Below, one piece after another: positions 1-64,000 of a DNA stretch of 64,000 bases. A model generated the notes under the pieces. That model was not told where the DNA came from and searched no databases. It saw nothing but the letters and a program-made list of their open reading frames with translations. Each line of letters opens with the position of its first letter. The first letter of the stretch is position 1. The stretch comes from Clostridium sp. (lineage in GTDB: Bacteria > Bacillota > Clostridia > Clostridiales > Clostridiaceae): contig JARLHR010000091.1 of the NCBI GenBank assembly GCA_031292145.1, positions 109,199 through 173,198 on the forward strand. Reading direction: 5' to 3'. The position numbers were made by a program, and so were the translations under genes.

Positions 1-2198
1 TCACCATTAGTCAATATTTCTTCACGTATATTTTGTTCAATAGCGTTGAAATACTCTTCTATAGGCTGTAAACCTTGTTTAATAAGCACCTTATTAAGTA
101 ACTCAATTCCACAACTTGTATTAATAGCTGTATTAAGTGGTCTATCCTTTAGAGTAAATTTATCTCTTAAGCTAATACGCAAGTTCTTATATTCTTCTAT
201 AGGAAAGTTTAAAACCTCTAAAATAATGCTTTTGCCTAGCTTATTTAATAATTCTTTGTGATCTTCTAGCCAAAATATTGACTTACTGGTTTCTTCAGTT
301 CTTTCACCTTTTCCCATATAAACAATACAACTTCTAGTAATAATTGCTTTTTCATTTCCAGGAATCATTTCTTCACCTGCAACTATCATAGGTCGAGTTA
401 ATTTTACATCTTTAACTCCGAATCCTTTGTCACCACGACTTATTGCATCTCTGTCGTAAGCACTACGAAATATATTACTAAGTTCATCTTTTTTATACTG
501 AGTCATTTTACTTGGCTTGAACTCTTCATATATGATTGGATAATTTCCTACAGATAATTCCTCTTTGATAGAATGTATTGTTGAGGACATTGTCTTTTTA
601 TCAGACTTAGGATAATTTAAGATTGGCATTAATACTTTTTCTAATATAGTAGTTTTTCCAGTTTGGCTTTCACCTAGTAGGAATAAATGATGTAATTGAG
701 AATCTAATGCTATGCTTTGAGCTACTTCTAAAAAACTTAGCACACTACCTATAAGACAGACAGCTTGGTTATAATTTATAAATCTAAATAAATGTTGCAT
801 TAACTCTTGGAGCTCTTGTTTTTCTATAGGCTTTATATCCAATATGTCAATATTGCTATTTTCAGCTACACAACTTCTATCTGTGGCACCCGGTGTCAAT
901 GTGCCTGTAGATGTAATGATTTTAAATTGCTCAGTCCCTTCTATAGGCAATATCTTAGTCCCGACATTTATTTCACTATTATCTACAGCAAAATACTTAT
1001 TTACCCATCCTTTAAGTTTTACCAACTCACCTACATTTACGCCCATGAATGAGAAGTCCATGCCTAGAAAATTTCTAAAGGTTCTTAAATCGTCAAATAT
1101 TTTGCTAGAGCCAACCTTTTCAACTATCTTTCCATCTATGCAGCTTTTAATTTTTAATTTTATATTTTGTGTACCTTCATCAATTCTGTTTATTTTACTT
1201 GCCTCTAGAATATTAAAATCAGTTAAATAAGTTGGTTTCATTTTCTTTTCTTCATCTTCAGAGTCTACTTTTAATTTATAAATTCCAAAGTTATCTTGTT
1301 GAAGTTCTTTTTTATTCTTCAGGTCTAGTGATCTATCAAAAGCATTTAATAATTCTTGCTTGGTATATCCGGCTTCTAGCCAATCCGTAACATCTTTATT
1401 GTTGCCTAATGATTTTAATCCAGGTAAATTTATTATTTTGAAGCTGCTTGCATCTTTTAAGAAATTATATTTAATGTTATTTACATATTTCTCTCCAGCT
1501 TCACCAGTATCACCTAAAACCATTATTTTCATAAATTCACTTTTAAGAATTTTTAAATCTGTACATCCTTTAATGGAAGTTGCAACATAATTTTTATTTT
1601 TTAATAGAGAATTTATATTATTAGCATCTTTTTCACCTTCAACAAATATGATTATTTTGCCTTCAGCGATTCCTTTTAAAACATTGTATAAATTATATGG
1701 CAATTCTTCTATGCCATCCCTATTGTTGATTATTTTATCTCCTGAGAATCTATAATAAGAGCTTGCTTTTTTACCATTAGGCTTAAGAAATTTAGCTTTA
1801 TAATAAACAATTTCATTCTGCTCATTTACAAATTCAAACAGTCCTAAAAATTTATATCCTTGCTTATATTCAGTATTTTTAATATCCCAATCAATACGAC
1901 TTAATATTTTATCGAATTGTAATTCTCTTTCTGTTTTTTCCATTGATAATCCTAAATATTCTCTCGCTTTATCATAAGTCATATTTTTATACTTAATTAT
2001 GAAGTCTATTGCATCACCTTTGGCTTCACATCCCCAACAATGATATCTTTCTTTATTGGCATTAGGAATAAATTTAACACTCATAGAAGGTGTTTTTTCA
2101 TTATGAAAAGGACAGCATATATATCCTTCTCTATTGAATTTTTCTCCTGTTTCATCCTCTATAGTTTGTTTTAAATTTATGTCTTGTATCTCTTTCAA
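1..2198 (-). CDS. Phage primase-helicase (CHC2 zinc finger, TOPRIM, P-loop ATPase), 3' end outside window
   Basis: This would make primers and unwind DNA for phage replication. The start is a TTG at 2198 behind GGAGGTGA, 7 nt away. The frame stays open to the window edge (more than 732 codons), so it is a partial gene. The N-terminus has a CHC2-type zinc finger (C29, H32, C54, C57; CCPFHNEKTPS ... YHCWGC). A TOPRIM-like acidic motif EGEKD lies at residues 187-191. A Walker A motif GESQTGKT at about 509-516 marks the helicase/ATPase half. It is the last visible gene of a leftward early operon. The fused primase-helicase layout is known from phages and mobile elements. The family is certain at the zinc finger and P-loop; exact helicase class is not. 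Confidence 0.85.
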   Translation of the reverse strand, partial: MKEIQDINLKQTIEDETGEKFNREGYICCPFHNEKTPSMSVKFIPNANKERYHCWGCEAKGDAIDFIIKYKNMTYDKAREYLGLSMEKTERELQFDKILSRIDWDIKNTEYKQGYKFLGLFEFVNEQNEIVYYKAKFLKPNGKKASSYYRFSGDKIINNRDGIEELPYNLYNVLKGIAEGKIIIFVEGEKDANNINSLLKNKNYVATSIKGCTDLKILKSEFMKIMVLGDTGEAGEKYVNNIKYNFLKDASSFKIINLPGLKSLGNNKDVTDWLEAGYTKQELLNAFDRSLDLKNKKELQQDNFGIYKLKVDSEDEEKKMKPTYLTDFNILEASKINRIDEGTQNIKLKIKSCIDGKIVEKVGSSKIFDDLRTFRNFLGMDFSFMGVNVGELVKLKGWVNKYFAVDNSEINVGTKILPIEGTEQFKIITSTGTLTPGATDRSCVAENSNIDILDIKPIEKQELQELMQHLFRFINYNQAVCLIGSVLSFLEVAQSIALDSQLHHLFLLGESQTGKTTILEKVLMPILNYPKSDKKTMSSTIHSIKEELSVGNYPIIYEEFKPSKMTQYKKDELSNIFRSAYDRDAISRGDKGFGVKDVKLTRPMIVAGEEMIPGNEKAIITRSCIVYMGKGERTEETSKSIFWLEDHKELLNKLGKSIILEVLNFPIEEYKNLRISLRDKFTLKDRPLNTAINTSCGIELLNKVLIKQGLQPIEEYFNAIEQNIREEILTNG

Positions 2199-2230
2199 AA
2201 TCTCACCTCCTATTTATAAATTTAATTTTA

Positions 2231-2872
2231 TTAGCATAATAGTTTTTGTACTAAATCATTAAATACTATTGGAATTAATTCGCTCATTTCTTTTAATAAC
2301 GGTACTGCCAATTCTCTCATTTGCGGATGTGCTGGCTTATCTGCTCTTAAGCTGAAGAAATGTCTCCATTCTCTTAAATTCATTGTCATTACTATTTCTG
2401 TTTTAAGTGAATTAGGTAATACTGAACGTGCCTCCTGTGGACTTGCCCCGTCATTTAATAAAGTAAAATAAGATGTTTCTGCTTGCTTACATGCTAAAAC
2501 CCATCTATTATAATTATCTGTACCATATTCCCAAAATACTGGTTCTATAACAGTAAGTTCATTACCAAACTTATCTTTAGAATAATTACAATACCTTGTA
2601 CTTTCTTGTCCAAAACTTGCAAGTCTATGCCTGACTAACTCATGACTTACCCCTCTGTCGCATATAAATCTTACTGAAATAGCATTATGCTCTATCATTG
2701 CTTCATGTCCATTTTCTATTAATTTAGCTACAAACTTCTTTGCAGAATCATCCGTAATATTGTTTTCTGACTTGTAGCAAGTTCTACCAACTACCTCAAT
2801 CCCTTTTAATAACTCTAAACCATCTATATTTTCCTTATTGATAATTTCATATTTTGCGCTAATTACTTTCAT
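2231..2872 (-). CDS. thyX: Flavin-dependent thymidylate synthase ThyX
   Basis: This enzyme makes dTMP from dUMP using FAD, NADPH and methylene-tetrahydrofolate. The ThyX signature is present as RHRLASFGQESTR (RHRxxSxxxxSxR), about residues 80-92, and the 213-residue length is normal. A C-terminal segment LREWRHFFSLR also matches the family. It lies 32 nt after the primase gene start within the early operon. Phages carry thyX to raise dTTP supply during replication. The call is firm. Confidence 0.96.
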   Translation of the reverse strand: MKVISAKYEIINKENIDGLELLKGIEVVGRTCYKSENNITDDSAKKFVAKLIENGHEAMIEHNAISVRFICDRGVSHELVRHRLASFGQESTRYCNYSKDKFGNELTVIEPVFWEYGTDNYNRWVLACKQAETSYFTLLNDGASPQEARSVLPNSLKTEIVMTMNLREWRHFFSLRADKPAHPQMRELAVPLLKEMSELIPIVFNDLVQKLLC

Positions 2873-2884
2873 TTATTTTTCCTC

Positions 2885-3184
2885 CTAAATTTTAAATCCA
2901 TTCCAAATTTCATCCTCTGTCATATCCCTATAGAGTAAAGTTTCTATCTCTTTTTTAGTTTTGCTTAAATCTGAAACTAAGTCATTAAACACGCTAAAGG
3001 TATTAATATACATTGGATTACCATTACCATCATCTTTAGTCTTATATGTGCCATCCTTATTCCTTAAAGGTGTTGAACATTCTATAAAACTATGAGTATT
3101 CAAGTAAGTTTCTGCCTTACTATTTCTTTCTAGCAAGGCATTGTATTTTTTCTTGAGTTCAATTAATGCTTCCATACTCCTCAC
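2885..3184 (-). CDS. Hypothetical phage protein, 99 aa
   Basis: I do not recognise a family. The first 30 residues and residues 65-90 are charged and helix-like (possible short coiled coil), separated by a Gly/Asn-rich stretch. The start overlaps the stop of the upstream gene by 4 nt, so the two are probably translationally coupled. Confidence 0.7.
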   Translation of the reverse strand: MRSMEALIELKKKYNALLERNSKAETYLNTHSFIECSTPLRNKDGTYKTKDDGNGNPMYINTFSVFNDLVSDLSKTKKEIETLLYRDMTEDEIWNGFKI

Positions 3185-3654
3185 TTCCTATAGGCATATT
3201 TACAGTTCCCCATGTCTTCAGTTTCATTAAAAGGTATTACTTCCTGCTCCTCAAAGTGCTTGTACAAGTCACATTCATGACAATGTTTTGTACAATCTTT
3301 GCAATTCATGTCCATAGTAATTTCTACTAATTCAAAATACTCTTTACTATCTTCAAAAGCTGCATTTAATTCAGTAACCTTACGTTTTTGCAACACTTCC
3401 AGTTCACTATTGGTAACCACAACAACTTTAGAACCTTCATTAAGCCTTACAAATTTCTTAGCTTGTGCTTCACCTAGTCTTTTATTTAAACTAACTAAGC
3501 CACTTTTAAGGAAGGTACTAGCCTTTTTAAGACTAGTTTTTTCTTCTTTATTCATTACATTTCCATCAACAAAATGTTTAATTAGGTTTCTAGCTTGGCT
3601 GAGTATTATCATTTCTTTTGTCTCAGAATTATTAAGATAATCTTTCATTACCAA
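3181..3654 (-). CDS. Hypothetical phage protein with C-terminal Cys cluster, 157 aa
   Basis: No family recognised. The N-terminal two thirds is helical and charged. The C-terminus carries CKDCTKHCHEC and one further Cys, which looks like a small metal-binding knuckle. It overlaps both neighbours by a few bases, as expected for a compact phage operon. The function is unknown. Confidence 0.72.
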   Translation of the reverse strand: MVMKDYLNNSETKEMIILSQARNLIKHFVDGNVMNKEEKTSLKKASTFLKSGLVSLNKRLGEAQAKKFVRLNEGSKVVVVTNSELEVLQKRKVTELNAAFEDSKEYFELVEITMDMNCKDCTKHCHECDLYKHFEEQEVIPFNETEDMGNCKYAYRK

Positions 3655-4160
3655 ACAACTCCTTTAAGCCTTTCTAGCTTTTCTTTTTTATGATGGTCAA
3701 TTTCAGCATTACTAAATATTAATCTAAGTTGACATAACATGATTTCAACGTCTGCTATTTCTTCACATACGTTTTTTACATCAGCATTCTGGTCAATTAT
3801 TATTCTGCTAAGAGCTCTTATAAGTTCTCCGCATTCTTCCATGGCTTTAACCATCTGAGTATATTGTCCAAATGTATTAATTGCCCTTAGATATACTTCT
3901 TTTTCTTTACAATCATGCTTTAGTCCAAGTATGCAATAGTCTTTATCTAATCCATATTGTCCCCCATATAATACATAAGTTATTTCTTTTGAAATCTCAC
4001 GGCCTGTGAATTCTTCATTTATTTTAGGCTTAAATTCTTTCAAAACCAATGTGTCGCCAACTTTGTAATTACAATCATTTACTCTAAGTTCAAAAGGTTT
4101 ATTCCCATTAATAACATCTTCAAAATATTGTGGCAATATCTTTTTATAATGAGTTTTCAT
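3648..4160 (-). CDS. DUF3850 (ASCH/PUA-like) domain fused to a MazG-like pyrophosphohydrolase domain
   Basis: Residues 1-82 fit DUF3850, an ASCH/PUA-like fold, from the opening HYKKILPQYFEDVINGNKPFELR through KVGDTLVLKEF to YCILGLKH. Residues about 88-170 resemble a MazG/NTP-PPase helical domain, with the metal-binding acidic pairs MEECGEL and CEEIADVEIM (the EExxE ... ExxD pattern). Both modules occur as separate small phage proteins; here they form one 170-residue chain. MazG-type enzymes hydrolyse (d)NTPs or related alarmones, and ASCH domains are thought to bind RNA or modified nucleotides. The gene overlaps both neighbours. Confidence 0.78.
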   Translation of the reverse strand: MKTHYKKILPQYFEDVINGNKPFELRVNDCNYKVGDTLVLKEFKPKINEEFTGREISKEITYVLYGGQYGLDKDYCILGLKHDCKEKEVYLRAINTFGQYTQMVKAMEECGELIRALSRIIIDQNADVKNVCEEIADVEIMLCQLRLIFSNAEIDHHKKEKLERLKGVVW

Positions 4161-4734
4161 TTTTCAATTCCTCACTTTCCTCTAAAATAAATCCCTTATG
4201 TTTAAATAATGTATATACCCAACCTTGCATTTTATAATAAATCTTACTTCCCATAACGCTTTTATCTACTGGAACTATAGCTGTGTTATATTCACATTCA
4301 ATCATCTTATATATCCTATTCATAAGAGTAAATGGATCATATTCGCTTCTATAGTTTCCCATACGTAAATTTGTTTCAAAGTTTAAATCTTCAATGTAAA
4401 CTAAATATTTCATTTCATACATATTAAGATGTGCTAATTCTTTTTTTAGTCTTGCTGCATCTTGCTTTAAATTACCTGCCAATTCATCTATATCTGCTTT
4501 ACGCTCTATTACAAAATCCCTATCAAAATATATGTCACTTGTAAACTGGTCTATAGTGCCCTTAGGTATCATGCAACTGTAATCACCATAGTTTAAATTC
4601 ATTCGCCTATAGGGTTTCTTTTGCTTATCAAAGAAGTCTGTAATATGCTTGTTGTTTTGTTCTTTTGTATCAACTAGTATTACAATGCTATTTTTAATCC
4701 TGTCCATTTCTTTATCTGTAAATTTATATCTCAA
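4144..4734 (-). CDS. ERCC4-type nuclease
   Basis: This is a structure-specific DNA endonuclease of the ERCC4/XPF/Mus81 fold. The motifs are visible in order: VDTKEQ (about 21-26), LNYGDYS (about 48-54) and FVIERKADIDELAGNL (the ERKxxxDL-like core, about 73-88). Length is 196 aa. Such single-domain nucleases are common in phage early regions, where they probably process replication or recombination intermediates. The 3' end overlaps the DUF3850-MazG gene by 17 nt. Confidence 0.88.
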   Translation of the reverse strand: MRYKFTDKEMDRIKNSIVILVDTKEQNNKHITDFFDKQKKPYRRMNLNYGDYSCMIPKGTIDQFTSDIYFDRDFVIERKADIDELAGNLKQDAARLKKELAHLNMYEMKYLVYIEDLNFETNLRMGNYRSEYDPFTLMNRIYKMIECEYNTAIVPVDKSVMGSKIYYKMQGWVYTLFKHKGFILEESEELKNENSL

Positions 4735-4752
4735 GCTTTCACCTTCTCATTT

Positions 4753-4869
4753 TTAAAATCTTCTGTAACATTTATCTACACAACACTTTCTATTACACTT
4801 TGGCTTTTTATTATCTGCACCACATCTGAAAGGAGTTCTATAATATTTGCAATATCTTGCATAATACAT
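4753..4869 (-). CDS. Cys-rich mini-protein, 38 aa
   Basis: ATG at 4869 follows AAGGTG with 5-nt spacing. The 38-residue product is basic and contains six Cys (positions 7, 16, 25, 29, 30, 34), including KCNRKCCVDKC. It lies in the gap between the XRE and ERCC4 genes, in operon orientation. No family recognised; a metal-bound knuckle is plausible. Confidence 0.55.
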   Translation of the reverse strand: MYYARYCKYYRTPFRCGADNKKPKCNRKCCVDKCYRRF

Positions 4870-4946
4870 TTAATCACCTTCTATCAATTGATTATCTTTT
4901 GAGAATAAGAGCAAATAACAATGTTGTTAAATGCTCCTTATAGTTA

Positions 4947-5312
4947 TTAATCTATAAACAATGCACTTGTACTATTAAATTTAAGTTCTTTGGATGGCTG
5001 ACTCACTTCATTTTCACTTTGGCAAAAGTCCTTACCATTAGTAACTATTGGACTTTGACAATACTTTTGCTTATTAAGTGGACACCTTTGATTGAGACAC
5101 TTTTTCTTTTTAATTACTTTAGTAACATTCTTTAATAATTCTAAAGGGTCTGCAATCTCAAAATAATTTGCAAGCTTTTCCAATCTATCGTTTGATGTTT
5201 TATATTGCTTGTTTTCAATATTAAGTATTGTAGGACCAGTAACACCAGTTGCCTTTGCTAATTGATTGATTGATAATCCTTTTTCTTGCCTAAGTTTTCT
5301 TAATAAAACCAT
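4947..5312 (-). CDS. XRE-family HTH protein with C-terminal Cys module
   Basis: Residues 1-60 form an XRE helix-turn-helix (LRQEKGLSINQLAKATGVTG ... ILNIEN). After a lysine-rich linker there are four Cys at 72, 77, 85 and 97, spaced C-x4-C-x7-C-x11-C. The first three have the same spacing as in the DUF1540-like protein at 7503-7691. It is probably a DNA-binding regulator of the early operon. The Cys part may bind zinc. Confidence 0.82.
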   Translation of the reverse strand: MVLLRKLRQEKGLSINQLAKATGVTGPTILNIENKQYKTSNDRLEKLANYFEIADPLELLKNVTKVIKKKKCLNQRCPLNKQKYCQSPIVTNGKDFCQSENEVSQPSKELKFNSTSALFID

Positions 5313-5330
5313 AGTTAAGTCCTCCTTGGG

Positions 5331-5921
5331 TTAAAATGGCATTTCAGAATCCGAAGTATCTATTTGTAGATCACCATAAATATCAGGTCCATTGCTATTG
5401 CTTGTAGCAGATGGATTAAGTAATTTATCCTTTGGAACATCTACACCTTTTTTAATATCCTCAACTGTAGTAAAGTGTTGATGTTTAACTGAAAACTTAC
5501 TTACTCCAGCATTGTCCAACCATTCTTCTCTTCCAAAAACACCACCAACTAGCTTACCTTTAAAACATGTTGCAAAGTTATTTCCCCATTGAACCTTAAA
5601 GCCTGGATTACTTTGTTCTACCATTTCTATAAAAGTCTTAAATCCTCTATTGGTATTCCCTTCTGCATCTAATACCAGTTGCCTTACTATTGCATTATTA
5701 GGCCATTTCTTATCAGGCTTTTGGTTATTTTTATATTGCTCACTAAAATAATTAGGTTGCTTATCTGTCTTATCTGTATCAAGATAGATTACTATCATAT
5801 CTCTTCCTGCCTGGCTCTTTGTTTCTTCAACATTCATAACCTTGCAGATATGTCCGCCTGCCTCTAATGGTGTGAATCCTGTATAAGCTTGTACTTGTTC
5901 GAAATCTTGTGGTTTTTGCAT
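5331..5921 (-). CDS. Phage single-stranded-DNA-binding-like protein (DUF669 type)
   Basis: The middle of the 196-residue chain is a beta-rich core (GGHICKVMNVEETKSQAG, MIVIYLDTD, LVGGVFGREEW). The C-terminus is a flexible, acidic tail ending DSEMPF, like the DDDIPF tail with which SSB proteins recruit partners. It lies directly downstream of the Sak4-like ATPase and its neighbour, the usual place for a phage SSB analogue. The DUF669 name is from resemblance and context; the tail is seen directly. Confidence 0.72.
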   Translation of the reverse strand: MQKPQDFEQVQAYTGFTPLEAGGHICKVMNVEETKSQAGRDMIVIYLDTDKTDKQPNYFSEQYKNNQKPDKKWPNNAIVRQLVLDAEGNTNRGFKTFIEMVEQSNPGFKVQWGNNFATCFKGKLVGGVFGREEWLDNAGVSKFSVKHQHFTTVEDIKKGVDVPKDKLLNPSATSNSNGPDIYGDLQIDTSDSEMPF

Positions 5922-5923
5922 AA

Positions 5924-6238
5924 TTATTTATCCTCACCTTCATTATTTACTGAAACCCATTCTGTTACTGTAATTGTCTTTTCATAAGTCTTTTTTTGAA
6001 CTTCTACAGGTTGCTCATAATATTCATTTTCTTGACATTCTGTAAGACCTTCTTCCCAATTAGTAGCAAAATATCTATCGCCTATTTTAGAAATAGTTCT
6101 TGCGCTTCTTGACCATCTTCTATTTTCACCTTTTTTACTCTCAACCTTAAATTCAAAGATTATATCGCATAACTCGCTTTTAATAAGTTCTTCACCGTTA
6201 TCTATCTTCTTTAATAATTCTTCTTCATATTTATCCAT
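5924..6238 (-). CDS. Hypothetical phage protein, 104 aa
   Basis: No named family recognised. The protein is rich in Glu and Lys with a beta-type middle (RWSRSARTISKIGDRYFATNW) and a repetitive charged C-terminus. It sits 2 nt upstream of the SSB-like gene and 13 nt downstream of the ATPase gene, so it is co-expressed with the recombination module. Confidence 0.7.
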   Translation of the reverse strand: MDKYEEELLKKIDNGEELIKSELCDIIFEFKVESKKGENRRWSRSARTISKIGDRYFATNWEEGLTECQENEYYEQPVEVQKKTYEKTITVTEWVSVNNEGEDK

Positions 6239-6251
6239 TTACTTTTACCTC

Positions 6252-6902
6252 CTAAAACTCTTCTAAGGCTTTTAAAACATCAGCCATGTTATTATCTATC
6301 TCCATGCTTTTAAATGCTCCCATTGGACTCTTAGCAGTACTGCAATTGCTTTGTGTTTCAAATATGTGTTTGTTATCAACACACTTTGCCAGTAGAACTG
6401 TATTAAATTTGCTTTCTAAAACAATCTTGTCCAATTTCTTACCTGAAGTCTTAATCCTGGTCCATAAGAATCCACTTTCATTTACATCAGTTTGACTATG
6501 GCATATAAATATAAAAGTTAAATCTTCTCTATAGGTAAGTGCATCATCAACGATATTCCATACACAAGCAGCTAAGTCCATCCATTTATCGTAGCCTTTG
6601 TCTTTGCTTCTTCTCATTTCATCAGCTACCATTGCACCGTTAACAGTGTCTACAACGATTGTTTTAATCTGTGGTGCTTTATCATTTATATTTTTAGCTA
6701 AACTTCTTATAGCTAAAGGATCATCTGTTGCAATGTAATTTTTACTTTCTTTGTTGTATTGTTGTTTCCAACCTTTCCAACTAAGACCTTTTTTATCTGC
6801 ATCTATAATATAAGTTGTCTTTGGGTCCAGTGTTCTAAGGCTTGTTGTCTTTCCTGCTCCACTTTCGCCCATGATTCCAATTAATTTACTCAATTGTTTC
6901 AC
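6252..6902 (-). CDS. Sak4-like AAA ATPase (phage RecA-type recombination protein)
   Basis: Residues 8-18 hold Walker A (GIMGESGAGKTT) and a Walker B-like strand lies at IKTIVVDTV. A following segment, TFIFICHSQTD, fits the sensor strand of the RecA/AAA_24 group. The 216-residue length fits Sak4-type single-strand annealing/recombination ATPases. It sits beside the SSB-like gene, the usual partner of Sak4 proteins. The recombination role is inferred from family and context. Confidence 0.82.
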   Translation of the reverse strand: MKQLSKLIGIMGESGAGKTTSLRTLDPKTTYIIDADKKGLSWKGWKQQYNKESKNYIATDDPLAIRSLAKNINDKAPQIKTIVVDTVNGAMVADEMRRSKDKGYDKWMDLAACVWNIVDDALTYREDLTFIFICHSQTDVNESGFLWTRIKTSGKKLDKIVLESKFNTVLLAKCVDNKHIFETQSNCSTAKSPMGAFKSMEIDNNMADVLKALEEF

Positions 6903-7500
6903 TCTCCTTTACATTTTCAACTACTCTACTGGCCCACATATCCGCAAAATGAATAATCATTTGAAGTGGCGTTTCCTTGCCATTAAGAGAATATTTCAAA
7001 TCCCCATACATGCCATTGTGTTGCAATATTGCAAAGCTTTCTTCCTCAGTTAAATCTAAATACCTACTGGCAATCTGTACACTTCTTATTTCATGTGGTA
7101 CATATATTAAATCTGGATTACTTGCATAAGGCTTACTTTCAGAAATTTTATATTTTTGTTCAGGATCTGTTTTAGTTGGTCTACCATCTTTGACCATATT
7201 AGTTATATAATTTGTTTTTCCAAACTGCCCCATCTTTCCAATATCATGAAGTAATGCTGTAACACTTACACTTCCTATAGGTTCATAACCAAGGTGTATT
7301 GCTAACTTTCTTGCTATTTCTTCAACATTTAAGCTATGTTCAAGAAGTCCACCTTCTTTACATAAATGATATTGAGTTGAGCATGGAGCTGTAAAAAATC
7401 CACCTGTTTCAAGTTCTCCAATTAATCCATCAAATCCAATATTACCTCTGCCTATAGACAGATATGCATATCTTAATTGCTCTATAAATATTTTTTTCAA
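6886..7500 (-). CDS. HD-domain phosphohydrolase
   Basis: A metal-dependent HD hydrolase domain is visible: LEHSLNVEEIARKLA, then ALLHDIGKMGQFGK (the HD pair) and later LQHNGMYGD and IHFADMWASR with further His/Asp ligands. The protein is 204 aa. The 3' end overlaps the Sak4 gene by 17 nt. The substrate is not evident; nucleotide or nucleic-acid phosphoester hydrolysis is the family norm. Confidence 0.85.
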   Translation of the reverse strand: MKKIFIEQLRYAYLSIGRGNIGFDGLIGELETGGFFTAPCSTQYHLCKEGGLLEHSLNVEEIARKLAIHLGYEPIGSVSVTALLHDIGKMGQFGKTNYITNMVKDGRPTKTDPEQKYKISESKPYASNPDLIYVPHEIRSVQIASRYLDLTEEESFAILQHNGMYGDLKYSLNGKETPLQMIIHFADMWASRVVENVKESETIE

Positions 7501-7502
7501 GT

Positions 7503-7691
7503 TTATTCCTCCTTCTTTGGAGCTCTAAGCATCCAATTAATGAAATACTCATATGTGCCGCATACCATTTCATCTTGTTCTTCCTTTTCTTCTTCTGAAT
7601 ACCAAGTGAAATTTTTGATTTCCAGCGCTTCCGCCTGGCACATTCCTTCTTTATAATTAATACAAGTTTTTGCATTACACTTGACTAACAT
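7503..7691 (-). CDS. Small DUF1540-like Cys protein, 62 aa
   Basis: The N-terminus reads VKCNAKTCINYKEGMCQAE, giving C-x4-C-x7-C, and a fourth Cys follows in MVCGTYE. This matches the DUF1540-type short metal-binding motif. The rest is very acidic. It lies 2 nt upstream of the HD gene and overlaps the next upstream gene by 17 nt. The function is unknown. Confidence 0.72.
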   Translation of the reverse strand: MLVKCNAKTCINYKEGMCQAEALEIKNFTWYSEEEKEEQDEMVCGTYEYFINWMLRAPKKEE

Positions 7692-7950
7692 CTTTGCACC
7701 TCCAAATACTTTGAAGTGTTTCTTTTATTTTAATCAATTTTTGCTCTGCATTTTCACCAGTAAGATCTATTTCGTGATTAATAATATCTTGAGGATTATT
7801 GCTATAACCTTCTGGAAATATTTCTACATCCAATTCATTTACATGAGGAAAGTATTTAACATATACATCTGTTTCTTTTTCTTCGCTTATAGCCATACTT
7901 AAATTAAGAATATCCCTACATAGCTTTCTAACTATAACTTTAGTTTTCAA
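7675..7950 (-). CDS. Hypothetical phage protein, 91 aa
   Basis: No family recognised. It has an N-terminal helix, a central beta segment (DVYVKYFPHVNELDVEIF) and a C-terminal helix. It overlaps the downstream gene by 17 nt in a different frame, and a GGAGG-type site precedes the ATG. Confidence 0.65.
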   Translation of the reverse strand: MKTKVIVRKLCRDILNLSMAISEEKETDVYVKYFPHVNELDVEIFPEGYSNNPQDIINHEIDLTGENAEQKLIKIKETLQSIWRCKDVSQV

Positions 7951-8000
7951 CTTGCATTCCTCCCTCTATGTGTTATAATGGATTTGATTTATTCGACATG

Positions 8001-8180
8001 CTATCTTGGAATACTTTGGTCGGTTTCCTTGGTAGTTTCTTTTTTATTGATAAACATTTCTTTAGCTTGTCTCAAAGCTGATTTATAATCTAATCCTCCT
8101 AAATAAAGCCTACTTGCTTCATCTGCTATAGCTTTATCTAGTTTATCTTTAGTTGCTGCATAATCTGCTAACTTTCCCAT
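8001..8180 (-). CDS. Small phage protein, 59 aa
   Basis: ATG at 8180 lies 4 nt after TAGGAGG. The product starts MGKLADYAATKDKLDKAIAD and is mostly helical, with a hydrophilic tail ending SIPR. It fills the gap between two recognised phage genes in the same orientation. No function is assigned. Confidence 0.68.
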   Translation of the reverse strand: MGKLADYAATKDKLDKAIADEASRLYLGGLDYKSALRQAKEMFINKKETTKETDQSIPR

Positions 8181-8188
8181 GGTACCTC

Positions 8189-8314
8189 CTACTTAACTCT
8201 TATAATCTTTGGAATCCTCTTAAGATTAAAACCAAATTCACTAATGCATAAGTAAAAACTGTCATATTCTTTAATTTCCCTGTATTCCTCGCCTTTGATT
8301 TTGAATATTTTCAT
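8189..8314 (-). CDS. Small phage protein, 41 aa
   Basis: ATG at 8314, stop TAG at 8189-8191, which lies just before the GGAGG of the next gene. The product is basic and ends LKRIPKIIRVK. The ribosome-binding site (AAGGACG) is modest. Tight packing against the neighbours supports it. Confidence 0.55.
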   Translation of the reverse strand: MKIFKIKGEEYREIKEYDSFYLCISEFGFNLKRIPKIIRVK

Positions 8315-8337
8315 GATTAATCGTCCTTTCTTTTAAT

Positions 8338-8508
8338 TTACAATGAATATTTTGATAATAATTGACCGCTAAAACACATCCCTTTATTAATCTTTTTGTG
8401 CTTAGAACCTGCTGAACAAGTTTTATCACCATTTCCTCCACATTGGCATTCAGCACAATCTACATATAATTTACCTTTGCTATCAAGTCCACTTGCTTTT
8501 GGCTTCAT
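8338..8508 (-). CDS. Cys-rich small phage protein, 56 aa
   Basis: ATG at 8508, stop TAA at 8338-8340. The product contains five Cys in DCAECQCGGNGDKTC and a later MCFSG, so a small metal-binding fold is likely. It is 23 nt from its downstream neighbour. A longer open frame over the same bases (8271-8456) has no good start site and is rejected. Confidence 0.65.
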   Translation of the reverse strand: MKPKASGLDSKGKLYVDCAECQCGGNGDKTCSAGSKHKKINKGMCFSGQLLSKYSL

Positions 8509-8510
8509 AA

Positions 8511-8786
8511 TCAATCAACCTTTCTTAATTTATCTGTAATAGCTGCTGCTTTCTTAAATTCAGCTAAACACGTAGGGCATATGTCTAATCCCAAAACATT
8601 AGTTAAATCTTTCATTTCTCCGCAGCAATGACAACCGACTTGATGTTTCCTTAAGATAATATCTTCACCTTCAACAAAAATCTCCATTGGGTCATTCTCA
8701 TTAATTTTTAAAACCTTTCTAAGTTCTTTTGGAATTACTACCCTTCCTAATGGATCTACATTTCTAACTATTCCTGTTGCTTTCAT
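8511..8786 (-). CDS. AbrB/SpoVT-type regulator with C-terminal Cys pairs
   Basis: Residues 1-50 are an AbrB swapped-hairpin DNA-binding domain: GIVRNVDPLGRVVIPKELRK. The C-terminal part has CHCC and CPTC pairs that could hold one zinc. Length is 91 aa, normal for AbrB/SpoVT. Phage-borne AbrB proteins probably regulate phage or host transition genes. The family is certain; targets are unknown. Confidence 0.93.
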   Translation of the reverse strand: MKATGIVRNVDPLGRVVIPKELRKVLKINENDPMEIFVEGEDIILRKHQVGCHCCGEMKDLTNVLGLDICPTCLAEFKKAAAITDKLRKVD

Positions 8787-8800
8787 AATTAATCATCCTT

Positions 8801-8959
8801 TCAAATTACATATTTATTTTTATTTTTTAACAATACTTTTGGTGTATTACCATGCTTCTTTGCCTTCTCTTGGCAATCTGGACATATAAAAATTTTATCT
8901 TTATTCTTTTTACTTACATTCCAACTTAAATTGCATATTCTACATCTTTTGTATTTCAT
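8801..8959 (-). CDS. Zinc-ribbon mini-protein, 52 aa
   Basis: Starts at ATG 8959, with a 4-nt ATGA overlap with the upstream 30-residue gene, so translational coupling is likely. Two knuckles, CRIC (residues 6-9) and CPDC (26-29), make a small zinc ribbon, followed by a Lys-rich tail. No family name. Confidence 0.65.
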   Translation of the reverse strand: MKYKRCRICNLSWNVSKKNKDKIFICPDCQEKAKKHGNTPKVLLKNKNKYVI

Positions 8960-9048
8960 AGGCTTGTACTCTTAACAGCTGCATTAATCTTCTTAAGTAT
9001 TTCCTCTTTAGATTCTTTTGCTTTAAAAGAGATTACAAAGCCTTTCAT
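8956..9048 (-). CDS. Micro-protein, 30 aa
   Basis: ATG at 9048 follows GAGGTG with 8-nt spacing. The product is one amphipathic, Lys/Glu-rich helix. The stop overlaps the start of the zinc-ribbon gene (CTATGA). The good RBS and coupling argue that it is translated; the peptide's own role, if any, is unknown. Confidence 0.5.
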   Translation of the reverse strand: MKGFVISFKAKESKEEILKKINAAVKSTSL

Positions 9049-9050
9049 CT

Positions 9051-9911
9051 TTATTTCACCTCAATTTTTATACCAGTAATTAATTCAAATTTTTTAGCAT
9101 TAAAGTTTGGGATGCTCTTAATTATTTCTTTTTCATCATTAGTCAAGTTGTCCCATAAATTATTCCAGGCTTCTTTATAAGAGAATACTTTTAAATATCC
9201 ACCAGTGGTTTTATATGTTGGATACTCTTCTTTTTCTTCATCTGACATATTCTCTTCACAAACCCATGTTGTAGTTTCCATATTCCAATTTATAATTCTT
9301 CTTGCTCTATGATCTAGCCAATCCCTATAGATTAATTCAGAAGGCTTGTCAAAGAATTTAATTTTCTCTTCTTGGGTGCAAAATACTCCGCTAGAGTAGT
9401 CCACTGTGTTCCCATCACCTGTGTTCCCATCACCTGTGTTCCAATCACCTGTGTTCCAATTACCTGTGTTCCTATTACCTGTGTTCCTATTACCTGTGTT
9501 CCCATCACCTGTGTTCCAATCACCTGTGTTCCTATTACCTGTGTTCCCATCACCTGTGTTCCAATCACCTGTGTTCCTATTACCTGTGTTCTCGAGTCCT
9601 GTGCAATCCCTACCAGTGTTTACGATAGTTAAAAGCTCCTGCCATGGTATTTCTCTAATTATTACTAACTCATTAGTAACTGACTTATTACCCTCTGTTT
9701 CTACCAACCCTATAGCTTCAACTTCTGCTACTTTATTGCTGCTGTCAAAACTATAATAATTAAAACAATCACTTGCTTTTTGGCAGAAATGAAAACCTCT
9801 ATTACATAGTCCAATATCGCCCTCATGTTTAAATATCTTTCCAACTTCATATTGGAATCCTCTGCATGTCCAATCGCTGTTAAATACCTTAAATCCTTTT
9901 ACATTACTCAT
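9051..9911 (-). CDS. DUF7666-like phage protein with NTG pentapeptide repeats
   Basis: The N-terminal about 95 residues (KGFKVFNSDWTCRGFQYEVG ... LCNRGFHFC) match a domain common in phage proteins, often called DUF7666. Residues 98-172 are about 15 pentapeptides of the form NTG[DN][RWG]. A C-terminal domain of about 110 residues follows. NTG pentapeptide tracts form a right-handed beta solenoid in related proteins. The repeat DNA is a near-perfect 15-bp tandem array, so copy number may vary. The role is unknown. Confidence 0.8.
   Translation of the reverse strand: MSNVKGFKVFNSDWTCRGFQYEVGKIFKHEGDIGLCNRGFHFCQKASDCFNYYSFDSSNKVAEVEAIGLVETEGNKSVTNELVIIREIPWQELLTIVNTGRDCTGLENTGNRNTGDWNTGDGNTGNRNTGDWNTGDGNTGNRNTGNRNTGNWNTGDWNTGDGNTGDGNTVDYSSGVFCTQEEKIKFFDKPSELIYRDWLDHRARRIINWNMETTTWVCEENMSDEEKEEYPTYKTTGGYLKVFSYKEAWNNLWDNLTNDEKEIIKSIPNFNAKKFELITGIKIEVK
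9396..9620 (-). repeat. 15-bp tandem repeat inside the pentapeptide protein gene
   Basis: About 12 near-identical copies of CCTGTGTTCCCATCA or close variants (plus strand) lie here, each coding one pentapeptide. A 45-bp block (NR-DW-DG units) is itself duplicated at about 9488-9577, showing recent unequal exchange. Because the unit is 15 bp and stop-free on both strands, false open frames occur across it. Confidence 0.95.
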
Positions 9912-9912
9912 T

Positions 9913-10068
9913 TTATTTACCTCCTAAAATTTGTTTTTCTGTGAACTTTACCATTTCAAAATTATGTGAACTTAAATTCTTGCAGATATACTTTTCTTCA
10001 TAATGGTCGTATTTTTCGACTTCATATTTTTGTCCTTCGTGATTGAATACTCTGCCAGATTCAATCAA
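9913..10068 (-). CDS. Small phage protein, 51 aa (TTG start)
   Basis: TTG at 10068 lies 8 nt after GGAGGG; the ATG nearer the RBS is followed at once by a stop. The product begins MIESGRVFNHEGQKYEVEKY and is beta-like and charged. Its stop lies 1 nt before the ATG of the next gene. No family recognised. Confidence 0.6.
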   Translation of the reverse strand: MIESGRVFNHEGQKYEVEKYDHYEEKYICKNLSSHNFEMVKFTEKQILGGK

Positions 10069-10136
10069 TTTTTCATCCCTCCTTTTTCTTTTCCTTTCAA
10101 AATGTGGTAGAATATTGTTGAAAGGGGGTGTTATTT

Positions 10137-10625
10137 ATGGGTTATTATGAAACTGCTCAAATATGTGAAAATGGTCATGTTATAACTGTGTGTTATCCTA
10201 CTGATTCTGGTGAAAATTATTGTCACTCATGCGGATCTAAAACTATGACCACTTGTCCAAGTTGCGATGCTCAAATACGTGGTAAATATCAATCAGATGG
10301 TGCAATAAGCATTACTACTAAGAAAAATTTCCCAACTCCATCGTTTTGCTATAATTGTGGCGATCCATATCCTTGGACTAAATCTGCATTAGAAGCAACT
10401 AGTGAGCTGTTACAACTAGAATCAACCTTATCAGCAGAAGAATTATCATATTTAAATGAAAATATGGCATCTATTTTAGTTGATACTCCAAAAACTACAG
10501 TCGTAGCAACTAAATTAAAAATTGCACTTGGGAAAGCTGGTTCTACTGCAGCTTCTGCAATAAAAGACATATTAGTTGATATTGCATCTGAAACAGCAAA
10601 GAAAATTATTTTCCCTCAGCAGTAG
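10137..10625 (+). CDS. DUF2321 family protein
   Basis: ATG at 10137 follows AAAGGGGG by 8 nt; an in-frame GTG at 10128 lies inside that RBS and is not the start. The N-terminal half has Cys pairs in the DUF2321 pattern: AQICENGHVIT, CHSCG, CPSCDAQIRG and CYNCGDPYPW, suggesting two zinc knuckles. The C-terminal half is Ala/Ser-rich helix. It faces against the early operon, like a separately expressed cargo gene. Its 3' end overlaps the convergent gene by 20 nt. Confidence 0.85.
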   Translation: MGYYETAQICENGHVITVCYPTDSGENYCHSCGSKTMTTCPSCDAQIRGKYQSDGAISITTKKNFPTPSFCYNCGDPYPWTKSALEATSELLQLESTLSAEELSYLNENMASILVDTPKTTVVATKLKIALGKAGSTAASAIKDILVDIASETAKKIIFPQQ

Positions 10626-10935
10626 CTTCTATAACTAGCAATTTATAACCTGGACATTTATCAAGTCCACATTTATATGGTTTATTTTTTACCCAACATT
10701 TAGGACAAGTTTCATGTAACTTCTTACCTGCTTGTGGTGAAAAATTACTCACTGACTGCTCTTGAACTGGTACTTCTTGAGCAGTTTCTAATGGTACAAA
10801 CATTTCACTACTAACTAACTTAATATCTGCTCTTGATATAACTAAACTATAATATGGGTTGTGATTTTTCTTAAGATACTCTACTACTGGGTTGCATATT
10901 TCTTCTAATTCTTGAATCTCTTTTTCTTTGTTCAT
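10606..10935 (-). CDS. Hypothetical phage protein, 109 aa, paralogue of 11470-11628
   Basis: Residues 6-50 (EIQELEEICNPVVEYLKKN ... IKLVSSEMFVPLE) align with nearly the whole 52-residue product of 11470-11628. The C-terminal half adds a Cys motif (CPKCWVKNKPYKCGLDKCPG). Function unknown. The two genes are probably a duplication with one copy extended or the other truncated. Confidence 0.72.
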   Translation of the reverse strand: MNKEKEIQELEEICNPVVEYLKKNHNPYYSLVISRADIKLVSSEMFVPLETAQEVPVQEQSVSNFSPQAGKKLHETCPKCWVKNKPYKCGLDKCPGYKLLVIEATAEGK

Positions 10936-10946
10936 GGTTTTCCTCC

Positions 10947-11138
10947 TTATAAAATTACTGAATCTGTTCTGAATCTGTATCCTGGTGTTAATAGCCTGTC
11001 AATTCTAAAATGTCTTAAGAAGCCTTCTTTGACTTGTCCTATAACTTTAGGAATAATCATTTCATTAAATGGGTTAAATATTCTCCAGTTAACTGTTATA
11101 ACTGATAGAAAATTCTTTCCTATGCCTTTGTAATACAA
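10947..11138 (-). CDS. Hypothetical phage protein, 63 aa (TTG start)
   Basis: TTG at 11138 is preceded by AAAGGAGTG at about 10 nt. The product (start MYYKGIGKNFLSV) is basic with alternating hydrophobic residues. It is 11 nt from the next gene in the same direction. Weakly supported by RBS and packing. Confidence 0.5.
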   Translation of the reverse strand: MYYKGIGKNFLSVITVNWRIFNPFNEMIIPKVIGQVKEGFLRHFRIDRLLTPGYRFRTDSVIL

Positions 11139-11164
11139 CTTTTATTCACTCCTTTAATTAAATT

Positions 11165-11193
11165 TGCTTGTACACTTTCCAACTCTTATAATT
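11165..11193 (+). promoter_or_regulatory. Predicted promoter of the KTSC gene
   Basis: TTGCTT, 17-bp spacer, TATAAT. It points right, towards the gene starting at 11244. Confidence 0.6.
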
Positions 11194-11243
11194 AAAGTAT
11201 CAGTTTGACAGAACTGAAATATTTATGAAAGGTGGTGTTACAT

Positions 11244-11444
11244 ATGAATTTAAGACCTGTTTCATCAAGTCGAATGAATGCAGTTGGTTGGGAAAATAAC
11301 ACAATGTATATTAGATTCAAAAATGGTTCTGTTTACGCATATATGAATGTGTCTGAATCACAATATACTGATTTTATTAATTCTCCATCTTTAGGATCTG
11401 CTTTAGCTCAATTTGATAAAGTTCATCCTTATCATAGAGTTTAA
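11244..11444 (+). CDS. KTSC domain protein, 66 aa
   Basis: ATG at 11244 lies 8 nt after AAAGGTGG. The sequence SSSRMNAVGWENNTMYIRF ... VYAYMNVSE ... HPYHRV fits the KTSC domain, which usually begins with a KTSC or related motif and is found alone or next to nucleic-acid enzymes. It has its own rightward promoter in the leftward early operon, as for a moron-type cargo gene. The biochemical role of the domain is not established. Confidence 0.85.
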   Translation: MNLRPVSSSRMNAVGWENNTMYIRFKNGSVYAYMNVSESQYTDFINSPSLGSALAQFDKVHPYHRV

Positions 11445-11469
11445 TCTCTTAGTGATGGCTAATTGGTAC

Positions 11470-11628
11470 TTAGTCATCGCTTTTTAGTGGTATGCCTATT
11501 TCATCCCTAACTAATTTAATGCAACTATCTGTGATAATTATGGTACAGTGTGAATCCCAATTATTTTTCAGATATTCCACTAATGGTTCAGATAACTCCT
11601 TTAGTTTTTCAATTTCCGGATTATTCAT
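11470..11628 (-). CDS. Small phage protein, 52 aa, paralogue of 10606-10935
   Basis: ATG at 11628 overlaps the stop of the 19-residue frame upstream (AAATGA), a coupled arrangement. The product MNNPEIEKLKELSEPLVEYL aligns with the N-terminal half of the 109-residue protein at 10606-10935, sharing VEYLK-N, IKLV and the final PL motif. No function known. Confidence 0.68.
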   Translation of the reverse strand: MNNPEIEKLKELSEPLVEYLKNNWDSHCTIIITDSCIKLVRDEIGIPLKSDD

Positions 11629-11684
11629 TTATTGCCACCCTTCTTTTTTAAAAGTTCTAAATAGTATTCATCTGCCTCATTCAC
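11625..11684 (-). CDS. 19-residue micro-protein MNEADEYYLELLKKKGGNK
   Basis: GTG start at 11684 lies 9 nt after AAGGAGG, which itself lies inside the end of the XRE gene. The stop overlaps the next gene's ATG by 4 nt. A near-copy of the peptide is encoded at 12518-12577. The repeated peptide, a GTG start and RBS at both sites argue for real translation or a conserved coupling device. Confidence 0.5.
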   Translation of the reverse strand: MNEADEYYLELLKKKGGNK

Positions 11685-11895
11685 TTTTGGGTTCCTCCTT
11701 AACATATAATTCTTTGTAAGATACACCTAAGCCATTACAAAGCTTACTTATAGTCATAGGTCTTACCTTGTCCACATTTCCATTAACAAGTCTTGATATT
11801 TGAGTTTTTGACATTCCTGTCTTTTCTGCAAGTTCTGAATAACTGATTCCTTTTTCAATTACTATTTCTTTTAATCGTTCAACATTTAGTGCCAT
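11677..11895 (-). CDS. Cro-like XRE regulator
   Basis: A 72-residue XRE helix-turn-helix protein: ISYSELAEKTGMSKTQISRL. It is the first gene of the leftward early operon and divergent from the rightward XRE gene at 12160, which is the place of Cro in a phage switch. The ATG at 11895 follows GGAGGTGAAAG. The Cro role is inferred from position. Confidence 0.86.
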   Translation of the reverse strand: MALNVERLKEIVIEKGISYSELAEKTGMSKTQISRLVNGNVDKVRPMTISKLCNGLGVSYKELYVKEEPKSE

Positions 11896-12159
11896 TTTTC
11901 TTTCACCTCCGTCCTTTCTATATTTTCATTATAATTACTTTGTTTTCAGATTGAAACATTGATATAAGATAGTTATATGAAATTATCTTTATTTTCCTTA
12001 ATATTCCTTTATTTATCTCTATTTTAATCAAATTTAAAATAATTCTATTTTTGAAAACTTTTTTGTGTTTTTATGTCATTAATTTAAATAGTTGAATTTT
12101 ATTTACAATAGTTTACTTTTTTTAACTTTTGTTATATACTTATTTAAGAGGTGAAAACA
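11896..12159. promoter_or_regulatory. Divergent switch region with early and repressor promoters
   Basis: This AT-rich spacer separates the Cro-like gene from the rightward XRE gene. Rightward: TTTACT at 12112, 17-bp spacer, TATACT at 12135. Leftward: TATAAT on the minus strand at 11933-11928 with only a weak -35. A dyad TGTTT-N8-AAACA at 11941-11958 overlaps the leftward -35 zone and may be an operator. Confidence 0.6.
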
Positions 12160-12516
12160 ATGAATTTTATTGATAGATTAAAAAATTATATGAATGAAAA
12201 CAATTTGAAGCAAATAGATTTATCTGATAAGACTGGTATGAGTAGAGGAAGTATAAGTAATATACTTAGTGGAAAGAGAACTCCAAATGAAAAAATGCTT
12301 ACAGTATTAAGCGAAATGAGTGGTAAAAGTATAAACTGGTGGCTCTATGGAAATGAAATACGTAACAATTTAGATTCTCTAAACAAATTAATTGATTTAT
12401 TCATTTCTAATGGAGATATAAAAGCAGATGGTTCTTATGATGAAGATACTAAAAATATATTACATACTATGCTAGATAAAGAAATACGTGTAAAATTGCA
12501 AAATAAAAAGGCTTAA
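12160..12516 (+). CDS. CI-like XRE repressor candidate, 118 aa
   Basis: ATG at 12160 lies 5 nt after AGAGGTGA; the in-frame GTG at 12151 is within the RBS. The N-terminal HTH is clear (LKQIDLSDKTGMSRGSISNILSGKR). The C-terminal half is helical and may dimerise. Without a peptidase domain it is not a LexA-type repressor. It is divergent from the Cro-like gene. Confidence 0.84.
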   Translation: MNFIDRLKNYMNENNLKQIDLSDKTGMSRGSISNILSGKRTPNEKMLTVLSEMSGKSINWWLYGNEIRNNLDSLNKLIDLFISNGDIKADGSYDEDTKNILHTMLDKEIRVKLQNKKA

Positions 12517-12541
12517 CTCACTTGTTAGCCTTTATTTTTTT
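12508..12541 (+). terminator. Terminator of the XRE gene at 12160
   Basis: AAGGCTTAAC pairs with GTTAGCCTT (one bulge), followed by a T-rich tract. It overlaps the micro-ORF on the other strand. Confidence 0.65.
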
Positions 12542-12577
12542 GATTATTTCTAAAAGAAACTTGTCTGCTTCATTCAC
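12518..12577 (-). CDS. 19-residue micro-protein MNEADKFLLEIIKKIKANK
   Basis: GTG start at 12577 lies 7-9 nt after GGGGGATG. The peptide matches the one at 11625-11684 (identical MNEAD, same length, same NK end). It is convergent with the XRE gene and ends 1 nt from its stop, within the terminator. Translation is not proven; the similarity is the evidence. Confidence 0.42.
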   Translation of the reverse strand: MNEADKFLLEIIKKIKANK

Positions 12578-12733
12578 TTTTAAACATCCCCCACTGATAA
12601 TAATATCGCTTTAAATGATAAAATCATTATAGCACATGCGAACACTTGTTTGCAATATTAATATATATTGGTAATATTTTAACATTGTAAACATTATGTG
12701 CCTTGCTGTAAACTTATTATACACCCAAAAAGG

Positions 12734-12748
12734 TTGTATATATTACAA
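12734..12748. promoter_or_regulatory. Dyad TTGTATATATTACAA
   Basis: A 15-bp dyad with 5-bp arms TTGTA/TACAA, 43 nt upstream of the XRE gene at 12792. Possible operator of one of the adjacent regulators. Confidence 0.4.
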
Positions 12749-12791
12749 CATTTCCCCATAATAGGACACTTTAAAAAGAGAGGTGCTAACT

Positions 12792-13022
12792 TTGCTGAGG
12801 TGCAAAAGAAGAATAAGAGGTCTAAACCAATCACAATTAGGGAAAAGAATACGAAAAAGTAAAAGTTATGTTAGTAGGTTGGAAAGAAAAGTAAAAGGAT
12901 ATGAGCCAAATTTGCATATGATAAAAAAACTAGGTAAAGAATTGGAATGTTGCCCTATAGAATTATTTGTATTTTTTGCAGATATTGATTGTAAATATTT
13001 TAAAAAATCAGATTTGCTTTAA
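12792..13022 (+). CDS. Small XRE regulator, 76 aa (TTG start)
   Basis: TTG at 12792 follows GAGAGGTG by 6 nt; an upstream in-frame GTG lies in that RBS. The HTH reads LNQSQLGKRIRKSKSYVSRLERK. The protein is very basic, with Cys in its C-terminus. It lies between two other XRE genes facing right, next to the integrase. Probably controls lysogeny or excision. Confidence 0.75.
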   Translation: MLRCKRRIRGLNQSQLGKRIRKSKSYVSRLERKVKGYEPNLHMIKKLGKELECCPIELFVFFADIDCKYFKKSDLL

Positions 13023-13046
13023 AATATTCAATTTACAAAACTGTCC

Positions 13047-13090
13047 CTAAAATGATTATAATATAGCCTTTTTTACACTAAAATGATTAT
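13047..13090. promoter_or_regulatory. Paired 13-bp operators upstream of the XRE repressor gene
   Basis: CTAAAATGATTAT occurs twice, at 13047-13059 and 13078-13090, with a 31-bp repeat distance (three helical turns). The second copy extends into an imperfect dyad ATGATTAT-GTA-ATAGTCAT. This fits cooperative binding of a repressor on one DNA face. Confidence 0.65.
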
Positions 13091-13153
13091 GTAATAGTCA
13101 TTATGTAACAATATGCTCCTGTATAATTATAATTAAAAGAATATAAGGAGCAT

Positions 13154-13450
13154 ATGACATTGTTAGGTGAAAGAATTAAATTACTTAGAAATGAACAGGG
13201 AATTACACAAGACCAACTTGCAGAATATATAAACGTATCTAGATCAAGCGTAAACGGATATGAAAATGGTGGTGTTGAACCTAGTTTAAGTGTTCTAGTT
13301 AAGCTAGCTGATGTATTTAACGTTAGCTTGGACTATCTATTAGAACGAACCGAAGAAAAGCATAATATTAATCTACTAAATCAAGATGCCAAAGACTTTT
13401 TACTTAAAGTAATTGAACTTGCAAATGATTATAAAATAAAAAAGAAGTAA
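13154..13450 (+). CDS. XRE-family repressor, 98 aa
   Basis: A strong HTH (GITQDQLAEYINVSRSSVNGYENG) followed by PSLSVLVKLADVFNVSLDYLLERTEE, the classic phage and ICE repressor layout, then a short C-terminal helix. The start may be ATG 13154, only 3 nt from AAGGAG, or TTG 13160 at 9 nt, which fits better. The twin 13-bp operators lie just upstream, so it probably regulates itself and perhaps the integrase. Confidence 0.88.
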   Translation: MTLLGERIKLLRNEQGITQDQLAEYINVSRSSVNGYENGGVEPSLSVLVKLADVFNVSLDYLLERTEEKHNINLLNQDAKDFLLKVIELANDYKIKKK

Positions 13451-13490
13451 TCTATATAACTTAATGTATAAGATTACTTCTTATTTTTTA
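13442..13490. terminator. Bidirectional terminator between XRE and integrase genes
   Basis: AAGAAGTAATCT (13442-13453) pairs perfectly with AGATTACTTCTT (13471-13482), followed by a T run on the plus strand; A-rich sequence on the left serves the convergent integrase. Confidence 0.88.
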
Positions 13491-14426
13491 TTTTTTAATC
13501 TTTATTGATTTTTTATTAATGAACTCTAAAGGATTAAAATCTTCAAAGCCATCCTGTAGGTCTTTGGTGAACATATTAACATAGTTTCTAACCATATCCA
13601 TGTCACTATGGTTAAGTGTCTTCTGTAACTTAAATATATCCCCTCCATTAAGTATCCATTGCTTAGAAAAAGTATGTCTCCACCTATGAATACCTGTCTT
13701 TTTAACGCCTCTAGAATGATTATAACGCCTCATGCTGCTATCTATACTATCTCTATTCATTTGGTCACCATAAGCAGTACAAAAAGCATAATTTTCTTCA
13801 TTCCCTTCTCTTATAGCTAAAAATTCCCTAAGAATAGGCTTTAATGATGGAGTTATTGGAATTGCTAAAGGTCTTCTGTTTTTTGTAGTTCCTAAAAACA
13901 ATAGGTTATTATCTAGATCTATATCTTTGATTTTTAAATTTCTTATGTTGGAGCATCTCATGCCTGTAGAGTAAAGTAAATTGCATATGGTCCAGTTCCT
14001 AAACTCTACAAAACTACAATTACTTTTATTTGGTTTTTTGAGTAATATCTTAACTTCATCTTCTGTATAAGTTTCTATTACTGGCTTATCATATTTTACT
14101 AAAGCAATATGAAATTTTTCCATATACCCTAGCTTCATGAAGTAATATAAAATTGTTTTTAATCCTCTAAGATAAGTATTTATAGTTATATCCTTTATAT
14201 TCAATTCATTCTGGCAACCTACAATAAAATTATCTACTATAGACTTTGTAATATCCTTTATAGGCATCTTAGGCTTAATAAATTTATAAATAGTTCTAAC
14301 TGTATTATCATAAAATTGTATAGTAGCAGGTCTAAAGTTTCTAGTCCTACAATAGAAAATAAATTCATCATAACCTCTATCAAAAGTTATACTTTTTGTA
14401 TTAATTTCAATCATTTTTCTTTTCAA
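13488..14426 (-). CDS. int: Tyrosine site-specific integrase
   Basis: This recombinase integrates and excises the element. The N-terminal SAM-like core-binding domain spans about residues 10-95. The catalytic domain holds the Arg in STGMRCSNIRNL, the HRWRHTF (HxxR) box, the LNHSDMDMVRNY His and Tyr. The likely start is TTG 14426, 8 nt after AAAGGTGG; an open frame continues to 14459. It lies about 105 bp from the tRNA-Leu 3' end, the usual position for an integrase at a tRNA attachment site. The 312-residue length is short but complete. Confidence 0.93.
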   Translation of the reverse strand: MKRKMIEINTKSITFDRGYDEFIFYCRTRNFRPATIQFYDNTVRTIYKFIKPKMPIKDITKSIVDNFIVGCQNELNIKDITINTYLRGLKTILYYFMKLGYMEKFHIALVKYDKPVIETYTEDEVKILLKKPNKSNCSFVEFRNWTICNLLYSTGMRCSNIRNLKIKDIDLDNNLLFLGTTKNRRPLAIPITPSLKPILREFLAIREGNEENYAFCTAYGDQMNRDSIDSSMRRYNHSRGVKKTGIHRWRHTFSKQWILNGGDIFKLQKTLNHSDMDMVRNYVNMFTKDLQDGFEDFNPLEFINKKSIKIKK

Positions 14427-14451
14427 AATATATACCACCTTTATAAAAAAT

Positions 14452-14493
14452 GCACGCACGTTTTAAGTATTTCTACAAAATAAACGTGCGTGC
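14452..14493. repeat. 12-bp perfect inverted repeat upstream of integrase
   Basis: GCACGCACGTTT (14452-14463) and AAACGTGCGTGC (14482-14493) flank 18 bp. The arms are much more GC-rich than their surroundings. The repeat lies between the tRNA and the integrase RBS, so it could be an arm-type integrase/excisionase site, an operator, or a 5' hairpin in the int mRNA. Confidence 0.8.
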
Positions 14494-14531
14494 AAATTTA
14501 ATCCTTTAGGTGGTTTAAACCTTGTAATCAA

Positions 14532-14613
14532 TGCAGGTGACGGGACTTGAACCCGTACGTTATTCAACACACGCCCCTCAAACGTGCCTGTCTGCCAGTT
14601 CCAGCACACCTGC
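14532..14613 (-). tRNA. tRNA-Leu (anticodon GAG), prophage attachment site
   Basis: The minus strand folds as a class II tRNA: acceptor GCAGGTG/CACCTGC, anticodon loop TTGAGGG giving GAG, and T-arm CGGGTTCAAGTCCCG. A discriminator A follows at 14532. CCA is not encoded. The element lies on the 3' side, so the attachment core should overlap the T-arm/acceptor half (about 14532-14560). The partner core lies outside the window. Confidence 0.95.
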
Positions 14614-14777
14614 AAAATATTAATTAACTTCTTAATCATAATTCATTTTTCTTAAAATTTCAAGTGAGTTTCATAAAATATTTAAATTAATTATTAATTA
14701 ATAAACTACTAATTAGTGCACTTTTAAAAAATAATAATTTACAAACTATAAACTATATTTTCTAAAAGTGCCTAGTT

Positions 14778-15407
14778 TTAAAAATGTACACTTACCAAGC
14801 TTTGGATTGATTTTATTATTTTATTACTATTAAAATACTTTTCGTCTTTTCTGTAAAAATATTTATATATAGAGTAATAAGTATTTACTTTATCTACATA
14901 CTTTTTTGTTTCTCCAAAAGGTATATAATCTATACTTTTTCCATCTGAAGAATATTTTTCATTGTCCAGCCATGACTGCACATTTGTCGGCCCTGCATTA
15001 TAAGCCGCAATTGTTAAATCTAAATCTTTATTAAAAGTATCATTTAATCTTCTAAGATACCAGCATCCCATTCTTATATTATATTCTTCATCATATAAAT
15101 CTTCTTTTGAAAATGTACTATAACCCATTTCTTTGGCTGCCCATGCCCCTGTTTCAACAGTTATTTGCATAAGTCCTACAGCATTTTTATGCGAATGTGC
15201 ATTATCATCAAATTTACTTTCAGTTTTTATTACAGCTAATACAAACAGCGGATCTAAATCGTATTGAGAACTATATAAATCTACATACTCTTTATATTTA
15301 TAAGGAAAAAAATTTTCTTTTACAACATATCTACAACCTATGCCAATTACTACTAAAGCTATTAATAATAACATCACTTTACGCAAGGTCTTTCTCAAAA
15401 ATTTCAT
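14778..15407 (-). CDS. Membrane-anchored lytic transglycosylase (SLT domain)
   Basis: This cleaves peptidoglycan glycan strands. Residues about 10-27 are a hydrophobic anchor or signal (VMLLLIALVVIGIGC). The SLT domain shows the catalytic Glu in VIKTESKFDDNAHSHKNA, then GLMQITVETG, AAYNAGPTNVQSWL and the YIPFGETKKYV end motif. Length 209 aa is usual for short Slt/MltE-like proteins of clostridia. It lies directly upstream in map order of coaE and polA, in the same direction. Confidence 0.93.
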   Translation of the reverse strand: MKFLRKTLRKVMLLLIALVVIGIGCRYVVKENFFPYKYKEYVDLYSSQYDLDPLFVLAVIKTESKFDDNAHSHKNAVGLMQITVETGAWAAKEMGYSTFSKEDLYDEEYNIRMGCWYLRRLNDTFNKDLDLTIAAYNAGPTNVQSWLDNEKYSSDGKSIDYIPFGETKKYVDKVNTYYSIYKYFYRKDEKYFNSNKIIKSIQSLVSVHF

Positions 15408-15503
15408 TATCGTCTCCTTAATTTATACATATTCTAAAAATAATATATCACATGCTACTAAATCTATTTCGCATTACTGACCTACTACCTTCTTTCATAT
15501 GCC

Positions 15504-16103
15504 TTAGCTTATTAATTTCATAAAATCAATTAAATCATAAACCTGCTTTTGAGTTTCCATTAATTCACCATTATTATCAATAATAATATTGGCAAACTCC
15601 TTCTTTGCTTCTAACGACATTTGAGCATTTATTCTGGTTACGGCATCAGGCTTACTTAATTTATCTCTACTCATAACTCTTTGTATTTGTACTGAGTTAT
15701 CTACACAAACAAGTATTATATAATCCATTTCATCTTGCATATTATTTTCTATTAACGTTGGTGCATCTATTATTACTATTTTTTCACCTTTTTTCTCATA
15801 AGACTTTATATTTTCCTCTAAAGTCTTCTTAATATAAGGTATAATTATATTTTCATATTTTATTCTTTCCTTTGTGAATCTAAAAATATGATTTCCAAAT
15901 TCCCTTCTTCTAAATTCTCCTCTCCAATCAAAGAACCCTGATCCAAATTGTTTACGAACCATTTCTAATATTTGAGGATTCTTTTCAATTACTTCTTTAG
16001 CTATAACATCTGCATCTATAACTTTAAATCCTTCATTTCTCAGAATATTACATACAGTACTTTTTCCTGTACCAATTCCACCTGTTAAACCAATTTTAAT
16101 CAT
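15504..16103 (-). CDS. coaE: Dephospho-CoA kinase
   Basis: This catalyses the last CoA step, ATP-dependent phosphorylation of dephospho-CoA. Walker A is GLTGGIGTGKST, followed by the family's VIDADVIAKEV and a lid region (RVMSRDKLSKPDAVTRINAQM). The ATG at 16103 is preferred because the upstream in-frame GTG at 16118 lies in the AAGGGTGG ribosome site. polA-coaE adjacency is common in Firmicutes. Confidence 0.96.
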   Translation of the reverse strand: MIKIGLTGGIGTGKSTVCNILRNEGFKVIDADVIAKEVIEKNPQILEMVRKQFGSGFFDWRGEFRRREFGNHIFRFTKERIKYENIIIPYIKKTLEENIKSYEKKGEKIVIIDAPTLIENNMQDEMDYIILVCVDNSVQIQRVMSRDKLSKPDAVTRINAQMSLEAKKEFANIIIDNNGELMETQKQVYDLIDFMKLIS

Positions 16104-16166
16104 TTTTACATAAACCACCCTTTATTCAGTTTACAGTTAACAATTTGCAGTTAACAGTTAATAATA

Positions 16167-16196
16167 AGTAGAAAATCCTTAAGGATTTTCTACTTA
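16167..16196. terminator. 30-bp perfect palindrome between polA and coaE
   Basis: AAGTAGAAAATCCTT and its exact complement meet with no loop bases. A repeated CAGTTAACA tract lies just to its right (16130-16160). It may act as a terminator or processing site between the two genes. Confidence 0.6.
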
Positions 16197-16214
16197 ATCT
16201 TTAGTATTTTAAGC

Positions 16215-18818
16215 TTACTTTGCATCATACCATGTGTTCCCGAAATTAACATCTACGTCAAGTGATACTTTCAATTTAATTGCATTTTCCATTTCATCTG
16301 CAACTAATTTTTTAACCTCTTCAAATTCATCCTTTTTAACATTTAATATAAGTTCATCATGAACTTGAAGAATTAATTCGCTTTTAAAATTCTTTTCATT
16401 TAACTTATTATAAACATTAACCATTGCAAGCTTTATGATATCAGCTGCACTTCCTTGAATAGGCGCATTCATTGCTAATCTATCTCCTAAAGCTTTTACT
16501 ATTTTATTTGAAGATTTTATTTCTGGTATGAATCTTCTTCTATTTAAAATTGTTAGTACATAACCTTTTTCTTGAGCTTCTCTAACTACATTTTCTAAAT
16601 ATTCCTTTATCTTTGGATATCTCTCTAAATAGATTGCCATATATTCTTCTGCTTCTTTTTTTGAAATTTTCAAGTCTTCTGCCAAACTAAATGCACTTAT
16701 TCCGTATACTATTCCAAAGTTTACAGCTTTTGCTCTACTTCTCATAAGAGAAGTCACCTCATCTATTGGCACTTTAAAAACTTCTGAAGCTGTCTTTGTA
16801 TGAATGTCACTATGATGCTCAAATGCATCTATCATATTTTCATCCCCTGCTATATGAGCTAAGATTCTTAATTCTATTTGAGAATAATCACATGAAACAA
16901 GTATATCCGTTTCCTCCATAGGAATAAATACTTTCCTTATTTCTCTACCCATTTCATATTTAATCGGAATATTTTGCAGATTAGGTTCTGTACTTGATAA
17001 TCTTCCTGTTGTAGTAACGGTTTGATTGAAATTTGAATGAATATGTCCATCTTCATCAATTACATTTTTTAATCCCTCTACATATGTAGAATTAATTTTT
17101 GTAATTTGTCTATAATACATTATCTTAGGAATTATTTCATGTTTATCAATTAATTTTTCTAAAACCTCTTGATTAGTTGAGTATCCAGTCTTTGTTTTCT
17201 TAATTACTGGTAAATCTAATTTTTCAAAAAGTATTTTTCCTAATTGCTTAGGAGAACTTATATTAAATTCCTCTTCTGATAATTTATATATTTCATTTTG
17301 AGTTTCTTCTATTTCTTTTTTAAACTTTACCTGTAACTCATCTAACATACCCTTATTTATGTTAAATCCAATGCTCTCCATAGACGAAAGCACATAAATA
17401 AGAGGATGTTCAACTTCATAATAAAGTTTATCCATATTTTCCTTATGAAGGTTTTCTTTTAACTCTTCATAAATTGCTGGCAAGTAACTAGAAAGAATTC
17501 CTTTGATGTTCTCATTTTCACTATTTGGATTATCTCCAATATAATGATTAACAAGTTCTAAAATTTCATATTTACTCTTCGATGAGTCAATTAGATAAGC
17601 TGCTATTGCTGTATCAAAATCAAATCCCCTAATTTCAATTTTATTCTTATTTAAAAAAGTAACAAAGTTTTTACCATCGTGAATTACTTTCTTAATATTT
17701 TCATCTTCCATTAAAGTTCTTAAAGCCCCTAAAGCCTCTTCTTTATTTCCTAAACTTATTTCTTTAAAGTTTATAATGGTTCCAATATTTTCTTCACCTA
17801 AAATTAAGTATTCAAGTTCTAATTTAGAATATATAGATGCATCTGTTAGAGTATAATCTATATAAATTCTATTTTTCTTCGCTAAAAATAATTCCTTCAT
17901 TTCCTTTAGAGAATTTATATTTTTAACTTGAACTTTAGATTCTTCTGAAACTGTATCATCTTTAAATTTTGATAAAATTGATTTCATTTCAAGTTTAATA
18001 AGCATTTTTTTAATTTCTGATATATTTTCTTTGCCACTTAAGTTAATATCATCTAAAGTTAAATCAATTGGAAGTTCTCTCATTATAGTAGCAAGTTTTT
18101 TAGAGAATATTGCCTGCTCAACGTTATTTTCTAAATTTTCCTTAAGTTTTTTTCCTGGAATATTATCTATATTGTTTATTACTTCCTCAACAGAACCATA
18201 TTCTTTTATTAGTTTAAATGCAGTTTTTTCTCCTACACCAGGAACTCCTGGAATATTATCAGATTTATCCCCCATAAGACCTTTAACATCTATAAATTGA
18301 TTTGGAGTTACTTCAAATTCATCTATAAAGGTCTTTCTATCATATACTGCTGTTTCACTAACTCCCTTTTTAGTAATTATAACCTTAGTGCTATCTGATG
18401 CTAACTGAAGTGCATCCTTATCTCCTGTAACTATGGCTACTTCTGTATTATTGTTCTCTGCAAACTTAGATACAGTACCAATTAAGTCATCAGCTTCAAA
18501 GCCTTCTATTTCAAAAATCTTTATGCCCATAAACTTAAATAATTCTTTAATTATTGGAAATTGCTCTGCAAGTTCAGGCGGCATCTTATTTCGTCCTGCT
18601 TTATACTCCGAATACTCCTTATGCCTAAAGGTTGGAGCCTTTAAATCAAAGGTAGCTATTATAGCATCTGGATTAACTTCTTCCTTCATTTTAAATAACA
18701 TATTTATAAAACCATAAATGGCATTAGTATTTATTCCGTCACTATTAGTAAGAGGAGGCAAGGCATAAAAAGCCCTATTCATAAGTGAATTAGAATCTAA
18801 TATTAATAATTTTTTCAT
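16215..18818 (-). CDS. polA: DNA polymerase I
   Basis: This fills gaps and removes primers in replication and repair. The N-terminal 5'-3' nuclease (residues 1-290) has MKKLLILDSNSLMNRAF, the EADDLIGT region and the H3TH GDKSDNIPGVPGVGEKTA. The polymerase domain has DYSQIELRILAH, RSRAKAVNFGIVYG (O-helix) and LQVHDEL. In the middle 3'-5' exonuclease-like domain the expected DxE metal motif is not visible (RIYIDYTLTDAS instead), so proofreading is probably lost, as in many Firmicutes. 867 aa is normal. Confidence 0.98.
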   Translation of the reverse strand: MKKLLILDSNSLMNRAFYALPPLTNSDGINTNAIYGFINMLFKMKEEVNPDAIIATFDLKAPTFRHKEYSEYKAGRNKMPPELAEQFPIIKELFKFMGIKIFEIEGFEADDLIGTVSKFAENNNTEVAIVTGDKDALQLASDSTKVIITKKGVSETAVYDRKTFIDEFEVTPNQFIDVKGLMGDKSDNIPGVPGVGEKTAFKLIKEYGSVEEVINNIDNIPGKKLKENLENNVEQAIFSKKLATIMRELPIDLTLDDINLSGKENISEIKKMLIKLEMKSILSKFKDDTVSEESKVQVKNINSLKEMKELFLAKKNRIYIDYTLTDASIYSKLELEYLILGEENIGTIINFKEISLGNKEEALGALRTLMEDENIKKVIHDGKNFVTFLNKNKIEIRGFDFDTAIAAYLIDSSKSKYEILELVNHYIGDNPNSENENIKGILSSYLPAIYEELKENLHKENMDKLYYEVEHPLIYVLSSMESIGFNINKGMLDELQVKFKKEIEETQNEIYKLSEEEFNISSPKQLGKILFEKLDLPVIKKTKTGYSTNQEVLEKLIDKHEIIPKIMYYRQITKINSTYVEGLKNVIDEDGHIHSNFNQTVTTTGRLSSTEPNLQNIPIKYEMGREIRKVFIPMEETDILVSCDYSQIELRILAHIAGDENMIDAFEHHSDIHTKTASEVFKVPIDEVTSLMRSRAKAVNFGIVYGISAFSLAEDLKISKKEAEEYMAIYLERYPKIKEYLENVVREAQEKGYVLTILNRRRFIPEIKSSNKIVKALGDRLAMNAPIQGSAADIIKLAMVNVYNKLNEKNFKSELILQVHDELILNVKKDEFEEVKKLVADEMENAIKLKVSLDVDVNFGNTWYDAK

Positions 18819-18951
18819 TAAAAACCTCCTAGAGTTATCATAAAATTTATTTTATTAATCATAATAATTATAATTTTTCTTCATTTCCAGTTATTATTCA
18901 TCCCCATTATACTATATTGTATAACTCAAAGTATATATATAAGTGCAATAT

Positions 18952-19035
18952 TACAAATACATAATAATACAGGATTGTTTCAAAACATTTTACATCTTGA
19001 AACAATCCTGTATTATGTATTTTTTTATGTGCCTT
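18952..19035. repeat. Palindrome A1 (TGTGCC family), 3' of the DUF3284 gene
   Basis: ATACAGGATTGTTTCAA pairs with TTGAAACAATCCTGTAT around a 13-nt loop. The right end is TTTTTTTATGTGCCTTA, where TTA is the stop codon of the minus-strand DUF3284 gene. The left end of the family signature has decayed. It probably works as that gene's terminator. Confidence 0.75.
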
Positions 19036-19486
19036 AATTTTTTGATTTACTTCTTTGCTTATTGTCATAATATGTCTTTAATTCATTATTTAGTGACTCT
19101 ATAATATTATTATATTTCAATTTAAAGTTACGTCTAGCCATAAATCGTTGAACCCATAATGACATATATCCAAAAAACTTATCTGATGTTTGTTCTTCTT
19201 CAAACTCTAATTTAGTTGTACCATCTTTTTGTCCTTTGAAATTGTATGTTGAAATACAATTTGAGTAACTTGTTGATGTAGTAATTTGATACTTTTCATT
19301 CTTTTTATATTCTGTTATTTCAACTGTACATTCTATTGGATTTGCTCCTCCAGAATTTATTTTTTTTTGAATTTTGCATCCTGTCGCATCTTCTTCATTA
19401 AAATCAGAAAAATCTTTTTTTGCATATTTAATGAAAACATGAAATACATCTTCTGTTGGATAGTTTAATATACCAATAGCCTTCAT
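19034..19486 (-). CDS. DUF3284 domain protein
   Basis: A 150-residue protein matching the DUF3284 (SRPBCC-like) pattern: LNYPTEDVFHVFIKYAKKDF at the start, a beta-rich core (IECTVEITEYKKNEKYQITT) and a long C-terminal helix. The fold suggests a ligand-binding cavity, but no ligand is known. It stands 34 nt downstream of trpS and may share its transcript. Confidence 0.75.
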   Translation of the reverse strand: MKAIGILNYPTEDVFHVFIKYAKKDFSDFNEEDATGCKIQKKINSGGANPIECTVEITEYKKNEKYQITTSTSYSNCISTYNFKGQKDGTTKLEFEEEQTSDKFFGYMSLWVQRFMARRNFKLKYNNIIESLNNELKTYYDNKQRSKSKN

Positions 19487-19520
19487 TTTGGCTTCCCTCC
19501 CTAGAGAACTTTGTTTATAC

Positions 19521-20540
19521 CTATCTTCCTGTGAAATACTCTATACCTATTGCTTCACGAACTTCCTTTAAAGTATTCGCTGCTACAGCTCTAGCTTTAT
19601 CACTGCCATCCCTTAACATCTTATATACAGCATCAATATCTTTTTCAAACTCTAATCTTCTGTTTCTTATTGGCTCTAATTCAGCTTGAAGAACTTCATT
19701 TAGATATCTTTTCACTTTCACATCACCAAGACCACCACGTTTATAATGTTCCTTCATTTCTTCTACTGCATTCTTATCAGTAGCAAAAACATCTAAATAA
19801 GTAAATACTGTATTTCCTTCTATTTGACCTGGATCTTCAACTCTTATATGATTAGGATCTGTATACATTGACATGACTTTCTTTTTAATCGTATCTGCAT
19901 CATCAGATAAATATATACAATTACCTATTGATTTACTCATTTTAGCTTTACCATCAGTGCCTGGTAATCTTCCCGCATTTGAACTTGGTAATACTGCTTC
20001 TGGCTCAACTAAAACTTCTCCATATATTGAATTAAAACTTCTAACTATTTCTCTAGTTTGTTCAATCATTGGCAATTGATCTTCTCCAACTGGAACTGTA
20101 TCTGCCTTAAAAGCTGTAATATCAGCCGCTTGACTTACTGGATAAATAAGAAATCCTGCTGGAATACTGTTTTCAAAGTTTTTTTGTTTTATTTCTTGCT
20201 TAACTGTTGGATTTCTTTCTAATCTTGATAAAGTAACAAGATTTAAATAATGCATTGTTAGTTCATTTAATTCCGGTATTTGTGATTGTATAAATATATT
20301 AGATTTATTCGGATCTATTCCAACTGCTAAATAATCTAAAGCAACTTCCGTTAAACTATTTCTTATTTTTTCGGGATTTCTTGCATTATCGGTTAATGCT
20401 TGTTGGTCGGCAATCATTATAAAACTTTCATATAATCCTGATTCTTGAAGTACAACTCTATTTTTTAAAGAACCTATATAATGTCCTATATGTAACTTTC
20501 CAGTTGGTCTATCTCCTGTTAATATTGTTTTTTTGCCCAT
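19521..20540 (-). CDS. trpS: Tryptophan--tRNA ligase
   Basis: This charges tRNA-Trp. It is a class I synthetase with [14 protein letters not shown] (HIGH) near residue 12-25 and [11 protein letters not shown] (KMSKS). Length 339 aa is standard. No T-box leader lies upstream: a small gene starts 30 nt away and there is no leader space. Confidence 0.98.
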
Positions 20541-20570
20541 TAAAAATTCACTCCTAAACTGTAAAACAAA

Positions 20571-20816
20571 CTAATCTTCTATTTTTGCTTTACTTTCAAC
20601 TACTTTGTTAATAACTTCTACCCTCTTGTCACCTAAAACATTAGCAATCTTTACTGACATGCTTTTCTCCTTGTAAATCGCATCTTTATTAGCATCAACA
20701 ATTTTCATGATTCTTTCTTCCATTTTTTCATAAGAAATTAAATCATCATAATATGTATCTACAATATCCTTTAAACATGTTGCTAATTCTCTTGGGTTTC
20801 TATAAACTGCTCTCAT
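20571..20816 (-). CDS. Small conserved clostridial protein (TIGR04540-like), 81 aa
   Basis: The sequence opens MRAVYRNPRELATCLKDIVD and is all helical. I recall a clostridial family called TIGR04540 with this opening; the assignment is from memory. It lies 30 nt upstream of trpS with an AAGGAG site, so it is probably the first gene of the trpS transcript. Function unknown. Confidence 0.7.
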   Translation of the reverse strand: MRAVYRNPRELATCLKDIVDTYYDDLISYEKMEERIMKIVDANKDAIYKEKSMSVKIANVLGDKRVEVINKVVESKAKIED

Positions 20817-20932
20817 CTCTAACTCCTTAATATAAAAAAATAATTTTTATCTGATGTTTAGCTTCTCTAAATTCCCGCTATGCTAACTAAACAAGACTAT
20901 AAGAACATAGATAGGCTTAACTAAGACACATG

Positions 20933-20982
20933 AAAGAAAATAATAAACAAACATAACAGTATATTATTTTTTGATTGTGCCC
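20933..20982. repeat. Palindrome A2 (GACACA...TGTGCC family)
   Basis: Left end GACACATGAAAGAAAATAAT, right end ATTATTTTTTGATTGTGCC, mutually complementary with a few mismatches around a short centre. Confidence 0.8.
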
Positions 20983-21130
20983 AAATTCAGTCAAAGTATA
21001 AACTCCAGCTGAAAAGTTTAATTATTTAAATTTTCTTGATAATTATATTATGACCTATTTACTGCAATCTAGTAAATAAGTTTCGATTTATTATATCATT
21101 ATATAATAAAAAATTCCATATTCATAAATA

Positions 21131-21166
21131 TAGGCTATCTTAAAAACCATATTTTAAGATAGCCTA
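21131..21166. terminator. 15-bp hairpin
   Basis: TAGGCTATCTTAAAA and TTTTAAGATAGCCTA form a perfect 15-bp stem with a 6-nt loop. It is the second hairpin after the universal stress gene. Confidence 0.75.
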
Positions 21167-21199
21167 TAAAACTCTAACTTCTAGACTATTTTAGTAATT

Positions 21200-21258
21200 A
21201 GGCACATGAAAGAAAATAACAAGTCCAAAATGCTATGGTTATTTTTTTGATTGTGCCT
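21200..21258. repeat. Palindrome A4 at the usp stop codon
   Basis: AGGCACATGAAAGAAAATAA and TTATTTTTTTGATTGTGCCT pair across an 18-nt centre. Its right end touches the stop codon of the minus-strand universal stress gene, so it supplies that gene's terminator. Confidence 0.85.
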
Positions 21259-21689
21259 TATTTAATGCTAATTGTAAAATCATTAGGAACTATCATTACA
21301 ATACACTTAGCACGTTTTACCACACTATTCGTTACTGATCCAATAATTCTGGTTAACCCTCGTTTTGTAGACTTTGTCATAACGATTACACCTATATTTT
21401 CTTCCTGTGCCTTTTTTATAATTTCATCTCCTGGGTATCCAAAAGTAAAAAACGTCTCGACATTATAATCTTTCATTTTTTCTTTAGCTGCTTCTAATAT
21501 TTCTTCCCCTAATTCTTGAGCAAACTTAATTTCATCAGCAACTATCATCTCATTAATTAGCACTAATTCTTTGATATTCATTATAATAATATCAACTGAA
21601 TCTTTGGGAAATATCTCTTTCACGAAATCTAAAGAATGCATACTCTTTTCTGTTCCATCAATAGGTATTAACACTTTCCTCTTGTCCAT
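21258..21689 (-). CDS. Universal stress protein (UspA family)
   Basis: A single Usp domain: KVLIPIDGTEKSMHSLDFVKE at the N-terminus and a C-terminal IGVIVMTKSTKRGLTRIIGSVTNSVVKRA. The family's ATP-binding Gly loop (GxxGSxT/V) is visible as IIGSVTNSV. Length 143 aa is usual. Monocistronic. These proteins aid survival under stress; the specific stress is unknown. Confidence 0.92.
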   Translation of the reverse strand: MDKRKVLIPIDGTEKSMHSLDFVKEIFPKDSVDIIIMNIKELVLINEMIVADEIKFAQELGEEILEAAKEKMKDYNVETFFTFGYPGDEIIKKAQEENIGVIVMTKSTKRGLTRIIGSVTNSVVKRAKCIVMIVPNDFTISIK

Positions 21690-21884
21690 ATATACTCCCC
21701 CTTAAATATCTAGATACTATATTATTCTACACAATAATAATAATATCCTCTTTTATATATATTCAATCTATAATTTTTTACTATATAAAAATATAACTAT
21801 AAATATGTTATAAGATTTTCAAAATTTTATAACATATTTATAGTAAAAAATAGATCCATACTAGAAAGTTATCAAAACGATTTT

Positions 21885-21944
21885 AAGCACAATCAAAAAA
21901 TAATAGACAAGCATACTGGTCTATTATTTTTTTGATTGTGCCTT
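21885..21944. repeat. Palindrome A5 downstream of the Fe-S protein gene
   Basis: AAGCACAATCAAAAAATAAT, nine-base centre region, then ATTATTTTTTTGATTGTGCC: a nearly perfect inverted repeat. It lies 42 nt beyond the stop of the minus-strand Fe-S gene and likely terminates it. Confidence 0.85.
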
Positions 21945-21986
21945 AATCTTATTGATAAGAACAGTTTATAATTTCACCTTTTACTT

Positions 21987-22715
21987 CTATTCGATAATTT
22001 CTCCATTAGTTGAAATAGTTACTATTTGCCAAGGAATCATCTTTTCACTTTCCTTTAATGCGTTCTTAACTGCATTTACTATTCCTCCACAGCAAGGAAC
22101 TTCCATTCTTACTACTGTAACACTTTTTATATCATTCATTTTTAAAATCGCTGTAAGCTTTTCTGAGTAATCTCCTTCATCAAGTTTCGGGCAGCCAATT
22201 AAAGTAATTTTATTTTTCATAAATTTATTATGAAAATCACCATATGCATACGCTGTACAATCTGCTGCTATAAGTAAATTAGCATTATTAAAGTATCCTG
22301 CATTTGGTGGCACAAGTTTAATTTGCACTGGCCACTGATTTAATTGTGAAGTTATTTCATTATTACTAGTTTCACTTTTAACTTGTACTTTATTGTGATT
22401 TATTACCCCAGATTGTGCTCCTGGACAACCAAAATGCATTTTTTTATTTACTTCTGTACTTTGTTGCTCCATTCTTCTTTTTTCCATATTGATTTTTACT
22501 GCTTCTTCATCATAAGGATCAGCTTCACGTTCTTCAAAAGTAATAGCACCAGCTACGCATGAAGGAAGACAATCCCCAAGTCCATCACAGTAATCATCGC
22601 GTAATAATTTTGCTTTTCCATTCACTATTCCAATAGCACCTTCGTGACAAGCACTTGCGCATAGTCCACACCCATTACATTTTTCTTCATCTATCTTTAT
22701 AACTCTTCTTATCAT
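21987..22715 (-). CDS. Ferredoxin-like Fe-S protein, possible Hcp partner (FrdX-like)
   Basis: The N-terminus has two ferredoxin-type clusters: CNGCGLCASAC (about 14-24) and CDGLGDCLPSC (about 43-53). The remainder has HFGCPGAQSG and a C-terminal VPCCGGIVNAVKNAL, features of a conserved clostridial Fe-S protein. From memory, a ferredoxin-like FrdX is repeatedly grouped with hcp in predicted HcpR regulons. The promoter carries an operator of the same type as the hcp operator in this window. Electron donation to Hcp is inferred. Confidence 0.82.
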   Translation of the reverse strand: MIRRVIKIDEEKCNGCGLCASACHEGAIGIVNGKAKLLRDDYCDGLGDCLPSCVAGAITFEEREADPYDEEAVKINMEKRRMEQQSTEVNKKMHFGCPGAQSGVINHNKVQVKSETSNNEITSQLNQWPVQIKLVPPNAGYFNNANLLIAADCTAYAYGDFHNKFMKNKITLIGCPKLDEGDYSEKLTAILKMNDIKSVTVVRMEVPCCGGIVNAVKNALKESEKMIPWQIVTISTNGEIIE

Positions 22716-22791
22716 AAAATTTCACCATCCTAATATTATTTTATAATTATTTAAATTTGCGTCCTTCATAATTAATTTACTCTATGGTGCT

Positions 22792-22833
22792 ATTATACAT
22801 AAATTATCACATCATTTCTGTTTCATTTGAAAC
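22792..22833 (-). promoter_or_regulatory. Promoter with HcpR-type operator for the Fe-S gene
   Basis: GTTTCAAATGAAAC (22820-22833) is a perfect palindrome centred at 22826.5. TATAAT (22797-22792, minus strand) follows. The centre lies 34.5 bp from the last -10 base, giving about -41.5 for the expected start, as in class II Crp/Fnr activation. No good -35 is present. Confidence 0.65.
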
Positions 22834-22986
22834 AAATAAAGCATATGAAAATAATAAATTATAAGGTAAGATAAAAAATATCATTTAAAAACTAAATAGT
22901 TCCACTTTTACAAAATATGCTATAATTAATTTATTATAGGAAGTAAAAGTCAATTGATGATTATTTTAATTTGGGGATGATAAAAA

Positions 22987-23643
22987 ATGATTAAAGCAGT
23001 TGTGTTTGATATGGATGGATTGATGTTTGATACAGAAAGGCTAACAGTTCAATCTTGGGACTATGCTGGAGAAAAAATTGGCATGGGTAAAATGGGACAC
23101 ATGGTTTATAAAACTTTAGGTATGAATATTGAAAGTTCAAGGAAGATTTTTATTCAAGAGTATGGTGACAAGATTGTTGAAGAAGATTTATCTGAGCATG
23201 CAAGAGAATTTTTTAATAATTATTTTAATGATCATGGTATGCCCTTAAAATCAGGTTTAATCGAATTGCTAAGTTACTTAAAAGCGAATAACTATAAAAT
23301 AGCAGTTGCAACATCATCAAATAAAGAAACTGCACTTAATCATTTTAAAAGAGCCAATATTACAGAATTTTTTGATGTAATAGTTTGTGGAGACATGATT
23401 AAAAATAGTAAACCTGCACCAGATATTTATTTAAAAGCAAGTGAGCTATTAGGACTAATGCCCTCGGAATGTTTAGCCCTTGAGGATTCTCCAAATGGAA
23501 TTCGTTCTGCATTTTTAGCAGGGTTACAACCAGTAATGATACCTGATTTAATTGAACCTACAAAAGAAATAATCGATTTGCTGCATTCTAAGTTAGCAAA
23601 TCTCAATGAAGTAATTAATCTACTTGATACTAAATGTAGTTAA
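22987..23643 (+). CDS. HAD-superfamily phosphatase (beta-phosphoglucomutase-like)
   Basis: The four HAD motifs are visible: VFDMDGLMFDTE (motif I), AVATSSN (II), KNSKPAPDIYLKA (III) and ALEDSPNGIRSA (IV). The alpha-helical cap is inserted after motif I (about 15-80). ATG follows GGGGATG. 218 aa fits PgmB/YqaB-like enzymes. The substrate (a sugar phosphate or similar) cannot be read from the sequence. It is the only rightward gene in this stretch. Confidence 0.92.
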   Translation: MIKAVVFDMDGLMFDTERLTVQSWDYAGEKIGMGKMGHMVYKTLGMNIESSRKIFIQEYGDKIVEEDLSEHAREFFNNYFNDHGMPLKSGLIELLSYLKANNYKIAVATSSNKETALNHFKRANITEFFDVIVCGDMIKNSKPAPDIYLKASELLGLMPSECLALEDSPNGIRSAFLAGLQPVMIPDLIEPTKEIIDLLHSKLANLNEVINLLDTKCS

Positions 23644-23779
23644 TAGTTTTCTTGTGCTGTAAATTAATAAAATTACATAGATATCATTCTCTATTCAACA
23701 TATTTTGAGAAGTCTTGTAAAAATCATAATGCTACTCAGTTTTCGTGAATCATCCACTTTAGAGAGAGCAGTAGTACAT

Positions 23780-23928
23780 TTATACTACAACAGACATGTA
23801 AATGTCTGTTGTATCTTCACTATCCACTTTAAAACCAAAACGTTCATATAGACGTTTAGCTGAACTTCCTTGTAGTACATTTAATGTCACGCGTTTTCCT
23901 ATTACATAATCTTGTTTAAGAAAATATT
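23780..23928 (-). pseudogene. GNAT acetyltransferase C-terminal remnant
   Basis: The frame encodes VTLNVLQGSSAKRLYERFGF and ends DIYMSVVV-stop, which is the C-terminal beta4-alpha4-beta5 part of a GNAT domain. An in-frame stop (TAA) precedes it and nothing of the N-terminal two thirds is left. A perfect 11-bp hairpin (ACAACAGACAT/ATGTCTGTTGT) lies within the last codons. Confidence 0.75.
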
Positions 23929-24061
23929 ATAACCATTATAACTCCTTTGTCTTAATTTATATCTTTTCTTATGGCATTTTAATCAGAGGTATCCAACAAT
24001 TTAGATATTCTAGCAATTAGTTCAGCCAGAAAAAACTGTACAAAAATATCTATACATAATT

Positions 24062-24300
24062 ACTAGACTTTGGGCGGATGTCTACACTAGAAATCAAATA
24101 CATTTGTGTGAAGCAGGCATTCGAAAATTTCGATGCTAAAAGCACTTAGAGGTAGGTTGTTCCACTTTTGCTTGTCAAGCCTAGTGGCTGGAGCAAGCTA
24201 AAGTGGGGGCAACCTGCCTCTTAGTGCTTTCAGCGAAATTTTCATAGCCCTGTGGAACACAAATGTATTTGATTTCGGTAAATTAGCACATAAGTCTAGT
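24062..24300. repeat. Rod-like long palindrome B1 (about 240 bp), 3' of nadC
   Basis: Nearly the whole 239 bp folds back on itself, e.g. ATCAAATACATTTGTGT with ACACAAATGTATTTGAT and AAGCACTTAGAGG with CCTCTTAGTGCTTT. Outer ends are CTAGACTT and AAGTCTAG. It ends 12 nt from the nadC stop. Related elements lie at 33284-33412 and 41012-41129. No open frame of note. Confidence 0.85.
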
Positions 24301-24311
24301 TCCTATGTTGG

Positions 24312-25154
24312 TTATCTATAAATCAAAGTTAAATTTTTCATACTTAAGTCAAGTATCTTAGCAGAATGAGTTAAAGCCCCAACAGATATATAATCTACCC
24401 CAATCTCTGCTATTTTCCCAATATTATTTAATTCTACATTTCCCGAAAATTCTATTAAAGCCCTTTTATTTATAAGCTTCACTGCTTCTCTTGCCATATC
24501 TAAACTCATATTATCTAACATTATTATATCTGCTTCTGCATCTAGTGCTTCCTGCACCATATCAAGGTTCTCCGTTTCAACTTCAATCTTTCTAACAAAT
24601 GAGGAATTTTTTCTTGCAAGTGTAACCGCATTATTTATTCCGCCCGCTGCGCTTATATGATTATCCTTAAGCATAACTCCATCAGACAAATTGAATCTAT
24701 GATTACACCCGCCACCAACTTTTACTGAATGCTTTTCTAATATTCTAAGATTTGGTGTTGTTTTTCTAGTGTCCAACAACTTTGCATTTGTATGGCTTAT
24801 TTCCTTTACAAATTTATTAGTTAATGTAGCTACTCCACTCATTCTTTGTAATAAATTTAATGCCACCCTTTCACCAAGTAACAAATTTCTGGTACTGCCC
24901 TTTAAAAATCCAATTTTCTCTCCTGGATATACCTTATCACCATCACCTTTATATAATTCTACGTCCACATTCCCCAATATATCAAATACTCTTTTAAACA
25001 CATCTAGACCCGCAATTACTCCTTCTTCTTTGCATAATAATTCTACGGTCGCAGTACTTTTTTCATCTATAATTGAGTTTGTTGTTATATCCTCATTTGG
25101 TATATCTTCAATAAGGGCCTCTTTTATTATTTTATCTACAACTAAGTAATTCAC
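24312..25154 (-). CDS. nadC: Nicotinate-nucleotide pyrophosphorylase (carboxylating)
   Basis: This converts quinolinate and PRPP to nicotinate mononucleotide. Signature segments are LLDTRKTTPNLRILEKHSVK, GGGCNHRFNLSDGVMLKDNH and the C-terminal IEFSGNVELNNI. 280 aa is normal. The GTG start overlaps the end of nadB, so the two are coupled. Last gene of nadABC. Confidence 0.98.
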   Translation of the reverse strand: MNYLVVDKIIKEALIEDIPNEDITTNSIIDEKSTATVELLCKEEGVIAGLDVFKRVFDILGNVDVELYKGDGDKVYPGEKIGFLKGSTRNLLLGERVALNLLQRMSGVATLTNKFVKEISHTNAKLLDTRKTTPNLRILEKHSVKVGGGCNHRFNLSDGVMLKDNHISAAGGINNAVTLARKNSSFVRKIEVETENLDMVQEALDAEADIIMLDNMSLDMAREAVKLINKRALIEFSGNVELNNIGKIAEIGVDYISVGALTHSAKILDLSMKNLTLIYR

Positions 25155-26439
25155 GATCTAACTTTCCCCCTTTCTCATTTATCACTTTCATAGCTAATTC
25201 CTTATTCTCATTTGCTATTTCTTCAATAGATCTATTTAGTTTGTCCACAACCGAAACTTTAATTTCCAAATAATCCACAATATTATTAATATAATTTGCA
25301 GCTCTCCTTGAAAATACAAGCCCCTCAAGTAATGAATTACTAGCAAGCCTATTAGCCCCATGTACTCCCGTGCAGCTTGTTTCTCCTACTGCATATAAAT
25401 TTTCCATAGACGTTTTAGAATTCAAATCGACTTCTATTCCACCCATAAAAAAATGTTGAGCCGGAGAAACTTTAATGTATTCTTTTGTTATATCTGTTCC
25501 CCTAGTTAAGCATTCATTATAAATAGTTGAAAATCTATTCTTTATATAATCTTCTCCTAAAAATCTTATGTCTAAATTTACATAAGGTGTCTCAGTTTCT
25601 CTAATTTGATCATATACAGCTTGTGATACAACATCTCTTGGTAAAAGTTCATTTATAAATCTTTTTCCATATATGTTAGTAAGAATTCCACCTTCCCCAC
25701 GTAAGGATTCAGATATTAAGAATCTTCTTTGATTTTCTCCATCTTTATAAAATGCTGTAGGATGAATTTGAATGTAATTCAAATCTTTTAAATTAACATC
25801 ATGCTTTATTGCTGCTGCTATTCCATCGCCCGTTAATATTCTCTGATTTGTTGAGTTATTATATAATCCACCTATACCACCAGTTGCAAGTACCACGGCT
25901 TTTGCATATACATTTATTTGCTCATTTTCTTTTACTAATATAGCCCCAATACATTTCCCTTCATCTTCCATAATGTCTATAAAATAGGTGTTTTCATAAA
26001 CATTTATATTATCCTTTTCTTTTACTTTATCAATCAAAATTTTAGCTGTGCTTTCCCCTGTATTATCTTTTGTGTGAACTATTCTACTTATAGAATGTGC
26101 ACCTTCTTTTGTATAATTTAAGCTGCCATCTTGATTTTCATCAAAGTTAAGCCCCATTTCTATTAATTTTTTTACATTGTATATAGATTCAAAAGCTAAA
26201 ACTTTTACTGCATCTACATCATTTTTATATTGTCCAGCTTTTAATGTATCTTCTATATAAAGCGGAATATCAGCTTCGCCCCTTGCAACAGATATTCCAC
26301 CTTGTGCTAAATAAGTATTACTGCAATTCATTTTATCCTTACATACAACTAAAACATTTAAGCTACCTCTTAAATTTAATGCACAATAAAGGCCTGATAC
26401 CCCTGAACCTATTACTAATACATCAACAAATTTATTCAT
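25132..26439 (-). CDS. nadB: L-aspartate oxidase
   Basis: This FAD enzyme oxidises L-aspartate to iminoaspartate for quinolinate synthesis. FAD motif VLVIGSGVSGLYCALNL at the N-terminus, then NTYLAQGGISVA, HPTAFY, SESLRGEGG and the C-terminal GETSCTGVHGANRLASNSLLEGLVF. At 435 aa it is shorter than the E. coli enzyme because the C-terminal helical region is reduced, a form usual in clostridia. Overlaps nadA and nadC. Confidence 0.97.
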   Translation of the reverse strand: MNKFVDVLVIGSGVSGLYCALNLRGSLNVLVVCKDKMNCSNTYLAQGGISVARGEADIPLYIEDTLKAGQYKNDVDAVKVLAFESIYNVKKLIEMGLNFDENQDGSLNYTKEGAHSISRIVHTKDNTGESTAKILIDKVKEKDNINVYENTYFIDIMEDEGKCIGAILVKENEQINVYAKAVVLATGGIGGLYNNSTNQRILTGDGIAAAIKHDVNLKDLNYIQIHPTAFYKDGENQRRFLISESLRGEGGILTNIYGKRFINELLPRDVVSQAVYDQIRETETPYVNLDIRFLGEDYIKNRFSTIYNECLTRGTDITKEYIKVSPAQHFFMGGIEVDLNSKTSMENLYAVGETSCTGVHGANRLASNSLLEGLVFSRRAANYINNIVDYLEIKVSVVDKLNRSIEEIANENKELAMKVINEKGGKLDRELLSCR

Positions 26440-27376
26440 TTCTAATCGCCTTATTTTCAGCTTCTGAAGATCCTAATTTATGCATATTTTCTAGACATCT
26501 TAAAGCTTTTTTCCTAATATCTTCATCTAAAATTATTTCATTACTCATATTTACTAGGGCATCATGTAAATTTTCAAGGGTTGTCTTCTTCATATCTTGG
26601 CAACATATGCTATCCCCTGGAATAAAAAAGCTTTTATTGGGATTTTTCTTTTTCAATCCGTGTAAGATCCCTTCCTCTGTAGCTATTATAAATTCATTTC
26701 CTTCATCTTTAGTTGCATAATCTATTATTCCACTGGTACTTCCTATATAATCTGCAATATCTCTAATTTCTTTTGTACATTCTGGGTGTACTAATACTTT
26801 AGCATCTTTATGTTTTTCTTTTTCTTTTAATATGTCTTCTCTACTGATCTTATTATGGCATCTGCAAAATCCATCCCACAATATAAATTCCTTTTCTGGA
26901 AAGAACTCTGAAATATATTCACCTAAATTTCTATCTGGTAAAAACATTATTTGCTTATTAGGTATATTTTTTAATATCTTTAATGCGCTTGAAGATGTTA
27001 CAGCTAAATCGCAATGAGCCTTTACATTAGCTGTTGAATTTATATAACATACTACATAAGCCTCTGGATATTTTTCTTTTAATTCTAACAAAGCTTTACC
27101 ACTAGCCATGTCTGCCATAGAGCATCCTGCACTAGGACATGGCATTAAAACTTTTTTATGAGGTGATAAAATTTTCGCACTTTCCGCCATAAATCTAACC
27201 CCACAAAACATTATAACTTCTTCCTTGCAATCTCTAGCTATTTCACTTAAATAATAAGAATCTCCTACATAGTCTGCTAACTCTTGTATAACTCCTGGTT
27301 GATAATAATGAGCTAGAATAATTGCATTTTTTTCCTTCTTTAGTTTTAATATTTCCTGAACTAAATTTGTCGTCAT
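26432..27376 (-). CDS. nadA: Quinolinate synthase
   Basis: This [4Fe-4S] enzyme condenses iminoaspartate and DHAP to quinolinate. Cluster cysteines are evident in MFCGVRFMAESAKIL, CPSAGCSMADM and GDSICCQDMKKTTL. Start MTTNLVQEILKLKKEKNAII is typical and 314 aa is normal. First gene of nadABC, behind a 16-bp palindromic operator. Confidence 0.98.
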   Translation of the reverse strand: MTTNLVQEILKLKKEKNAIILAHYYQPGVIQELADYVGDSYYLSEIARDCKEEVIMFCGVRFMAESAKILSPHKKVLMPCPSAGCSMADMASGKALLELKEKYPEAYVVCYINSTANVKAHCDLAVTSSSALKILKNIPNKQIMFLPDRNLGEYISEFFPEKEFILWDGFCRCHNKISREDILKEKEKHKDAKVLVHPECTKEIRDIADYIGSTSGIIDYATKDEGNEFIIATEEGILHGLKKKNPNKSFFIPGDSICCQDMKKTTLENLHDALVNMSNEIILDEDIRKKALRCLENMHKLGSSEAENKAIRNE

Positions 27377-27405
27377 ATTTACACCTCTTTAAAATTATAT
27401 ATTAC

Positions 27406-27421
27406 AGGTGTATATACACCT
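27406..27421. promoter_or_regulatory. Palindromic operator upstream of nadABC
   Basis: AGGTGTATATACACCT is a perfect 16-bp palindrome 30 nt upstream of nadA. NiaR-type niacin-responsive repressors control nad genes in Firmicutes; assigning this site to NiaR is an inference. Confidence 0.65.
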
Positions 27422-27525
27422 TATTGATAATTATATCACATAAAATTCTATCTTCAACTTATAGTTAAAATATTTTATTGCCTTATTTGCATATTACAGA
27501 TTTAAGTCACAAAATTATCCAACTT

Positions 27526-27571
27526 AGGCACATGAAAAAAATAACTATCTCCAACTTATTGGAGATAGTTA
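27526..27571 (-). terminator. Hairpin A6 with family tail, terminator of the chemoreceptor gene
   Basis: TAACTATCTCCAA/TTGGAGATAGTTA forms a 13-bp stem. In the gene direction it is followed by TTTTTTTCATGTGCCT, the TGTGCC-family end. Only one family end remains. Confidence 0.85.
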
Positions 27572-27586
27572 TAAATGAAAAATATT

Positions 27587-28633
27587 TTATTTTAAGTTTT
27601 CTGTCATGCTACTTAATTGTTCCACCGCATATACTGAATCTTGAATAGTAGAAGAAACTGCTTCCATAGCCTTAGATTGCTCTTTAGTTGTTTCAAGAGT
27701 TATTTTAGCATTTTTTATAGTTCCATTAACTGATTCTTGTATTTTATTTGTTAAATCCGAAATGCTTTTAGCTGTTTCTTTAGAAGTTTCTGCTAAATTT
27801 TTTATCTCTTTTGCAACAACAGAAAATCCTTTTCCAACTTCTCCTGCTTTAGCAGCTTCAATTGAAGCATTAAGCCCCAACATTTTAGTCTGAGCTGCTA
27901 TATTTTTTATTGCATTTAGTATGCTATTGATTTGTTCTGTTATTACACCTACTTGAGTTATTTCAGTATTCAGTTCCTCCTGTTGAGATGAAATATTGTT
28001 AGCTGAAGCTGAAAGTTCTTCTATTGTCGCTGATACTTGCATAAAATTATTAGACAATTTTTTTGAAATTAAATCTAATTCAATTCCATTATACCCATTT
28101 TTAGCAAGAGCATTTACAACAATAAATAGTACATTGGCAGCTTTTTCTATATGCTTTAAATCTACTATATTAACTTCCTTCGATGCACCTACAAGTCCAT
28201 CCATATCTACGTCTATTTCTCTCGCAATTTGAATTACATCATGTTCTTTAGGAGATTCTGTTACCATTTGTCCCCCTAAAACTGTACCTATTAATTTTCC
28301 TTCTACAATAATTGGTGCCGCAAAATCCACAAGTCCTGCATGACATGATCCTATGAACGGTTTTCCCATTCTTGCAGCTTCTTGACCCATTCTATTATGG
28401 GAAGCTGCACATCTATCATCGCCTTTTTTAGTTGAGTGTATAAAGTTATCACAAAATCTTGTATAAGAACTTGGTTTTGTTACCGGAACCCCATTCTTAT
28501 CCACTGTTACACTGGCACAATTCATTGCAAAAGCAAAATCATCTTGAAACTTTTGCAACAAATTAATATCAATTATATCCTTTATCTCTAATGCATCCAT
28601 GTCTAATGTATTATTGTCTAACAATCTTATCAT
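27587..28633 (-). CDS. Soluble chemoreceptor with PocR sensory domain
   Basis: Residues about 18-175 match a PocR ligand-binding domain (FQDDFAFAMNCASVTVDKNG, FCDNFIHSTKKGDDRCAASH, GSCHAGLVDFAAPIIVEGKLIGTVLGGQM). Its conserved Cys/His residues may hold a metal or ligand. The rest is a short MCP signalling tip (NIAAQTKMLGLNASIEAAKAGE, GKGFSVVAKEIKNLA). There is no membrane segment, so it should be cytoplasmic. PocR domains are thought to sense small hydrocarbon derivatives such as propanediol. Confidence 0.9.
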   Translation of the reverse strand: MIRLLDNNTLDMDALEIKDIIDINLLQKFQDDFAFAMNCASVTVDKNGVPVTKPSSYTRFCDNFIHSTKKGDDRCAASHNRMGQEAARMGKPFIGSCHAGLVDFAAPIIVEGKLIGTVLGGQMVTESPKEHDVIQIAREIDVDMDGLVGASKEVNIVDLKHIEKAANVLFIVVNALAKNGYNGIELDLISKKLSNNFMQVSATIEELSASANNISSQQEELNTEITQVGVITEQINSILNAIKNIAAQTKMLGLNASIEAAKAGEVGKGFSVVAKEIKNLAETSKETAKSISDLTNKIQESVNGTIKNAKITLETTKEQSKAMEAVSSTIQDSVYAVEQLSSMTENLK

Positions 28634-28800
28634 AAATTTTCTGCCCCTTTACGTATATTTTATTTAATTATATATAATAAAAATTTAACTTACTGTGTAT
28701 GCTTTTAATTATCGACTTTTACTATGTTTTCTTGATACTTTTCTATTAAAATTTGTCTAAAATTATTTTAATAAAATTTCATAATATTTCTAATTTTTTA

Positions 28801-28852
28801 TTGACAAAAAATAACTGCAGCTGTATTATTGTATTATTAACTTAATACAATA
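28801..28852 (+). promoter_or_regulatory. Promoter and GntR operator of the ABC operon
   Basis: TTGACA (28801), 17-bp spacer, TATTAT (28824). A perfect inverted repeat TATTGTATTA-N6-TAATACAATA (28827-28852) overlaps the -10 box and start site, so the GntR protein probably represses its own operon. Confidence 0.88.
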
Positions 28853-28883
28853 ATGCAATAATACAATATAAAGGAGTGAGATT

Positions 28884-29252
28884 ATGTCGTGGCATTTTAG
28901 TGATGATAGACCCATCTATGTGCAATTAATGGAGCAAATTCAACTACAAATTGTTTCAGGGGCATATAAGGCTGGAGATAAATTACCATCCGTGAGAGAT
29001 ATGGCGAGCGATGCTGCTGTTAATCCTAATACAATGCAAAAAGCACTAACCGAGTTAGAGCGTACAGGTTTAGTATTTAGTCAAAGAACAAGTGGTAGAT
29101 TTATTACGGAGGACATTAATATGATTAAAAATATTAGAGATGGTCTAGCCCTGGATCAAATTGAGAAGTTTCTTTATAATATGAAAAAAATTGGCTATAC
29201 AAAACAAGAAGCAATAGAACTTATAGAAATTATGTTTAAGGAGATGAAATAA
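28884..29252 (+). CDS. GntR-family regulator (YtrA type)
   Basis: N-terminal winged HTH: PIYVQLMEQIQLQIVSGAYKAGDKLPSVRDMA ... NPNTMQKALTELERTGLV. The 122-residue length with a short helical tail and the following ABC genes match the YtrA subfamily, which regulates adjacent transporters. A GGAG site precedes the ATG, and the stop overlaps the start of the ATPase gene. Confidence 0.94.
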   Translation: MSWHFSDDRPIYVQLMEQIQLQIVSGAYKAGDKLPSVRDMASDAAVNPNTMQKALTELERTGLVFSQRTSGRFITEDINMIKNIRDGLALDQIEKFLYNMKKIGYTKQEAIELIEIMFKEMK

Positions 29253-30031
29253 TGAATAATGCTGATAATAAAATATTGTCTGATTCTAGTGACGTTAATA
29301 CAACATCTAATTTTACAAATAGCCAAATGGATAATAGTCCTATTTTAGAATGTAGAAATTTAGTAAAAACTTATGCCAATTCTGAAGCTTTAAAAGGTAT
29401 CGATTTAACAATTAATCGAGGACGAATTGTCGGACTTTTAGGACCTAATGGAAGTGGAAAAAGTACCCTTATAAAACTTGCAAATGGACTTTTAACCCCA
29501 TCAAGCGGAGAAATATTAATAGCTGGGAGTAAACCTGGAATTGATACAAAAAAAATTATTTCCTATCTTCCCGAAAGGACTTATTTAAATGATTGGATGA
29601 AAGTTTCTGATATTATTAATTTCTTTCAAGATTTCTATGATGACTTTAATCCTCAAAAAGCTTACAGCATGCTTGAAAAATTAAATATTAATCCTAACGA
29701 TAAATTGAAAACTATGTCTAAAGGTACAAAAGAAAAAGTTCAACTTATTTTAGTTATGAGCAGGGAAGCAGATCTTTATTTATTAGATGAGCCTATAGCA
29801 GGTGTTGACCCTGCAGCTAGAGATTACATTTTAAACACAATAATCACTAACTATAATGAAAATGCTACTATTATTATCTGTACCCATATTATTTCAGATG
29901 TTGAAAGAATATTAGATGACGTAGTATTCATCTCATATGGAAAGATATTCTTAACTAAAAGTGTCGATGAAATTAGAGAAAATGAAGGAAAGAGCGTTGA
30001 TGCTCTATTTAGGGAGGTATTTAAATGTTAG
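29252..30031 (+). CDS. ABC transporter ATP-binding protein
   Basis: Walker A GLLGPNGSGKST, signature-like TMSKGTKEKVQLILVM and Walker B LYLLDEP followed by the CTHIISD switch His. The first about 30 residues are a hydrophilic Asn/Ser-rich extension. The signature has KGTKEK where LSGGQ is usual, as in the YtrB/EcsA-like exporters next to YtrA regulators. Works with the permease downstream. Confidence 0.92.
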   Translation: MNNADNKILSDSSDVNTTSNFTNSQMDNSPILECRNLVKTYANSEALKGIDLTINRGRIVGLLGPNGSGKSTLIKLANGLLTPSSGEILIAGSKPGIDTKKIISYLPERTYLNDWMKVSDIINFFQDFYDDFNPQKAYSMLEKLNINPNDKLKTMSKGTKEKVQLILVMSREADLYLLDEPIAGVDPAARDYILNTIITNYNENATIIICTHIISDVERILDDVVFISYGKIFLTKSVDEIRENEGKSVDALFREVFKC

Positions 30032-30825
30032 GGAAATTAATGAAGTATGAAATAAAAGCAACTGGTAGAATACTTATACCACTATACATTGCTTTATTAG
30101 CATTTGCTCTTATAAATAAAGTTTTTATTGGAACTGGATTGCATAGGCTTAATGGCTTTGGTTCAATTCCATTTATCCTAAGCATATTTGCATACGGAGC
30201 TACAATGGCTGCTGTTTTTATTGTTACTTTCTTTATAATCATTCAGAGATTTTATAAAAATTTACTTGGTGATGAAGGATATTTAATGAATACTCTTCCT
30301 GTAAGCACTATATCAAATATTACAAGTAAGCTTTCAATAGCAACTTTTTGGAATATAATAAGTGGAATTGTAGCTATACTTTCAATAATAATAATGGCCT
30401 TTGAACCTGTTACTTTTGCTAACTTTTTCGCTGAATTGTTTAACGCACTATCAAAAGTTAGTACTGAAATTGGTGGACAAATGCTTATATTAATTGTTGA
30501 AGTTATTGTTGCTATTTTAATTTCTCTAATAAAATCTGTGACTATGATTTATGCTTCAATCTCCATTGGACATTTATTTAGTAAGCATAAAATACTTTCA
30601 GCTTTTGGTGCATTTATAGTTTTAAATATTATTACTGGTGCAATTTCAGCAGTTTTGGGAATAACTTTTTCATATTCACACTATATAGATGCATTCCAAA
30701 ATATGCACTCAATATTTCCTATTCACATGCTTTTAATATTTGGTATTTTATTTAACCTACTCTTTTTCATAATCTATTTTATAATAACTAACTATATATT
30801 AAAAAATAAATTGAATTTAGAATAA
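30025..30825 (+). CDS. ABC transporter permease, six predicted membrane segments
   Basis: 266 residues with hydrophobic segments at about 14-32, 48-74, 105-125, 150-180, 190-215 and 235-260. It overlaps the ATPase gene end. The pair resembles exporters regulated by YtrA-type proteins, often linked to envelope stress or antimicrobial peptides; the substrate is not readable. Confidence 0.88.
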   Translation: MLGKLMKYEIKATGRILIPLYIALLAFALINKVFIGTGLHRLNGFGSIPFILSIFAYGATMAAVFIVTFFIIIQRFYKNLLGDEGYLMNTLPVSTISNITSKLSIATFWNIISGIVAILSIIIMAFEPVTFANFFAELFNALSKVSTEIGGQMLILIVEVIVAILISLIKSVTMIYASISIGHLFSKHKILSAFGAFIVLNIITGAISAVLGITFSYSHYIDAFQNMHSIFPIHMLLIFGILFNLLFFIIYFIITNYILKNKLNLE

Positions 30826-30900
30826 TACTTATAAGGAAACCCATTGAGACGTTTATTTATTAAATGTTATTTAATTTATGATAAAGGATAATGTATTTAA

Positions 30901-31027
30901 TTAGTTAAAAGTTAAGAACTAAGAGTTATGATGAAATCCCTTAACGGGATTTCTAAAAAATATTTTTATTGAAAATCCTGTGGTTTTTTTCATCAGCTCC
31001 TATCTCTTACTTCTTACCTCTTAACTA
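30901..31027. repeat. Imperfect 127-bp inverted repeat (family C)
   Basis: TTAGTTAAAAGTTAAGAACT at the left pairs with the right end (CTTACTTCTTACCTCTTAAC) over about 35 bp, with an inner hairpin GAAATCCC/GGGATTTC. No gene within. Sequence from 30826 to here is AT-rich without features. Confidence 0.6.
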
Positions 31028-31155
31028 AATAAATGCTTTTTCTTAGATACAGTTCTAGTCGATACATCTCTTGCAAATGCCATTTCATGGGTAACTATTA
31101 CCATTGTCATATCATAGCAAATATTTCTATACTGAATTATACCCTCAGCCTATAT
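31021..31155 (-). pseudogene. GlnQ-like ABC ATPase C-terminal remnant
   Basis: The frame reads YDMTMVIVTHEMAFARDVST, the H-loop region near the C-terminus of polar amino-acid ABC ATPases, and ends at the stop at 31021. Nothing of Walker A or B is present. It is a decayed fragment. Confidence 0.75.
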
Positions 31156-31305
31156 TATTGTTAATTCAAATACATTTGGTTTGTTTTATAAACACATTAT
31201 CATTTTCATCATCAATTCATTGATAATGTATCAACTAAATAGCACTTTAATTAAAACTATAAATATGCTAAAATTATAATTTTTATTATAAAATATTATA
31301 AAATA

Positions 31306-31334
31306 TTGACTTATTTTTAGTTTTATTAGATAAT
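31306..31334 (+). promoter_or_regulatory. Promoter of the lysine-riboswitch transcript
   Basis: TTGACT, 17-bp spacer, GATAAT; the expected start is about 31341, just before the riboswitch. Confidence 0.75.
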
Positions 31335-31359
31335 TATATATAAATTAATAGTTAGATAA

Positions 31360-31506
31360 CTAGGATAGAGGCGCGAAATTTAAGAGTAATATTACTTTAT
31401 CATAAGCAATACCAAGCAATATGAAAGGAACTTTCGCCGAAGTAAATAGTTAATTGCTTTAATGCTGTTTACTGGGCTTATGTAAAATATGCATAAGACT
31501 GTCACA
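31360..31506 (+). ncRNA. Lysine riboswitch (L box)
   Basis: Conserved L-box elements occur in order: GATAGAGGCGCGA, AAGAGTAATATTACTTT, the CATAAGCAAT region, GAAAGGAACTTTCGCCGAAG, CTGGG and the closing ATAAGACTGTCAC. A terminator follows at 31584. Lysine binding should switch off the downstream permease. Confidence 0.95.
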
Positions 31507-31583
31507 AATTACTTTGTGGAGAGCTATTTTCAATGGAAATATACGGTTTTTTAATGCATTTTTTATATGCACTTTTCGTATTT

Positions 31584-31617
31584 ATGTCATGAATATGCTT
31601 TCATGGCATTTTTTTAT
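31584..31617 (+). terminator. Riboswitch expression-platform terminator
   Basis: ATGTCATGAA pairs with TTTCATGGCAT (one G-T pair), loop TATGC, then a run of seven T. Confidence 0.88.
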
Positions 31618-31687
31618 TGTCTAAATCTCATATGATCTCAGTTACCTACTTATCTAAAAATAAATATCATAAGGGAGAGTAAGTAAA

Positions 31688-33169
31688 ATGGATGAACAAA
31701 ATAATGAATTAAAAAGAGGTTTAAGTACAAGACATTTGAACATGATTGCTTTAGGTGGTTCTATTGGTACAGGTATATTTGTTGCCATGGGAGACACATT
31801 AAATCAAGCTGGACCTGGTGGTGCATTACTTGCATATGGAATAATAGGTATTATGGTATATTTTTTAATTACTAGTTTAGGTGAAATGGCAACACATATG
31901 CCCATCTCTGGTTCCTTCAGTTCATATGCTACTAAATTTATTGATCCAGCACTCGGTTTTGCACTTGGTTGGAATTATTGGTACAACTGGGCTATAACAG
32001 TAGCTGCAGAAATGGTTGCTGGTTCTTTAATTATGAAATATTGGTTTCCCGATGTAAGTGGATTTGTTTGGAGTATATTATTCTTGATAATAATAGTAGG
32101 TTTAAACATTCTCTCATCAAAAGCATATGGTGAATCAGAATATTGGTTTGCAGGAATTAAAGTAGTTACAGTTATTATATTTTTGATAATTGGGGTTCTA
32201 ATGATTGTTGGTATAATGGGTGGAAGAGAAATAGGCTTTCATAACTACGTTGTAGCTGACGGGCCATTTCATGGTGGTATTAAATCTATCTTTGCTATAT
32301 TTTTAATTGCTGGTTTCTCATTTCAAGGAACTGAACTTATAGGAATTGCTGCTGGTGAAAGTGAAAATCCTGATAAAACTATTCCTAAGGCCATAAAATC
32401 TATATTCTGGAGAATATTAATATTTTATTTAGGAACAATAATTATCTTGGGTGCTATAATACCATTTACTGAAGCAACTGTTGATACAAGCCCTTTCACA
32501 ATGGTATTTGAAAAAGCTGGTGTAGCTGGTGCCGCTTCATTAATGAATGCCATTATATTAACTTCTGTATTATCTGCTGGTAATTCAGGTATGTACGCTT
32601 CAACTAGAATGCTTTTTTCAATGGCTAAAGAAGGTATGGCTCCTAAGATTTTTGCTAAAACCAATAAACGTGGTGTGCCTATAAATGCTTTGATTTTGAC
32701 TACTATAGTTGCTTCTGCTTGTTTCTTAACTGGAATCTATGCAGAGAGTACAGTTTATGTATGGATAGTTGCTGCATCTGGGCTTGCTGGATTCATAGCT
32801 TGGGTTGGTATAGCTATATGTCACTATAGATTTAGAAAAGCATTTATTCATCAAGGTAAAGATTTAAATACCTTAAAATATAAGGCTATGTGGTATCCTT
32901 TTGGCCCTATATTAGCATTATTAATGTGTATAATTATAATTCTTGGTCAAGGATATTCATGCATAAAACCTGATGGAGTTGATTGGCAAGGCTTAATTGC
33001 TTCTTATATAGGAATTCCACTATTTGTAGGTTTATATGCATGGTATAAAATCAAACATAAAACTAAGGTTGTTCCTTTGGATGAAGTTGATTTAGATTTT
33101 AACTATAATACTATTAATACTATAAATGAAGAAATAACTGTAGATACTACTTTGCTAGATTTAAATTAA
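31688..33169 (+). CDS. lysP: Lysine permease (APC family)
   Basis: A 493-residue amino-acid/proton symporter. It opens LKRGLSTRHLNMIALGGSIGTGIFVAMG, the substrate-binding unwound helix 1 of LysP/AAT-type permeases, followed by about 12 membrane segments and GFSFQGTELIGIAAGES. The lysine riboswitch in its leader is strong evidence that lysine is the substrate. RBS AAGGGAGAG. Monocistronic, ending in a strong terminator. Confidence 0.94.
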   Translation: MDEQNNELKRGLSTRHLNMIALGGSIGTGIFVAMGDTLNQAGPGGALLAYGIIGIMVYFLITSLGEMATHMPISGSFSSYATKFIDPALGFALGWNYWYNWAITVAAEMVAGSLIMKYWFPDVSGFVWSILFLIIIVGLNILSSKAYGESEYWFAGIKVVTVIIFLIIGVLMIVGIMGGREIGFHNYVVADGPFHGGIKSIFAIFLIAGFSFQGTELIGIAAGESENPDKTIPKAIKSIFWRILIFYLGTIIILGAIIPFTEATVDTSPFTMVFEKAGVAGAASLMNAIILTSVLSAGNSGMYASTRMLFSMAKEGMAPKIFAKTNKRGVPINALILTTIVASACFLTGIYAESTVYVWIVAASGLAGFIAWVGIAICHYRFRKAFIHQGKDLNTLKYKAMWYPFGPILALLMCIIIILGQGYSCIKPDGVDWQGLIASYIGIPLFVGLYAWYKIKHKTKVVPLDEVDLDFNYNTINTINEEITVDTTLLDLN

Positions 33170-33195
33170 CTTATTATTCTTATAACTAGAACAAT

Positions 33196-33237
33196 CAAGG
33201 GTTAGCTTCTTTTAAGCTAACCCTTGGTTGTTTTTCG
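33196..33237 (+). terminator. Terminator of lysP
   Basis: CAAGGGTTAGCTT and AAGCTAACCCTTG form a perfect 13-bp stem with a 5-nt loop, followed by a T run. Confidence 0.95.
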
Positions 33238-33283
33238 TTATTCATATATATCTAAATTCTAGAATAATTAAATATATATATTA

Positions 33284-33412
33284 ATCTTAAGTGATTACTA
33301 AACTAGAAATAAGTAACATATTGTGTGGAGTGTTTCATTGGAATTTTAATGGTAATCGGAACACAATATGTTACTTATTTCGGTTAGCTATCACATAAGT
33401 TTAAATTCTAAT
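33284..33412. repeat. Rod-like palindrome B2, 3' of the kimA-like gene
   Basis: GAAATAAGTAACATATTGTG pairs with CACAATATGTTACTTATTTC around a loop of about 35 nt. Outer ends (CTTAAGTGATTACTA ... TAGCTATCACATAAG) match element B1's end. It ends about 25 nt from the stop of the minus-strand permease gene. Confidence 0.82.
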
Positions 33413-33436
33413 TTGGATATCTATGTCTTTACCAAT

Positions 33437-35275
33437 CTATTCATTAATTATATAAGGAACAGTAATAATTATTACATTTCTCATTTTTAATATAGATCTT
33501 CTTAAAAGAATAGATGTCTGATTGTGAAGTGTTTGATGCCACCATTTATGTATAATGAATTGAGGCATTACTATTGTAATTACTTCATGTTTTTGTAAAT
33601 GTTTATGTTTTTCTTGTACATAAGCAAGTAACTTCTCATTAATATTTCTATATGGTGCATTCTCTATTACTAATTGTGCTGCTATTCCCAATTCATTATA
33701 CTTTTCAATTAATTTTTTTGTTAATTCATCATCTGTACTCACATGATAAACTTCTATATTATCTCCAACCGTTAAAGCATAATTTAAACTTTTAATAAAC
33801 GATTTGTTTATTGTTTGTACTGCAACAATAACATGTTTAGTTATAGCTTCCCTTACAATTAAACTTTCTAGTCCTGTTTCGATCTTTAAATTTTCTCTTA
33901 CTTTAGTATAATGTCTTCTAACTCTTAACATTGCTGTTACAAATATTGGTATGCATACAAGTACAATCCATGCACCATGTGCAAATTTCTCAACACCTAT
34001 TATTATGCAGGTTGCTGCTGTAACAGTTGCCCCTAAACCATTTATGAAAGCTTTATGTCTCCATCCAGCTTCTTTACCTTTAGTCCATTTCATAAACATT
34101 CCAAATTGTGATAAGGTGAATGATATAAATACGCCTACTGCATATAATGATAGTAATACATGTGTACTACCATCGGCAATGTAAACTAAAAATGAAGAAA
34201 CTAAGAATAACAATACTATACCATTTGAAAAACTTAATCTTGTCCCTCTTTTTCCAAGTTGTCTTGGTACATATCCGTCTTTAGCTAATATTGATAATAG
34301 TAAAGGTAAATCTGAAAATGCAGTATTTGCTGCAAGAGTAAGAATTATAGCTGTTGTCGCTTGAATAACAAAGAACATTAAACTATTTTGTCCAAAAACT
34401 TGCATTGCTATTTGTGCGATTACTGTGACATCTTCACCTGGTGCTGCCTTATACATTGTTGAAAGGTATGATATACCTCCAAATATCATAAAAACGATAC
34501 AAGCCAATGTACCTAATACTATTTTTGCATTTTTTTGAGCTGGATTTTTAAAGTTTGGTATTCCATCACTTACTGCCTCAATACCAGTTAACGCTGTACA
34601 TCCAGACGAAAAGGCCTTTAAAAATAGCAATATAGTTAAATCGCCTGTAGCTTGTTTTATAGGGTATATTGGGATTGGATTTTCTTTTAACACCAAAACC
34701 TTAAACAGTCCTGTTATTATCATTATTACTACTGATAAAATAAATAAGTATGTTGGTATTCCAAATAATTTAGATGAATCTCTTATTCCCCTTAAATTCC
34801 CTAAAGTTATTAATCCTATTACGAAAATAGCTATTATTGCTTGGTATGGCAATAATGCTGGAAATGCAGATGTTATTGCAGCTGCGCCTGCACAGGTACT
34901 AACTGCAACTGTTAGTAAATAATCTATTATTAAAGATGATGCAGCTACTAATCCTGGTAACTTCCCAATATTTTGACTCGCAACAATATAAGATCCTCCT
35001 CCATGAGGAAAATTGTCAATTATTTGTCTATAGGAAAATACAATTATACCTAGTAATACTGTAATTGCTATTGCTATTTCAAGCATTGATCCATATGCAC
35101 GTGCACCTAGTACAGGTATAAGAACCAATAATATTTCTTCACTGGCATAAGCTACTGATGAAATAGCATCACTTGATAATATCGGTAATCCCCAAACAAC
35201 ATTGAATTTTTCTTCAGCTAATTCTGTTGTCTTAAGAGCCCTTCCAATCAATAATGATTGAATTTTTTTTAACAT
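33437..35275 (-). CDS. kimA: KimA-like potassium/APC permease
   Basis: The start MLKKIQSLLIGRALKTTELAEEKF and ILSSDAISSVAYASEEILL closely resemble B. subtilis KimA (YdaO), a high-affinity K+/H+ symporter. About 12 membrane segments occupy residues 30-450, then a cytoplasmic C-terminal domain of about 150 residues with a Usp-like feel. 612 aa matches KimA. B. subtilis kimA has a c-di-AMP riboswitch; I see none upstream here. K+ as substrate is an inference by family. Confidence 0.82.
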   Translation of the reverse strand: MLKKIQSLLIGRALKTTELAEEKFNVVWGLPILSSDAISSVAYASEEILLVLIPVLGARAYGSMLEIAIAITVLLGIIVFSYRQIIDNFPHGGGSYIVASQNIGKLPGLVAASSLIIDYLLTVAVSTCAGAAAITSAFPALLPYQAIIAIFVIGLITLGNLRGIRDSSKLFGIPTYLFILSVVIMIITGLFKVLVLKENPIPIYPIKQATGDLTILLFLKAFSSGCTALTGIEAVSDGIPNFKNPAQKNAKIVLGTLACIVFMIFGGISYLSTMYKAAPGEDVTVIAQIAMQVFGQNSLMFFVIQATTAIILTLAANTAFSDLPLLLSILAKDGYVPRQLGKRGTRLSFSNGIVLLFLVSSFLVYIADGSTHVLLSLYAVGVFISFTLSQFGMFMKWTKGKEAGWRHKAFINGLGATVTAATCIIIGVEKFAHGAWIVLVCIPIFVTAMLRVRRHYTKVRENLKIETGLESLIVREAITKHVIVAVQTINKSFIKSLNYALTVGDNIEVYHVSTDDELTKKLIEKYNELGIAAQLVIENAPYRNINEKLLAYVQEKHKHLQKHEVITIVMPQFIIHKWWHQTLHNQTSILLRRSILKMRNVIIITVPYIINE

Positions 35276-35520
35276 AATTCTTCCCCCACTATGTATTAAA
35301 AATACTATGTATTATTAAATTAAATCATGTAATATTATAGGTAAAATATCTTTTAATCTTTTATCATATAATGTTACAATACTACAGATTATATCTTCTT
35401 ATTTTCATACTGTAAATACATTCGTTTTTCATAAATACGTTTTCATTACATTTTTTTATAATATATTTTTCGACATTTTTCTTGTAATACAATTTTTCTA
35501 TTTTCTTATAAAAATAAAAA
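35276..35520. other. AT-rich upstream region of kimA
   Basis: I see no gene, no c-di-AMP riboswitch core and no strong promoter in this stretch. Confidence 0.5.
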
Positions 35521-35561
35521 TGGAACCTTTAAGCATATTAACAAAATGCTTAAAAGTTCCA
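35521..35561 (-). terminator. Terminator of hcp
   Basis: TGGAACCTTTAAGCAT pairs with ATGCTTAAAAGTTCCA (one bulge), followed by a T run in the minus direction, 31 nt beyond the hcp stop. Confidence 0.9.
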
Positions 35562-35591
35562 TCCTAAATTATCTATTTCTTATGTTTATTT

Positions 35592-37229
35592 TTATTTTAA
35601 AAACATTTCAATATCATCTTCAACATTTGTTATTCCACCTATACCAAAGTTTTCTACTAAAACATTAGCTACATTTGGTGAAAGGAATGCTGGAAGTGTT
35701 GGTCCTAAGTGGATGTTCTTTACTCCTAAGTGTAATAGAGATAATAAAACTATTACTGCTTTTTGTTCATACCATGCAATATTAAATGCTATTGGTAATT
35801 CATTTATATCTTCAAGACCGAATACTTCTTTAAGTTTTAATGCAATTACTGCTAATGAGTAACAATCATTACATTGTCCTGCATCTAAAACTCTAGGAAT
35901 TCCACCTATATCTCCTAAATCTAATTTGTTATATTTATATTTTGCACAACCTGCTGTTAATATAACTGTATCCTTTGGAAGTGCTGCTGCAAAGTCTGTA
36001 TAGTATGATCTAGCTTTTTGTCTACCATCACAACCTGCCATAACAAAGAATTTCTTTATTGCTCCAGCTTTTACTGCTTCAACTACTTTATCTGCCAAAG
36101 CTAGTACTTGATTGTGAGCAAATCCACCAACGATTTCTCCTTCTTCGATTTGAGTAGGAGCTGCACATTTTTTAGCTTGTTCAATAATTGCTGAGAAATC
36201 TTTCTTTCCATTTTCATCAGCTGTAATATGAGTACATCCTTCATATCCTGATGCACCAGTAGTGTATAATCTTCCTTTATAACTATCCTTTGGAGGAACT
36301 ATACAGTTTGTAGTCATAAGTATTGGTCCGTTGAAGCTTTCAAATTCTTCTGGTTGCTTCCACCAAGCATTTCCGTAGTTACCTACTAAGTGTGAGTACT
36401 TCTTTAATTGTGGATAATAATGAGCTGGTAACATTTCAGAGTGAGTATAAACATCTACTCCTGTTCCTTCTGTTTGAATTAATAATTGTTCTAAATCTTT
36501 TAAGTCATGTCCTGAAATTAATATTCCTGGATTCTTACCTACTCCAATATTAACTTTTGTTATTTCAGGGTTACCATAGCTTTCTGTATTAGCTTTATCT
36601 AATAAAGCCATTCCATCAACACCAACTTTTCCTGTTTCTAAAGTTAATGCTATATATTCATCTATTGTAACGTTATTATCAGCAGTTAATGATAATGCCT
36701 TTTGCATAAATGCACATATATTTTCATCTTCATATCCTAAAGCATTAGCATGCTTCATATATGCAGATAATCCTTTTAATCCATAAGTAATAAGTTCTCT
36801 TAAACTTCTAATGTCTTCATTTCCAGTAGCTAATACTCCAACTATTCCTGCTTTAGCTTCCATTTCTTCTCTAGTTTCAGCATTGTATAAAGCAGCTGAA
36901 CTTAAATTTTCCTTATTACCTAATTGAGCTAATAATTCTTCTTTTAATTTTAAGGTTTCTTTTACTCTACCGTAAAATACTTCTTTATCAAAGTTAGCAT
37001 TAGTTATAGTAGTGAAAAGGTTCATTGTTACTGTCGTATTAATTGCTTGAGATACTGCTATACCTTCTTCCCTAGCTCTAGTTGCTGCTTCTGATAAACC
37101 TCTTGTTACGTATATTAATAAATCTTGCATTTTTGCTAGGTCTGGAGTCTTACCACACACCCCTCTTACTGTACAGCCTGTACACCCTGCTGCTTCTTGA
37201 CATTGAAAACAGAACATTTTATTATCCAT
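35592..37229 (-). CDS. hcp: Hydroxylamine reductase / hybrid-cluster protein
   Basis: Hcp reduces nitric oxide or hydroxylamine and protects anaerobes from nitrosative stress. The N-terminal cluster motif C7-x2-C10-x8-C19-x5-C25 is visible in [20 protein letters not shown], and later cluster ligands appear in [17 protein letters not shown] and [11 protein letters not shown]. 545 aa is normal. Monocistronic, with a candidate HcpR operator at the activating position. Confidence 0.98.
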
Positions 37230-37312
37230 CTTAAATTCTCCTTTACATATATATTTTATTAAATTTATTTTTAATTTTATTGGGACTTATTAATTCCTCG
37301 TCCTATAAACTT

Positions 37313-37354
37313 ATTTTAGGCTAAAATAAAAAAATAGTATGTATCATTTGTTAC
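37313..37354 (-). promoter_or_regulatory. hcp promoter with HcpR-type operator
   Basis: On the minus strand GTAACAAATGATAC (37354-37341) lies upstream of TAAAAT (37318-37313). It differs by one base from the GTAAC-N4-GTTAC pattern known for clostridial HcpR. The centre is 34.5 bp from the end of -10 (about -41.5). The operator lies in the right arm of the preceding operon's terminator. Confidence 0.7.
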
Positions 37355-37368
37355 ACACTATTTTTATT
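37328..37368 (-). terminator. Terminator of the PadR operon
   Basis: AAAATAGTATGTA pairs with TACACACTATTTT (one mismatch), with a T run in the minus direction. Confidence 0.8.
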
Positions 37369-37428
37369 AATTTATTTTTCTTTTTAACTCTTAGCTATTA
37401 TTACATATCCGAACCAATGCAAACAATA

Positions 37429-38250
37429 TTAAACATATTTTAATATTGGTCTATTCGTCTTATCTAAAATATAAATCATATATCCAAATACATTTAAAGT
37501 AAAAAATATAACTATCCATACTAAGCTTAAGTTCTTCTTGTAATGCGCGTTAATAACACACCAAATAGAAAACAGAAACCAATAACATACAAATAATATT
37601 TCTGCTGCCACAATTAAATAGCCTGGGATAAAACCAAGAAATCCGTTGTAGTCAAATCCATATTGTACTTTCCAAACAGTACCATCAATTGAAGTAGGAT
37701 AGGTAGTAAGAGTGCACTCATCGTTCTCAACTTCTTCAACTGAAAAATTTGAAGGATATAAAATATCAGGGATTCTACTATAATTGCTTTCTTTATATAC
37801 ACCAACATATCTAAATTGTTTTTTGTATTTTGTGAGCAGCTCTGTTACTTCTTCATAGGATATTTGATCTCCTGCTTCGAGCTTTCCTCCTACTGCATTC
37901 TTAAGTGTTTGTGGAATTCTTAGCCTAAACATATCATCAGTTACTCTATAACTAATGTAACAAATTGATGATAATAATAATGATACTATTGATACAATTA
38001 GTAATGTTTTTGCAAATTTTCTTTTAACTTTAAATACTTTTGATAATTCATTTTCTACTTGACCACATTCACCAAATCTACTAATAGCTATTTTTATACT
38101 TTCTTCCTCTGTTTTACCCTCATTCTTAAGTTCATCCACTGTTTGCAGTAAATGACTTCTCATTTCTTGTTTTAAATCTTCTACTTCATCTTGATTTCCT
38201 TGTACATTTTTATATACAGAGTTAATATATGCTTCAATTCTATTCATCAC
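37429..38250 (-). CDS. Membrane protein with permease-prefix (DUF1700-like) domain
   Basis: Residues 1-70 (IEAYINSVYKNVQGNQDEVEDLKQEM ... AISRFGECGQVENELSKVFK) form the helical domain often found before permeases and in DUF1700 proteins paired with PadR regulators. Membrane segments lie at about 77-97, 205-228 and 240-260. It overlaps the PadR stop by one base, so the two are co-translated. The function is unknown. Confidence 0.8.
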   Translation of the reverse strand: MMNRIEAYINSVYKNVQGNQDEVEDLKQEMRSHLLQTVDELKNEGKTEEESIKIAISRFGECGQVENELSKVFKVKRKFAKTLLIVSIVSLLLSSICYISYRVTDDMFRLRIPQTLKNAVGGKLEAGDQISYEEVTELLTKYKKQFRYVGVYKESNYSRIPDILYPSNFSVEEVENDECTLTTYPTSIDGTVWKVQYGFDYNGFLGFIPGYLIVAAEILFVCYWFLFSIWCVINAHYKKNLSLVWIVIFFTLNVFGYMIYILDKTNRPILKYV

Positions 38251-38582
38251 TATACCTCCTTGAAAAACGTATCTACAATATTTCTAAAAAATAGCCATTC
38301 CTCTTTTTTAGATTTTAAATACTTCTTACCTTCCTCTGTAATCTTATGAAAACGCCTTCTTCCGCCTCCAGTTTCCGAATCATCCCAATAAGCTGTAACC
38401 AGCCCACTGCTTTCAAGTCTTTTTAGCACCACATACATAGTTCCTTCTTTAATCTCAAAATTATTATCGCTGATTGCACGTATTCTTTTTGAAATCTCAT
38501 ATCCATATAAATCTTCAACAAGAAGTAAACTTAAAATTATACTTTCTATATATCCTTTAATCATCTCTTTATTAATTTCCAA
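38250..38582 (-). CDS. PadR-family regulator
   Basis: TTG at 38582 lies 8 nt after GGGGGTG; the upstream in-frame ATG at 38597 precedes that RBS. The winged HTH is clear: YIESIILSLLLVEDLYGYEI, EGTMYVVLKRLESSGLVTAYWDD and GGRRRFHKITEEGKKYL. 110 aa is typical for PadR-s1. Represses probably its own operon. Confidence 0.95.
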   Translation of the reverse strand: MEINKEMIKGYIESIILSLLLVEDLYGYEISKRIRAISDNNFEIKEGTMYVVLKRLESSGLVTAYWDDSETGGGRRRFHKITEEGKKYLKSKKEEWLFFRNIVDTFFKEV

Positions 38583-38611
38583 TATTTGCACCCCCATATT
38601 TAATATACCCT

Positions 38612-38638
38612 ATAGTACTCTATACTGTAAAGTACTAT
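38612..38638. promoter_or_regulatory. PadR operator candidate
   Basis: ATAGTACT-N11-AGTACTAT, a perfect dyad 30 nt upstream of the PadR start. It overlaps a promoter on the minus strand (TTTACA, 18 bp, TATATT). Confidence 0.75.
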
Positions 38639-38974
38639 ATATTACAATCTACAAAATTCATAGTACCAGTAAATTACTTACAATAAATAGTGACTACTTC
38701 ATAGCGACAGCCCTATATTTGTCTTTAAGTACTATATTAACTTTTATTATAGTCGCATAAATATAAGAGGTCAGGCACATTCAAAAAAATAATGTTTTTG
38801 AATTATATGGACAAAATTAATAAATTATTTGCTGGATTCTCAACAAATTTTAAGCAAGCACTAAGGATATATTAAGAATCATCCTATATTATTTATTTTA
38901 AGTAATAATTTAATAGATGCTTATGCAAAAATTGAGAACTAAGAACAGATATCAAAATTAAGGGGATGAAAAAA
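38639..38974. other. Gene-free spacer with a half TGTGCC-family element
   Basis: GGCACATTCAAAAAAATAAT at about 38774-38793 is one end of the short palindrome family with no matching second end. The rest is AT-rich. AAGGGG at 38960 is the RBS of the next gene. Confidence 0.6.
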
Positions 38975-39541
38975 ATGAAAAAAACGTTCATATTAAGATT
39001 AGCGAGATTATTTACAGCAATAGCAGCAGTGGTAGGTATAGCATTACATCCAACAAGTAAGTTAGTGGATGGAGTATCTGGAGCTACTAGACAAAAGAAT
39101 CACATTAGCACTTCCGACAATAGTAGTACAAATTCTAATAACAGTGATATCACTTTTAATAATGATACTAATAATTCGAATATTAATCCTAGCCCTTCTA
39201 ATATTAGTCCAAGCATAAATTATAATAGTACTCCAACTATAACTGTAGGTTGGGCCAGAGAAGGAACTGACTGGATATATACCTTAGCAAATGGATCAAA
39301 AGCTACAGGATGGTTAAATGATGGTGGTAAATGGTACTATTTTTCATACAATGGAGTGATGTCAAAAGGATGGATTCAAACAAGTGGAAAATGGTATTAT
39401 CTAGCTAGCAGTGGTGCAATGCAAACCGGCTGGATAAAAGATAGTTCCGACAACTGGTATTATTTGGATGATTCAGGTGCTATGTTAGCAAACACTACAA
39501 TAGGTGGATATACATTAGGTTCTGATGGTAGAATGTTATAA
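38975..39541 (+). CDS. Secreted cell-wall-binding-repeat protein
   Basis: ATG 38975 lies 9 nt after AAGGGG; an ATG at 38966 abuts the RBS. The first about 30 residues are a signal peptide (KKTFILRLARLFTAIAAVVG). A Ser/Asn/Thr-rich linker spans about 45-85. Then come about four choline-binding-type repeats (GWLNDGGKWYYFSYNGVMSK, GWIQTSGKWYYLASSGAMQT and so on). The protein has no catalytic domain, so it is a surface-bound protein of unknown purpose. Confidence 0.9.
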   Translation: MKKTFILRLARLFTAIAAVVGIALHPTSKLVDGVSGATRQKNHISTSDNSSTNSNNSDITFNNDTNNSNINPSPSNISPSINYNSTPTITVGWAREGTDWIYTLANGSKATGWLNDGGKWYYFSYNGVMSKGWIQTSGKWYYLASSGAMQTGWIKDSSDNWYYLDDSGAMLANTTIGGYTLGSDGRML

Positions 39542-39568
39542 TCAAAATAGGTGCTTAAAGGAAATGAA

Positions 39569-39607
39569 AACTAGAGGTTGTCGCAATTTGTGCGACAACC
39601 TCTAGTT
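39569..39607. terminator. Bidirectional terminator
   Basis: AACTAGAGGTTGTCGCA and its perfect complement enclose a 5-nt loop. It serves both convergent genes; the right arm includes the stop codon of the hemerythrin gene. Confidence 0.93.
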
Positions 39608-40150
39608 ATATTTTTTCTCTAATTTTTCTAAGATAAGAATATTTTCATCTTTTACATGTATATTATTTTTTTCATAATCAACACATTCCATATTTACTAA
39701 TTCCAATACATCACTTTTTAATTCTCTTTGAGCAAACTTATATATTACATTATCTTCTTTGTCTATATGCCTTTGCAATAACTCAGTATAGGAAATAGCA
39801 TTAGCAATTACATATAGTTTTGCTTCTTCATCACCATTTTTTACTTTTTCAAGAGCCTCATTAAGATTTTTTATATACAGCCTTCCCAAATCATGTTCTA
39901 CTAACATACCATACTTTATAGTTTTTTCTCCTAATGCTCCTAAATTATCTACCATTCTATTAAAAAGCATTATCTCTTCCTTATTATGATGATGTCCATC
40001 TGCATAATTTTTTATAAAATCAATTATTAAATAAAAATCCTCATAATTTACATCTGCACCTCGTAAGACTGCATAGCATGCTTTTCTTACTACTTTGAGC
40101 ATACGTAAAATATATTTATGTTCCTCCATCATTAGATCTATAGCATTCAT
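39602..40150 (-). CDS. Hemerythrin-domain protein
   Basis: A four-helix di-iron protein: His ligands are in MMEEHKYIL, GHHHNKEEIMLFNRM, VEHDLGRLY and LQRHIDKEDNVIY. 182 aa fits single-domain hemerythrins. Bacterial members bind O2 or NO or repair iron centres. It is co-transcribed with the gene upstream (20-nt gap) behind an HcpR-type operator, which points to oxygen or nitrosative stress. Confidence 0.94.
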   Translation of the reverse strand: MNAIDLMMEEHKYILRMLKVVRKACYAVLRGADVNYEDFYLIIDFIKNYADGHHHNKEEIMLFNRMVDNLGALGEKTIKYGMLVEHDLGRLYIKNLNEALEKVKNGDEEAKLYVIANAISYTELLQRHIDKEDNVIYKFAQRELKSDVLELVNMECVDYEKNNIHVKDENILILEKLEKKYN

Positions 40151-40170
40151 CTTAACTCCTCCCCCATTAT

Positions 40171-40809
40171 TTATTGTTTTTCTATTGAAAATATATCATC
40201 TTCATATTGAGTATATTTAAACTCATTATTTATAGTTTCTACAAATGATTTAATCCATAAATTTCTTAGATTATAAAAATCATTAACATTCACGCCTTCT
40301 TTTTCCCATGCGCTCTTATGAACACAAATTGTTCTCTTCCACTTAACAATATTTTCATCAGAAGTTAAAACTTCATTTACTCTATCACAAGGCATTCCAT
40401 CTAATATATAGTCATTTATTTTATTGTATAAATCTACTGCATTATCAATTTTCCCAAAACTATTATTTACTTCATTCCCTGCTTTAATACCTTGTTCAAT
40501 ATAAATTTTTTCTAACTTACTTAAATCATTTTTATCATTTTCAAGAATTTTAGATGTCCATGCTGCCATTCTTCCTTCAGCACTGCTTATTTTTTCTTGT
40601 AACCAACCATGAATATTGCTTGTATCAATCATATCTTCCAATGGTTTATTAGGAAGCTTTTCTCCATACTTTTCATTTATATCCTTACTCAATGTCTCTA
40701 CATCAAGATTTTCACTCTTCGCAAGATTTATAACATCACTCTCTAATCCTTCAAACCATAATATTTTGTCAAATAACCAATAATGTATCTTACCTAAAAA
40801 TAAACTCAT
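40171..40809 (-). CDS. Conserved hypothetical protein, 212 aa, hemerythrin partner
   Basis: I do not recognise a family. It is soluble and mostly helical. Conserved-looking features are HYWLFDKILWFEGLE at the start, HGWLQEKISSAEGRMAAW, and RTICVHKSAWEKEGV, where Cys and His could bind a metal or haem. It is the first gene of a two-gene operon with hemerythrin. A role in NO or oxygen handling is suggested only by neighbour and operator. Confidence 0.75.
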   Translation of the reverse strand: MSLFLGKIHYWLFDKILWFEGLESDVINLAKSENLDVETLSKDINEKYGEKLPNKPLEDMIDTSNIHGWLQEKISSAEGRMAAWTSKILENDKNDLSKLEKIYIEQGIKAGNEVNNSFGKIDNAVDLYNKINDYILDGMPCDRVNEVLTSDENIVKWKRTICVHKSAWEKEGVNVNDFYNLRNLWIKSFVETINNEFKYTQYEDDIFSIEKQ

Positions 40810-40896
40810 TAATATTCCTCCTTGTACAATCCTAAATTATTTTTATTAAACTTATTTTAACCAATTAATTGTTTAACTATTAATTTCTATAGCCAT

Positions 40897-40938
40897 ATCA
40901 TACAACATTACTCTGCATATTTATGTTACAAATGTTAC
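40897..40938 (-). promoter_or_regulatory. Promoter with HcpR-type operator for the hemerythrin operon
   Basis: GTTACAAATGTTAC (40925-40938, plus) is one base off GTAAC-N4-GTTAC. TATGAT (40902-40897, minus strand) is the -10. The centre lies 34.5 bp from its end, the same spacing as at hcp and the Fe-S gene. Confidence 0.62.
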
Positions 40939-41011
40939 ACAAGTGCAAAAATATGTTTTGGTGATTCTAGAAATTTCTAATATATAAGAAGTTGTTTCAA
41001 ATATGGATACT

Positions 41012-41129
41012 CAAATTAAAATCTGGACCTTATGTGATGGCTAAGTGAAACTTCAGTACTATTCTTATTTATACCTTGAAATATATACCACACTAGAAAG
41101 AACTGGTAGGTTATCGCATAAATCTAAAT
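41012..41129. repeat. Rod-like palindrome B3, 3' of asrC
   Basis: Ends CTTATGTGATGGCTAAGTG and GGTAGGTTATCGCATAAATC are complementary with mismatches and resemble B1/B2 ends. It touches the asrC stop codon. More decayed than B1 and B2. Confidence 0.6.
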
Positions 41130-42095
41130 TTACGCAAAGTGTACTCCACTCCAGTAAATACGTTCTTTAATAATTGTCTTTTCTGGGAATTCAATGCCTT
41201 CTAAGGCCCACTTTTTGTATTCTTCAAAGCCAACTCTATCAATTATATAACCAATGTGCTCTTTTCCTCCTGGAGCATCTTTATCTATATATTCTTCAAC
41301 AAATTTATAAGTATTTAATATTATTTTTATTATACTTTGTTCATCAGTCCAAATTAAGAAATCTTCAGCAAGGCGAGGATTCTTCTTTCCTGATCTACCC
41401 ATGAGAACTAATTTATAATATTTTTCCTTACTTCTTGTCCACGCACCTGTTGGACAAGCATTCACACACTCTCCGCATCCAATACATTTTTCTTCATTTC
41501 TTACTACCTTATAGTTAACAGTTTGCAATGCCCCCACAGATTTCTTCTTACAAGTTCTTACGCATGCTCCACAATCCACACATCTATCAGCATTATATTG
41601 TGGTTCTGTCATACCAATTATTCCAAAGTCATGAGTTCTTGCTTTAATACAGTCATTTGGGCATCCTGTTAATGCAATTTTAAAATGTAAGTCATTTGGG
41701 AAAATCGCTTTTTCTATCTTCTTAGCAAAGTTTGTTGTATTATAATTAGCAAAAGGACAAACATTGTTTCCAACACATGCAGCTACATTTCTAGTTCCAG
41801 CTGCTGTATATCCCTTTCCAGGAATCTCTTGATTTATATCCAATCTTTCAATAATAGGTTGAAGTAACGTATTAACAATGTGCATATCTTCAAATCTTAT
41901 ACCTGGAACTTCAAAGCCTTGACGAGTAGTTATATGAACTGTACCATCACCATATTTTTCTGAGATTTCTTGTATTTTACCTAATAACTCTGCATCCAAA
42001 TGTCCACCAGGAACTCTAATTCTAGAAGCAGTTAATCCTCTTCTCTTTGTAACTCTAAAAGCATTCTTTTTGATTTTCTTAGTATTTAAATCCAC
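41130..42095 (-). CDS. asrC: Anaerobic sulfite reductase subunit C
   Basis: This is the sirohaem subunit that reduces sulfite to sulfide. Sirohaem/[4Fe-4S] region: ACVGNNVCPFANYNT and LTGCPNDCIKA. Two ferredoxin clusters follow: CVDCGACVRTC and CIGCGECVNACPTGAW. N-terminal VPGGHLDAELLGKI and TTRQGFEVPGI fit the sulfite/nitrite reductase ferredoxin-like domain. 321 aa is normal. Last gene of channel-asrABC. Confidence 0.97.
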   Translation of the reverse strand: MDLNTKKIKKNAFRVTKRRGLTASRIRVPGGHLDAELLGKIQEISEKYGDGTVHITTRQGFEVPGIRFEDMHIVNTLLQPIIERLDINQEIPGKGYTAAGTRNVAACVGNNVCPFANYNTTNFAKKIEKAIFPNDLHFKIALTGCPNDCIKARTHDFGIIGMTEPQYNADRCVDCGACVRTCKKKSVGALQTVNYKVVRNEEKCIGCGECVNACPTGAWTRSKEKYYKLVLMGRSGKKNPRLAEDFLIWTDEQSIIKIILNTYKFVEEYIDKDAPGGKEHIGYIIDRVGFEEYKKWALEGIEFPEKTIIKERIYWSGVHFA

Positions 42096-42107
42096 AATTA
42101 ACTCCTC

Positions 42108-42902
42108 CTAATCTATTAAAGATTTACCTTTTGAATAATTGAATACTGGCCCATCTAAACAAATATAAGTGTCATCTATTTTGCAGTGTCCGCATTTACC
42201 AATTCCACAACACATTTTTCTTTCTTGAGAAATCCAAATATTATTTTCTGGTATTCCACGTTTTAAAAATTCTGCTACAGTGAATTTCATCATGATAGGA
42301 GGACCTACTACAATTACTACTGCATTATTTATATCTTTAATTTGTAGTTCAGGAATATATTTTGTGACCATTCCCACATTTCCTTCATAACCTTCTTCTG
42401 CACTATCCACAGTTAAAATTAAATTTATGCTATCTTTCCACATTTTAATATCATCTTTGAATAAAACATCACTTGGTGATTTGAATCCAGCAATTAGAGT
42501 AAAACCTTCTGCATCATTTGAATTTTTTGAGAAATAATCTACAACTCCTCTTACTGGTGAAAGTCCTGTTCCTCCAGCAACTACAATTAATTCTTTTCCT
42601 TTATAATTTTCAAGTTCAAAACCATTTCCATAAGGTCCTCTTAAGAATAATTTATCACCAACATAATTGTTAAAAATTTCATTAGTTACTTTGCCCACTC
42701 TTCTTATTGTTAAGTCTACAGTTCCATCACCTATACCACTTACTGAAATAGGAGCTTCACCGAATTTAGGTAGTGAAACTTCAAAAAACTGACCTGGCTT
42801 TACATCACCTTCAAATTCCATTCTGAAAGTATATTCTATTTCTGTATGTTTAATTACCTCTTTAATTTCTGATAAGAAAGGAATATATTCATTTTTACTC
42901 AT
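42108..42902 (-). CDS. asrB: Anaerobic sulfite reductase subunit B
   Basis: This FAD/NAD(H)-binding electron-transfer subunit is of the ferredoxin-reductase type: GPYGNGFELENYKG, VVAGGTGLSPVRGVVDYF and the C-terminal [2Fe-2S] Cys set CCGIGKCGHCKIDDTYICLDGPVF. 264 aa is normal. Overlaps asrA by 8 nt. Confidence 0.97.
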   Translation of the reverse strand: MSKNEYIPFLSEIKEVIKHTEIEYTFRMEFEGDVKPGQFFEVSLPKFGEAPISVSGIGDGTVDLTIRRVGKVTNEIFNNYVGDKLFLRGPYGNGFELENYKGKELIVVAGGTGLSPVRGVVDYFSKNSNDAEGFTLIAGFKSPSDVLFKDDIKMWKDSINLILTVDSAEEGYEGNVGMVTKYIPELQIKDINNAVVIVVGPPIMMKFTVAEFLKRGIPENNIWISQERKMCCGIGKCGHCKIDDTYICLDGPVFNYSKGKSLID

Positions 42903-43905
42903 TTCCAGACACCTCTTTCATACCGTCTTTTAGCTTATTCACACAATTTGAGAATGATATATACTCTGGACAGATATCATCACATCTTCCACATCCAACA
43001 CACATATGATATCCCCATTTCTTTTTATAATCATAAACCTTATGCAATACTTTGAAACGCATACGTTGTCCCTTATCTAGTCTAAAACTATGTCCTCCAG
43101 CCATATCAGTGAATCCATCAACATGGCAGGATGCCCATACCCTACGTCTTTCTCCAGCTTTACCATTGTCAGTGTAGAAAATATCCTGCATTGTGAAGCA
43201 AGTACATGTAGGACAAACAAAATTACATCTTCCACAAGCAATACAACGGCTGCTATAGCCTTTCCACATTTCAGATTTCATAACGTCTAAAGAAAGATTT
43301 TCTGGTATAGAAACGCTCACATTATTATTTGTTACAAAATTAGGTTCAACATCAATTTGTTCATTGCTGGCAAATAACTCTTCCAATTCATTATCTTTTA
43401 TATCTACATAAACATTATCATTTTTGACTTTTAAATATGCATTGTACTCACTTGTCTCATTTGTTCCCATACTCACACAAAAACAATTTTCAAATGAATT
43501 TTTACATCCTATCAAAATGAACTTTGCATTTTCTCTGATTCTCTTATAATAATAGTCTTCTTGTCCATTTCTTAAATAAATATCATCCATACGTTTTATC
43601 GCATGTAAATCACAGCTTCTTAAAAAGATAATTGCTCCTTTTTTAGGTGTATCTGCTTCCTTTATAGAGTCCTCTGTAAAGAAAAAAAGTGTTTGAGAAA
43701 TAGGCAGTAATACTTCTTTATATGAATATTCAGCTTTTTTATCAAATACAATATCCTCTATTGTTTCTATTGCCCCATAACGTACCCTATCAGTATCAGA
43801 AAAAGTACCTTCCCCTATAAATAATTTAGGTGCATATATAACATATTCTTTTGATAAACTTTCAAAAATATTATTTATTTTTTGTTTACTTAATTTATAT
43901 CCCAT
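42895..43905 (-). CDS. asrA: Anaerobic sulfite reductase subunit A
   Basis: This Fe-S subunit has two [4Fe-4S] motifs: CIACGRCNFVCPTCTC and CVGCGRCDDICPEY. The N-terminal two thirds include FLRSCDLHAIKRMDDIYL, typical of AsrA/Hydrogenase-beta-like proteins. 336 aa is normal. It starts 13 nt after the channel gene. Confidence 0.97.
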   Translation of the reverse strand: MGYKLSKQKINNIFESLSKEYVIYAPKLFIGEGTFSDTDRVRYGAIETIEDIVFDKKAEYSYKEVLLPISQTLFFFTEDSIKEADTPKKGAIIFLRSCDLHAIKRMDDIYLRNGQEDYYYKRIRENAKFILIGCKNSFENCFCVSMGTNETSEYNAYLKVKNDNVYVDIKDNELEELFASNEQIDVEPNFVTNNNVSVSIPENLSLDVMKSEMWKGYSSRCIACGRCNFVCPTCTCFTMQDIFYTDNGKAGERRRVWASCHVDGFTDMAGGHSFRLDKGQRMRFKVLHKVYDYKKKWGYHMCVGCGRCDDICPEYISFSNCVNKLKDGMKEVSGNE

Positions 43906-43917
43906 AAGCCTGCTCCT

Positions 43918-44685
43918 TTACTTCTTTTTTGAAATTATGTAATAAGGTAATGCTAAAAATATAGCTCCACCAATCATGTTTCCTAATGTTACTACTCCAA
44001 TATTGTATACATAGCCCATTATGCTTACACTGGCTGTCCCAGGATTAAGCAATCCAATCGTTAAAAGAGTCATATTGGCAACACTATGCTCAAACCCAGA
44101 TGTTATAAACGCAAATAAACACCAGAATATCATAATAAGTTTTGCTGATTCACTTTTTAATTTGAAGCTGCACCATGTAGCTAAGCACACTAATATATTA
44201 CAGAATATTCCACGAACTAATAATGGCAAAAACGGAACACTCATTTTAGTAGCTGAAGTCTTTGCAATAAACTCTCCAACTGGTCCTGCTGAAAGTCCTG
44301 TTGAATAAAACATATATCCTGCAATAATAGATCCTAACAAATTTCCAATAAAACAAACTATCCACACATTAATTGTGTCGCTCCATTTTACCTCTTTACT
44401 TAAAGAAGCCGCTGTCATTATAAAATTATTCCCAGTAAAAAGTTCTGATCCTGCCATAATTACTAAGCTAAGTGCAACCCCAAAAGCTACACCCATTACT
44501 ATTTTGGTTGCTGGAGAACCACTACCGCCAAGCAAACCTCCAATTGTGAATATAAGCATGATTCCCATACCCACATAAAGACCTGCAAGCATCGAACTAA
44601 TGAAATACCCTAGTTTATTTGTCTTTAGCAAATTAACCTTTGCTTTTGCCGCAATGACTACACTGTTAAATTCTTCACAAAACAT
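43918..44685 (-). CDS. FNT-family anion channel (hydrosulfide channel, HSC/NirC-like)
   Basis: A pentameric formate/nitrite transporter fold with six membrane segments: GYFISSMLAGLYVGMGIML, ELFTGNNFIM, LGSIIAGYMFY, VRGIFCNILVCLATWCSF, SGFEHSVANM and the C-terminal IGGAIFLALPYYI. The Lys/His gate elements are seen in GFEHSVANM. In C. difficile the FNT protein next to asrABC was shown to pass hydrosulfide; the same location here supports sulfide export or sulfite/nitrite import. Confidence 0.92.
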   Translation of the reverse strand: MFCEEFNSVVIAAKAKVNLLKTNKLGYFISSMLAGLYVGMGIMLIFTIGGLLGGSGSPATKIVMGVAFGVALSLVIMAGSELFTGNNFIMTAASLSKEVKWSDTINVWIVCFIGNLLGSIIAGYMFYSTGLSAGPVGEFIAKTSATKMSVPFLPLLVRGIFCNILVCLATWCSFKLKSESAKLIMIFWCLFAFITSGFEHSVANMTLLTIGLLNPGTASVSIMGYVYNIGVVTLGNMIGGAIFLALPYYIISKKK

Positions 44686-44728
44686 ACTATAACTTCCCCT
44701 TTCATTTATACGTTTACCTATATCATAA

Positions 44729-44778
44729 ATTATACGGAAATTAAAGCAAAATCACCGTGATATACATCACGGTGATTT
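44729..44778 (-). promoter_or_regulatory. Promoter and Crp/Fnr-type operator of channel-asrABC
   Basis: ATCACCGTGAT-N4-ATCACGGTGAT (44751-44776) is a perfect palindrome, extended by AA/TT. It contains GTGA-N6-TCAC, the half-site type read by Crp/Fnr proteins with an RETxSR recognition helix. TATAAT (44734-44729) follows; the centre (44763.5) is 34.5 bp from its end. The palindrome also covers the stop codon of the Crp/Fnr gene upstream and could double as a weak terminator. Confidence 0.72.
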
Positions 44779-45459
44779 AAAAAATTGTACTAATTTTTCT
44801 TGATTAATTACTTTAATTTTTTTATTATCATACTCAATTAAGTTTTTATTTAAAAGTATTTTTAGTGACCTAGATATTGTCTCTCTTTTAGATCCTAATA
44901 AATCTGCAAGGTATGTAACGCTAATATTCATATTAATCATAACTCCGCCATCACATTTTACGCCATAGTCTTTACTTAGCTTCCAAAGCTTTGCAGCAAG
45001 CTTTTTCTCCATCCTTATTACTCCAGTTGCATTTTTTAATTGTCTATACATTCTTCTAACTTTCATCGCTAGAGATCCAATTATATTTTTAGTCAATACA
45101 AAATCATTTTCCATAATACTCATAAATTCATATTTATCATAGCTTAATATATTTGCTTCCTCAAATACTTCGCAATTAATAGATGATGGTAAGTCTTGCA
45201 TAATTACGTCATTTACCATTTTCCCTCTACCAAAAATGAATATTACACGTTTATTTCCATTTTCATTTAATTTATATAATGATACGCTGCCGCTTACTAC
45301 AATATATAATGTCGTGACCTCTTCTTTATCTCTAAATAGGTGGCTACCTGCCTTGTATTCTTTAATTCTACCCAAACTATTTAATTTGATTAATGAAGCT
45401 TTAGAAATACCTTTAAAAATCTCTAGATTTTCTAGTTGTTCTTCTGAAATACCTTCCAT
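44767..45459 (-). CDS. Crp/Fnr-family regulator, probable regulator of asrABC
   Basis: ATG 45459 lies 5 nt after GGAG; the frame is open further up to 45510. Cyclic-nucleotide-type beta-roll at residues 15-120, long dimer helix, then the winged HTH with LADLLGSKRETISRSLKIL, a classical Crp/Fnr recognition helix. No Fnr-type Cys cluster is evident. It is encoded just upstream of channel-asrABC, and its operator type lies in front of that operon. Confidence 0.92.
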   Translation of the reverse strand: MEGISEEQLENLEIFKGISKASLIKLNSLGRIKEYKAGSHLFRDKEEVTTLYIVVSGSVSLYKLNENGNKRVIFIFGRGKMVNDVIMQDLPSSINCEVFEEANILSYDKYEFMSIMENDFVLTKNIIGSLAMKVRRMYRQLKNATGVIRMEKKLAAKLWKLSKDYGVKCDGGVMINMNISVTYLADLLGSKRETISRSLKILLNKNLIEYDNKKIKVINQEKLVQFFKSP

Positions 45460-45593
45460 TTCTACTCCTACAATTATAAATATATTTAAGGCAATTTTTA
45501 TCTTTAACAAATCGTCTTAGTTTTTTATCAATGCATTACATGTGCACTATATTAAATTAGTTATTCTCATACTTCTTACAAGTACCTCTAAAC

Positions 45594-46274
45594 TTAGTCA
45601 AATAATTCTCCTTCTAATCCCTCTATATTAACAATCCTAATTATATTTCTATCAAACTCGATGTAATTTAAATCCCTAAGGTTCATAAGTTCTCTTGATA
45701 GGGATGGTCTGGGAATTCCCATTGCTGCCGCGATGTCCTCTTTGCTTTCCTTTAATTTTATTGTTTTACTCTTCTGCATTTTAACTTGCTCTAAAATAAA
45801 ATTAATAACCTTGTGTTTAATGCTTTTAAAAGCTATAGTTTTTATTTTTGAATTTAAAATAAAAATTTTATTACTTAATGCCGCCATAAAATTTCTTAAT
45901 ACTATTTCATTTATAGTACAAAGCTTTAATATATCTGCTTTACTAATATAAAGTATTTTACAATCACTAAATGCCATAACAGTTGCTGGATAGCTGGATT
46001 TATTTGAAAAAATTAAAGCTTCACCAAATACATCTCCAACACTTAATCTCTTTACATTAATTTGTTTTCCACTAAGATATATTCTTTGAATTTCAACCAC
46101 TCCATCTAAAACTAATCCTAAACTATTGCATTCATCCTCTTCATTTGCAATAATTTCTCCCTTATGATAAAGCTTTGAAGAGTATGAAATCTTAGACATA
46201 AGACTTGCAATATCATCACTACTAAGATCTTTAAAGAATTCATTTTTCCCCAATTTACTAATTATCTCTTCCAT
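45594..46274 (-). CDS. Crp/Fnr-family regulator, HcpR-like
   Basis: ATG 46274 lies 9 nt after GGAGG. Beta-roll at about 15-120, dimer helix, and a variant recognition helix AAAMGIPRPSLSREL. HcpR proteins of clostridia have this kind of helix and recognise GTAAC-N4-GTTAC-like sites controlling hcp. Candidate sites for it lie before hcp, the Fe-S gene and the hemerythrin operon. The HcpR name is an inference. Confidence 0.85.
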   Translation of the reverse strand: MEEIISKLGKNEFFKDLSSDDIASLMSKISYSSKLYHKGEIIANEEDECNSLGLVLDGVVEIQRIYLSGKQINVKRLSVGDVFGEALIFSNKSSYPATVMAFSDCKILYISKADILKLCTINEIVLRNFMAALSNKIFILNSKIKTIAFKSIKHKVINFILEQVKMQKSKTIKLKESKEDIAAAMGIPRPSLSRELMNLRDLNYIEFDRNIIRIVNIEGLEGELFD

Positions 46275-46407
46275 CAGCACACTCCTCCAACGTCAAAGGG
46301 ATTAAGTTTACTTAAATACTTTATTAAGTAGCAACCTTACGCCCTCATAATTCATTTACATGATTATATCATTATACTATTTAGCTAGGCAATACGACAA
46401 AACTTTA

Positions 46408-46443
46408 CACGTTAAAGAAGGTAGAATTAAAAGTTCTACCTTC
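46408..46443 (-). terminator. Terminator of the MarR gene
   Basis: GAAGGTAGAA/TTCTACCTTC, 10-bp stem with a 7-nt loop, then a T-rich tract in the minus direction. Confidence 0.85.
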
Positions 46444-46462
46444 ACAACAATTTTTTATAATA

Positions 46463-46900
46463 TTATTTTACTGCCTTTAGCAAAATATCTAATTTCTCCT
46501 TTAATTCTAAAAGATCTTCTTTAGACATATTTATTTTACATACCATTTCACGTGGAACTTCTGTTATATCATCCTTCAAAAGCTTTCCTGCTTCAGTTAA
46601 TTCAACTATAACTACTCTATCATCATTTACATCCCTATATCGTTTTATTAACCCCATGTTTTCTATCTTTTTTAATAATGGTGTTAGTGTTCCTGAATCT
46701 AAGTGCAATCTTTTTCCTATATCTTTGACTGTACTTTTTTCATCTTCCCACAATACAAGCATAGCAATATACTGTGTATATGTAAGATTAAATTTATCAA
46801 GAACAGGTTTATATAATTTTATTATTTCTCTAGATGCTGCATATAAGGAAAAACAAACTTGATTATCTAATTTAATACTCTCATATTTACCTTTGTTCAT
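46463..46900 (-). CDS. OhrR-like MarR regulator
   Basis: A winged-HTH MarR protein with the OhrR hallmark Cys near the N-terminus (LDNQVCFSLYAASREI, C16) and the matching ILK-type core: FNLTYTQYIAMLVLWE, LHLDSGTLTPLLKKIENMG and DDRVVIVELTEAG. In OhrR that Cys senses organic peroxides. No ohr gene is nearby; the thioredoxin genes are its upstream neighbours. Confidence 0.9.
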   Translation of the reverse strand: MNKGKYESIKLDNQVCFSLYAASREIIKLYKPVLDKFNLTYTQYIAMLVLWEDEKSTVKDIGKRLHLDSGTLTPLLKKIENMGLIKRYRDVNDDRVVIVELTEAGKLLKDDITEVPREMVCKINMSKEDLLELKEKLDILLKAVK

Positions 46901-47023
46901 AATTTTTCTCCAATATTTTTACTACATTATTTGTATAAATTTAATTTTAATAAATCTAATTAAGTTTAACTTTTTTACAATTCTATGTCAATGTAAAACT
47001 AAGCTTACAACAAATAATATTTC

Positions 47024-47890
47024 TTATTTGCTAACAATAGAATCAACATAATTTACTGCTGATAATGCTGCTATGTTTCCTTCACCTGCTGCTTTTATAT
47101 ATTGATATGGTTTGCCCACAACATCACCAGCTGCAAAACATCCCTTTATACTTGTATTCATTAGACGGTCTACTTCAATATGATTATCTACTATTTTAAG
47201 TCCCGGTACTAATTGACCTGGTGAAATACTATCCCTCAATATAAAAATACCATCTGTATTAATCTCTGAATTTTTAAGCTTTAGCTTGCTTACTTTATTT
47301 TCACCTTCAATGCTAACTGGGATATCTCCGACAACTTCTATAGAAGAATCTACATCTACTGTTTCTTTATACATAGGAACGTAATAAACTTTAGATGCTA
47401 TTGAAACAATAAAATTAGCTTCCTTTTCTTCATGCTTATTATATGATATTATTGTAACTACCTTATCTTTGTATAAAGGTGCATCACAAGTTGCACAATA
47501 TCCTACACCTTTTCCAAGTAATCTTTCTTCGCCATCAAATAACTTTCCAAATTGAACTCCTGTTGCTAATATTATTGATGTAGCTTCATACATTTTTTCA
47601 TTTACCATTAAAGCAAAATATTCACCCATAGCATATATGTTATTAATTTTTTCTTCTGTTATAGTTATATCCATTTCCTTTAAATGATTATTAAATTCTT
47701 CTTGTAGCTCTTTCCCACTCTTTCGATAGAAGCCCAAATAATTATTTATTTCATGAGCATTTGTTAGTTTACTACTAAAATCCTTGTTACCAAAAATCAT
47801 AAACTTTTTCTTTCTTATCTTCGCATTTAAAGCAGCTGATAAACCTGCAGGCCCACTTCCAACTATTGCAATATCATATCTTTCACTCAT
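47024..47890 (-). CDS. trxB: Thioredoxin reductase-like flavoprotein lacking NADPH motifs (FFTR type)
   Basis: ATG 47890 follows GGAGG; an upstream TTG is in the RBS. FAD motif IVGSGPAGLSAALNA at the N-terminus, redox pair GYCATCDAP, and C-terminal FAD motif GCFAAGDVVGKPY. Where NADPH-dependent enzymes have GGGxSAxEEA and HRRxxFR, this protein has ISYNKHEEKEA and VYYVPMYKE. That loss is the mark of the ferredoxin-dependent flavin thioredoxin reductases described from Clostridium. It is adjacent to trxA. Confidence 0.9.
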   Translation of the reverse strand: MSERYDIAIVGSGPAGLSAALNAKIRKKKFMIFGNKDFSSKLTNAHEINNYLGFYRKSGKELQEEFNNHLKEMDITITEEKINNIYAMGEYFALMVNEKMYEATSIILATGVQFGKLFDGEERLLGKGVGYCATCDAPLYKDKVVTIISYNKHEEKEANFIVSIASKVYYVPMYKETVDVDSSIEVVGDIPVSIEGENKVSKLKLKNSEINTDGIFILRDSISPGQLVPGLKIVDNHIEVDRLMNTSIKGCFAAGDVVGKPYQYIKAAGEGNIAALSAVNYVDSIVSK

Positions 47891-48069
47891 ATTTATTTCC
47901 TCCAATACCTTTTCTATCTTAAATATAACCTTTATACTATATTACAGTTCATAATTCACTTTTTAAAGTTTTAAAAAAATATATATTAATATCCTATATA
48001 GATTTTATTTAATTTATATATAAAAAAGTACTTATCTTGATAAAATTTAAATTAATAAATAATTCTAAT

Positions 48070-48104
48070 AAAACATAGTACAGTGTATTTTTGTACTATG
48101 TTTT
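48070..48104 (-). terminator. Terminator of trxA
   Basis: AAAACATAGTAC/GTACTATGTTTT, a perfect 12-bp stem, between trxA and trxB; trxB is therefore partly or wholly transcribed separately. Confidence 0.85.
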
Positions 48105-48109
48105 ATAAA

Positions 48110-48421
48110 TTATATAATACTATTAATTGTCTCTTGAATTTTTTCTTTTGGTAGAAAACCTACAAGTTGATTAGCCTTTTCACCATTTTTAAACACTATC
48201 ATTGTTGGTACACTTGAAATTTGAAATTGATTTGCTAGTTCTAAACTTTGATCTATATCAACTTTTATAAACTTTACCTTCCCTTCCATTTCACTTGATA
48301 ATCCTTCAAGTACTGGCGATAACATTTTGCAAGGTCCACACCAAGTTGCAAAAAAATCTACAACTGTAATACCACTTTCTATCTCATTTTTAAATTCATT
48401 ACTATCTACTACTATTTTCAT
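48110..48421 (-). CDS. trxA: Thioredoxin
   Basis: Active site WCGPC at residues 27-31 in VDFFATWCGPCKMLSPVL, the cis-Pro segment ISSVPTMIVFKNG, and 103 aa. It is the reduced partner of the flavoprotein encoded next to it. Confidence 0.98.
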   Translation of the reverse strand: MKIVVDSNEFKNEIESGITVVDFFATWCGPCKMLSPVLEGLSSEMEGKVKFIKVDIDQSLELANQFQISSVPTMIVFKNGEKANQLVGFLPKEKIQETINSII

Positions 48422-48654
48422 ACTTATATTCCTCCATTTTACTCAAAGTAAGCCATATTTATTGAACTAATCATTAATTATTCTAAGCTTTTTTAAAAAA
48501 GCTATACATAAATTTTCAATTATTTAAATTTATATAAATTAAATTTAATTCAATATATTTATTCTTATATTACTTTGATTATTTCTTATTGTCAATATTA
48601 TAATAAAAAATTATATCTGTGCCTAAAAATTTATTCCTAATTTATTCAAATACA

Positions 48655-48701
48655 TAAAAAATCAACTTAAAATTTATATTTAAATTCCATTCTAAGTTGA
48701 T
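48655..48701 (-). terminator. Terminator of the 48711 gene
   Basis: ATCAACTTA and TAAGTTGAT, 9-bp stem with a 23-nt loop, then a T run in the minus direction. Confidence 0.7.
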
Positions 48702-48710
48702 TAAATAAAT

Positions 48711-49478
48711 TTATTTAATTATAATTTTAAACTCATCTAAATTTATCTTATATTCTGTAAGCATTTCAATCACAGTATCCCTAAAAGAATTCTGATTTGA
48801 TTTTTTTTGTATTGGTTTAATATTGCTAACAACTTTATTGCTATGTTTATTATTCTTATATTGCTTCGTTAAAACTTCTGCTGTTTTTACAAGCAAATCA
48901 TCCCAATCATCAACCATTACTATATTACCATCTAATTTAAATCCTTTAGGTTCTTTTAATGAAAAGTCTTTATATATTTCTATTTCTTCTTGCCATTCTA
49001 TTGAATTATCTAATTGTTCTTTTTGTCCTTCTAAATCTTTTTCTTTAATATCATTTTGTACAACTTCATTTGCTTGATGAGATATATTCTCCTCCTTCTT
49101 TGAATTTTTTTCATATTCATCCTGCATCCAATTAACATATTCATCTATATTTTGAACAACATCATATATTGCTATAGATATGTCCCTATGAGCTTTGCTG
49201 ATTTTAAACTCCCTGTTCTTCTTAATAATTTCACTTGATTTATCTTCAATGTGATCTATTGTATCTTCTAAAATACTTGCTAAATTTTTCAGTCCCTCTT
49301 GAATCTCAGTAGACATTGATGGAAAATTCTCAATTACATACTCAATTGTATGTACATCAAATAATGATATATCCTTCTTTTTAACGCTATTTTTTTCAAT
49401 TTCTTTTGTTTCAATTTTAGGTTCGATAACTATTTGTACTTCCTTTTCTTGAACTTCATCTTTCTTAAAAAATCCCAT
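48711..49478 (-). CDS. Hypothetical protein, 255 aa
   Basis: I do not recognise the family. The N-terminus is charged (Glu/Lys). A helical block spans about 40-135 and an acidic linker 135-180. A C-terminal domain of about 70 residues includes VDDWDDLLVKTAEVLTKQYK and ends NLDEFKIIIK. No signal or membrane segment. It is monocistronic between trxA and pepF. Confidence 0.75.
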   Translation of the reverse strand: MGFFKKDEVQEKEVQIVIEPKIETKEIEKNSVKKKDISLFDVHTIEYVIENFPSMSTEIQEGLKNLASILEDTIDHIEDKSSEIIKKNREFKISKAHRDISIAIYDVVQNIDEYVNWMQDEYEKNSKKEENISHQANEVVQNDIKEKDLEGQKEQLDNSIEWQEEIEIYKDFSLKEPKGFKLDGNIVMVDDWDDLLVKTAEVLTKQYKNNKHSNKVVSNIKPIQKKSNQNSFRDTVIEMLTEYKINLDEFKIIIK

Positions 49479-49597
49479 TTGTTAATCCCCCCATTAATAC
49501 TTTATATTTTACCATATTTTAACATAATATTATTTGTTTTACAAATTAAATCTTTAATGAATTATACTTTGTACCATTCAATAATAACAATAAAAAA

Positions 49598-49641
49598 ATA
49601 AATAGATTAATCAAAAATAACTTTAAAATTAATCTATTTAT
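49598..49641 (-). terminator. Terminator of pepF
   Basis: ATAAATAGATTAAT pairs with ATTAATCTATTTAT, followed by T residues in the minus direction; ends 6 nt before the stop codon. Confidence 0.8.
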
Positions 49642-49646
49642 TATAT

Positions 49647-51422
49647 TTATTTGCTGCTAAGTTCTATAAATTCATTTATATCTTCCTCAATAGTTTTTAA
49701 GGAATTTATCCAAAACTCCTTATCATTTATATCTACTCCCATAACTTTTGCTATATCTACTAGCTTATTTTTACCTGTAATTGATAGTAACTTTTCATAA
49801 TCTTTAGAAAATGCCTGACCTTTCTTAAGATATTCCGCATATAAGCCTTTTGCAAATAATAATCCAAATGCATATGGGAAATTATAATAATTATATTCTG
49901 CATCATAGTAATGTGGTTTCCAAGTCCACATATATGGATGTAAGAAATTGGGATCTAATCCATCTCCATAGGCTTCCCTTTGAGCATTTAACATGAGTTC
50001 CTTTATTTCTTCAACACTTAAAGCACTTTCGTTTCTTGCTTCAAAAAATGATTTTTCGAATATAAATCTAGAATATATATCAACAATTACTTGAGTGCAA
50101 TCACTTATTTCAGTTTCAAGAATAGTTAATGCTTCATCTTTGCTAGCTTCCTTAATTGCAGCTTTTTTAATTATTGTTTCGCAAAAAGTAGATGCAGTTT
50201 CAGCTATTGGCATTGGATAATCCGAATTTAATGTTGTTTCATCATTTAAACATTCTCCATGAAAGCCATGCCCTAATTCATGAGCAAGAGTTACTACGTC
50301 TCCAAAGTTATCTCCATAATTTAATAGTATTCTACTCTCACCTATAAAATGAATATTTTCACATAAGGCTCCACCTACTTTACCTTCTTTAGGTTTAACA
50401 TCTATCCAATTATTATTTATTGCTTTTTGGGCAAAATTCCCCAAATGATCACTAAAGGTTCTAAAATTCTTTTCTACAAACTTAGCTCCTTCTTCATAAG
50501 AAAATTTCATATCAGCATCACAAACTGGTGCATATAATTCATAAAATGGTAAACCATTCTTATACCCTAATATCTCTGCCTTTTTTCTTAAGTACTTTCT
50601 AAACATCGGCAGATATTCTTTCATTGCTGAAAACATAGCCTCTAAGGATTCTTCATTCATTCTCGAATCTCTTAATGTCTTGTCTAAAGGAGATTTATAC
50701 CCTCTTAAATCACATACTGTCAATACTTCGCCCTTTATTGCATTTAAAGCTGCTGCCACTCCTTCTTCTATTTTGGAATAAGCTTTTATTTCTGCCTCGT
50801 AAGCTTTTTTTCTTAAATTGGCATTCTTTTCATAAGCCATATTTAAAACAACAGTTAATGGCACCTCTTTAATTTCTCCATCTTCCTCCATTTCAACTTT
50901 TAATGTTGAAATTAAATTATCCTTAAGCTTAACCCAAGCATTAGAGCCAGTGTTTTTCATATTTGCTATTATATTCTCTTCTTTTTCACTTAGCAGATAC
51001 TCACTTTGTTCACATATATTTTTTAATAAGAATTCATGTTCCTTAAGCAATTCAGATTTATTTATAATATAGTCAATACCTTCTATATCACTAGTGTATC
51101 TTTCCATTTTAACAGAGCTCTCAACTAAATTTGTCAGTTTCTTTTCCAAAATGTCTGAATATCTTAGTGCCTCATTATCTTTTGTATTAACACTTAAGCT
51201 GAGATTTATAAAAATGCTAAGCTTACTAGATATCTCAGTCACTAATGTAAATTTATTTATATATTCCTCTAACTTTTTCACTAAATTTTCTTTATCTTTT
51301 ACTGCCTCCGCCGCCCAAATATTAATATCTTCTATGACCTCGTTAAGATTTTCTAAATCTTTTTTAAATTCTTCACTATTAAAAGATGTATATATTTCTT
51401 TAAGACTCCAATTTAATTCCAT
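49647..51422 (-). CDS. pepF: Oligoendopeptidase F (M3 family)
   Basis: A cytoplasmic zinc peptidase that cuts short peptides. The zinc site HELGHGFHGE starts at H381 with a downstream Glu in MPIAETASTFCE. 591 aa is usual. ATG 51422 is 8 nt from AGGAG; an earlier GTG at 51431 sits too near it. Confidence 0.96.
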   Translation of the reverse strand: MELNWSLKEIYTSFNSEEFKKDLENLNEVIEDINIWAAEAVKDKENLVKKLEEYINKFTLVTEISSKLSIFINLSLSVNTKDNEALRYSDILEKKLTNLVESSVKMERYTSDIEGIDYIINKSELLKEHEFLLKNICEQSEYLLSEKEENIIANMKNTGSNAWVKLKDNLISTLKVEMEEDGEIKEVPLTVVLNMAYEKNANLRKKAYEAEIKAYSKIEEGVAAALNAIKGEVLTVCDLRGYKSPLDKTLRDSRMNEESLEAMFSAMKEYLPMFRKYLRKKAEILGYKNGLPFYELYAPVCDADMKFSYEEGAKFVEKNFRTFSDHLGNFAQKAINNNWIDVKPKEGKVGGALCENIHFIGESRILLNYGDNFGDVVTLAHELGHGFHGECLNDETTLNSDYPMPIAETASTFCETIIKKAAIKEASKDEALTILETEISDCTQVIVDIYSRFIFEKSFFEARNESALSVEEIKELMLNAQREAYGDGLDPNFLHPYMWTWKPHYYDAEYNYYNFPYAFGLLFAKGLYAEYLKKGQAFSKDYEKLLSITGKNKLVDIAKVMGVDINDKEFWINSLKTIEEDINEFIELSSK

Positions 51423-51525
51423 TTCAATCACTCCTAAGACAAATTTATAATACTCTTTCTATTTTATATTGTATTATTAATTATAATACATAAAAGACTT
51501 TTTTCCATTATTTTTCATACATATT

Positions 51526-51557
51526 AAGCATATTCAAAAAAATAACAAATTCATGTG
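51526..51557. repeat. Decayed TGTGCC-family element A8
   Basis: AAGCATATTCAAAAAAATAA is one end of the family with a single-base change in GGCACA. No clear second end; 3' flank of the xylosidase terminator. Confidence 0.45.
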
Positions 51558-51572
51558 TCTATTTTAATAAAT

Positions 51573-51618
51573 AAAGCTAAAAGGTAAATCATTACTATGT
51601 TTCTACCCTTTAGCTTTT
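51573..51618 (-). terminator. Terminator of the alpha-xylosidase operon
   Basis: AAAGCTAAAAGGTA pairs with TACCCTTTAGCTTT (one mismatch); T-rich tract follows in the minus direction. Confidence 0.8.
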
Positions 51619-51645
51619 ATAAATTTGACTCTTATATTCTTAAAC

Positions 51646-53994
51646 TCACTTTAAATAACATGTACATTTACAAGTTCCAGAGCTTAATAAAATTTTGCTG
51701 TCTTTTTCTTCGACTACTAATTCTCCACCATCAATTTTCTCTATATTTGTTATATTCTTTAGGATTAAAGTCCAACTATCACCTTTTCCTGTGGATTCCA
51801 CATTAATTTCATTTCCAACTTTTAAAACTTCTACTTCAAGAGCCTTTTTTCCTTTTATATCTATAATGTTGGTTTTTGCCTTTTTATTTTCTTTTAATTC
51901 ATATGCTGAAATTGATACATTTTTTCTATAATCATAATCTGGCTTTGAATTTTCAGCTCCTACAGCAATTAAACTATTTTCCTTTATCATCATAGGAACA
52001 CTTAAATAATCATGTTTCTCTTTAATCCATCTTCCGCCTTCATATTTATTTCCACTTATGAAATTAGTCCAAGTTCCTTCTGGTAAATAATAATTAACTT
52101 CTCCTTCTTCATTAAAAATAGGTGCAACTAAAATTGAATCTCCAAGCATATATTGTTTATCCAAATAATTGCACGCTAAATCATCTTGAAATTCCAAAAC
52201 CATAGCTCTAATAACTGGAATACCTTTTTTAGCTGCATTATCAGATGCATTATATAGATATGGCATTATGCTACATTTTAATTTAGTAAAAAATCTAACC
52301 ACCTCACAAGCTTCTTCATCATAAAGCCATGGTACTCTATATGAACTGCTTCCATGTAATCTACTATGAGATGATAATAATCCAAAGGCTACCCATCTCT
52401 TATAAACATCTGCTGTAGAAGTGCTTTCAAATCCTCCTATATCATGGCTCCAGAAACCGAAACCTGACATACATAGGGATAACCCCCCTCTTAAGCTTTC
52501 TGCCATTGATTCATAATTTGCCTCACAATCACCGCCCCAGTGCACTGGAAATTGTTGCCCTCCTGCTGTGGCTGATCTTGCAAATAATACTGCTTCATCT
52601 TCTCCTATATTTTCTTTAATAGTATCAAATACTACTTTATTATACATTTGAGTATAGTAGTTGTGCATTTTAAATGGATCTGATCCATCAAAATATGCTA
52701 CCTCAATTGGTATACGTTCACCAAAATCTGTTTTAAAACAATCAACCCCCATATCTATCAATTCTTTAAGTTTACTTGAATACCATTTACAAGCATCTGG
52801 ATTTGTAAAATCTACAATTCCCATTGCAGGCTGCCATAAATCCCATTGCCAAACATCACCATTTGATTTCTTTAATAAATATCCATACTTCATACCTTCA
52901 TTAAATAATTTTGACTCTTGCCCAATATACGGATTAATCCAAACACATATTTTTAAACCTTTTTCTTTTAGTCTTTTTAACATACCTTTAGGATCTGGAA
53001 ATACTCTTTTATCCCATTCAAAATTGCACCAGTTAAAATCTTTCATCCAAAAGCAATCAAAATGAAATACTCTAAGTGGAATGTCTCTTTCTGCCATTTC
53101 ATCTACAAATCCAGTCACGGTTTTTTCATCATAGTTTGTAGTAAACGATGTTGTTAACCATAATCCGAAGGACCATGCAGGAGGCAATGCCGGCTTTCCA
53201 GTTAATCTAGTATAATTTTCAATGACTTCTTTCATAGATTCTCCACCAATTATGAAGTAATCTAAGCATTCTCCTGAAACACTAAATTGAACTTTTGTAA
53301 CTTTTTCTGATCCCACTTCGAAGGACACTTTTTCAGGGTGATTAACAAATACGCCATATCCCTTATTTGTAATGTAGAATGGGATATTTTTATATGATTG
53401 CTCAGTACTAGTTCCACCATCCTCATTCCATATATCAATTACTTGTCCATTTTTAACAAAATGAGTGAATCTCTCGCCTAATCCATATACTAGTTCTCCT
53501 ACTGATAATTGTAATTCTTCTTTCATAAAAACTCCATCTTCTAAAACTTCCATAAAAGTTCTTTCTTCAGACGATTTTAAATATGCTAATCCTTTATATT
53601 TACTAGAAGTCAATTTTATATTTCCATTATAAAAAGCCATTTCCCATTGGTTCTTATTTATAGACATTTTAACGTTTCCAGATTGTAAAAAAACTTCATT
53701 TTCATTATCTTTGATTTCAACATTGATATTTTCATCTTCATATATATCAAAACTTGGATCTTTTTTCTGTTGTCCCATATAATGATATGCTCTAACTCTT
53801 ATTACATTTTCTATTGGTGATGAAATTTTATATGTTATAACTGGACCCTTAAGAGTATCCCCTCTTTGATTTATTTTATTGCACGGTGCATATACTGTTA
53901 GAGTATTATCTTCGATATTACTACTATACACTTCCTGAGGATTAAATACTTGATATCCTGGTTTATCTAACCAACATCCATTGCTAAATTTCAT
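51646..53994 (-). CDS. Alpha-xylosidase (GH31, YicI-like)
   Basis: This would release xylose from isoprimeverose or xyloglucan fragments. The nucleophile is D423 in DCFKTDFGERIP, the version of the motif found in YicI-type alpha-xylosidases. The acid/base region reads ARSATAGGQQFPVHWGGDCE. The N-terminal beta domain starts MKFSNGCWLDKPGYQV, close to YicI. No signal peptide, so it acts on imported oligosaccharides. Last gene after the two permeases and binding protein. 782 aa is normal. Confidence 0.93.
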   Translation of the reverse strand: MKFSNGCWLDKPGYQVFNPQEVYSSNIEDNTLTVYAPCNKINQRGDTLKGPVITYKISSPIENVIRVRAYHYMGQQKKDPSFDIYEDENINVEIKDNENEVFLQSGNVKMSINKNQWEMAFYNGNIKLTSSKYKGLAYLKSSEERTFMEVLEDGVFMKEELQLSVGELVYGLGERFTHFVKNGQVIDIWNEDGGTSTEQSYKNIPFYITNKGYGVFVNHPEKVSFEVGSEKVTKVQFSVSGECLDYFIIGGESMKEVIENYTRLTGKPALPPAWSFGLWLTTSFTTNYDEKTVTGFVDEMAERDIPLRVFHFDCFWMKDFNWCNFEWDKRVFPDPKGMLKRLKEKGLKICVWINPYIGQESKLFNEGMKYGYLLKKSNGDVWQWDLWQPAMGIVDFTNPDACKWYSSKLKELIDMGVDCFKTDFGERIPIEVAYFDGSDPFKMHNYYTQMYNKVVFDTIKENIGEDEAVLFARSATAGGQQFPVHWGGDCEANYESMAESLRGGLSLCMSGFGFWSHDIGGFESTSTADVYKRWVAFGLLSSHSRLHGSSSYRVPWLYDEEACEVVRFFTKLKCSIMPYLYNASDNAAKKGIPVIRAMVLEFQDDLACNYLDKQYMLGDSILVAPIFNEEGEVNYYLPEGTWTNFISGNKYEGGRWIKEKHDYLSVPMMIKENSLIAVGAENSKPDYDYRKNVSISAYELKENKKAKTNIIDIKGKKALEVEVLKVGNEINVESTGKGDSWTLILKNITNIEKIDGGELVVEEKDSKILLSSGTCKCTCYLK

Positions 53995-54050
53995 AATTAC
54001 ACGCTCCTATCATATTCTAAAAAATTATTTCATAATATTTTTACTTAGTA

Positions 54051-54878
54051 TTAGCCTTTTACAGATCCTGCTGCAACGCCTCCAACAATATACTTTTGTC
54101 CTAATATGAATATAATTAGCACAGGGAGCAATGTTAATATAATATCAGCACTAACTAAATTCCATGAATTTTCAAATGCTCCAAAGAAATTATAAACAGC
54201 TAAAGTCATTGGCCATTTTGCTGAATTATTTAGATAGTACAGAGGCATTGTAAAATCATTCCATACAGCCATAAAATTCAAAACAAATAAAGTTGAAATA
54301 ATTGGCTTTAATAATGGTAAAATTATTTTAGTAAACAATCTAATCGGTCCACACCCATCAATAACTGCAGCCTCATCAATTTCTCTAGGAATTGTAGAAA
54401 TAAATCCATATGATAAGAACAAACTAAGTGGGATATTAATTGCTGCATAAACAAGAATAATACCTATTCTTGTATTTACAAGATTTAATGCTTGCAAAAC
54501 TTTCATTAATGCAACGTTATTAATTGGTATAGCTATACCAGAAAGAATAAAATAGTATATGATATTGTTGATACCTTTACGATTTCTTGCAATAACAAAA
54601 GCTGCTGCGGCTACTACAATTACAATAATCAAAACACTACACGTAGCATATAAAAGACTATTGAAAAAAGATGATATTAATTTACCTTGTTCAATTACTG
54701 TTTTATAATTTGCAAATATCCATTCCTTTGGTAAAGAAAGAGACATCTTATTTGATTCACCTTGAGTCTTAAAAGAATTAAGAAATAAAACTAACATTGG
54801 TATTAATACTAGCAAGCTTATAAATACTGTTATAATATTTCCTATTATACTACCAACTGATTTCTTCAAACCAACCAT
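54051..54878 (-). CDS. Sugar ABC transporter permease (MalG-like)
   Basis: Six membrane segments, with the permease-ATPase coupling loop EIDEAAVIDGCGPIRLFTKIILPLLKP. 275 aa is typical of MalG-type carbohydrate permeases. It overlaps the upstream permease by one base. Together they would import an alpha-xyloside or oligosaccharide. Confidence 0.95.
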   Translation of the reverse strand: MVGLKKSVGSIIGNIITVFISLLVLIPMLVLFLNSFKTQGESNKMSLSLPKEWIFANYKTVIEQGKLISSFFNSLLYATCSVLIIVIVVAAAAFVIARNRKGINNIIYYFILSGIAIPINNVALMKVLQALNLVNTRIGIILVYAAINIPLSLFLSYGFISTIPREIDEAAVIDGCGPIRLFTKIILPLLKPIISTLFVLNFMAVWNDFTMPLYYLNNSAKWPMTLAVYNFFGAFENSWNLVSADIILTLLPVLIIFILGQKYIVGGVAAGSVKG

Positions 54879-55756
54879 TACGCATCTACCTCCTTATTTT
54901 CCATAGATTTTATAATAAAATATAATAATAACAATAATGCAAAGAATAATATACTAGATAGCGTTGTACCCATCGCATAGTTACCTTTAGAAAATTCCTT
55001 ATAAACTGCTGTATTAATTACGCCGGTTGCATTACCTGGTCCACCATTTGTTAATGAATAAATCATATCAAATACTCTGAACCCATATGTTACGTTTAAT
55101 ATTGTTACATTTACAATAATTGGTTGTAATAATGGCAATGTTATTAAACGAAACTTTTGCCAGAAATTAGCACCATCAATATTTGCCGCCTCATAATAAT
55201 CAGGAGAAATAGACATTAATCCTGCAATAATAACAACCATTATGTATCCCATACCCTTCCAAGTGTCTACTGACATAACAGTTGCAAAAACAATCTTTAA
55301 ATCCGTTAACCAATTCATTGCTAAAAAATTCAATCCTATAGACTTAAGAAAATTATTTACAAAGCCTGTATCAGGATGTAGCATACTTTTAAAAACAAGT
55401 CCTACTACTAAATAAGACATTACCTGAGGAGAAAAAATAACCATTCTATGAAAGTTCTTCAATTTAATAATTTTTTGTGTTAATAATAATGCTAAAGCCA
55501 ACCCTACCACAGTCTTCATGATTGTTGTAATTGTTGTAAATATTACTGTATTCCATAAGTACGTACGATATTCTGATTTTCCTTGTAATACTTCTGCATA
55601 GTTTTTAAATCCTATAAAATTAATTTTATCAGTGAAGTTATTCCAGTCAGTAAATGAATATAATATACCGATAATTCCTGGTAAAAAGCAAAGCATGAAG
55701 AATATTATTAATGCACCACTTGTAAAATACCACGGATATAATTTTTTTCTGTCCAT
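54878..55756 (-). CDS. Sugar ABC transporter permease (MalF-like)
   Basis: Six membrane segments with the coupling loop DYYEAANIDGANFWQKFRLITLPLLQP. 292 aa. It lies 66 nt downstream of the binding-protein gene, after a hairpin. Confidence 0.95.
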   Translation of the reverse strand: MDRKKLYPWYFTSGALIIFFMLCFLPGIIGILYSFTDWNNFTDKINFIGFKNYAEVLQGKSEYRTYLWNTVIFTTITTIMKTVVGLALALLLTQKIIKLKNFHRMVIFSPQVMSYLVVGLVFKSMLHPDTGFVNNFLKSIGLNFLAMNWLTDLKIVFATVMSVDTWKGMGYIMVVIIAGLMSISPDYYEAANIDGANFWQKFRLITLPLLQPIIVNVTILNVTYGFRVFDMIYSLTNGGPGNATGVINTAVYKEFSKGNYAMGTTLSSILFFALLLLLYFIIKSMENKEVDA

Positions 55757-55776
55757 TTAAACACCTCCATTTTAAT

Positions 55777-55810
55777 AAAATAAGGTTTCAAAAGGAGAAA
55801 CCTTATTTTT
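55777..55810 (-). terminator. Intra-operon hairpin between binding-protein and permease genes
   Basis: AAAATAAGGTTTC/GAAACCTTATTTT forms a perfect 13-bp stem. Such hairpins raise the ratio of binding protein to permease by partial termination or mRNA protection. Confidence 0.88.
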
Positions 55811-55822
55811 ATATAACTATAA

Positions 55823-57154
55823 TTATTTATTCCAATCGGGATCTTTTTGCAATTGAGCTTGTTCTGTTCTTCGATTCATAATTGTTTCTAGTACTTGTTT
55901 TGGAGTTAAGGATCCACTATACATGGCCTCTAAATCTTTTCCAACATCCATCCATTGACTATCAATGTATTTAACACCAGCTTGCATAACCATTCCTTTT
56001 TGTAACGAATCAATATATGCTTGATCTTCTTTTGAGTAGTTTGATTTGATTTCAGGCCAGCATAATTCTGATAATCCAGGTTGTCCATCCAAACGCTTTT
56101 GCAAGTTTTCAGGTCTTGCTAAAAATTCAAAGAATTTCTTTGCTTCTTCTACATGTTTTCCGTTTTTATTTATAAAATATGCATTACTTGCAGGATTTAC
56201 GCCAATTGCTTGATTGTCTCCCCAAGGCATTACAAAAATACCCAATTTATTAACATCAAAATCTGGGAAATCTGCTTTTACTTCATTTCTCCATGCTGCT
56301 TCTGCTATGAACATTGCTGCTTTTCCATTTGCCATTGCTTCTTTCGCATTCTCAACTGAATTACTTAAGTAGTTATCTCCATAGAATCCTAAATCAGCAC
56401 ATTCTTTTAGCTCGCTGATGATAGTTTGTAACTCTGGTATAGAATCTAAATCAACTTCATTTTTATTAAGTTTATTATATAAATCTGGATGCTTTTGTTG
56501 ATACATAGCTCCTGTTTCAAATAAAGGAAGAACTTGATGCCATCCATTTTGAGTTCCTTCGTAAATTGGAGTGACTCCTGAATCTTTTATTTTTTGACAT
56601 ACATTTTTAAATTCTTGATAATTAGTAGGAACTTTTAAACCTAATTTTTCAAATATTTCTTTGTTATAAACGTAAAAATACATCTTCTTACCTGGAAAAG
56701 TAATTCCATAAACTTTGTCATTGTAGGAAATTGAAGGAAGAACATTAGGATCCATTCTCTTTACCCATTCTTCATTTGTTACGTCTAAAACATATTTTTC
56801 TGGATTAACTCTTGTTACTAAATTTAAAGGATCGGCATCTGCACAGAAAATATCTGGAGCTTCACCAGAGTCTAATTTTACTTTAAGTAAATCACGCCAT
56901 TGAGCATCAGGTGAAATTTGAAAATCAATTTTAATTCCTGTTTCCTTTTCAAAATCCTTTGCTAAGTCTTGTACAACACCAGATGTTGGAAGTCCTGATT
57001 GATGGGAACCAAATGTTAATGTTACTGTCTCACTACTACTTGATGCACTCTTACTACCATCTCCACTATTGCTACTTCCACACCCTACAAATGCACTTCC
57101 TATTAGTACAGTCATACAAACTACACTAATTAATTTTAATAAACGTTTATTCAT
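55823..57154 (-). CDS. Sugar-binding lipoprotein of an ABC transporter
   Basis: Signal peptide with a lipobox-like SAFVGC at about residues 20-25, then a Ser/Gly-rich linker. The mature protein fits family 1 extracellular binding proteins: VTLTFGSHQSGLPT ... KDFEKETGIKIDF ... GEAPDIFCADADPLN. It captures the sugar for the two permeases. 443 aa. Its gene is divergent from the two-component system. Confidence 0.94.
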   Translation of the reverse strand: MNKRLLKLISVVCMTVLIGSAFVGCGSSNSGDGSKSASSSSETVTLTFGSHQSGLPTSGVVQDLAKDFEKETGIKIDFQISPDAQWRDLLKVKLDSGEAPDIFCADADPLNLVTRVNPEKYVLDVTNEEWVKRMDPNVLPSISYNDKVYGITFPGKKMYFYVYNKEIFEKLGLKVPTNYQEFKNVCQKIKDSGVTPIYEGTQNGWHQVLPLFETGAMYQQKHPDLYNKLNKNEVDLDSIPELQTIISELKECADLGFYGDNYLSNSVENAKEAMANGKAAMFIAEAAWRNEVKADFPDFDVNKLGIFVMPWGDNQAIGVNPASNAYFINKNGKHVEEAKKFFEFLARPENLQKRLDGQPGLSELCWPEIKSNYSKEDQAYIDSLQKGMVMQAGVKYIDSQWMDVGKDLEAMYSGSLTPKQVLETIMNRRTEQAQLQKDPDWNK

Positions 57155-57259
57155 GAATTATACCCCCATTAATTTAATTTTTGATATGCTTTACATTGGC
57201 TACATGCTTATAATATCATTTAGTATGTTAGTTAGACATAGATAAAAAAGAACTCTGTT

Positions 57260-57288
57260 TTGCACTTTTTTGAACATTATTATATAAT
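57260..57288 (+). promoter_or_regulatory. Promoter of the two-component operon
   Basis: TTGCAC, 17-bp spacer, TATAAT; the start should be near 57295 and the RBS is a run of seven G at about 57299-57305. Confidence 0.75.
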
Positions 57289-57311
57289 GTGTTTTGAAGG
57301 GGGGGATTATA

Positions 57312-59189
57312 ATGAATTGTAGATTGCGTTATTCTCAAAGGATTTATTTATTTTTAATTTACGGATTATTAGTAATATCCTTGTTGTTTATATTTTTTCT
57401 TTGCTTTTATTACTTCTATAGTGATAATATTTATAAAACTGCCAAAACAAAATCCGAAACCATCTGTGCTTCTATTCACAAATCAGTATCTACTGAATTA
57501 AATAATATGTCTACACTATCTATGAATATTGTATATTCTAATGCTATAAAAAAGAATTTTACTAGCTTTACACATAATAATACAGATAAAATTAATATTG
57601 AACACTTCACACAATCCAGAGAAAACGTTTTAGCAATATATGATATTATTACCGCTATAATTGGTCCATTTCAATCAGCAAGCCAAGTTAATCTTTATAC
57701 TCAAAATGGAATATGCATTGGTTCTGGATTTTTTCAAGGAGTTATAAATGTAAATTTAAACGATGTTCCATGGTATAAGGAGACATTAAACAAAAACGGT
57801 GGAAAGAATATTTTTCTTACGGATAAATTGTCATACTCACCTAATAAAATTGAAAATACATCCAATCACCATTATCTATCACTTTCTCGTGTGTTTTTTA
57901 ATAGCACCAATGAACCAGAAGGTATTGTTGAAGTCTTACAAGATTGCAACACTATATTTTCTTTGATTTCAGAGTTAAAGCAAAAAAATCCTTCAACATC
58001 TTTCTATATATATAATGAAAATAATGAATTGATGTATCCTTATTCAACTACCTCAGAAGACAATATAAACTATACTGATACTATAAATGAATATAATCTG
58101 GCTCCATCAGTTGGATACTTTGTTAATATAGATAATAAACATAATATCTTAATGTCTTATCAAAAAATTGACTCCTATAATTGGACAATCATCACTGTTG
58201 AACCCAAAGACGTTGTATTTAAATCATTACGTTCCTTTAATGAAAGCTTTATTATTATAGCTATTATCTCAATCGCTTTTACATTATTTTTATGTTTTAT
58301 TATTTCAAGTAGGATAACTTATCCGCTAAGCACTTTAACTAATTCTACAAAAATGATTACTATAGACAGAGTACTAAACGAAAAGGAAACTATGCTCACT
58401 CCAGTTAATAGCAACATACTTGAGATTTCAGAGTTATATCAGTCATTCTTAGACATGTATGATAAATTAAGAAACTCCTCTCATGAAGTTTTATTATCAA
58501 AATCAGAGGAAACTCGTGCAAAACTTCAGGCAACTCAATCTCTTATTAATCCGCATTTTTTATATAATAGCTTAACAAATATAAGTATTATGGCTGAAGA
58601 AAATATGAACAATGAAATTATAAATATTTGTCATGCACTATGCGATTATTTTCGTTATATCACAACATATGATGAAACTGCAGTCCCTTTATCTTTAGAG
58701 ATATCATATACTGAAAAGTATATTGAATGTATGAAAATGAGATATGGAAGTAATTTCATTTATACTTCAAATATTAATGAAACAACAAAAGAAATTCTAA
58801 TTCCAAAGCTAATTGTACAACCCATTGTGGAAAATGTATTTAAGCATGGGTTTAGTTCATCACCTCCATGGAATTTAAATATTACATCTTCTATTACTAA
58901 TGATAATAAATGGCTTATGCATATTGAAGATAATGGTGGATGCCTCAGTAATGAAAAAAAAGAAAAACTATTATCTACTTTTTATAACTTAAATAAAAAT
59001 CAAGAATTGAAATCGCTAAAAATTGGAGGAATGGGACTTAAAAACGTGTATTTAAGACTACATCTTTTATATAATGCTGAAGCCATATTTTCAATTGATA
59101 ACTCTCAAAAAAACAAAACAATTTTTATAATTGGTGGCCCCATTCACTTAAATAAGGAGGATTTTTATGAACAATACACACACTTATAA
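57312..59189 (+). CDS. YesM-type sensor histidine kinase
   Basis: Membrane segment at about 10-35, an extracellular sensor (35-300), second membrane segment near 310-335, HAMP-like linker, then the HisKA_7TM/YesM core: H415 in LINPHFLYNSLTNIS, and ATPase motifs PLIVQPIVENVFKHGF and GGMGLKNVYLRLHLLY. Such kinases sense sugars outside the cell, often with a binding protein. ATG 57312 follows the G run. Overlaps the regulator gene. Confidence 0.95.
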   Translation: MNCRLRYSQRIYLFLIYGLLVISLLFIFFLCFYYFYSDNIYKTAKTKSETICASIHKSVSTELNNMSTLSMNIVYSNAIKKNFTSFTHNNTDKINIEHFTQSRENVLAIYDIITAIIGPFQSASQVNLYTQNGICIGSGFFQGVINVNLNDVPWYKETLNKNGGKNIFLTDKLSYSPNKIENTSNHHYLSLSRVFFNSTNEPEGIVEVLQDCNTIFSLISELKQKNPSTSFYIYNENNELMYPYSTTSEDNINYTDTINEYNLAPSVGYFVNIDNKHNILMSYQKIDSYNWTIITVEPKDVVFKSLRSFNESFIIIAIISIAFTLFLCFIISSRITYPLSTLTNSTKMITIDRVLNEKETMLTPVNSNILEISELYQSFLDMYDKLRNSSHEVLLSKSEETRAKLQATQSLINPHFLYNSLTNISIMAEENMNNEIINICHALCDYFRYITTYDETAVPLSLEISYTEKYIECMKMRYGSNFIYTSNINETTKEILIPKLIVQPIVENVFKHGFSSSPPWNLNITSSITNDNKWLMHIEDNGGCLSNEKKEKLLSTFYNLNKNQELKSLKIGGMGLKNVYLRLHLLYNAEAIFSIDNSQKNKTIFIIGGPIHLNKEDFYEQYTHL

Positions 59190-59937
59190 ACTTATTGTAG
59201 TTGAAGATGAACCTCTTATAAGACAAAACATAATAAAAAAAATTAATTCCTTATCTATTCCCTTTGACTTAGTTGGGGAAGCTAGCAATGGAGAAATTGC
59301 CATATCTCTTATAGAACAATTATGTCCATCTTTAATTATCACAGACATAAGAATGCCCCAATTTGATGGTTTGGAATTAATCAAATATCTCCATAAAAAT
59401 CATCCACATATAAAAACCATAGTATTAAGTGGGTACAATGATTTTAAATATGCTCAGACGGCATTAAAATATGGTGTTAAGGATTTTTTACTAAAGCCTG
59501 TTAAACTCGATGAACTTAGTTCTGCTCTGCAAAATATTTTAGTTATGCTTGAATCTGAAAATAAAGAAATATCTTTATTTTCAATTAATCATCATAATCT
59601 TAAACCTGAAAACTTAAGTCAATTACTTGAAAATTATCTACTTAATAATTACGCCTCTATAATCTCAATAACTGAAATTTCAGAGAAATTTGGATTTACA
59701 AATGAGTATTTAAGTAAAATTTTCAAAAAGTATATTGGCGTAACTCCTATAAAATATATAACTAGAATTCGTATTAATGAGGCTAAGCAGCTTTTAGTTA
59801 ATCAACCTGATTTAGAAATAAAAAAAGTTGGAGAATTAATTGGTTACAAGGATGCTTTTTATTTTAGTCGAGTATTTAAATTAAATGTAGGGGTTTATCC
59901 TAGTGATTACAGAATAAAAAATTTAAGCTCACATTAA
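59167..59937 (+). CDS. YesN-type AraC response regulator
   Basis: Receiver domain with D60 in LIITDIRMPQFDG, acidic pair VVEDEP at the start and K in FLLKPV. C-terminal AraC-type double HTH: ITEISEKFGFTNEYLSKIFKKYIGVTPIKYI and VGELIGYKDAFYFSRVFKLNVGVYP. The gene starts inside the end of the kinase gene after AAGGAGG. It should activate the divergent alpha-xyloside uptake operon. Confidence 0.96.
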   Translation: MNNTHTYKLIVVEDEPLIRQNIIKKINSLSIPFDLVGEASNGEIAISLIEQLCPSLIITDIRMPQFDGLELIKYLHKNHPHIKTIVLSGYNDFKYAQTALKYGVKDFLLKPVKLDELSSALQNILVMLESENKEISLFSINHHNLKPENLSQLLENYLLNNYASIISITEISEKFGFTNEYLSKIFKKYIGVTPIKYITRIRINEAKQLLVNQPDLEIKKVGELIGYKDAFYFSRVFKLNVGVYPSDYRIKNLSSH

Positions 59938-60036
59938 AATATCACTTGTTATTTTAACAATGTTTTAGTTTTATACCATTGATTAAAGTTTATATATTCC
60001 AATACTTGCATGATAAATTTATTAATGAAAATAACA

Positions 60037-60083
60037 ATACAAGGTAAACAATTATTCTAAGAGTTTACCTTGTATTTTTAGTT
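60037..60083. terminator. Bidirectional terminator
   Basis: ATACAAGGTAAAC/GTTTACCTTGTAT, perfect 13-bp stem between the convergent regulator and metY genes, with a T run to the right. Confidence 0.9.
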
Positions 60084-60167
60084 AACTATCTAGTTATCTT
60101 TAATCAATTAAAAAGGCTTTAATTGTCTATAATTTAGGTCAATTGTTCTCATCTTTAATTAGCATGC

Positions 60168-61457
60168 CTAGTTTTCAAATGCTTGTGATAAATCATAGAT
60201 TATATCATCAATATGCTCTGTTCCAATTGAAAGACGAATTGTATTTGGTTTAATTCCTGATTCTGATAGCTCAGTTTCATTCATTTGTGAATGAGTTGTA
60301 CTTGCTGGGTGGATTACTAATGATTTAACATCAGCTACATTTGCAAGTAAAGAGAATATTTCTAATCTATCAATAAAGTCTTGAGCTTCTTTTGCTCCAC
60401 CTTTAATTTCAAAAGTAAATATAGAACCTGCACCATTTGGGAAATATTTATTATATAATTCATGATCTGGACTATCTGGTAGTGACGGATGATTAACTTT
60501 CTCTACTTTTGGATTATTCTTTAAGAATTCTACAACTTTTAAAGCATTTTCAACATGGCGTTCAAGTCTTAGAGAAAGTGTTTCTAACCCTTGTAATAAT
60601 ATAAATGCGTTAAATGGACTTATGCATGCACCAGTATCTCTTAATAAAATTGCACGAATTCTAGTTACATATGCTGCTGCACCAACAGCTTCTGCAAATT
60701 TAATTCCATGATAGCTTGGATCCGCTTCACTTAATTGTGGGAATTTTCCCGAATCTATCCAATCAAATTTTCCTGAATCTACTATTATACCACCTAATGA
60801 TGTACCATGTCCACCAATAAACTTTGTTGCTGAATGAACAACTATATCTGCTCCATGTTCAATTGGTCTAAATAAGTATGGAGTTCCAAATGTATTGTCA
60901 ACTATTAGTGGAATTTTGTGTTTATGTGCTATTTCTGCTAATGCTTCAACATCTAAAATATTTGAATTAGGATTTCCAAGTGATTCAATAAAAATAGCTT
61001 TTGTATTCTCTTGAATTGCATTTTCAAAATTTGATAAATCATCAGGATCTACAAATGTTGTTGTAACACCGTTTGTAGGAAATGTATGTGCTAATAAATT
61101 ATAAGATCCTCCATATATAGTTTTTTCGGCAACTATATGATCTCCAGCACGGGTTATGTTTTGTAGAGCATATGTTATTGCAGCTGCTCCTGAAGCTACT
61201 GCAAGTGCTGCTACTCCACCTTCTAAAGCTGCAACCCGTTTTTCAAAAACATCTTGTGTAGAATTTGTTAAACGTCCATATATATTTCCTGCATCAGCTA
61301 GCCCAAATCTCGCTGCTGCATGTGCTGAATTTCTAAATACATATGAAGTTGTTTGGTATATTGGTACTGCTCTTGCATCTGTTGCCGAATCTGGCTGTTC
61401 TTGTCCTACATGAAGTTGTAATGTTTCAAATTTTAATTTTCTTTCTTGATTACTCAT
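60168..61457 (-). CDS. metY: O-acetylhomoserine sulfhydrylase
   Basis: This PLP enzyme makes homocysteine (or cysteine analogues) from O-acetylhomoserine and sulfide. The PLP Lys is in [37 protein letters not shown] and the C-terminal [13 protein letters not shown] fit the family. 429 aa, longer than cystathionine synthases, as expected for MetY. It would consume sulfide from the Asr system. No S-box or T-box leader is visible; an operator lies at the promoter. Confidence 0.95.
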
Positions 61458-61581
61458 AATTTTTGCCCCCATTTATAATTTATTTTTACTAATTCTTTAT
61501 TATTGTTCATTGCTTATCATATATTTTAATTACATAAACTATATCTTATTGTGTATTATTCTTAGCTGTTTACTATGATAT

Positions 61582-61612
61582 AAAGTATACATTCTATACT
61601 TTTATCTGTCAA
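61582..61612 (-). promoter_or_regulatory. metY promoter and operator
   Basis: Minus strand: TTGACA (61612-61607), 17 bp, TATACT (61589-61584). A perfect dyad AAAGTATA-N5-TATACTTT (61582-61602) covers spacer and -10, a likely repressor site (a sulfur regulator such as CymR is a guess). Confidence 0.8.
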
Positions 61613-61649
61613 TAATAATTTTTCATAAATTAAGCAGAATTTTTATTAA

Positions 61650-61703
61650 TTATATACAAAATCAGATATATGCTTATGAAATCTTCATAATGCATATACC
61701 TGA
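61650..61703 (-). terminator. Terminator of the amidohydrolase gene
   Basis: TCAGATATATGCTTATGAA pairs with TTCATAATGCATATACCTGA (small bulges), then T-rich sequence in the minus direction. Confidence 0.85.
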
Positions 61704-61725
61704 CTTCATAGAATAATCCGCCCTT

Positions 61726-63477
61726 TCATTCATTTAGGTATACAAGTTCTCCATTAAAATAGGTTCTTTCAATATTAATATTAGATATGTCTAACGGTTT
61801 TGTATTAAATACATCTTTATCTAATACTATAAAATCTGCTTTTTTCCCAATTTCTAAGCTTCCTATTTCTTTTTCTTTCCCTAATACATACGCAGCATTT
61901 ATAGTAACCATTTTTACGGCTTCTGCCACTGATATTCTTTCACTAGGATTTAATCTATATCTTGTATCACTCATATTTACAACTTCAGGATATCCTGAAG
62001 GTATAAAATCATATAAATTACGTAATGTAGCACATTCAATAGCATTTAATGGATTTGTTTCTATTAAAGTATCTTCTTCTGAAGATACTGCTGTAACTAT
62101 GCCTGTATCAATTAATGATTTAAGAGGATATTGTCTATAAGCTCTTTCTTTACCTATAGCTAATACTTCATTTTTACTTAAACTTACATTTTTATAAAAC
62201 CAAAATGGCTGTATTATTGCGTTTATTTTTAAAATCTTCATTTTTCTTATATAATATTTAGTTATTAAATCTGCATGAACTAATGAATTTCTGTACCTTT
62301 TATTCATATTATTTTGAGAAGAATATTCTACCCCATCAATAGCTAATTTACAAGCAAAATCTCCAACTGCATGAATGCAAACATTAAACTCTAATCTATT
62401 TGCCATTTTTATTCCTTCTTTAAATTCATTTATCTCCCACAAAAATGAACCATTACTTTTAATAGATTTTTCATTACTTAATTCATAAGGCTTAAACAAA
62501 TAAGCTGTCATATTTTCTATAATTCCATCTGCAAAAAATTTCACTATTGATACATCAAATAATTTAGTATTATATATTATTTTATTTCTTTTCAATTGAT
62601 GTAATTGTTCATATATACTTCTTTCACATATCTTCTCCGGTAGAATAGTTTCTCCATATACTATTCTTAATTTAAGTTTTTTTATTATTTCTAACCTTCT
62701 GTAAAGTTCAAGTGGCATGTTTATTTCATGTTTTTCAATCAATCCTATAGTCGTAACACCATGTGAATGCAATATACTTTGATATCTTATAAAGCTAGTT
62801 ATATACTCTTTATCTGTATAAGCTTTCTTCTTATTAATATTAACTAAATTTATAGCATTTTCTTTTAATGTTCCCCATAATTCTCCTTTTTCGTTTATCT
62901 CTATTTTCCCGCCGTTGACAACCTCTGTGTCTTTAGTTATATTAAAATGCTCAAATGCTTTATTATTAAGCCATAAAGAATGCCCATCATAAGATTTTAA
63001 TACTATAGGTTTATCTGTTTTTATCTTATCAATCCACTTTTTATTTGGACCTTTAAATGCTTCGGTATATCCATCTAAGCACTCTTTATCTTCTTCAAAA
63101 GCAGAATTTCTCCATCCTGTCCCGTAAATTATTTCTTCTTCTGGATGTGAATCAGCATAGCTTTGAATTAATTTTATATATTCATTTCTATTATTAGCAT
63201 TAAATAAATTTAATCCATCTTTTTTTGCCATCATTCTTTCTGATATGTGACAATTAGTATCAATGAATCCAGGCAATACTACTCTGAATTTCAAGTCTAC
63301 TATTTCTTTTTTATCCTTAAGCCAGCTTTTTACTTCTTCATTACTTCCTAACGCAACTATTCTTCCCTCTTTGATGGCCATTGCTTCATATACACTACTT
63401 TTATCATCAATACTATATATGATTCCATTGATAAAAATCTTATCTGCATTACTAGAAGATTTTTCATCTAATCTCAT
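61726..63477 (-). CDS. YtcJ-like amidohydrolase with altered metal-site residues
   Basis: The overall pattern is that of YtcJ/amidohydrolase 3: IFINGIIYSIDDKSS, LPGFIDTNCHIS, WLNNKAF, VCIHAVGDFACKLAID, VHADLIT and the C-terminal LGKEKEIGSLEIGKKADFIVLDKD. Two usual metal/catalytic residues differ: the HxH after GFID is NCH, and the usual GSD is SSEED. 583 aa. The enzyme may have shifted or lost activity. The substrate is unknown. Confidence 0.87.
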   Translation of the reverse strand: MRLDEKSSSNADKIFINGIIYSIDDKSSVYEAMAIKEGRIVALGSNEEVKSWLKDKKEIVDLKFRVVLPGFIDTNCHISERMMAKKDGLNLFNANNRNEYIKLIQSYADSHPEEEIIYGTGWRNSAFEEDKECLDGYTEAFKGPNKKWIDKIKTDKPIVLKSYDGHSLWLNNKAFEHFNITKDTEVVNGGKIEINEKGELWGTLKENAINLVNINKKKAYTDKEYITSFIRYQSILHSHGVTTIGLIEKHEINMPLELYRRLEIIKKLKLRIVYGETILPEKICERSIYEQLHQLKRNKIIYNTKLFDVSIVKFFADGIIENMTAYLFKPYELSNEKSIKSNGSFLWEINEFKEGIKMANRLEFNVCIHAVGDFACKLAIDGVEYSSQNNMNKRYRNSLVHADLITKYYIRKMKILKINAIIQPFWFYKNVSLSKNEVLAIGKERAYRQYPLKSLIDTGIVTAVSSEEDTLIETNPLNAIECATLRNLYDFIPSGYPEVVNMSDTRYRLNPSERISVAEAVKMVTINAAYVLGKEKEIGSLEIGKKADFIVLDKDVFNTKPLDISNINIERTYFNGELVYLNE

Positions 63478-63631
63478 AGCTTAATTACCTCCATCTTAAT
63501 TACTAACTTATTTAGAAATACAATCTATTATATTCATTAAATTCTGATTTCATAAACTTATTCTCTATTTTTTCATTTTTATTTTTATAATAAAATGATA
63601 GGCAATCGGCTGAATATTAATTATATTAAAC
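63478..63631. other. AT-rich spacer upstream of the amidohydrolase
   Basis: No gene or clear promoter seen. The amidohydrolase RBS (GAGGTAATTA) lies at its left end. Confidence 0.4.
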
Positions 63632-63754
63632 AAGGCACATTCAAAAAAATAACAAGTTCATTTTCCACAAAGTACCCACATAGACCCGCTATGAGGACAC
63701 TCTTCCCACTAACATGCATTGCATATTGAACCTATTATTTTATTTCATGTGCCT
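63632..63754. repeat. Palindrome A9 with a long, GC-richer centre
   Basis: AGGCACATTCAAAAAAATAA at the left is complementary to TTATTTTATTTCATGTGCCT at the right, with TTCA/TGAA inside. The about 65-bp centre (TTTCCACAAAGTACCCACAT ... GACCCGCTATGAGGACACTC) is richer in GC than the surroundings and unlike the other copies. Confidence 0.75.
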
Positions 63755-63830
63755 AAATTAAAAAGATATACAAACATAGTTATTAAAATCACGCTTATAT
63801 ATCTTCTTTATAAATTAATATCTAAAATAA

Positions 63831-63859
63831 AAAAAGATAGCTATTAAAGCTATCTTTTT
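63831..63859 (-). terminator. rRNA operon terminator
   Basis: AAAAAGATAGCT/AGCTATCTTTTT, 12-bp stem with a 5-nt loop, then T residues in the minus direction, just after the 5S gene. Confidence 0.95.
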
Positions 63860-63865
63860 ATCTTA

Positions 63866-63981
63866 CCTCGCAACGTCCTACTCTGCCACACAGTCTCCCA
63901 TGCAGTACCATCGGCGCTATAGACCTTAACTTTCCTGTTCGGAATGGGAAGGAGTGTTACCTCTATGCCATCATCACGAGA
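63866..63981 (-). rRNA. rrf: 5S ribosomal RNA
   Basis: The minus strand reads CTCGTGATGATGGCATAGAG ... CCCATTCCGAACAGGAAAGT ... GCGCCGATGGTACTGC ... GAGAGT-like ends with GTAGGACGTTGCGAG; terminal CTCG/CGAG pair. It is the last gene of an rRNA operon whose 23S lies right of the window. Ends are estimated to within a few bases. Confidence 0.96.
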
Positions 63982-64000
63982 TCTATTTAATTGAAAAAAA

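Follow-up and report, generated by a model that had tools for sequence, protein, structure and literature searches.

Genes and candidate operators in the window

The window, by which we mean the whole 64-kb stretch of DNA analyzed, carries on its minus strand a gene for a frdX-like ferredoxin-containing protein of 242 aa with 4Fe-4S domains (21987..22715), the hybrid cluster protein gene hcp (35592..37229; 545 aa; PF03063 and, above cut-off, NF003658 and TIGR01703), and an operon of a 212-aa protein to which profiles assign no function (40171..40809) and a hemerythrin-like (HHE) protein of 182 aa (39602..40150; PF01814). Hcp is a recognized NO-detoxifying enzyme of anaerobes. A HcpR2-type Crp/Fnr regulator of 226 aa, counted from its ATG, is encoded at 45594..46274, also on the minus strand, with a possible alternative GTG start at 46280. 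Its neighbors include asrABC-type sulfite reductase genes and a formate/nitrite-type transporter.

The palindrome GTWWC-N4-GWWAC occurs three times in the 64 kb versus 0.38 expected, and none of 100 shuffles gave more than two. These sole matches are the three 14-mers that the initial annotation had singled out, at the same coordinates. Read on the gene strand (minus), they are GTTTCAAATGAAAC upstream of the Fe-S (frdX-like) gene (22820..22833), GTAACAAATGATAC upstream of hcp (37341..37354), and GTAACATTTGTAAC upstream of the 212-aa/hemerythrin operon (40925..40938). From the window scan and the comparison of relatives, the first is HcpR-like but of an off-consensus type, and the other two are predicted HcpR operators. 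The AAAT core ascribed to all three does not hold for the third, which had been quoted from the plus strand and reads ATTT on the gene strand. Each site is followed, after exactly 22 nt, by a minus-strand -10 hexamer (TATAAT at 22792..22797, TAAAAT at 37313..37318, and TATGAT at 40897..40902), so that the operator center lies 34.5 bp from the last -10 base at all three promoters, as the annotation had it, and at about -41.5. From a site at about -41.5, next to RNA polymerase, a Crp/Fnr protein can switch on transcription (class II activation).

Across the genome, the loose palindrome was not enriched (101 places versus 149 for a reversed control). The tighter GTWWCAWWTGWWAC occurred 8 times in 6.3 Mb versus 2 for the control. 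Five of these occurrences fall beyond the window; ORFs of 70 aa or more contain four of them, and the fifth (L017), which is in none of the listed ORFs, by eye resembles a coding remnant. Taken alone, the loose genome-wide counts are no argument for a regulon; the argument for one comes only from position and conservation. For a second regulator (44767-45510), a CRP-type motif was considered, but the window shows no enrichment of it (22 matches at up to two mismatches versus 28.6 expected).

Operator conservation and the regulator HcpR

A comparison across relatives, as the annotation had proposed, found the sites kept. Among hcp orthologs, 28/30 are exact for GTWWCNNNNGWWAC (0.06 expected by shuffling) and the remaining two have one mismatch; a GTAACnnnnGTTAC-like operator thus lies upstream of hcp. 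The 212-aa genes carry the exact upstream site at 92 of the 110 loci examined, comprising 29 of a subset of 30 (0.1 expected by shuffling) and 63 of 80 further loci; 17 of these 80 lack an exact site within 350 nt, and 17/80 named 212-aa loci lack one within 900 nt. Outside the family, one of 19 loci has an exact site. Orthologs of the frdX-like gene retain it in 15/30 cases (0.08 expected by shuffling), and eight others show one or two GTTGC/GCAAC halves.

The spacing is kept as well. A TANNNT hexamer stands exactly 22 nt behind the exact site in 85/92 212-aa, 27/28 hcp, and 16/16 frdX-like promoters (exact sites in the last group being counted over a range of 350 nt), whereas only 0–3 were seen at offsets of 21 and 23. 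With 128 of 136 exact-site promoters following this rule, the geometry is that of class II promoters with the site predicted at -41.5. Because of this conservation in relatives, we take the three window sites to be real and not due to chance. Hemerythrins fit the pattern also when they are not next to a 212-aa gene: among 24 chosen on purpose for the absence of a directly neighboring 212-aa gene, an exact site is present in 11, and a site with at most one mismatch together with TANNNT at 22 nt in 15.

The frdX-like sites are of a somewhat different type. A T at site position 3 is found in 9/16 of them, compared with 1/92 at 212-aa genes and 0/28 at hcp; a GAAAC half is present at hcp sites of several relatives too. 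In the window, the Fe-S gene has an operator (GTTTC..GAAAC) that departs from the HcpR2 consensus; it is perhaps a weaker site, or one that is read in another way.

HcpR consists of cNMP-binding and Crp-type HTH domains (PF00027, PF13545) and has no Cys before residue 49; the FNR cysteine cluster is absent, as expected of an HcpR2 regulator. Its recognition helix, IPRPSLSREL in the window and in orthologs, contains Arg180-Pro181, numbered on what we take to be the equivalent helix of CRP. Five Crp/Fnr-type ORFs were read in the genome, and HcpR alone has Arg180-Pro181. At the position of the heme ligand Met68 of Porphyromonas gingivalis HcpR, which is not established as defining the clostridial branch, the window protein has Arg64, and the Pro181 regulator rows shown have Arg or Lys. 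A search for autoregulation gave no sign of it: there is no exact site upstream of hcpR in any of 30 orthologs, that of the window included, and five have one with at most one mismatch versus 2.0 expected.

Regulator and operator change together in several relatives. Pro181 regulators go with GTAAC operators, and Ser181 regulators divergent from frdX pair with GTTGC-N4-GCAAC (L130-L132, L136). In one genome (G043), the best HcpR relative has Ser181, and GTTGC sites precede both hcp and the 212-aa gene; another (G046) holds a Pro181-GTAAC and a Ser181-GTTGC pair side by side, with one hcp each. In G035, hcp and the 212-aa gene each have GTAAC sites, yet no Pro181 regulator was found, and G007 has a GTTGC frdX site with no Ser181 regulator among those read. 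The frdX-like gene is divergent from an HcpR relative in 7/30 loci of relatives (L130-L132, L135, L136, L139, L143); in the window it has no such neighbor.

Gene order connects the same partners. In L370, L371, and L375, hcpR is divergent from the 212-aa gene, with one shared palindrome and -10 hexamers on both sides. Behind the 212-aa gene comes hcp in L347, L353, and L360; in L236 the 212-aa gene stands behind hcp, and in L053 it is flanked by hcpR before and hcp after.

The 212-aa family and its partners

Its operator and conservation mark the 212-aa protein as a core member of the predicted regulon. Of 194 Clostridiaceae genomes sampled, 128 contain the family; the closest relatives of the window protein in named genomes (73% identical) are those of C. 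puniceum and Clostridium sp. C2-6-12. Residues H9, W69, E78, D142, and H164 are found in 107/107 aligned rows, and C141 and H67 in 106; the invariant His, Glu, and Asp and the near-invariant Cys suggest a metal or thiol site. Searches of Pfam-A and NCBIfam with the 212-aa protein gave no match at E ≤ 0.001, and a PDB profile search with the family gave a single match, at E 3. The ATC hydrolase profile (PF14196) matched one of 107 members (E 0.0066); kinship with this family was rejected, as the hhalign comparison with six aligned PF14196 proteins gave a probability of 0.1%. ABC-3C CTD11 matched 23/107 members (best E 9.6e-5), and the window protein at E 0.017 over residues 16-80. Neither the 212-aa protein nor the hemerythrin had a plasmid or PHROGs match. 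We recognized no title or abstract on the 212-aa protein, which RegPrecise or the supplement of Rodionov et al. (2005) may list as a hypothetical gene, and its place as a core HcpR regulon member is apparently new.

The hemerythrin gene lies immediately downstream of the 212-aa gene in 70/110 loci. The protein has the four His and two bridging Glu of a RIC-like ligand set in HHE spacing (H11, H54, E58, H86, H128, and E132), conserved in 46/46 aligned rows. Only PF01814 was seen in its 182 aa; with no N-terminal ScdA_N domain fused to it, we do not class it as a RIC, though it possibly works like one. A PDB profile search with the hemerythrin found no match at E 0.1. A gene for a DUF1858 redox-disulfide protein (identity confirmed by TIGR03980 on six examples) belongs to the module in 28/110 loci. 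It is absent from the stretch covered in 81/110 loci, that of the window among them, and none was found in the whole 64-kb window. The 212-aa and hemerythrin genes, with the DUF1858 gene in some loci, form a set resembling a split iron-centre repair protein.

The predicted regulon and its known counterparts

We consider it very probable that the window holds the HcpR regulon of a Clostridium, with predicted class II sites at hcp, at the frdX-like gene, and at the 212-aa/hemerythrin operon; the comparison behind this model covers sites, spacing, conservation, operon contexts, and, for several relatives, the way in which residue 181 and the operator change together. HcpR (45594-46274) would bind GTWWC-N4-GWWAC palindromes, those of the window included, whose centers lie about 41.5 bp upstream of the start site, and would act there as an activator rather than a repressor. 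The signal would be nitric oxide or a related species, because studied HcpRs respond to NO. Targets would then be hcp for NO detoxification, its frdX-like ferredoxin-like partner, and the operon of the 212-aa protein and the di-iron-type hemerythrin. The 212-aa protein may act together with the RIC-like hemerythrin, joined in some relatives by the DUF1858 redox-disulfide protein, either to repair iron centers damaged by NO or to remove NO.

The case for HcpR control of hcp and of the 212-aa/hemerythrin operon is supported by the conserved sites, the exact class II spacing, the operon context, and the joint change of regulator and operator. The initial claim that one HcpR-like protein controls all three promoters is supported for these two and is qualified at the Fe-S gene, whose operator is off-consensus. 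As to the claimed tie of the 212-aa protein and hemerythrin to NO defense, the conserved operator supports a place for their operon in the regulon; the NO signal is carried over from studied HcpRs, and the one published heme ligand compared, Met68 of P. gingivalis, is not conserved.

We think it unlikely that a factor other than HcpR is the main reader of the frdX-like gene, or that HcpR reads this gene only weakly, the site there being the remnant of a GTTGC-type operator of a Ser181 paralog lost in this lineage; hcp and the 212-aa operon would remain HcpR targets. The run of frdX-like sites as GTTTC/GTTGC..GAAAC/GCAAC, their position-3 bias unlike that at other targets, and the divergent Ser181 regulators with GTTGC-N4-GCAAC in L130-L132 and L136 speak for it. 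However, the five Crp/Fnr-type ORFs read include one Pro181 protein and no Ser181 protein, the 22-nt spacing is kept at all 16 exact frdX-like sites, and the GAAAC half occurs at hcp sites as well. A signal other than NO, for example, sulfite, hydroxylamine, or oxygen, which hcp, the hemerythrin, and the 212-aa protein would serve through a real operator set, seems to us somewhat less likely again. The Arg or Lys in place of Met68 in the rows shown of the clade and the asrABC-type and transporter genes next to hcpR would agree with such a cue, but in the 64-kb window neither asrABC nor the transporter nor any of the regulators has an exact site in front of it. In the portions of the published work considered, hcp and frdX of Clostridioides difficile are under the control of HcpR, which protects against NO (PMC12915319), and Hcp and RIC proteins are linked to NO (PMC12915319, PMC9268430). 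That the sites are mere chance palindromes in AT-rich DNA would suit the lack of genome-wide enrichment, but is hardly credible given conservation and fixed spacing over more than 100 loci.

On the reading we prefer, HcpR control, the 212-aa family (128/194 Clostridiaceae genomes, with a placed operator in 92/110 loci) is a concrete candidate component of NO defense, and the Crp/Fnr recognition code could be probed with the naturally occurring Pro181-GTAAC and Ser181-GTTGC pairs. The type of regulon is not new: the HcpR2 regulon of anaerobes, with hemerythrin-like genes among its targets, has been known since Rodionov et al. (2005; PMC1274295), and only the membership of the 212-aa protein looks new. 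As described in passages of that paper, HcpR2 resembles the window system in its motif GTAACnnnnGTTAC, in Pro181 of the recognition helix, and in its targets hcp and frdX. The 212-aa protein is not named in these main-text passages, and the supplementary table may list it. Our analysis goes further in measuring the fixed -41.5 geometry and in pairing Ser181 regulators with GTTGC operators.

In C. difficile, according to the parts of the main text considered (PMC12915319), a Crp/Fnr regulator likewise adjoins hcp-frdX, and its loss lowers expression of both and brings NO sensitivity. There, however, frdX-hcp is the only one of the changed loci with a putative upstream site, and the main text does not mention hemerythrin; the same passages of Rodionov et al. 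(2005; PMC1274295) give this regulator Ser181 and another motif. P. gingivalis HcpR, a heme-NO sensor that controls hcp (PDB 9day; PMC12750200, likewise seen in part), is homologous to the window protein (phmmer E 1.2e-16), but differs in its heme ligand Met68 (Arg64 in the window) and in residue 181, which is Gln (PMC1274295). The window hemerythrin has the same ligand order, at near spacing, as YtfE of the RIC/YtfE/ScdA proteins (H84/H129/E133/H160/H204/E208) and a Glu directly before its third His, like E159 of YtfE, as given in the portion of PMC9268430 considered. Unlike these proteins, it lacks an ScdA_N domain, the weakly ScdA_N-like DUF1858 is a separate gene present in only some loci, and the 212-aa protein is an extra component. 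It is conceivable, though we hold it doubtful, that the 212-aa family is the unrecognized third part of a split iron-centre repair system run by HcpR in strict anaerobes, in which DUF1858, the 212-aa protein, passing on iron or thiol-bound NO, and the RIC-like hemerythrin would be three polypeptides for the one of YtfE/ScdA.

Shared operators in the window

GTWWC-N4-GWWAC matches the window three times, against 0.38 expected and at most two in any of 100 shuffles, and the only matches are the three palindromes that the initial annotation had assigned to HcpR-type promoters, each at exactly the coordinates it reported. All lie upstream of minus-strand genes: an Fe-S (frdX-like) gene (21987-22715; site 22820-22833), hcp (35592-37229; site 37341-37354), and the gene of a 212-aa protein (40171-40809; site 40925-40938) that precedes a hemerythrin gene (39602-40150). 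On the gene strand the operators read GTTTCAAATGAAAC, GTAACAAATGATAC and GTAACATTTGTAAC, followed after 22 nt by TATAAT, TAAAAT and TATGAT, respectively. The shared sites were correctly recognized and are far beyond chance. The third site needs one amendment: its position stands, but the core quoted as AAAT was taken from the plus strand and is ATTT in gene orientation. In the whole genome (6.34 Mb) the loose pattern GTWWC-N4-GWWAC is not enriched (101 places versus 149 for the reversed control); GTWWCAWWTGWWAC occurs in eight copies versus two for the control. Four of its five copies outside the window fall within ORFs of at least 70 aa, and the fifth (L017), beyond the listed ORFs, has the appearance of a coding remnant by eye. 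The three promoter-placed copies are all inside an 18-kb span.

Other genes share this neighborhood. Between the hemerythrin operon and hcpR (41130-46280, minus strand) are asrABC-type sulfite reductase genes, a formate/nitrite-type transporter and a second Crp/Fnr regulator; no exact HcpR site precedes any of these in the window. A strong inverted repeat with longer arms, CGTGATATACATCACG (44756-44771), lies across the end of the second regulator gene (44767-45510); it looks terminator-like, though its sequence is similar to a CRP-type palindrome as well. Two stretches between hcp and the hemerythrin gene (37429-38597 and 38966-39541) were judged by eye: a PadR-like regulator and a membrane protein pair are just upstream of hcp, with a cell-wall-binding repeat protein between them and the hemerythrin gene.

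Conservation and promoter geometry in relatives

The 212-aa protein is present in 128 of 194 sampled Clostridiaceae genomes, at 133 places, of which we examined 110 (the 30 best and 80 further). An exact site lies within 300 nt upstream in 29 of the 30 best loci, where dinucleotide shuffling predicts 0.1, and the thirtieth has one mismatch. Among the 80 further places, searched to 350 nt, 63 sites are exact and 67 are within one mismatch. A part of the 17 loci lacking an exact site is explained by second copies in a genome (L182, L240, L241), weak homologs (L242, L243), a GTTGC-type site (L172) or operon position: the 212-aa gene is second behind hemerythrin in L220 and behind a nitrite/sulfite-reductase-like gene in L212, with the site at the first gene. 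The latter gene encodes a short protein, and its HcpR-type site and -10 have the standard spacing. The motif search upstream of the same genes that the initial annotation had proposed found the operator conserved, with exact sites at 92/110 212-aa loci, 28/30 hcp orthologs (30/30 within one mismatch) and 15/30 frdX-like orthologs (20/30 within one mismatch). Upstream regions of 30 hcpR orthologs contained no exact site, and five within one mismatch compared with 2.0 expected.

For a set of 80 named GTDB loci, overlapping the first, the search extended to 900 nt, a range in which distant sites may belong to other genes. The loose -10 pattern TANNNT follows an exact site at 22 nt in 53 of these loci and is missing behind it in six; in four the sole site is of the relaxed type GTNNC-N4-GNNAC, again with TANNNT at 22 nt, and 17 have no site, two of them with less than 30 nt of upstream sequence. 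Beyond Clostridiaceae few genomes have the protein (22 of 398 in a phylum sample, the window's own included), and 19 loci examined there gave one exact site and four within one mismatch. An uncultured Cetobacterium MAG (L386) carries the 212-aa and hemerythrin genes with GTAACATATGTTAC and an equally spaced TATAAT. Cetobacterium is a genus of Fusobacteriota, and this locus, apparently outside Bacillota, would reflect transfer or MAG contamination.

Where an exact site has 45 nt of sequence behind it (350 nt searched, giving one frdX-like site more than the 15), TANNNT starts exactly 22 nt after the site in 85/92 212-aa, 27/28 hcp and 16/16 frdX-like promoters; offsets of 21 and 23 nt account for one and three, one and none, and none and none, respectively. 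The distance described as identical in the three window promoters is retained in relatives, and it puts the operator center near -41.5, where Crp/Fnr activators of class II promoters sit. At 16 places in 190 loci scanned (some from one genome twice), one palindrome has TANNNT at 22 nt on both sides, including loci where hcpR (L370, L371, L375) or a DUF1858 gene (L198, L207, L208) is divergent from the 212-aa gene; a single operator of this kind is possibly a two-way class II promoter.

Regulator identity and operator type

The candidate regulator is encoded at 45594-46274 on the minus strand (ATG at 46274; an alternative GTG at 46280 is possible). Searching the genome, whose record gives 95.85% completeness, with the HTH_Crp_2 profile yielded 22 matches, six above cut-off; five of the six are Crp/Fnr-type ORFs (L144-L148), and these were read. 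Among the five, only the 45594-46274 protein has Arg180-Pro181 in its recognition helix (IPRPSLSREL); the adjoining regulator (44767-45510) has RETISR. In the portion of Rodionov et al. (2005; PMC1274295) that bears on this, Pro181 HcpR2 proteins are assigned GTAACnnnnGTTAC, and other motifs are noted where residue 181 is Ser or Gln.

In several relatives operator type follows residue 181. At L130, L131, L132 and L136, Ser181 regulators (DRSALSR or DRSAMCR) are divergent from frdX genes with GTTGC-N4-GCAAC operators; L135 and L139 are arranged likewise but have no clean site. The Ser181 subtype accompanies this operator at frdX and hcp (also in L451, L452 and L453), and GTTGC-type hcp sites have TANNNT at 22 nt where checked. 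In genome G043 the best HcpR relative is Ser181 (L252), the other match being a RETISR protein; its 212-aa gene (L172) has GTTGCCTGTGCAAC with TATAAT at 23 rather than 22 nt, and its hcp has GTTGCAATTGCAAC with TAGAAT at 22. G046 combines both regulator types with two hcp genes, of which one carries GTTGCTTTTGCAAC, also found at hcp in G172, and the other GTAACCTGTGTTAC. Both types likewise occur in G050 and G068, where frdX has GTTGC and the examined hcp GTAAC. There are two exceptions. None of the regulators read in G007 is a Ser181 protein, although its frdX site is GTTGC. In G035, hcp and the 212-aa gene both carry GTAAC sites, but just three weak relatives of the regulator turned up (best E 8.9e-9), the single readable helix having Glu181; the assembly may lack its HcpR.

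The proposal that HcpR controls all three promoters is essentially right for hcp and for the operon of the 212-aa protein and hemerythrin; for the Fe-S gene control is likely, but less sure than for the other two. T occupies position 3 in 9/16 exact frdX-like sites, versus 1/92 for 212-aa genes and 0/28 for hcp, and frdX-like operators in the window's clade are of mixed type, several relatives having halves that read GTTGC or GCAAC. As read from these sequences, the frdX-like site would be a GTTGC operator drifting towards HcpR after loss of a Ser181 paralog.

P. gingivalis HcpR is described as binding heme through Met68 (PMC12750200, in part); this residue aligns with Arg64 of the window protein (pairwise alignment to the P. 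gingivalis chain, 9day) and is Arg or Lys in the Pro181 rows shown. At least 33 of 34 regulator rows, two being the window protein itself, keep Cys49 and Tyr66. With the heme ligand not conserved, we infer NO as the probable signal, and the proposed link to NO defense, from kinship and from C. difficile, where loss of hcpR is described as lowering hcp and frdX expression and raising NO sensitivity (PMC12915319, in part).

The 212-aa protein and its partners

This type of regulon is already known; its apparently new element is the 212-aa family as a core member. Neither Pfam nor NCBIfam matches the protein at E 0.001, and a PDB profile search gave no useful match. H9, W69, E78, D142 and H164 are invariant in 107 aligned rows, and C141 and H67 are present in 106. 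In 70 of 110 loci a hemerythrin-like gene follows immediately downstream; in five it lies elsewhere in the stretch, and in 35 the stretch has none. Of 24 hemerythrins picked for having no 212-aa gene directly beside them (not all such genes; upstream sequence was limited to 58 nt in one), 11 are preceded by an exact site, and 15 by a site that has at most one mismatch and is followed by TANNNT at 22 nt.

In 28 of 110 loci a DUF1858 gene is part of the arrangement: 14 behind hemerythrin, seven on the same strand up to 300 nt upstream and seven divergent. Six examples of the gene were confirmed as TIGR03980 (hybrid cluster protein-associated redox disulfide domain). One further locus has the gene elsewhere in the stretch, and 81 stretches, the window included, have none. 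At three of the divergent loci (L199, L227, L235) DUF1858 lies within a long ORF where hcp lies, and looks fused to Hcp, in place of hcp.

Compared with YtfE, whose di-iron ligands are given as H84, H129, E133, H160, H204 and E208 (PMC9268430, in part), the hemerythrin residues conserved in 46/46 aligned rows (H11, H54, E58, H86, H128, E132) match in order and near spacing. In contrast to YtfE/ScdA, no ScdA_N domain was found in the hemerythrin; one of two DUF1858 examples searched in Pfam matches ScdA_N weakly (E 3.6e-4, below cut-off). Together, the YtfE-like ligand set, the DUF1858 gene in the arrangement and this weak match suggest that DUF1858 and hemerythrin may form a split relative of the RIC (YtfE/ScdA) di-iron repair protein, in which the 212-aa protein would be an additional component.
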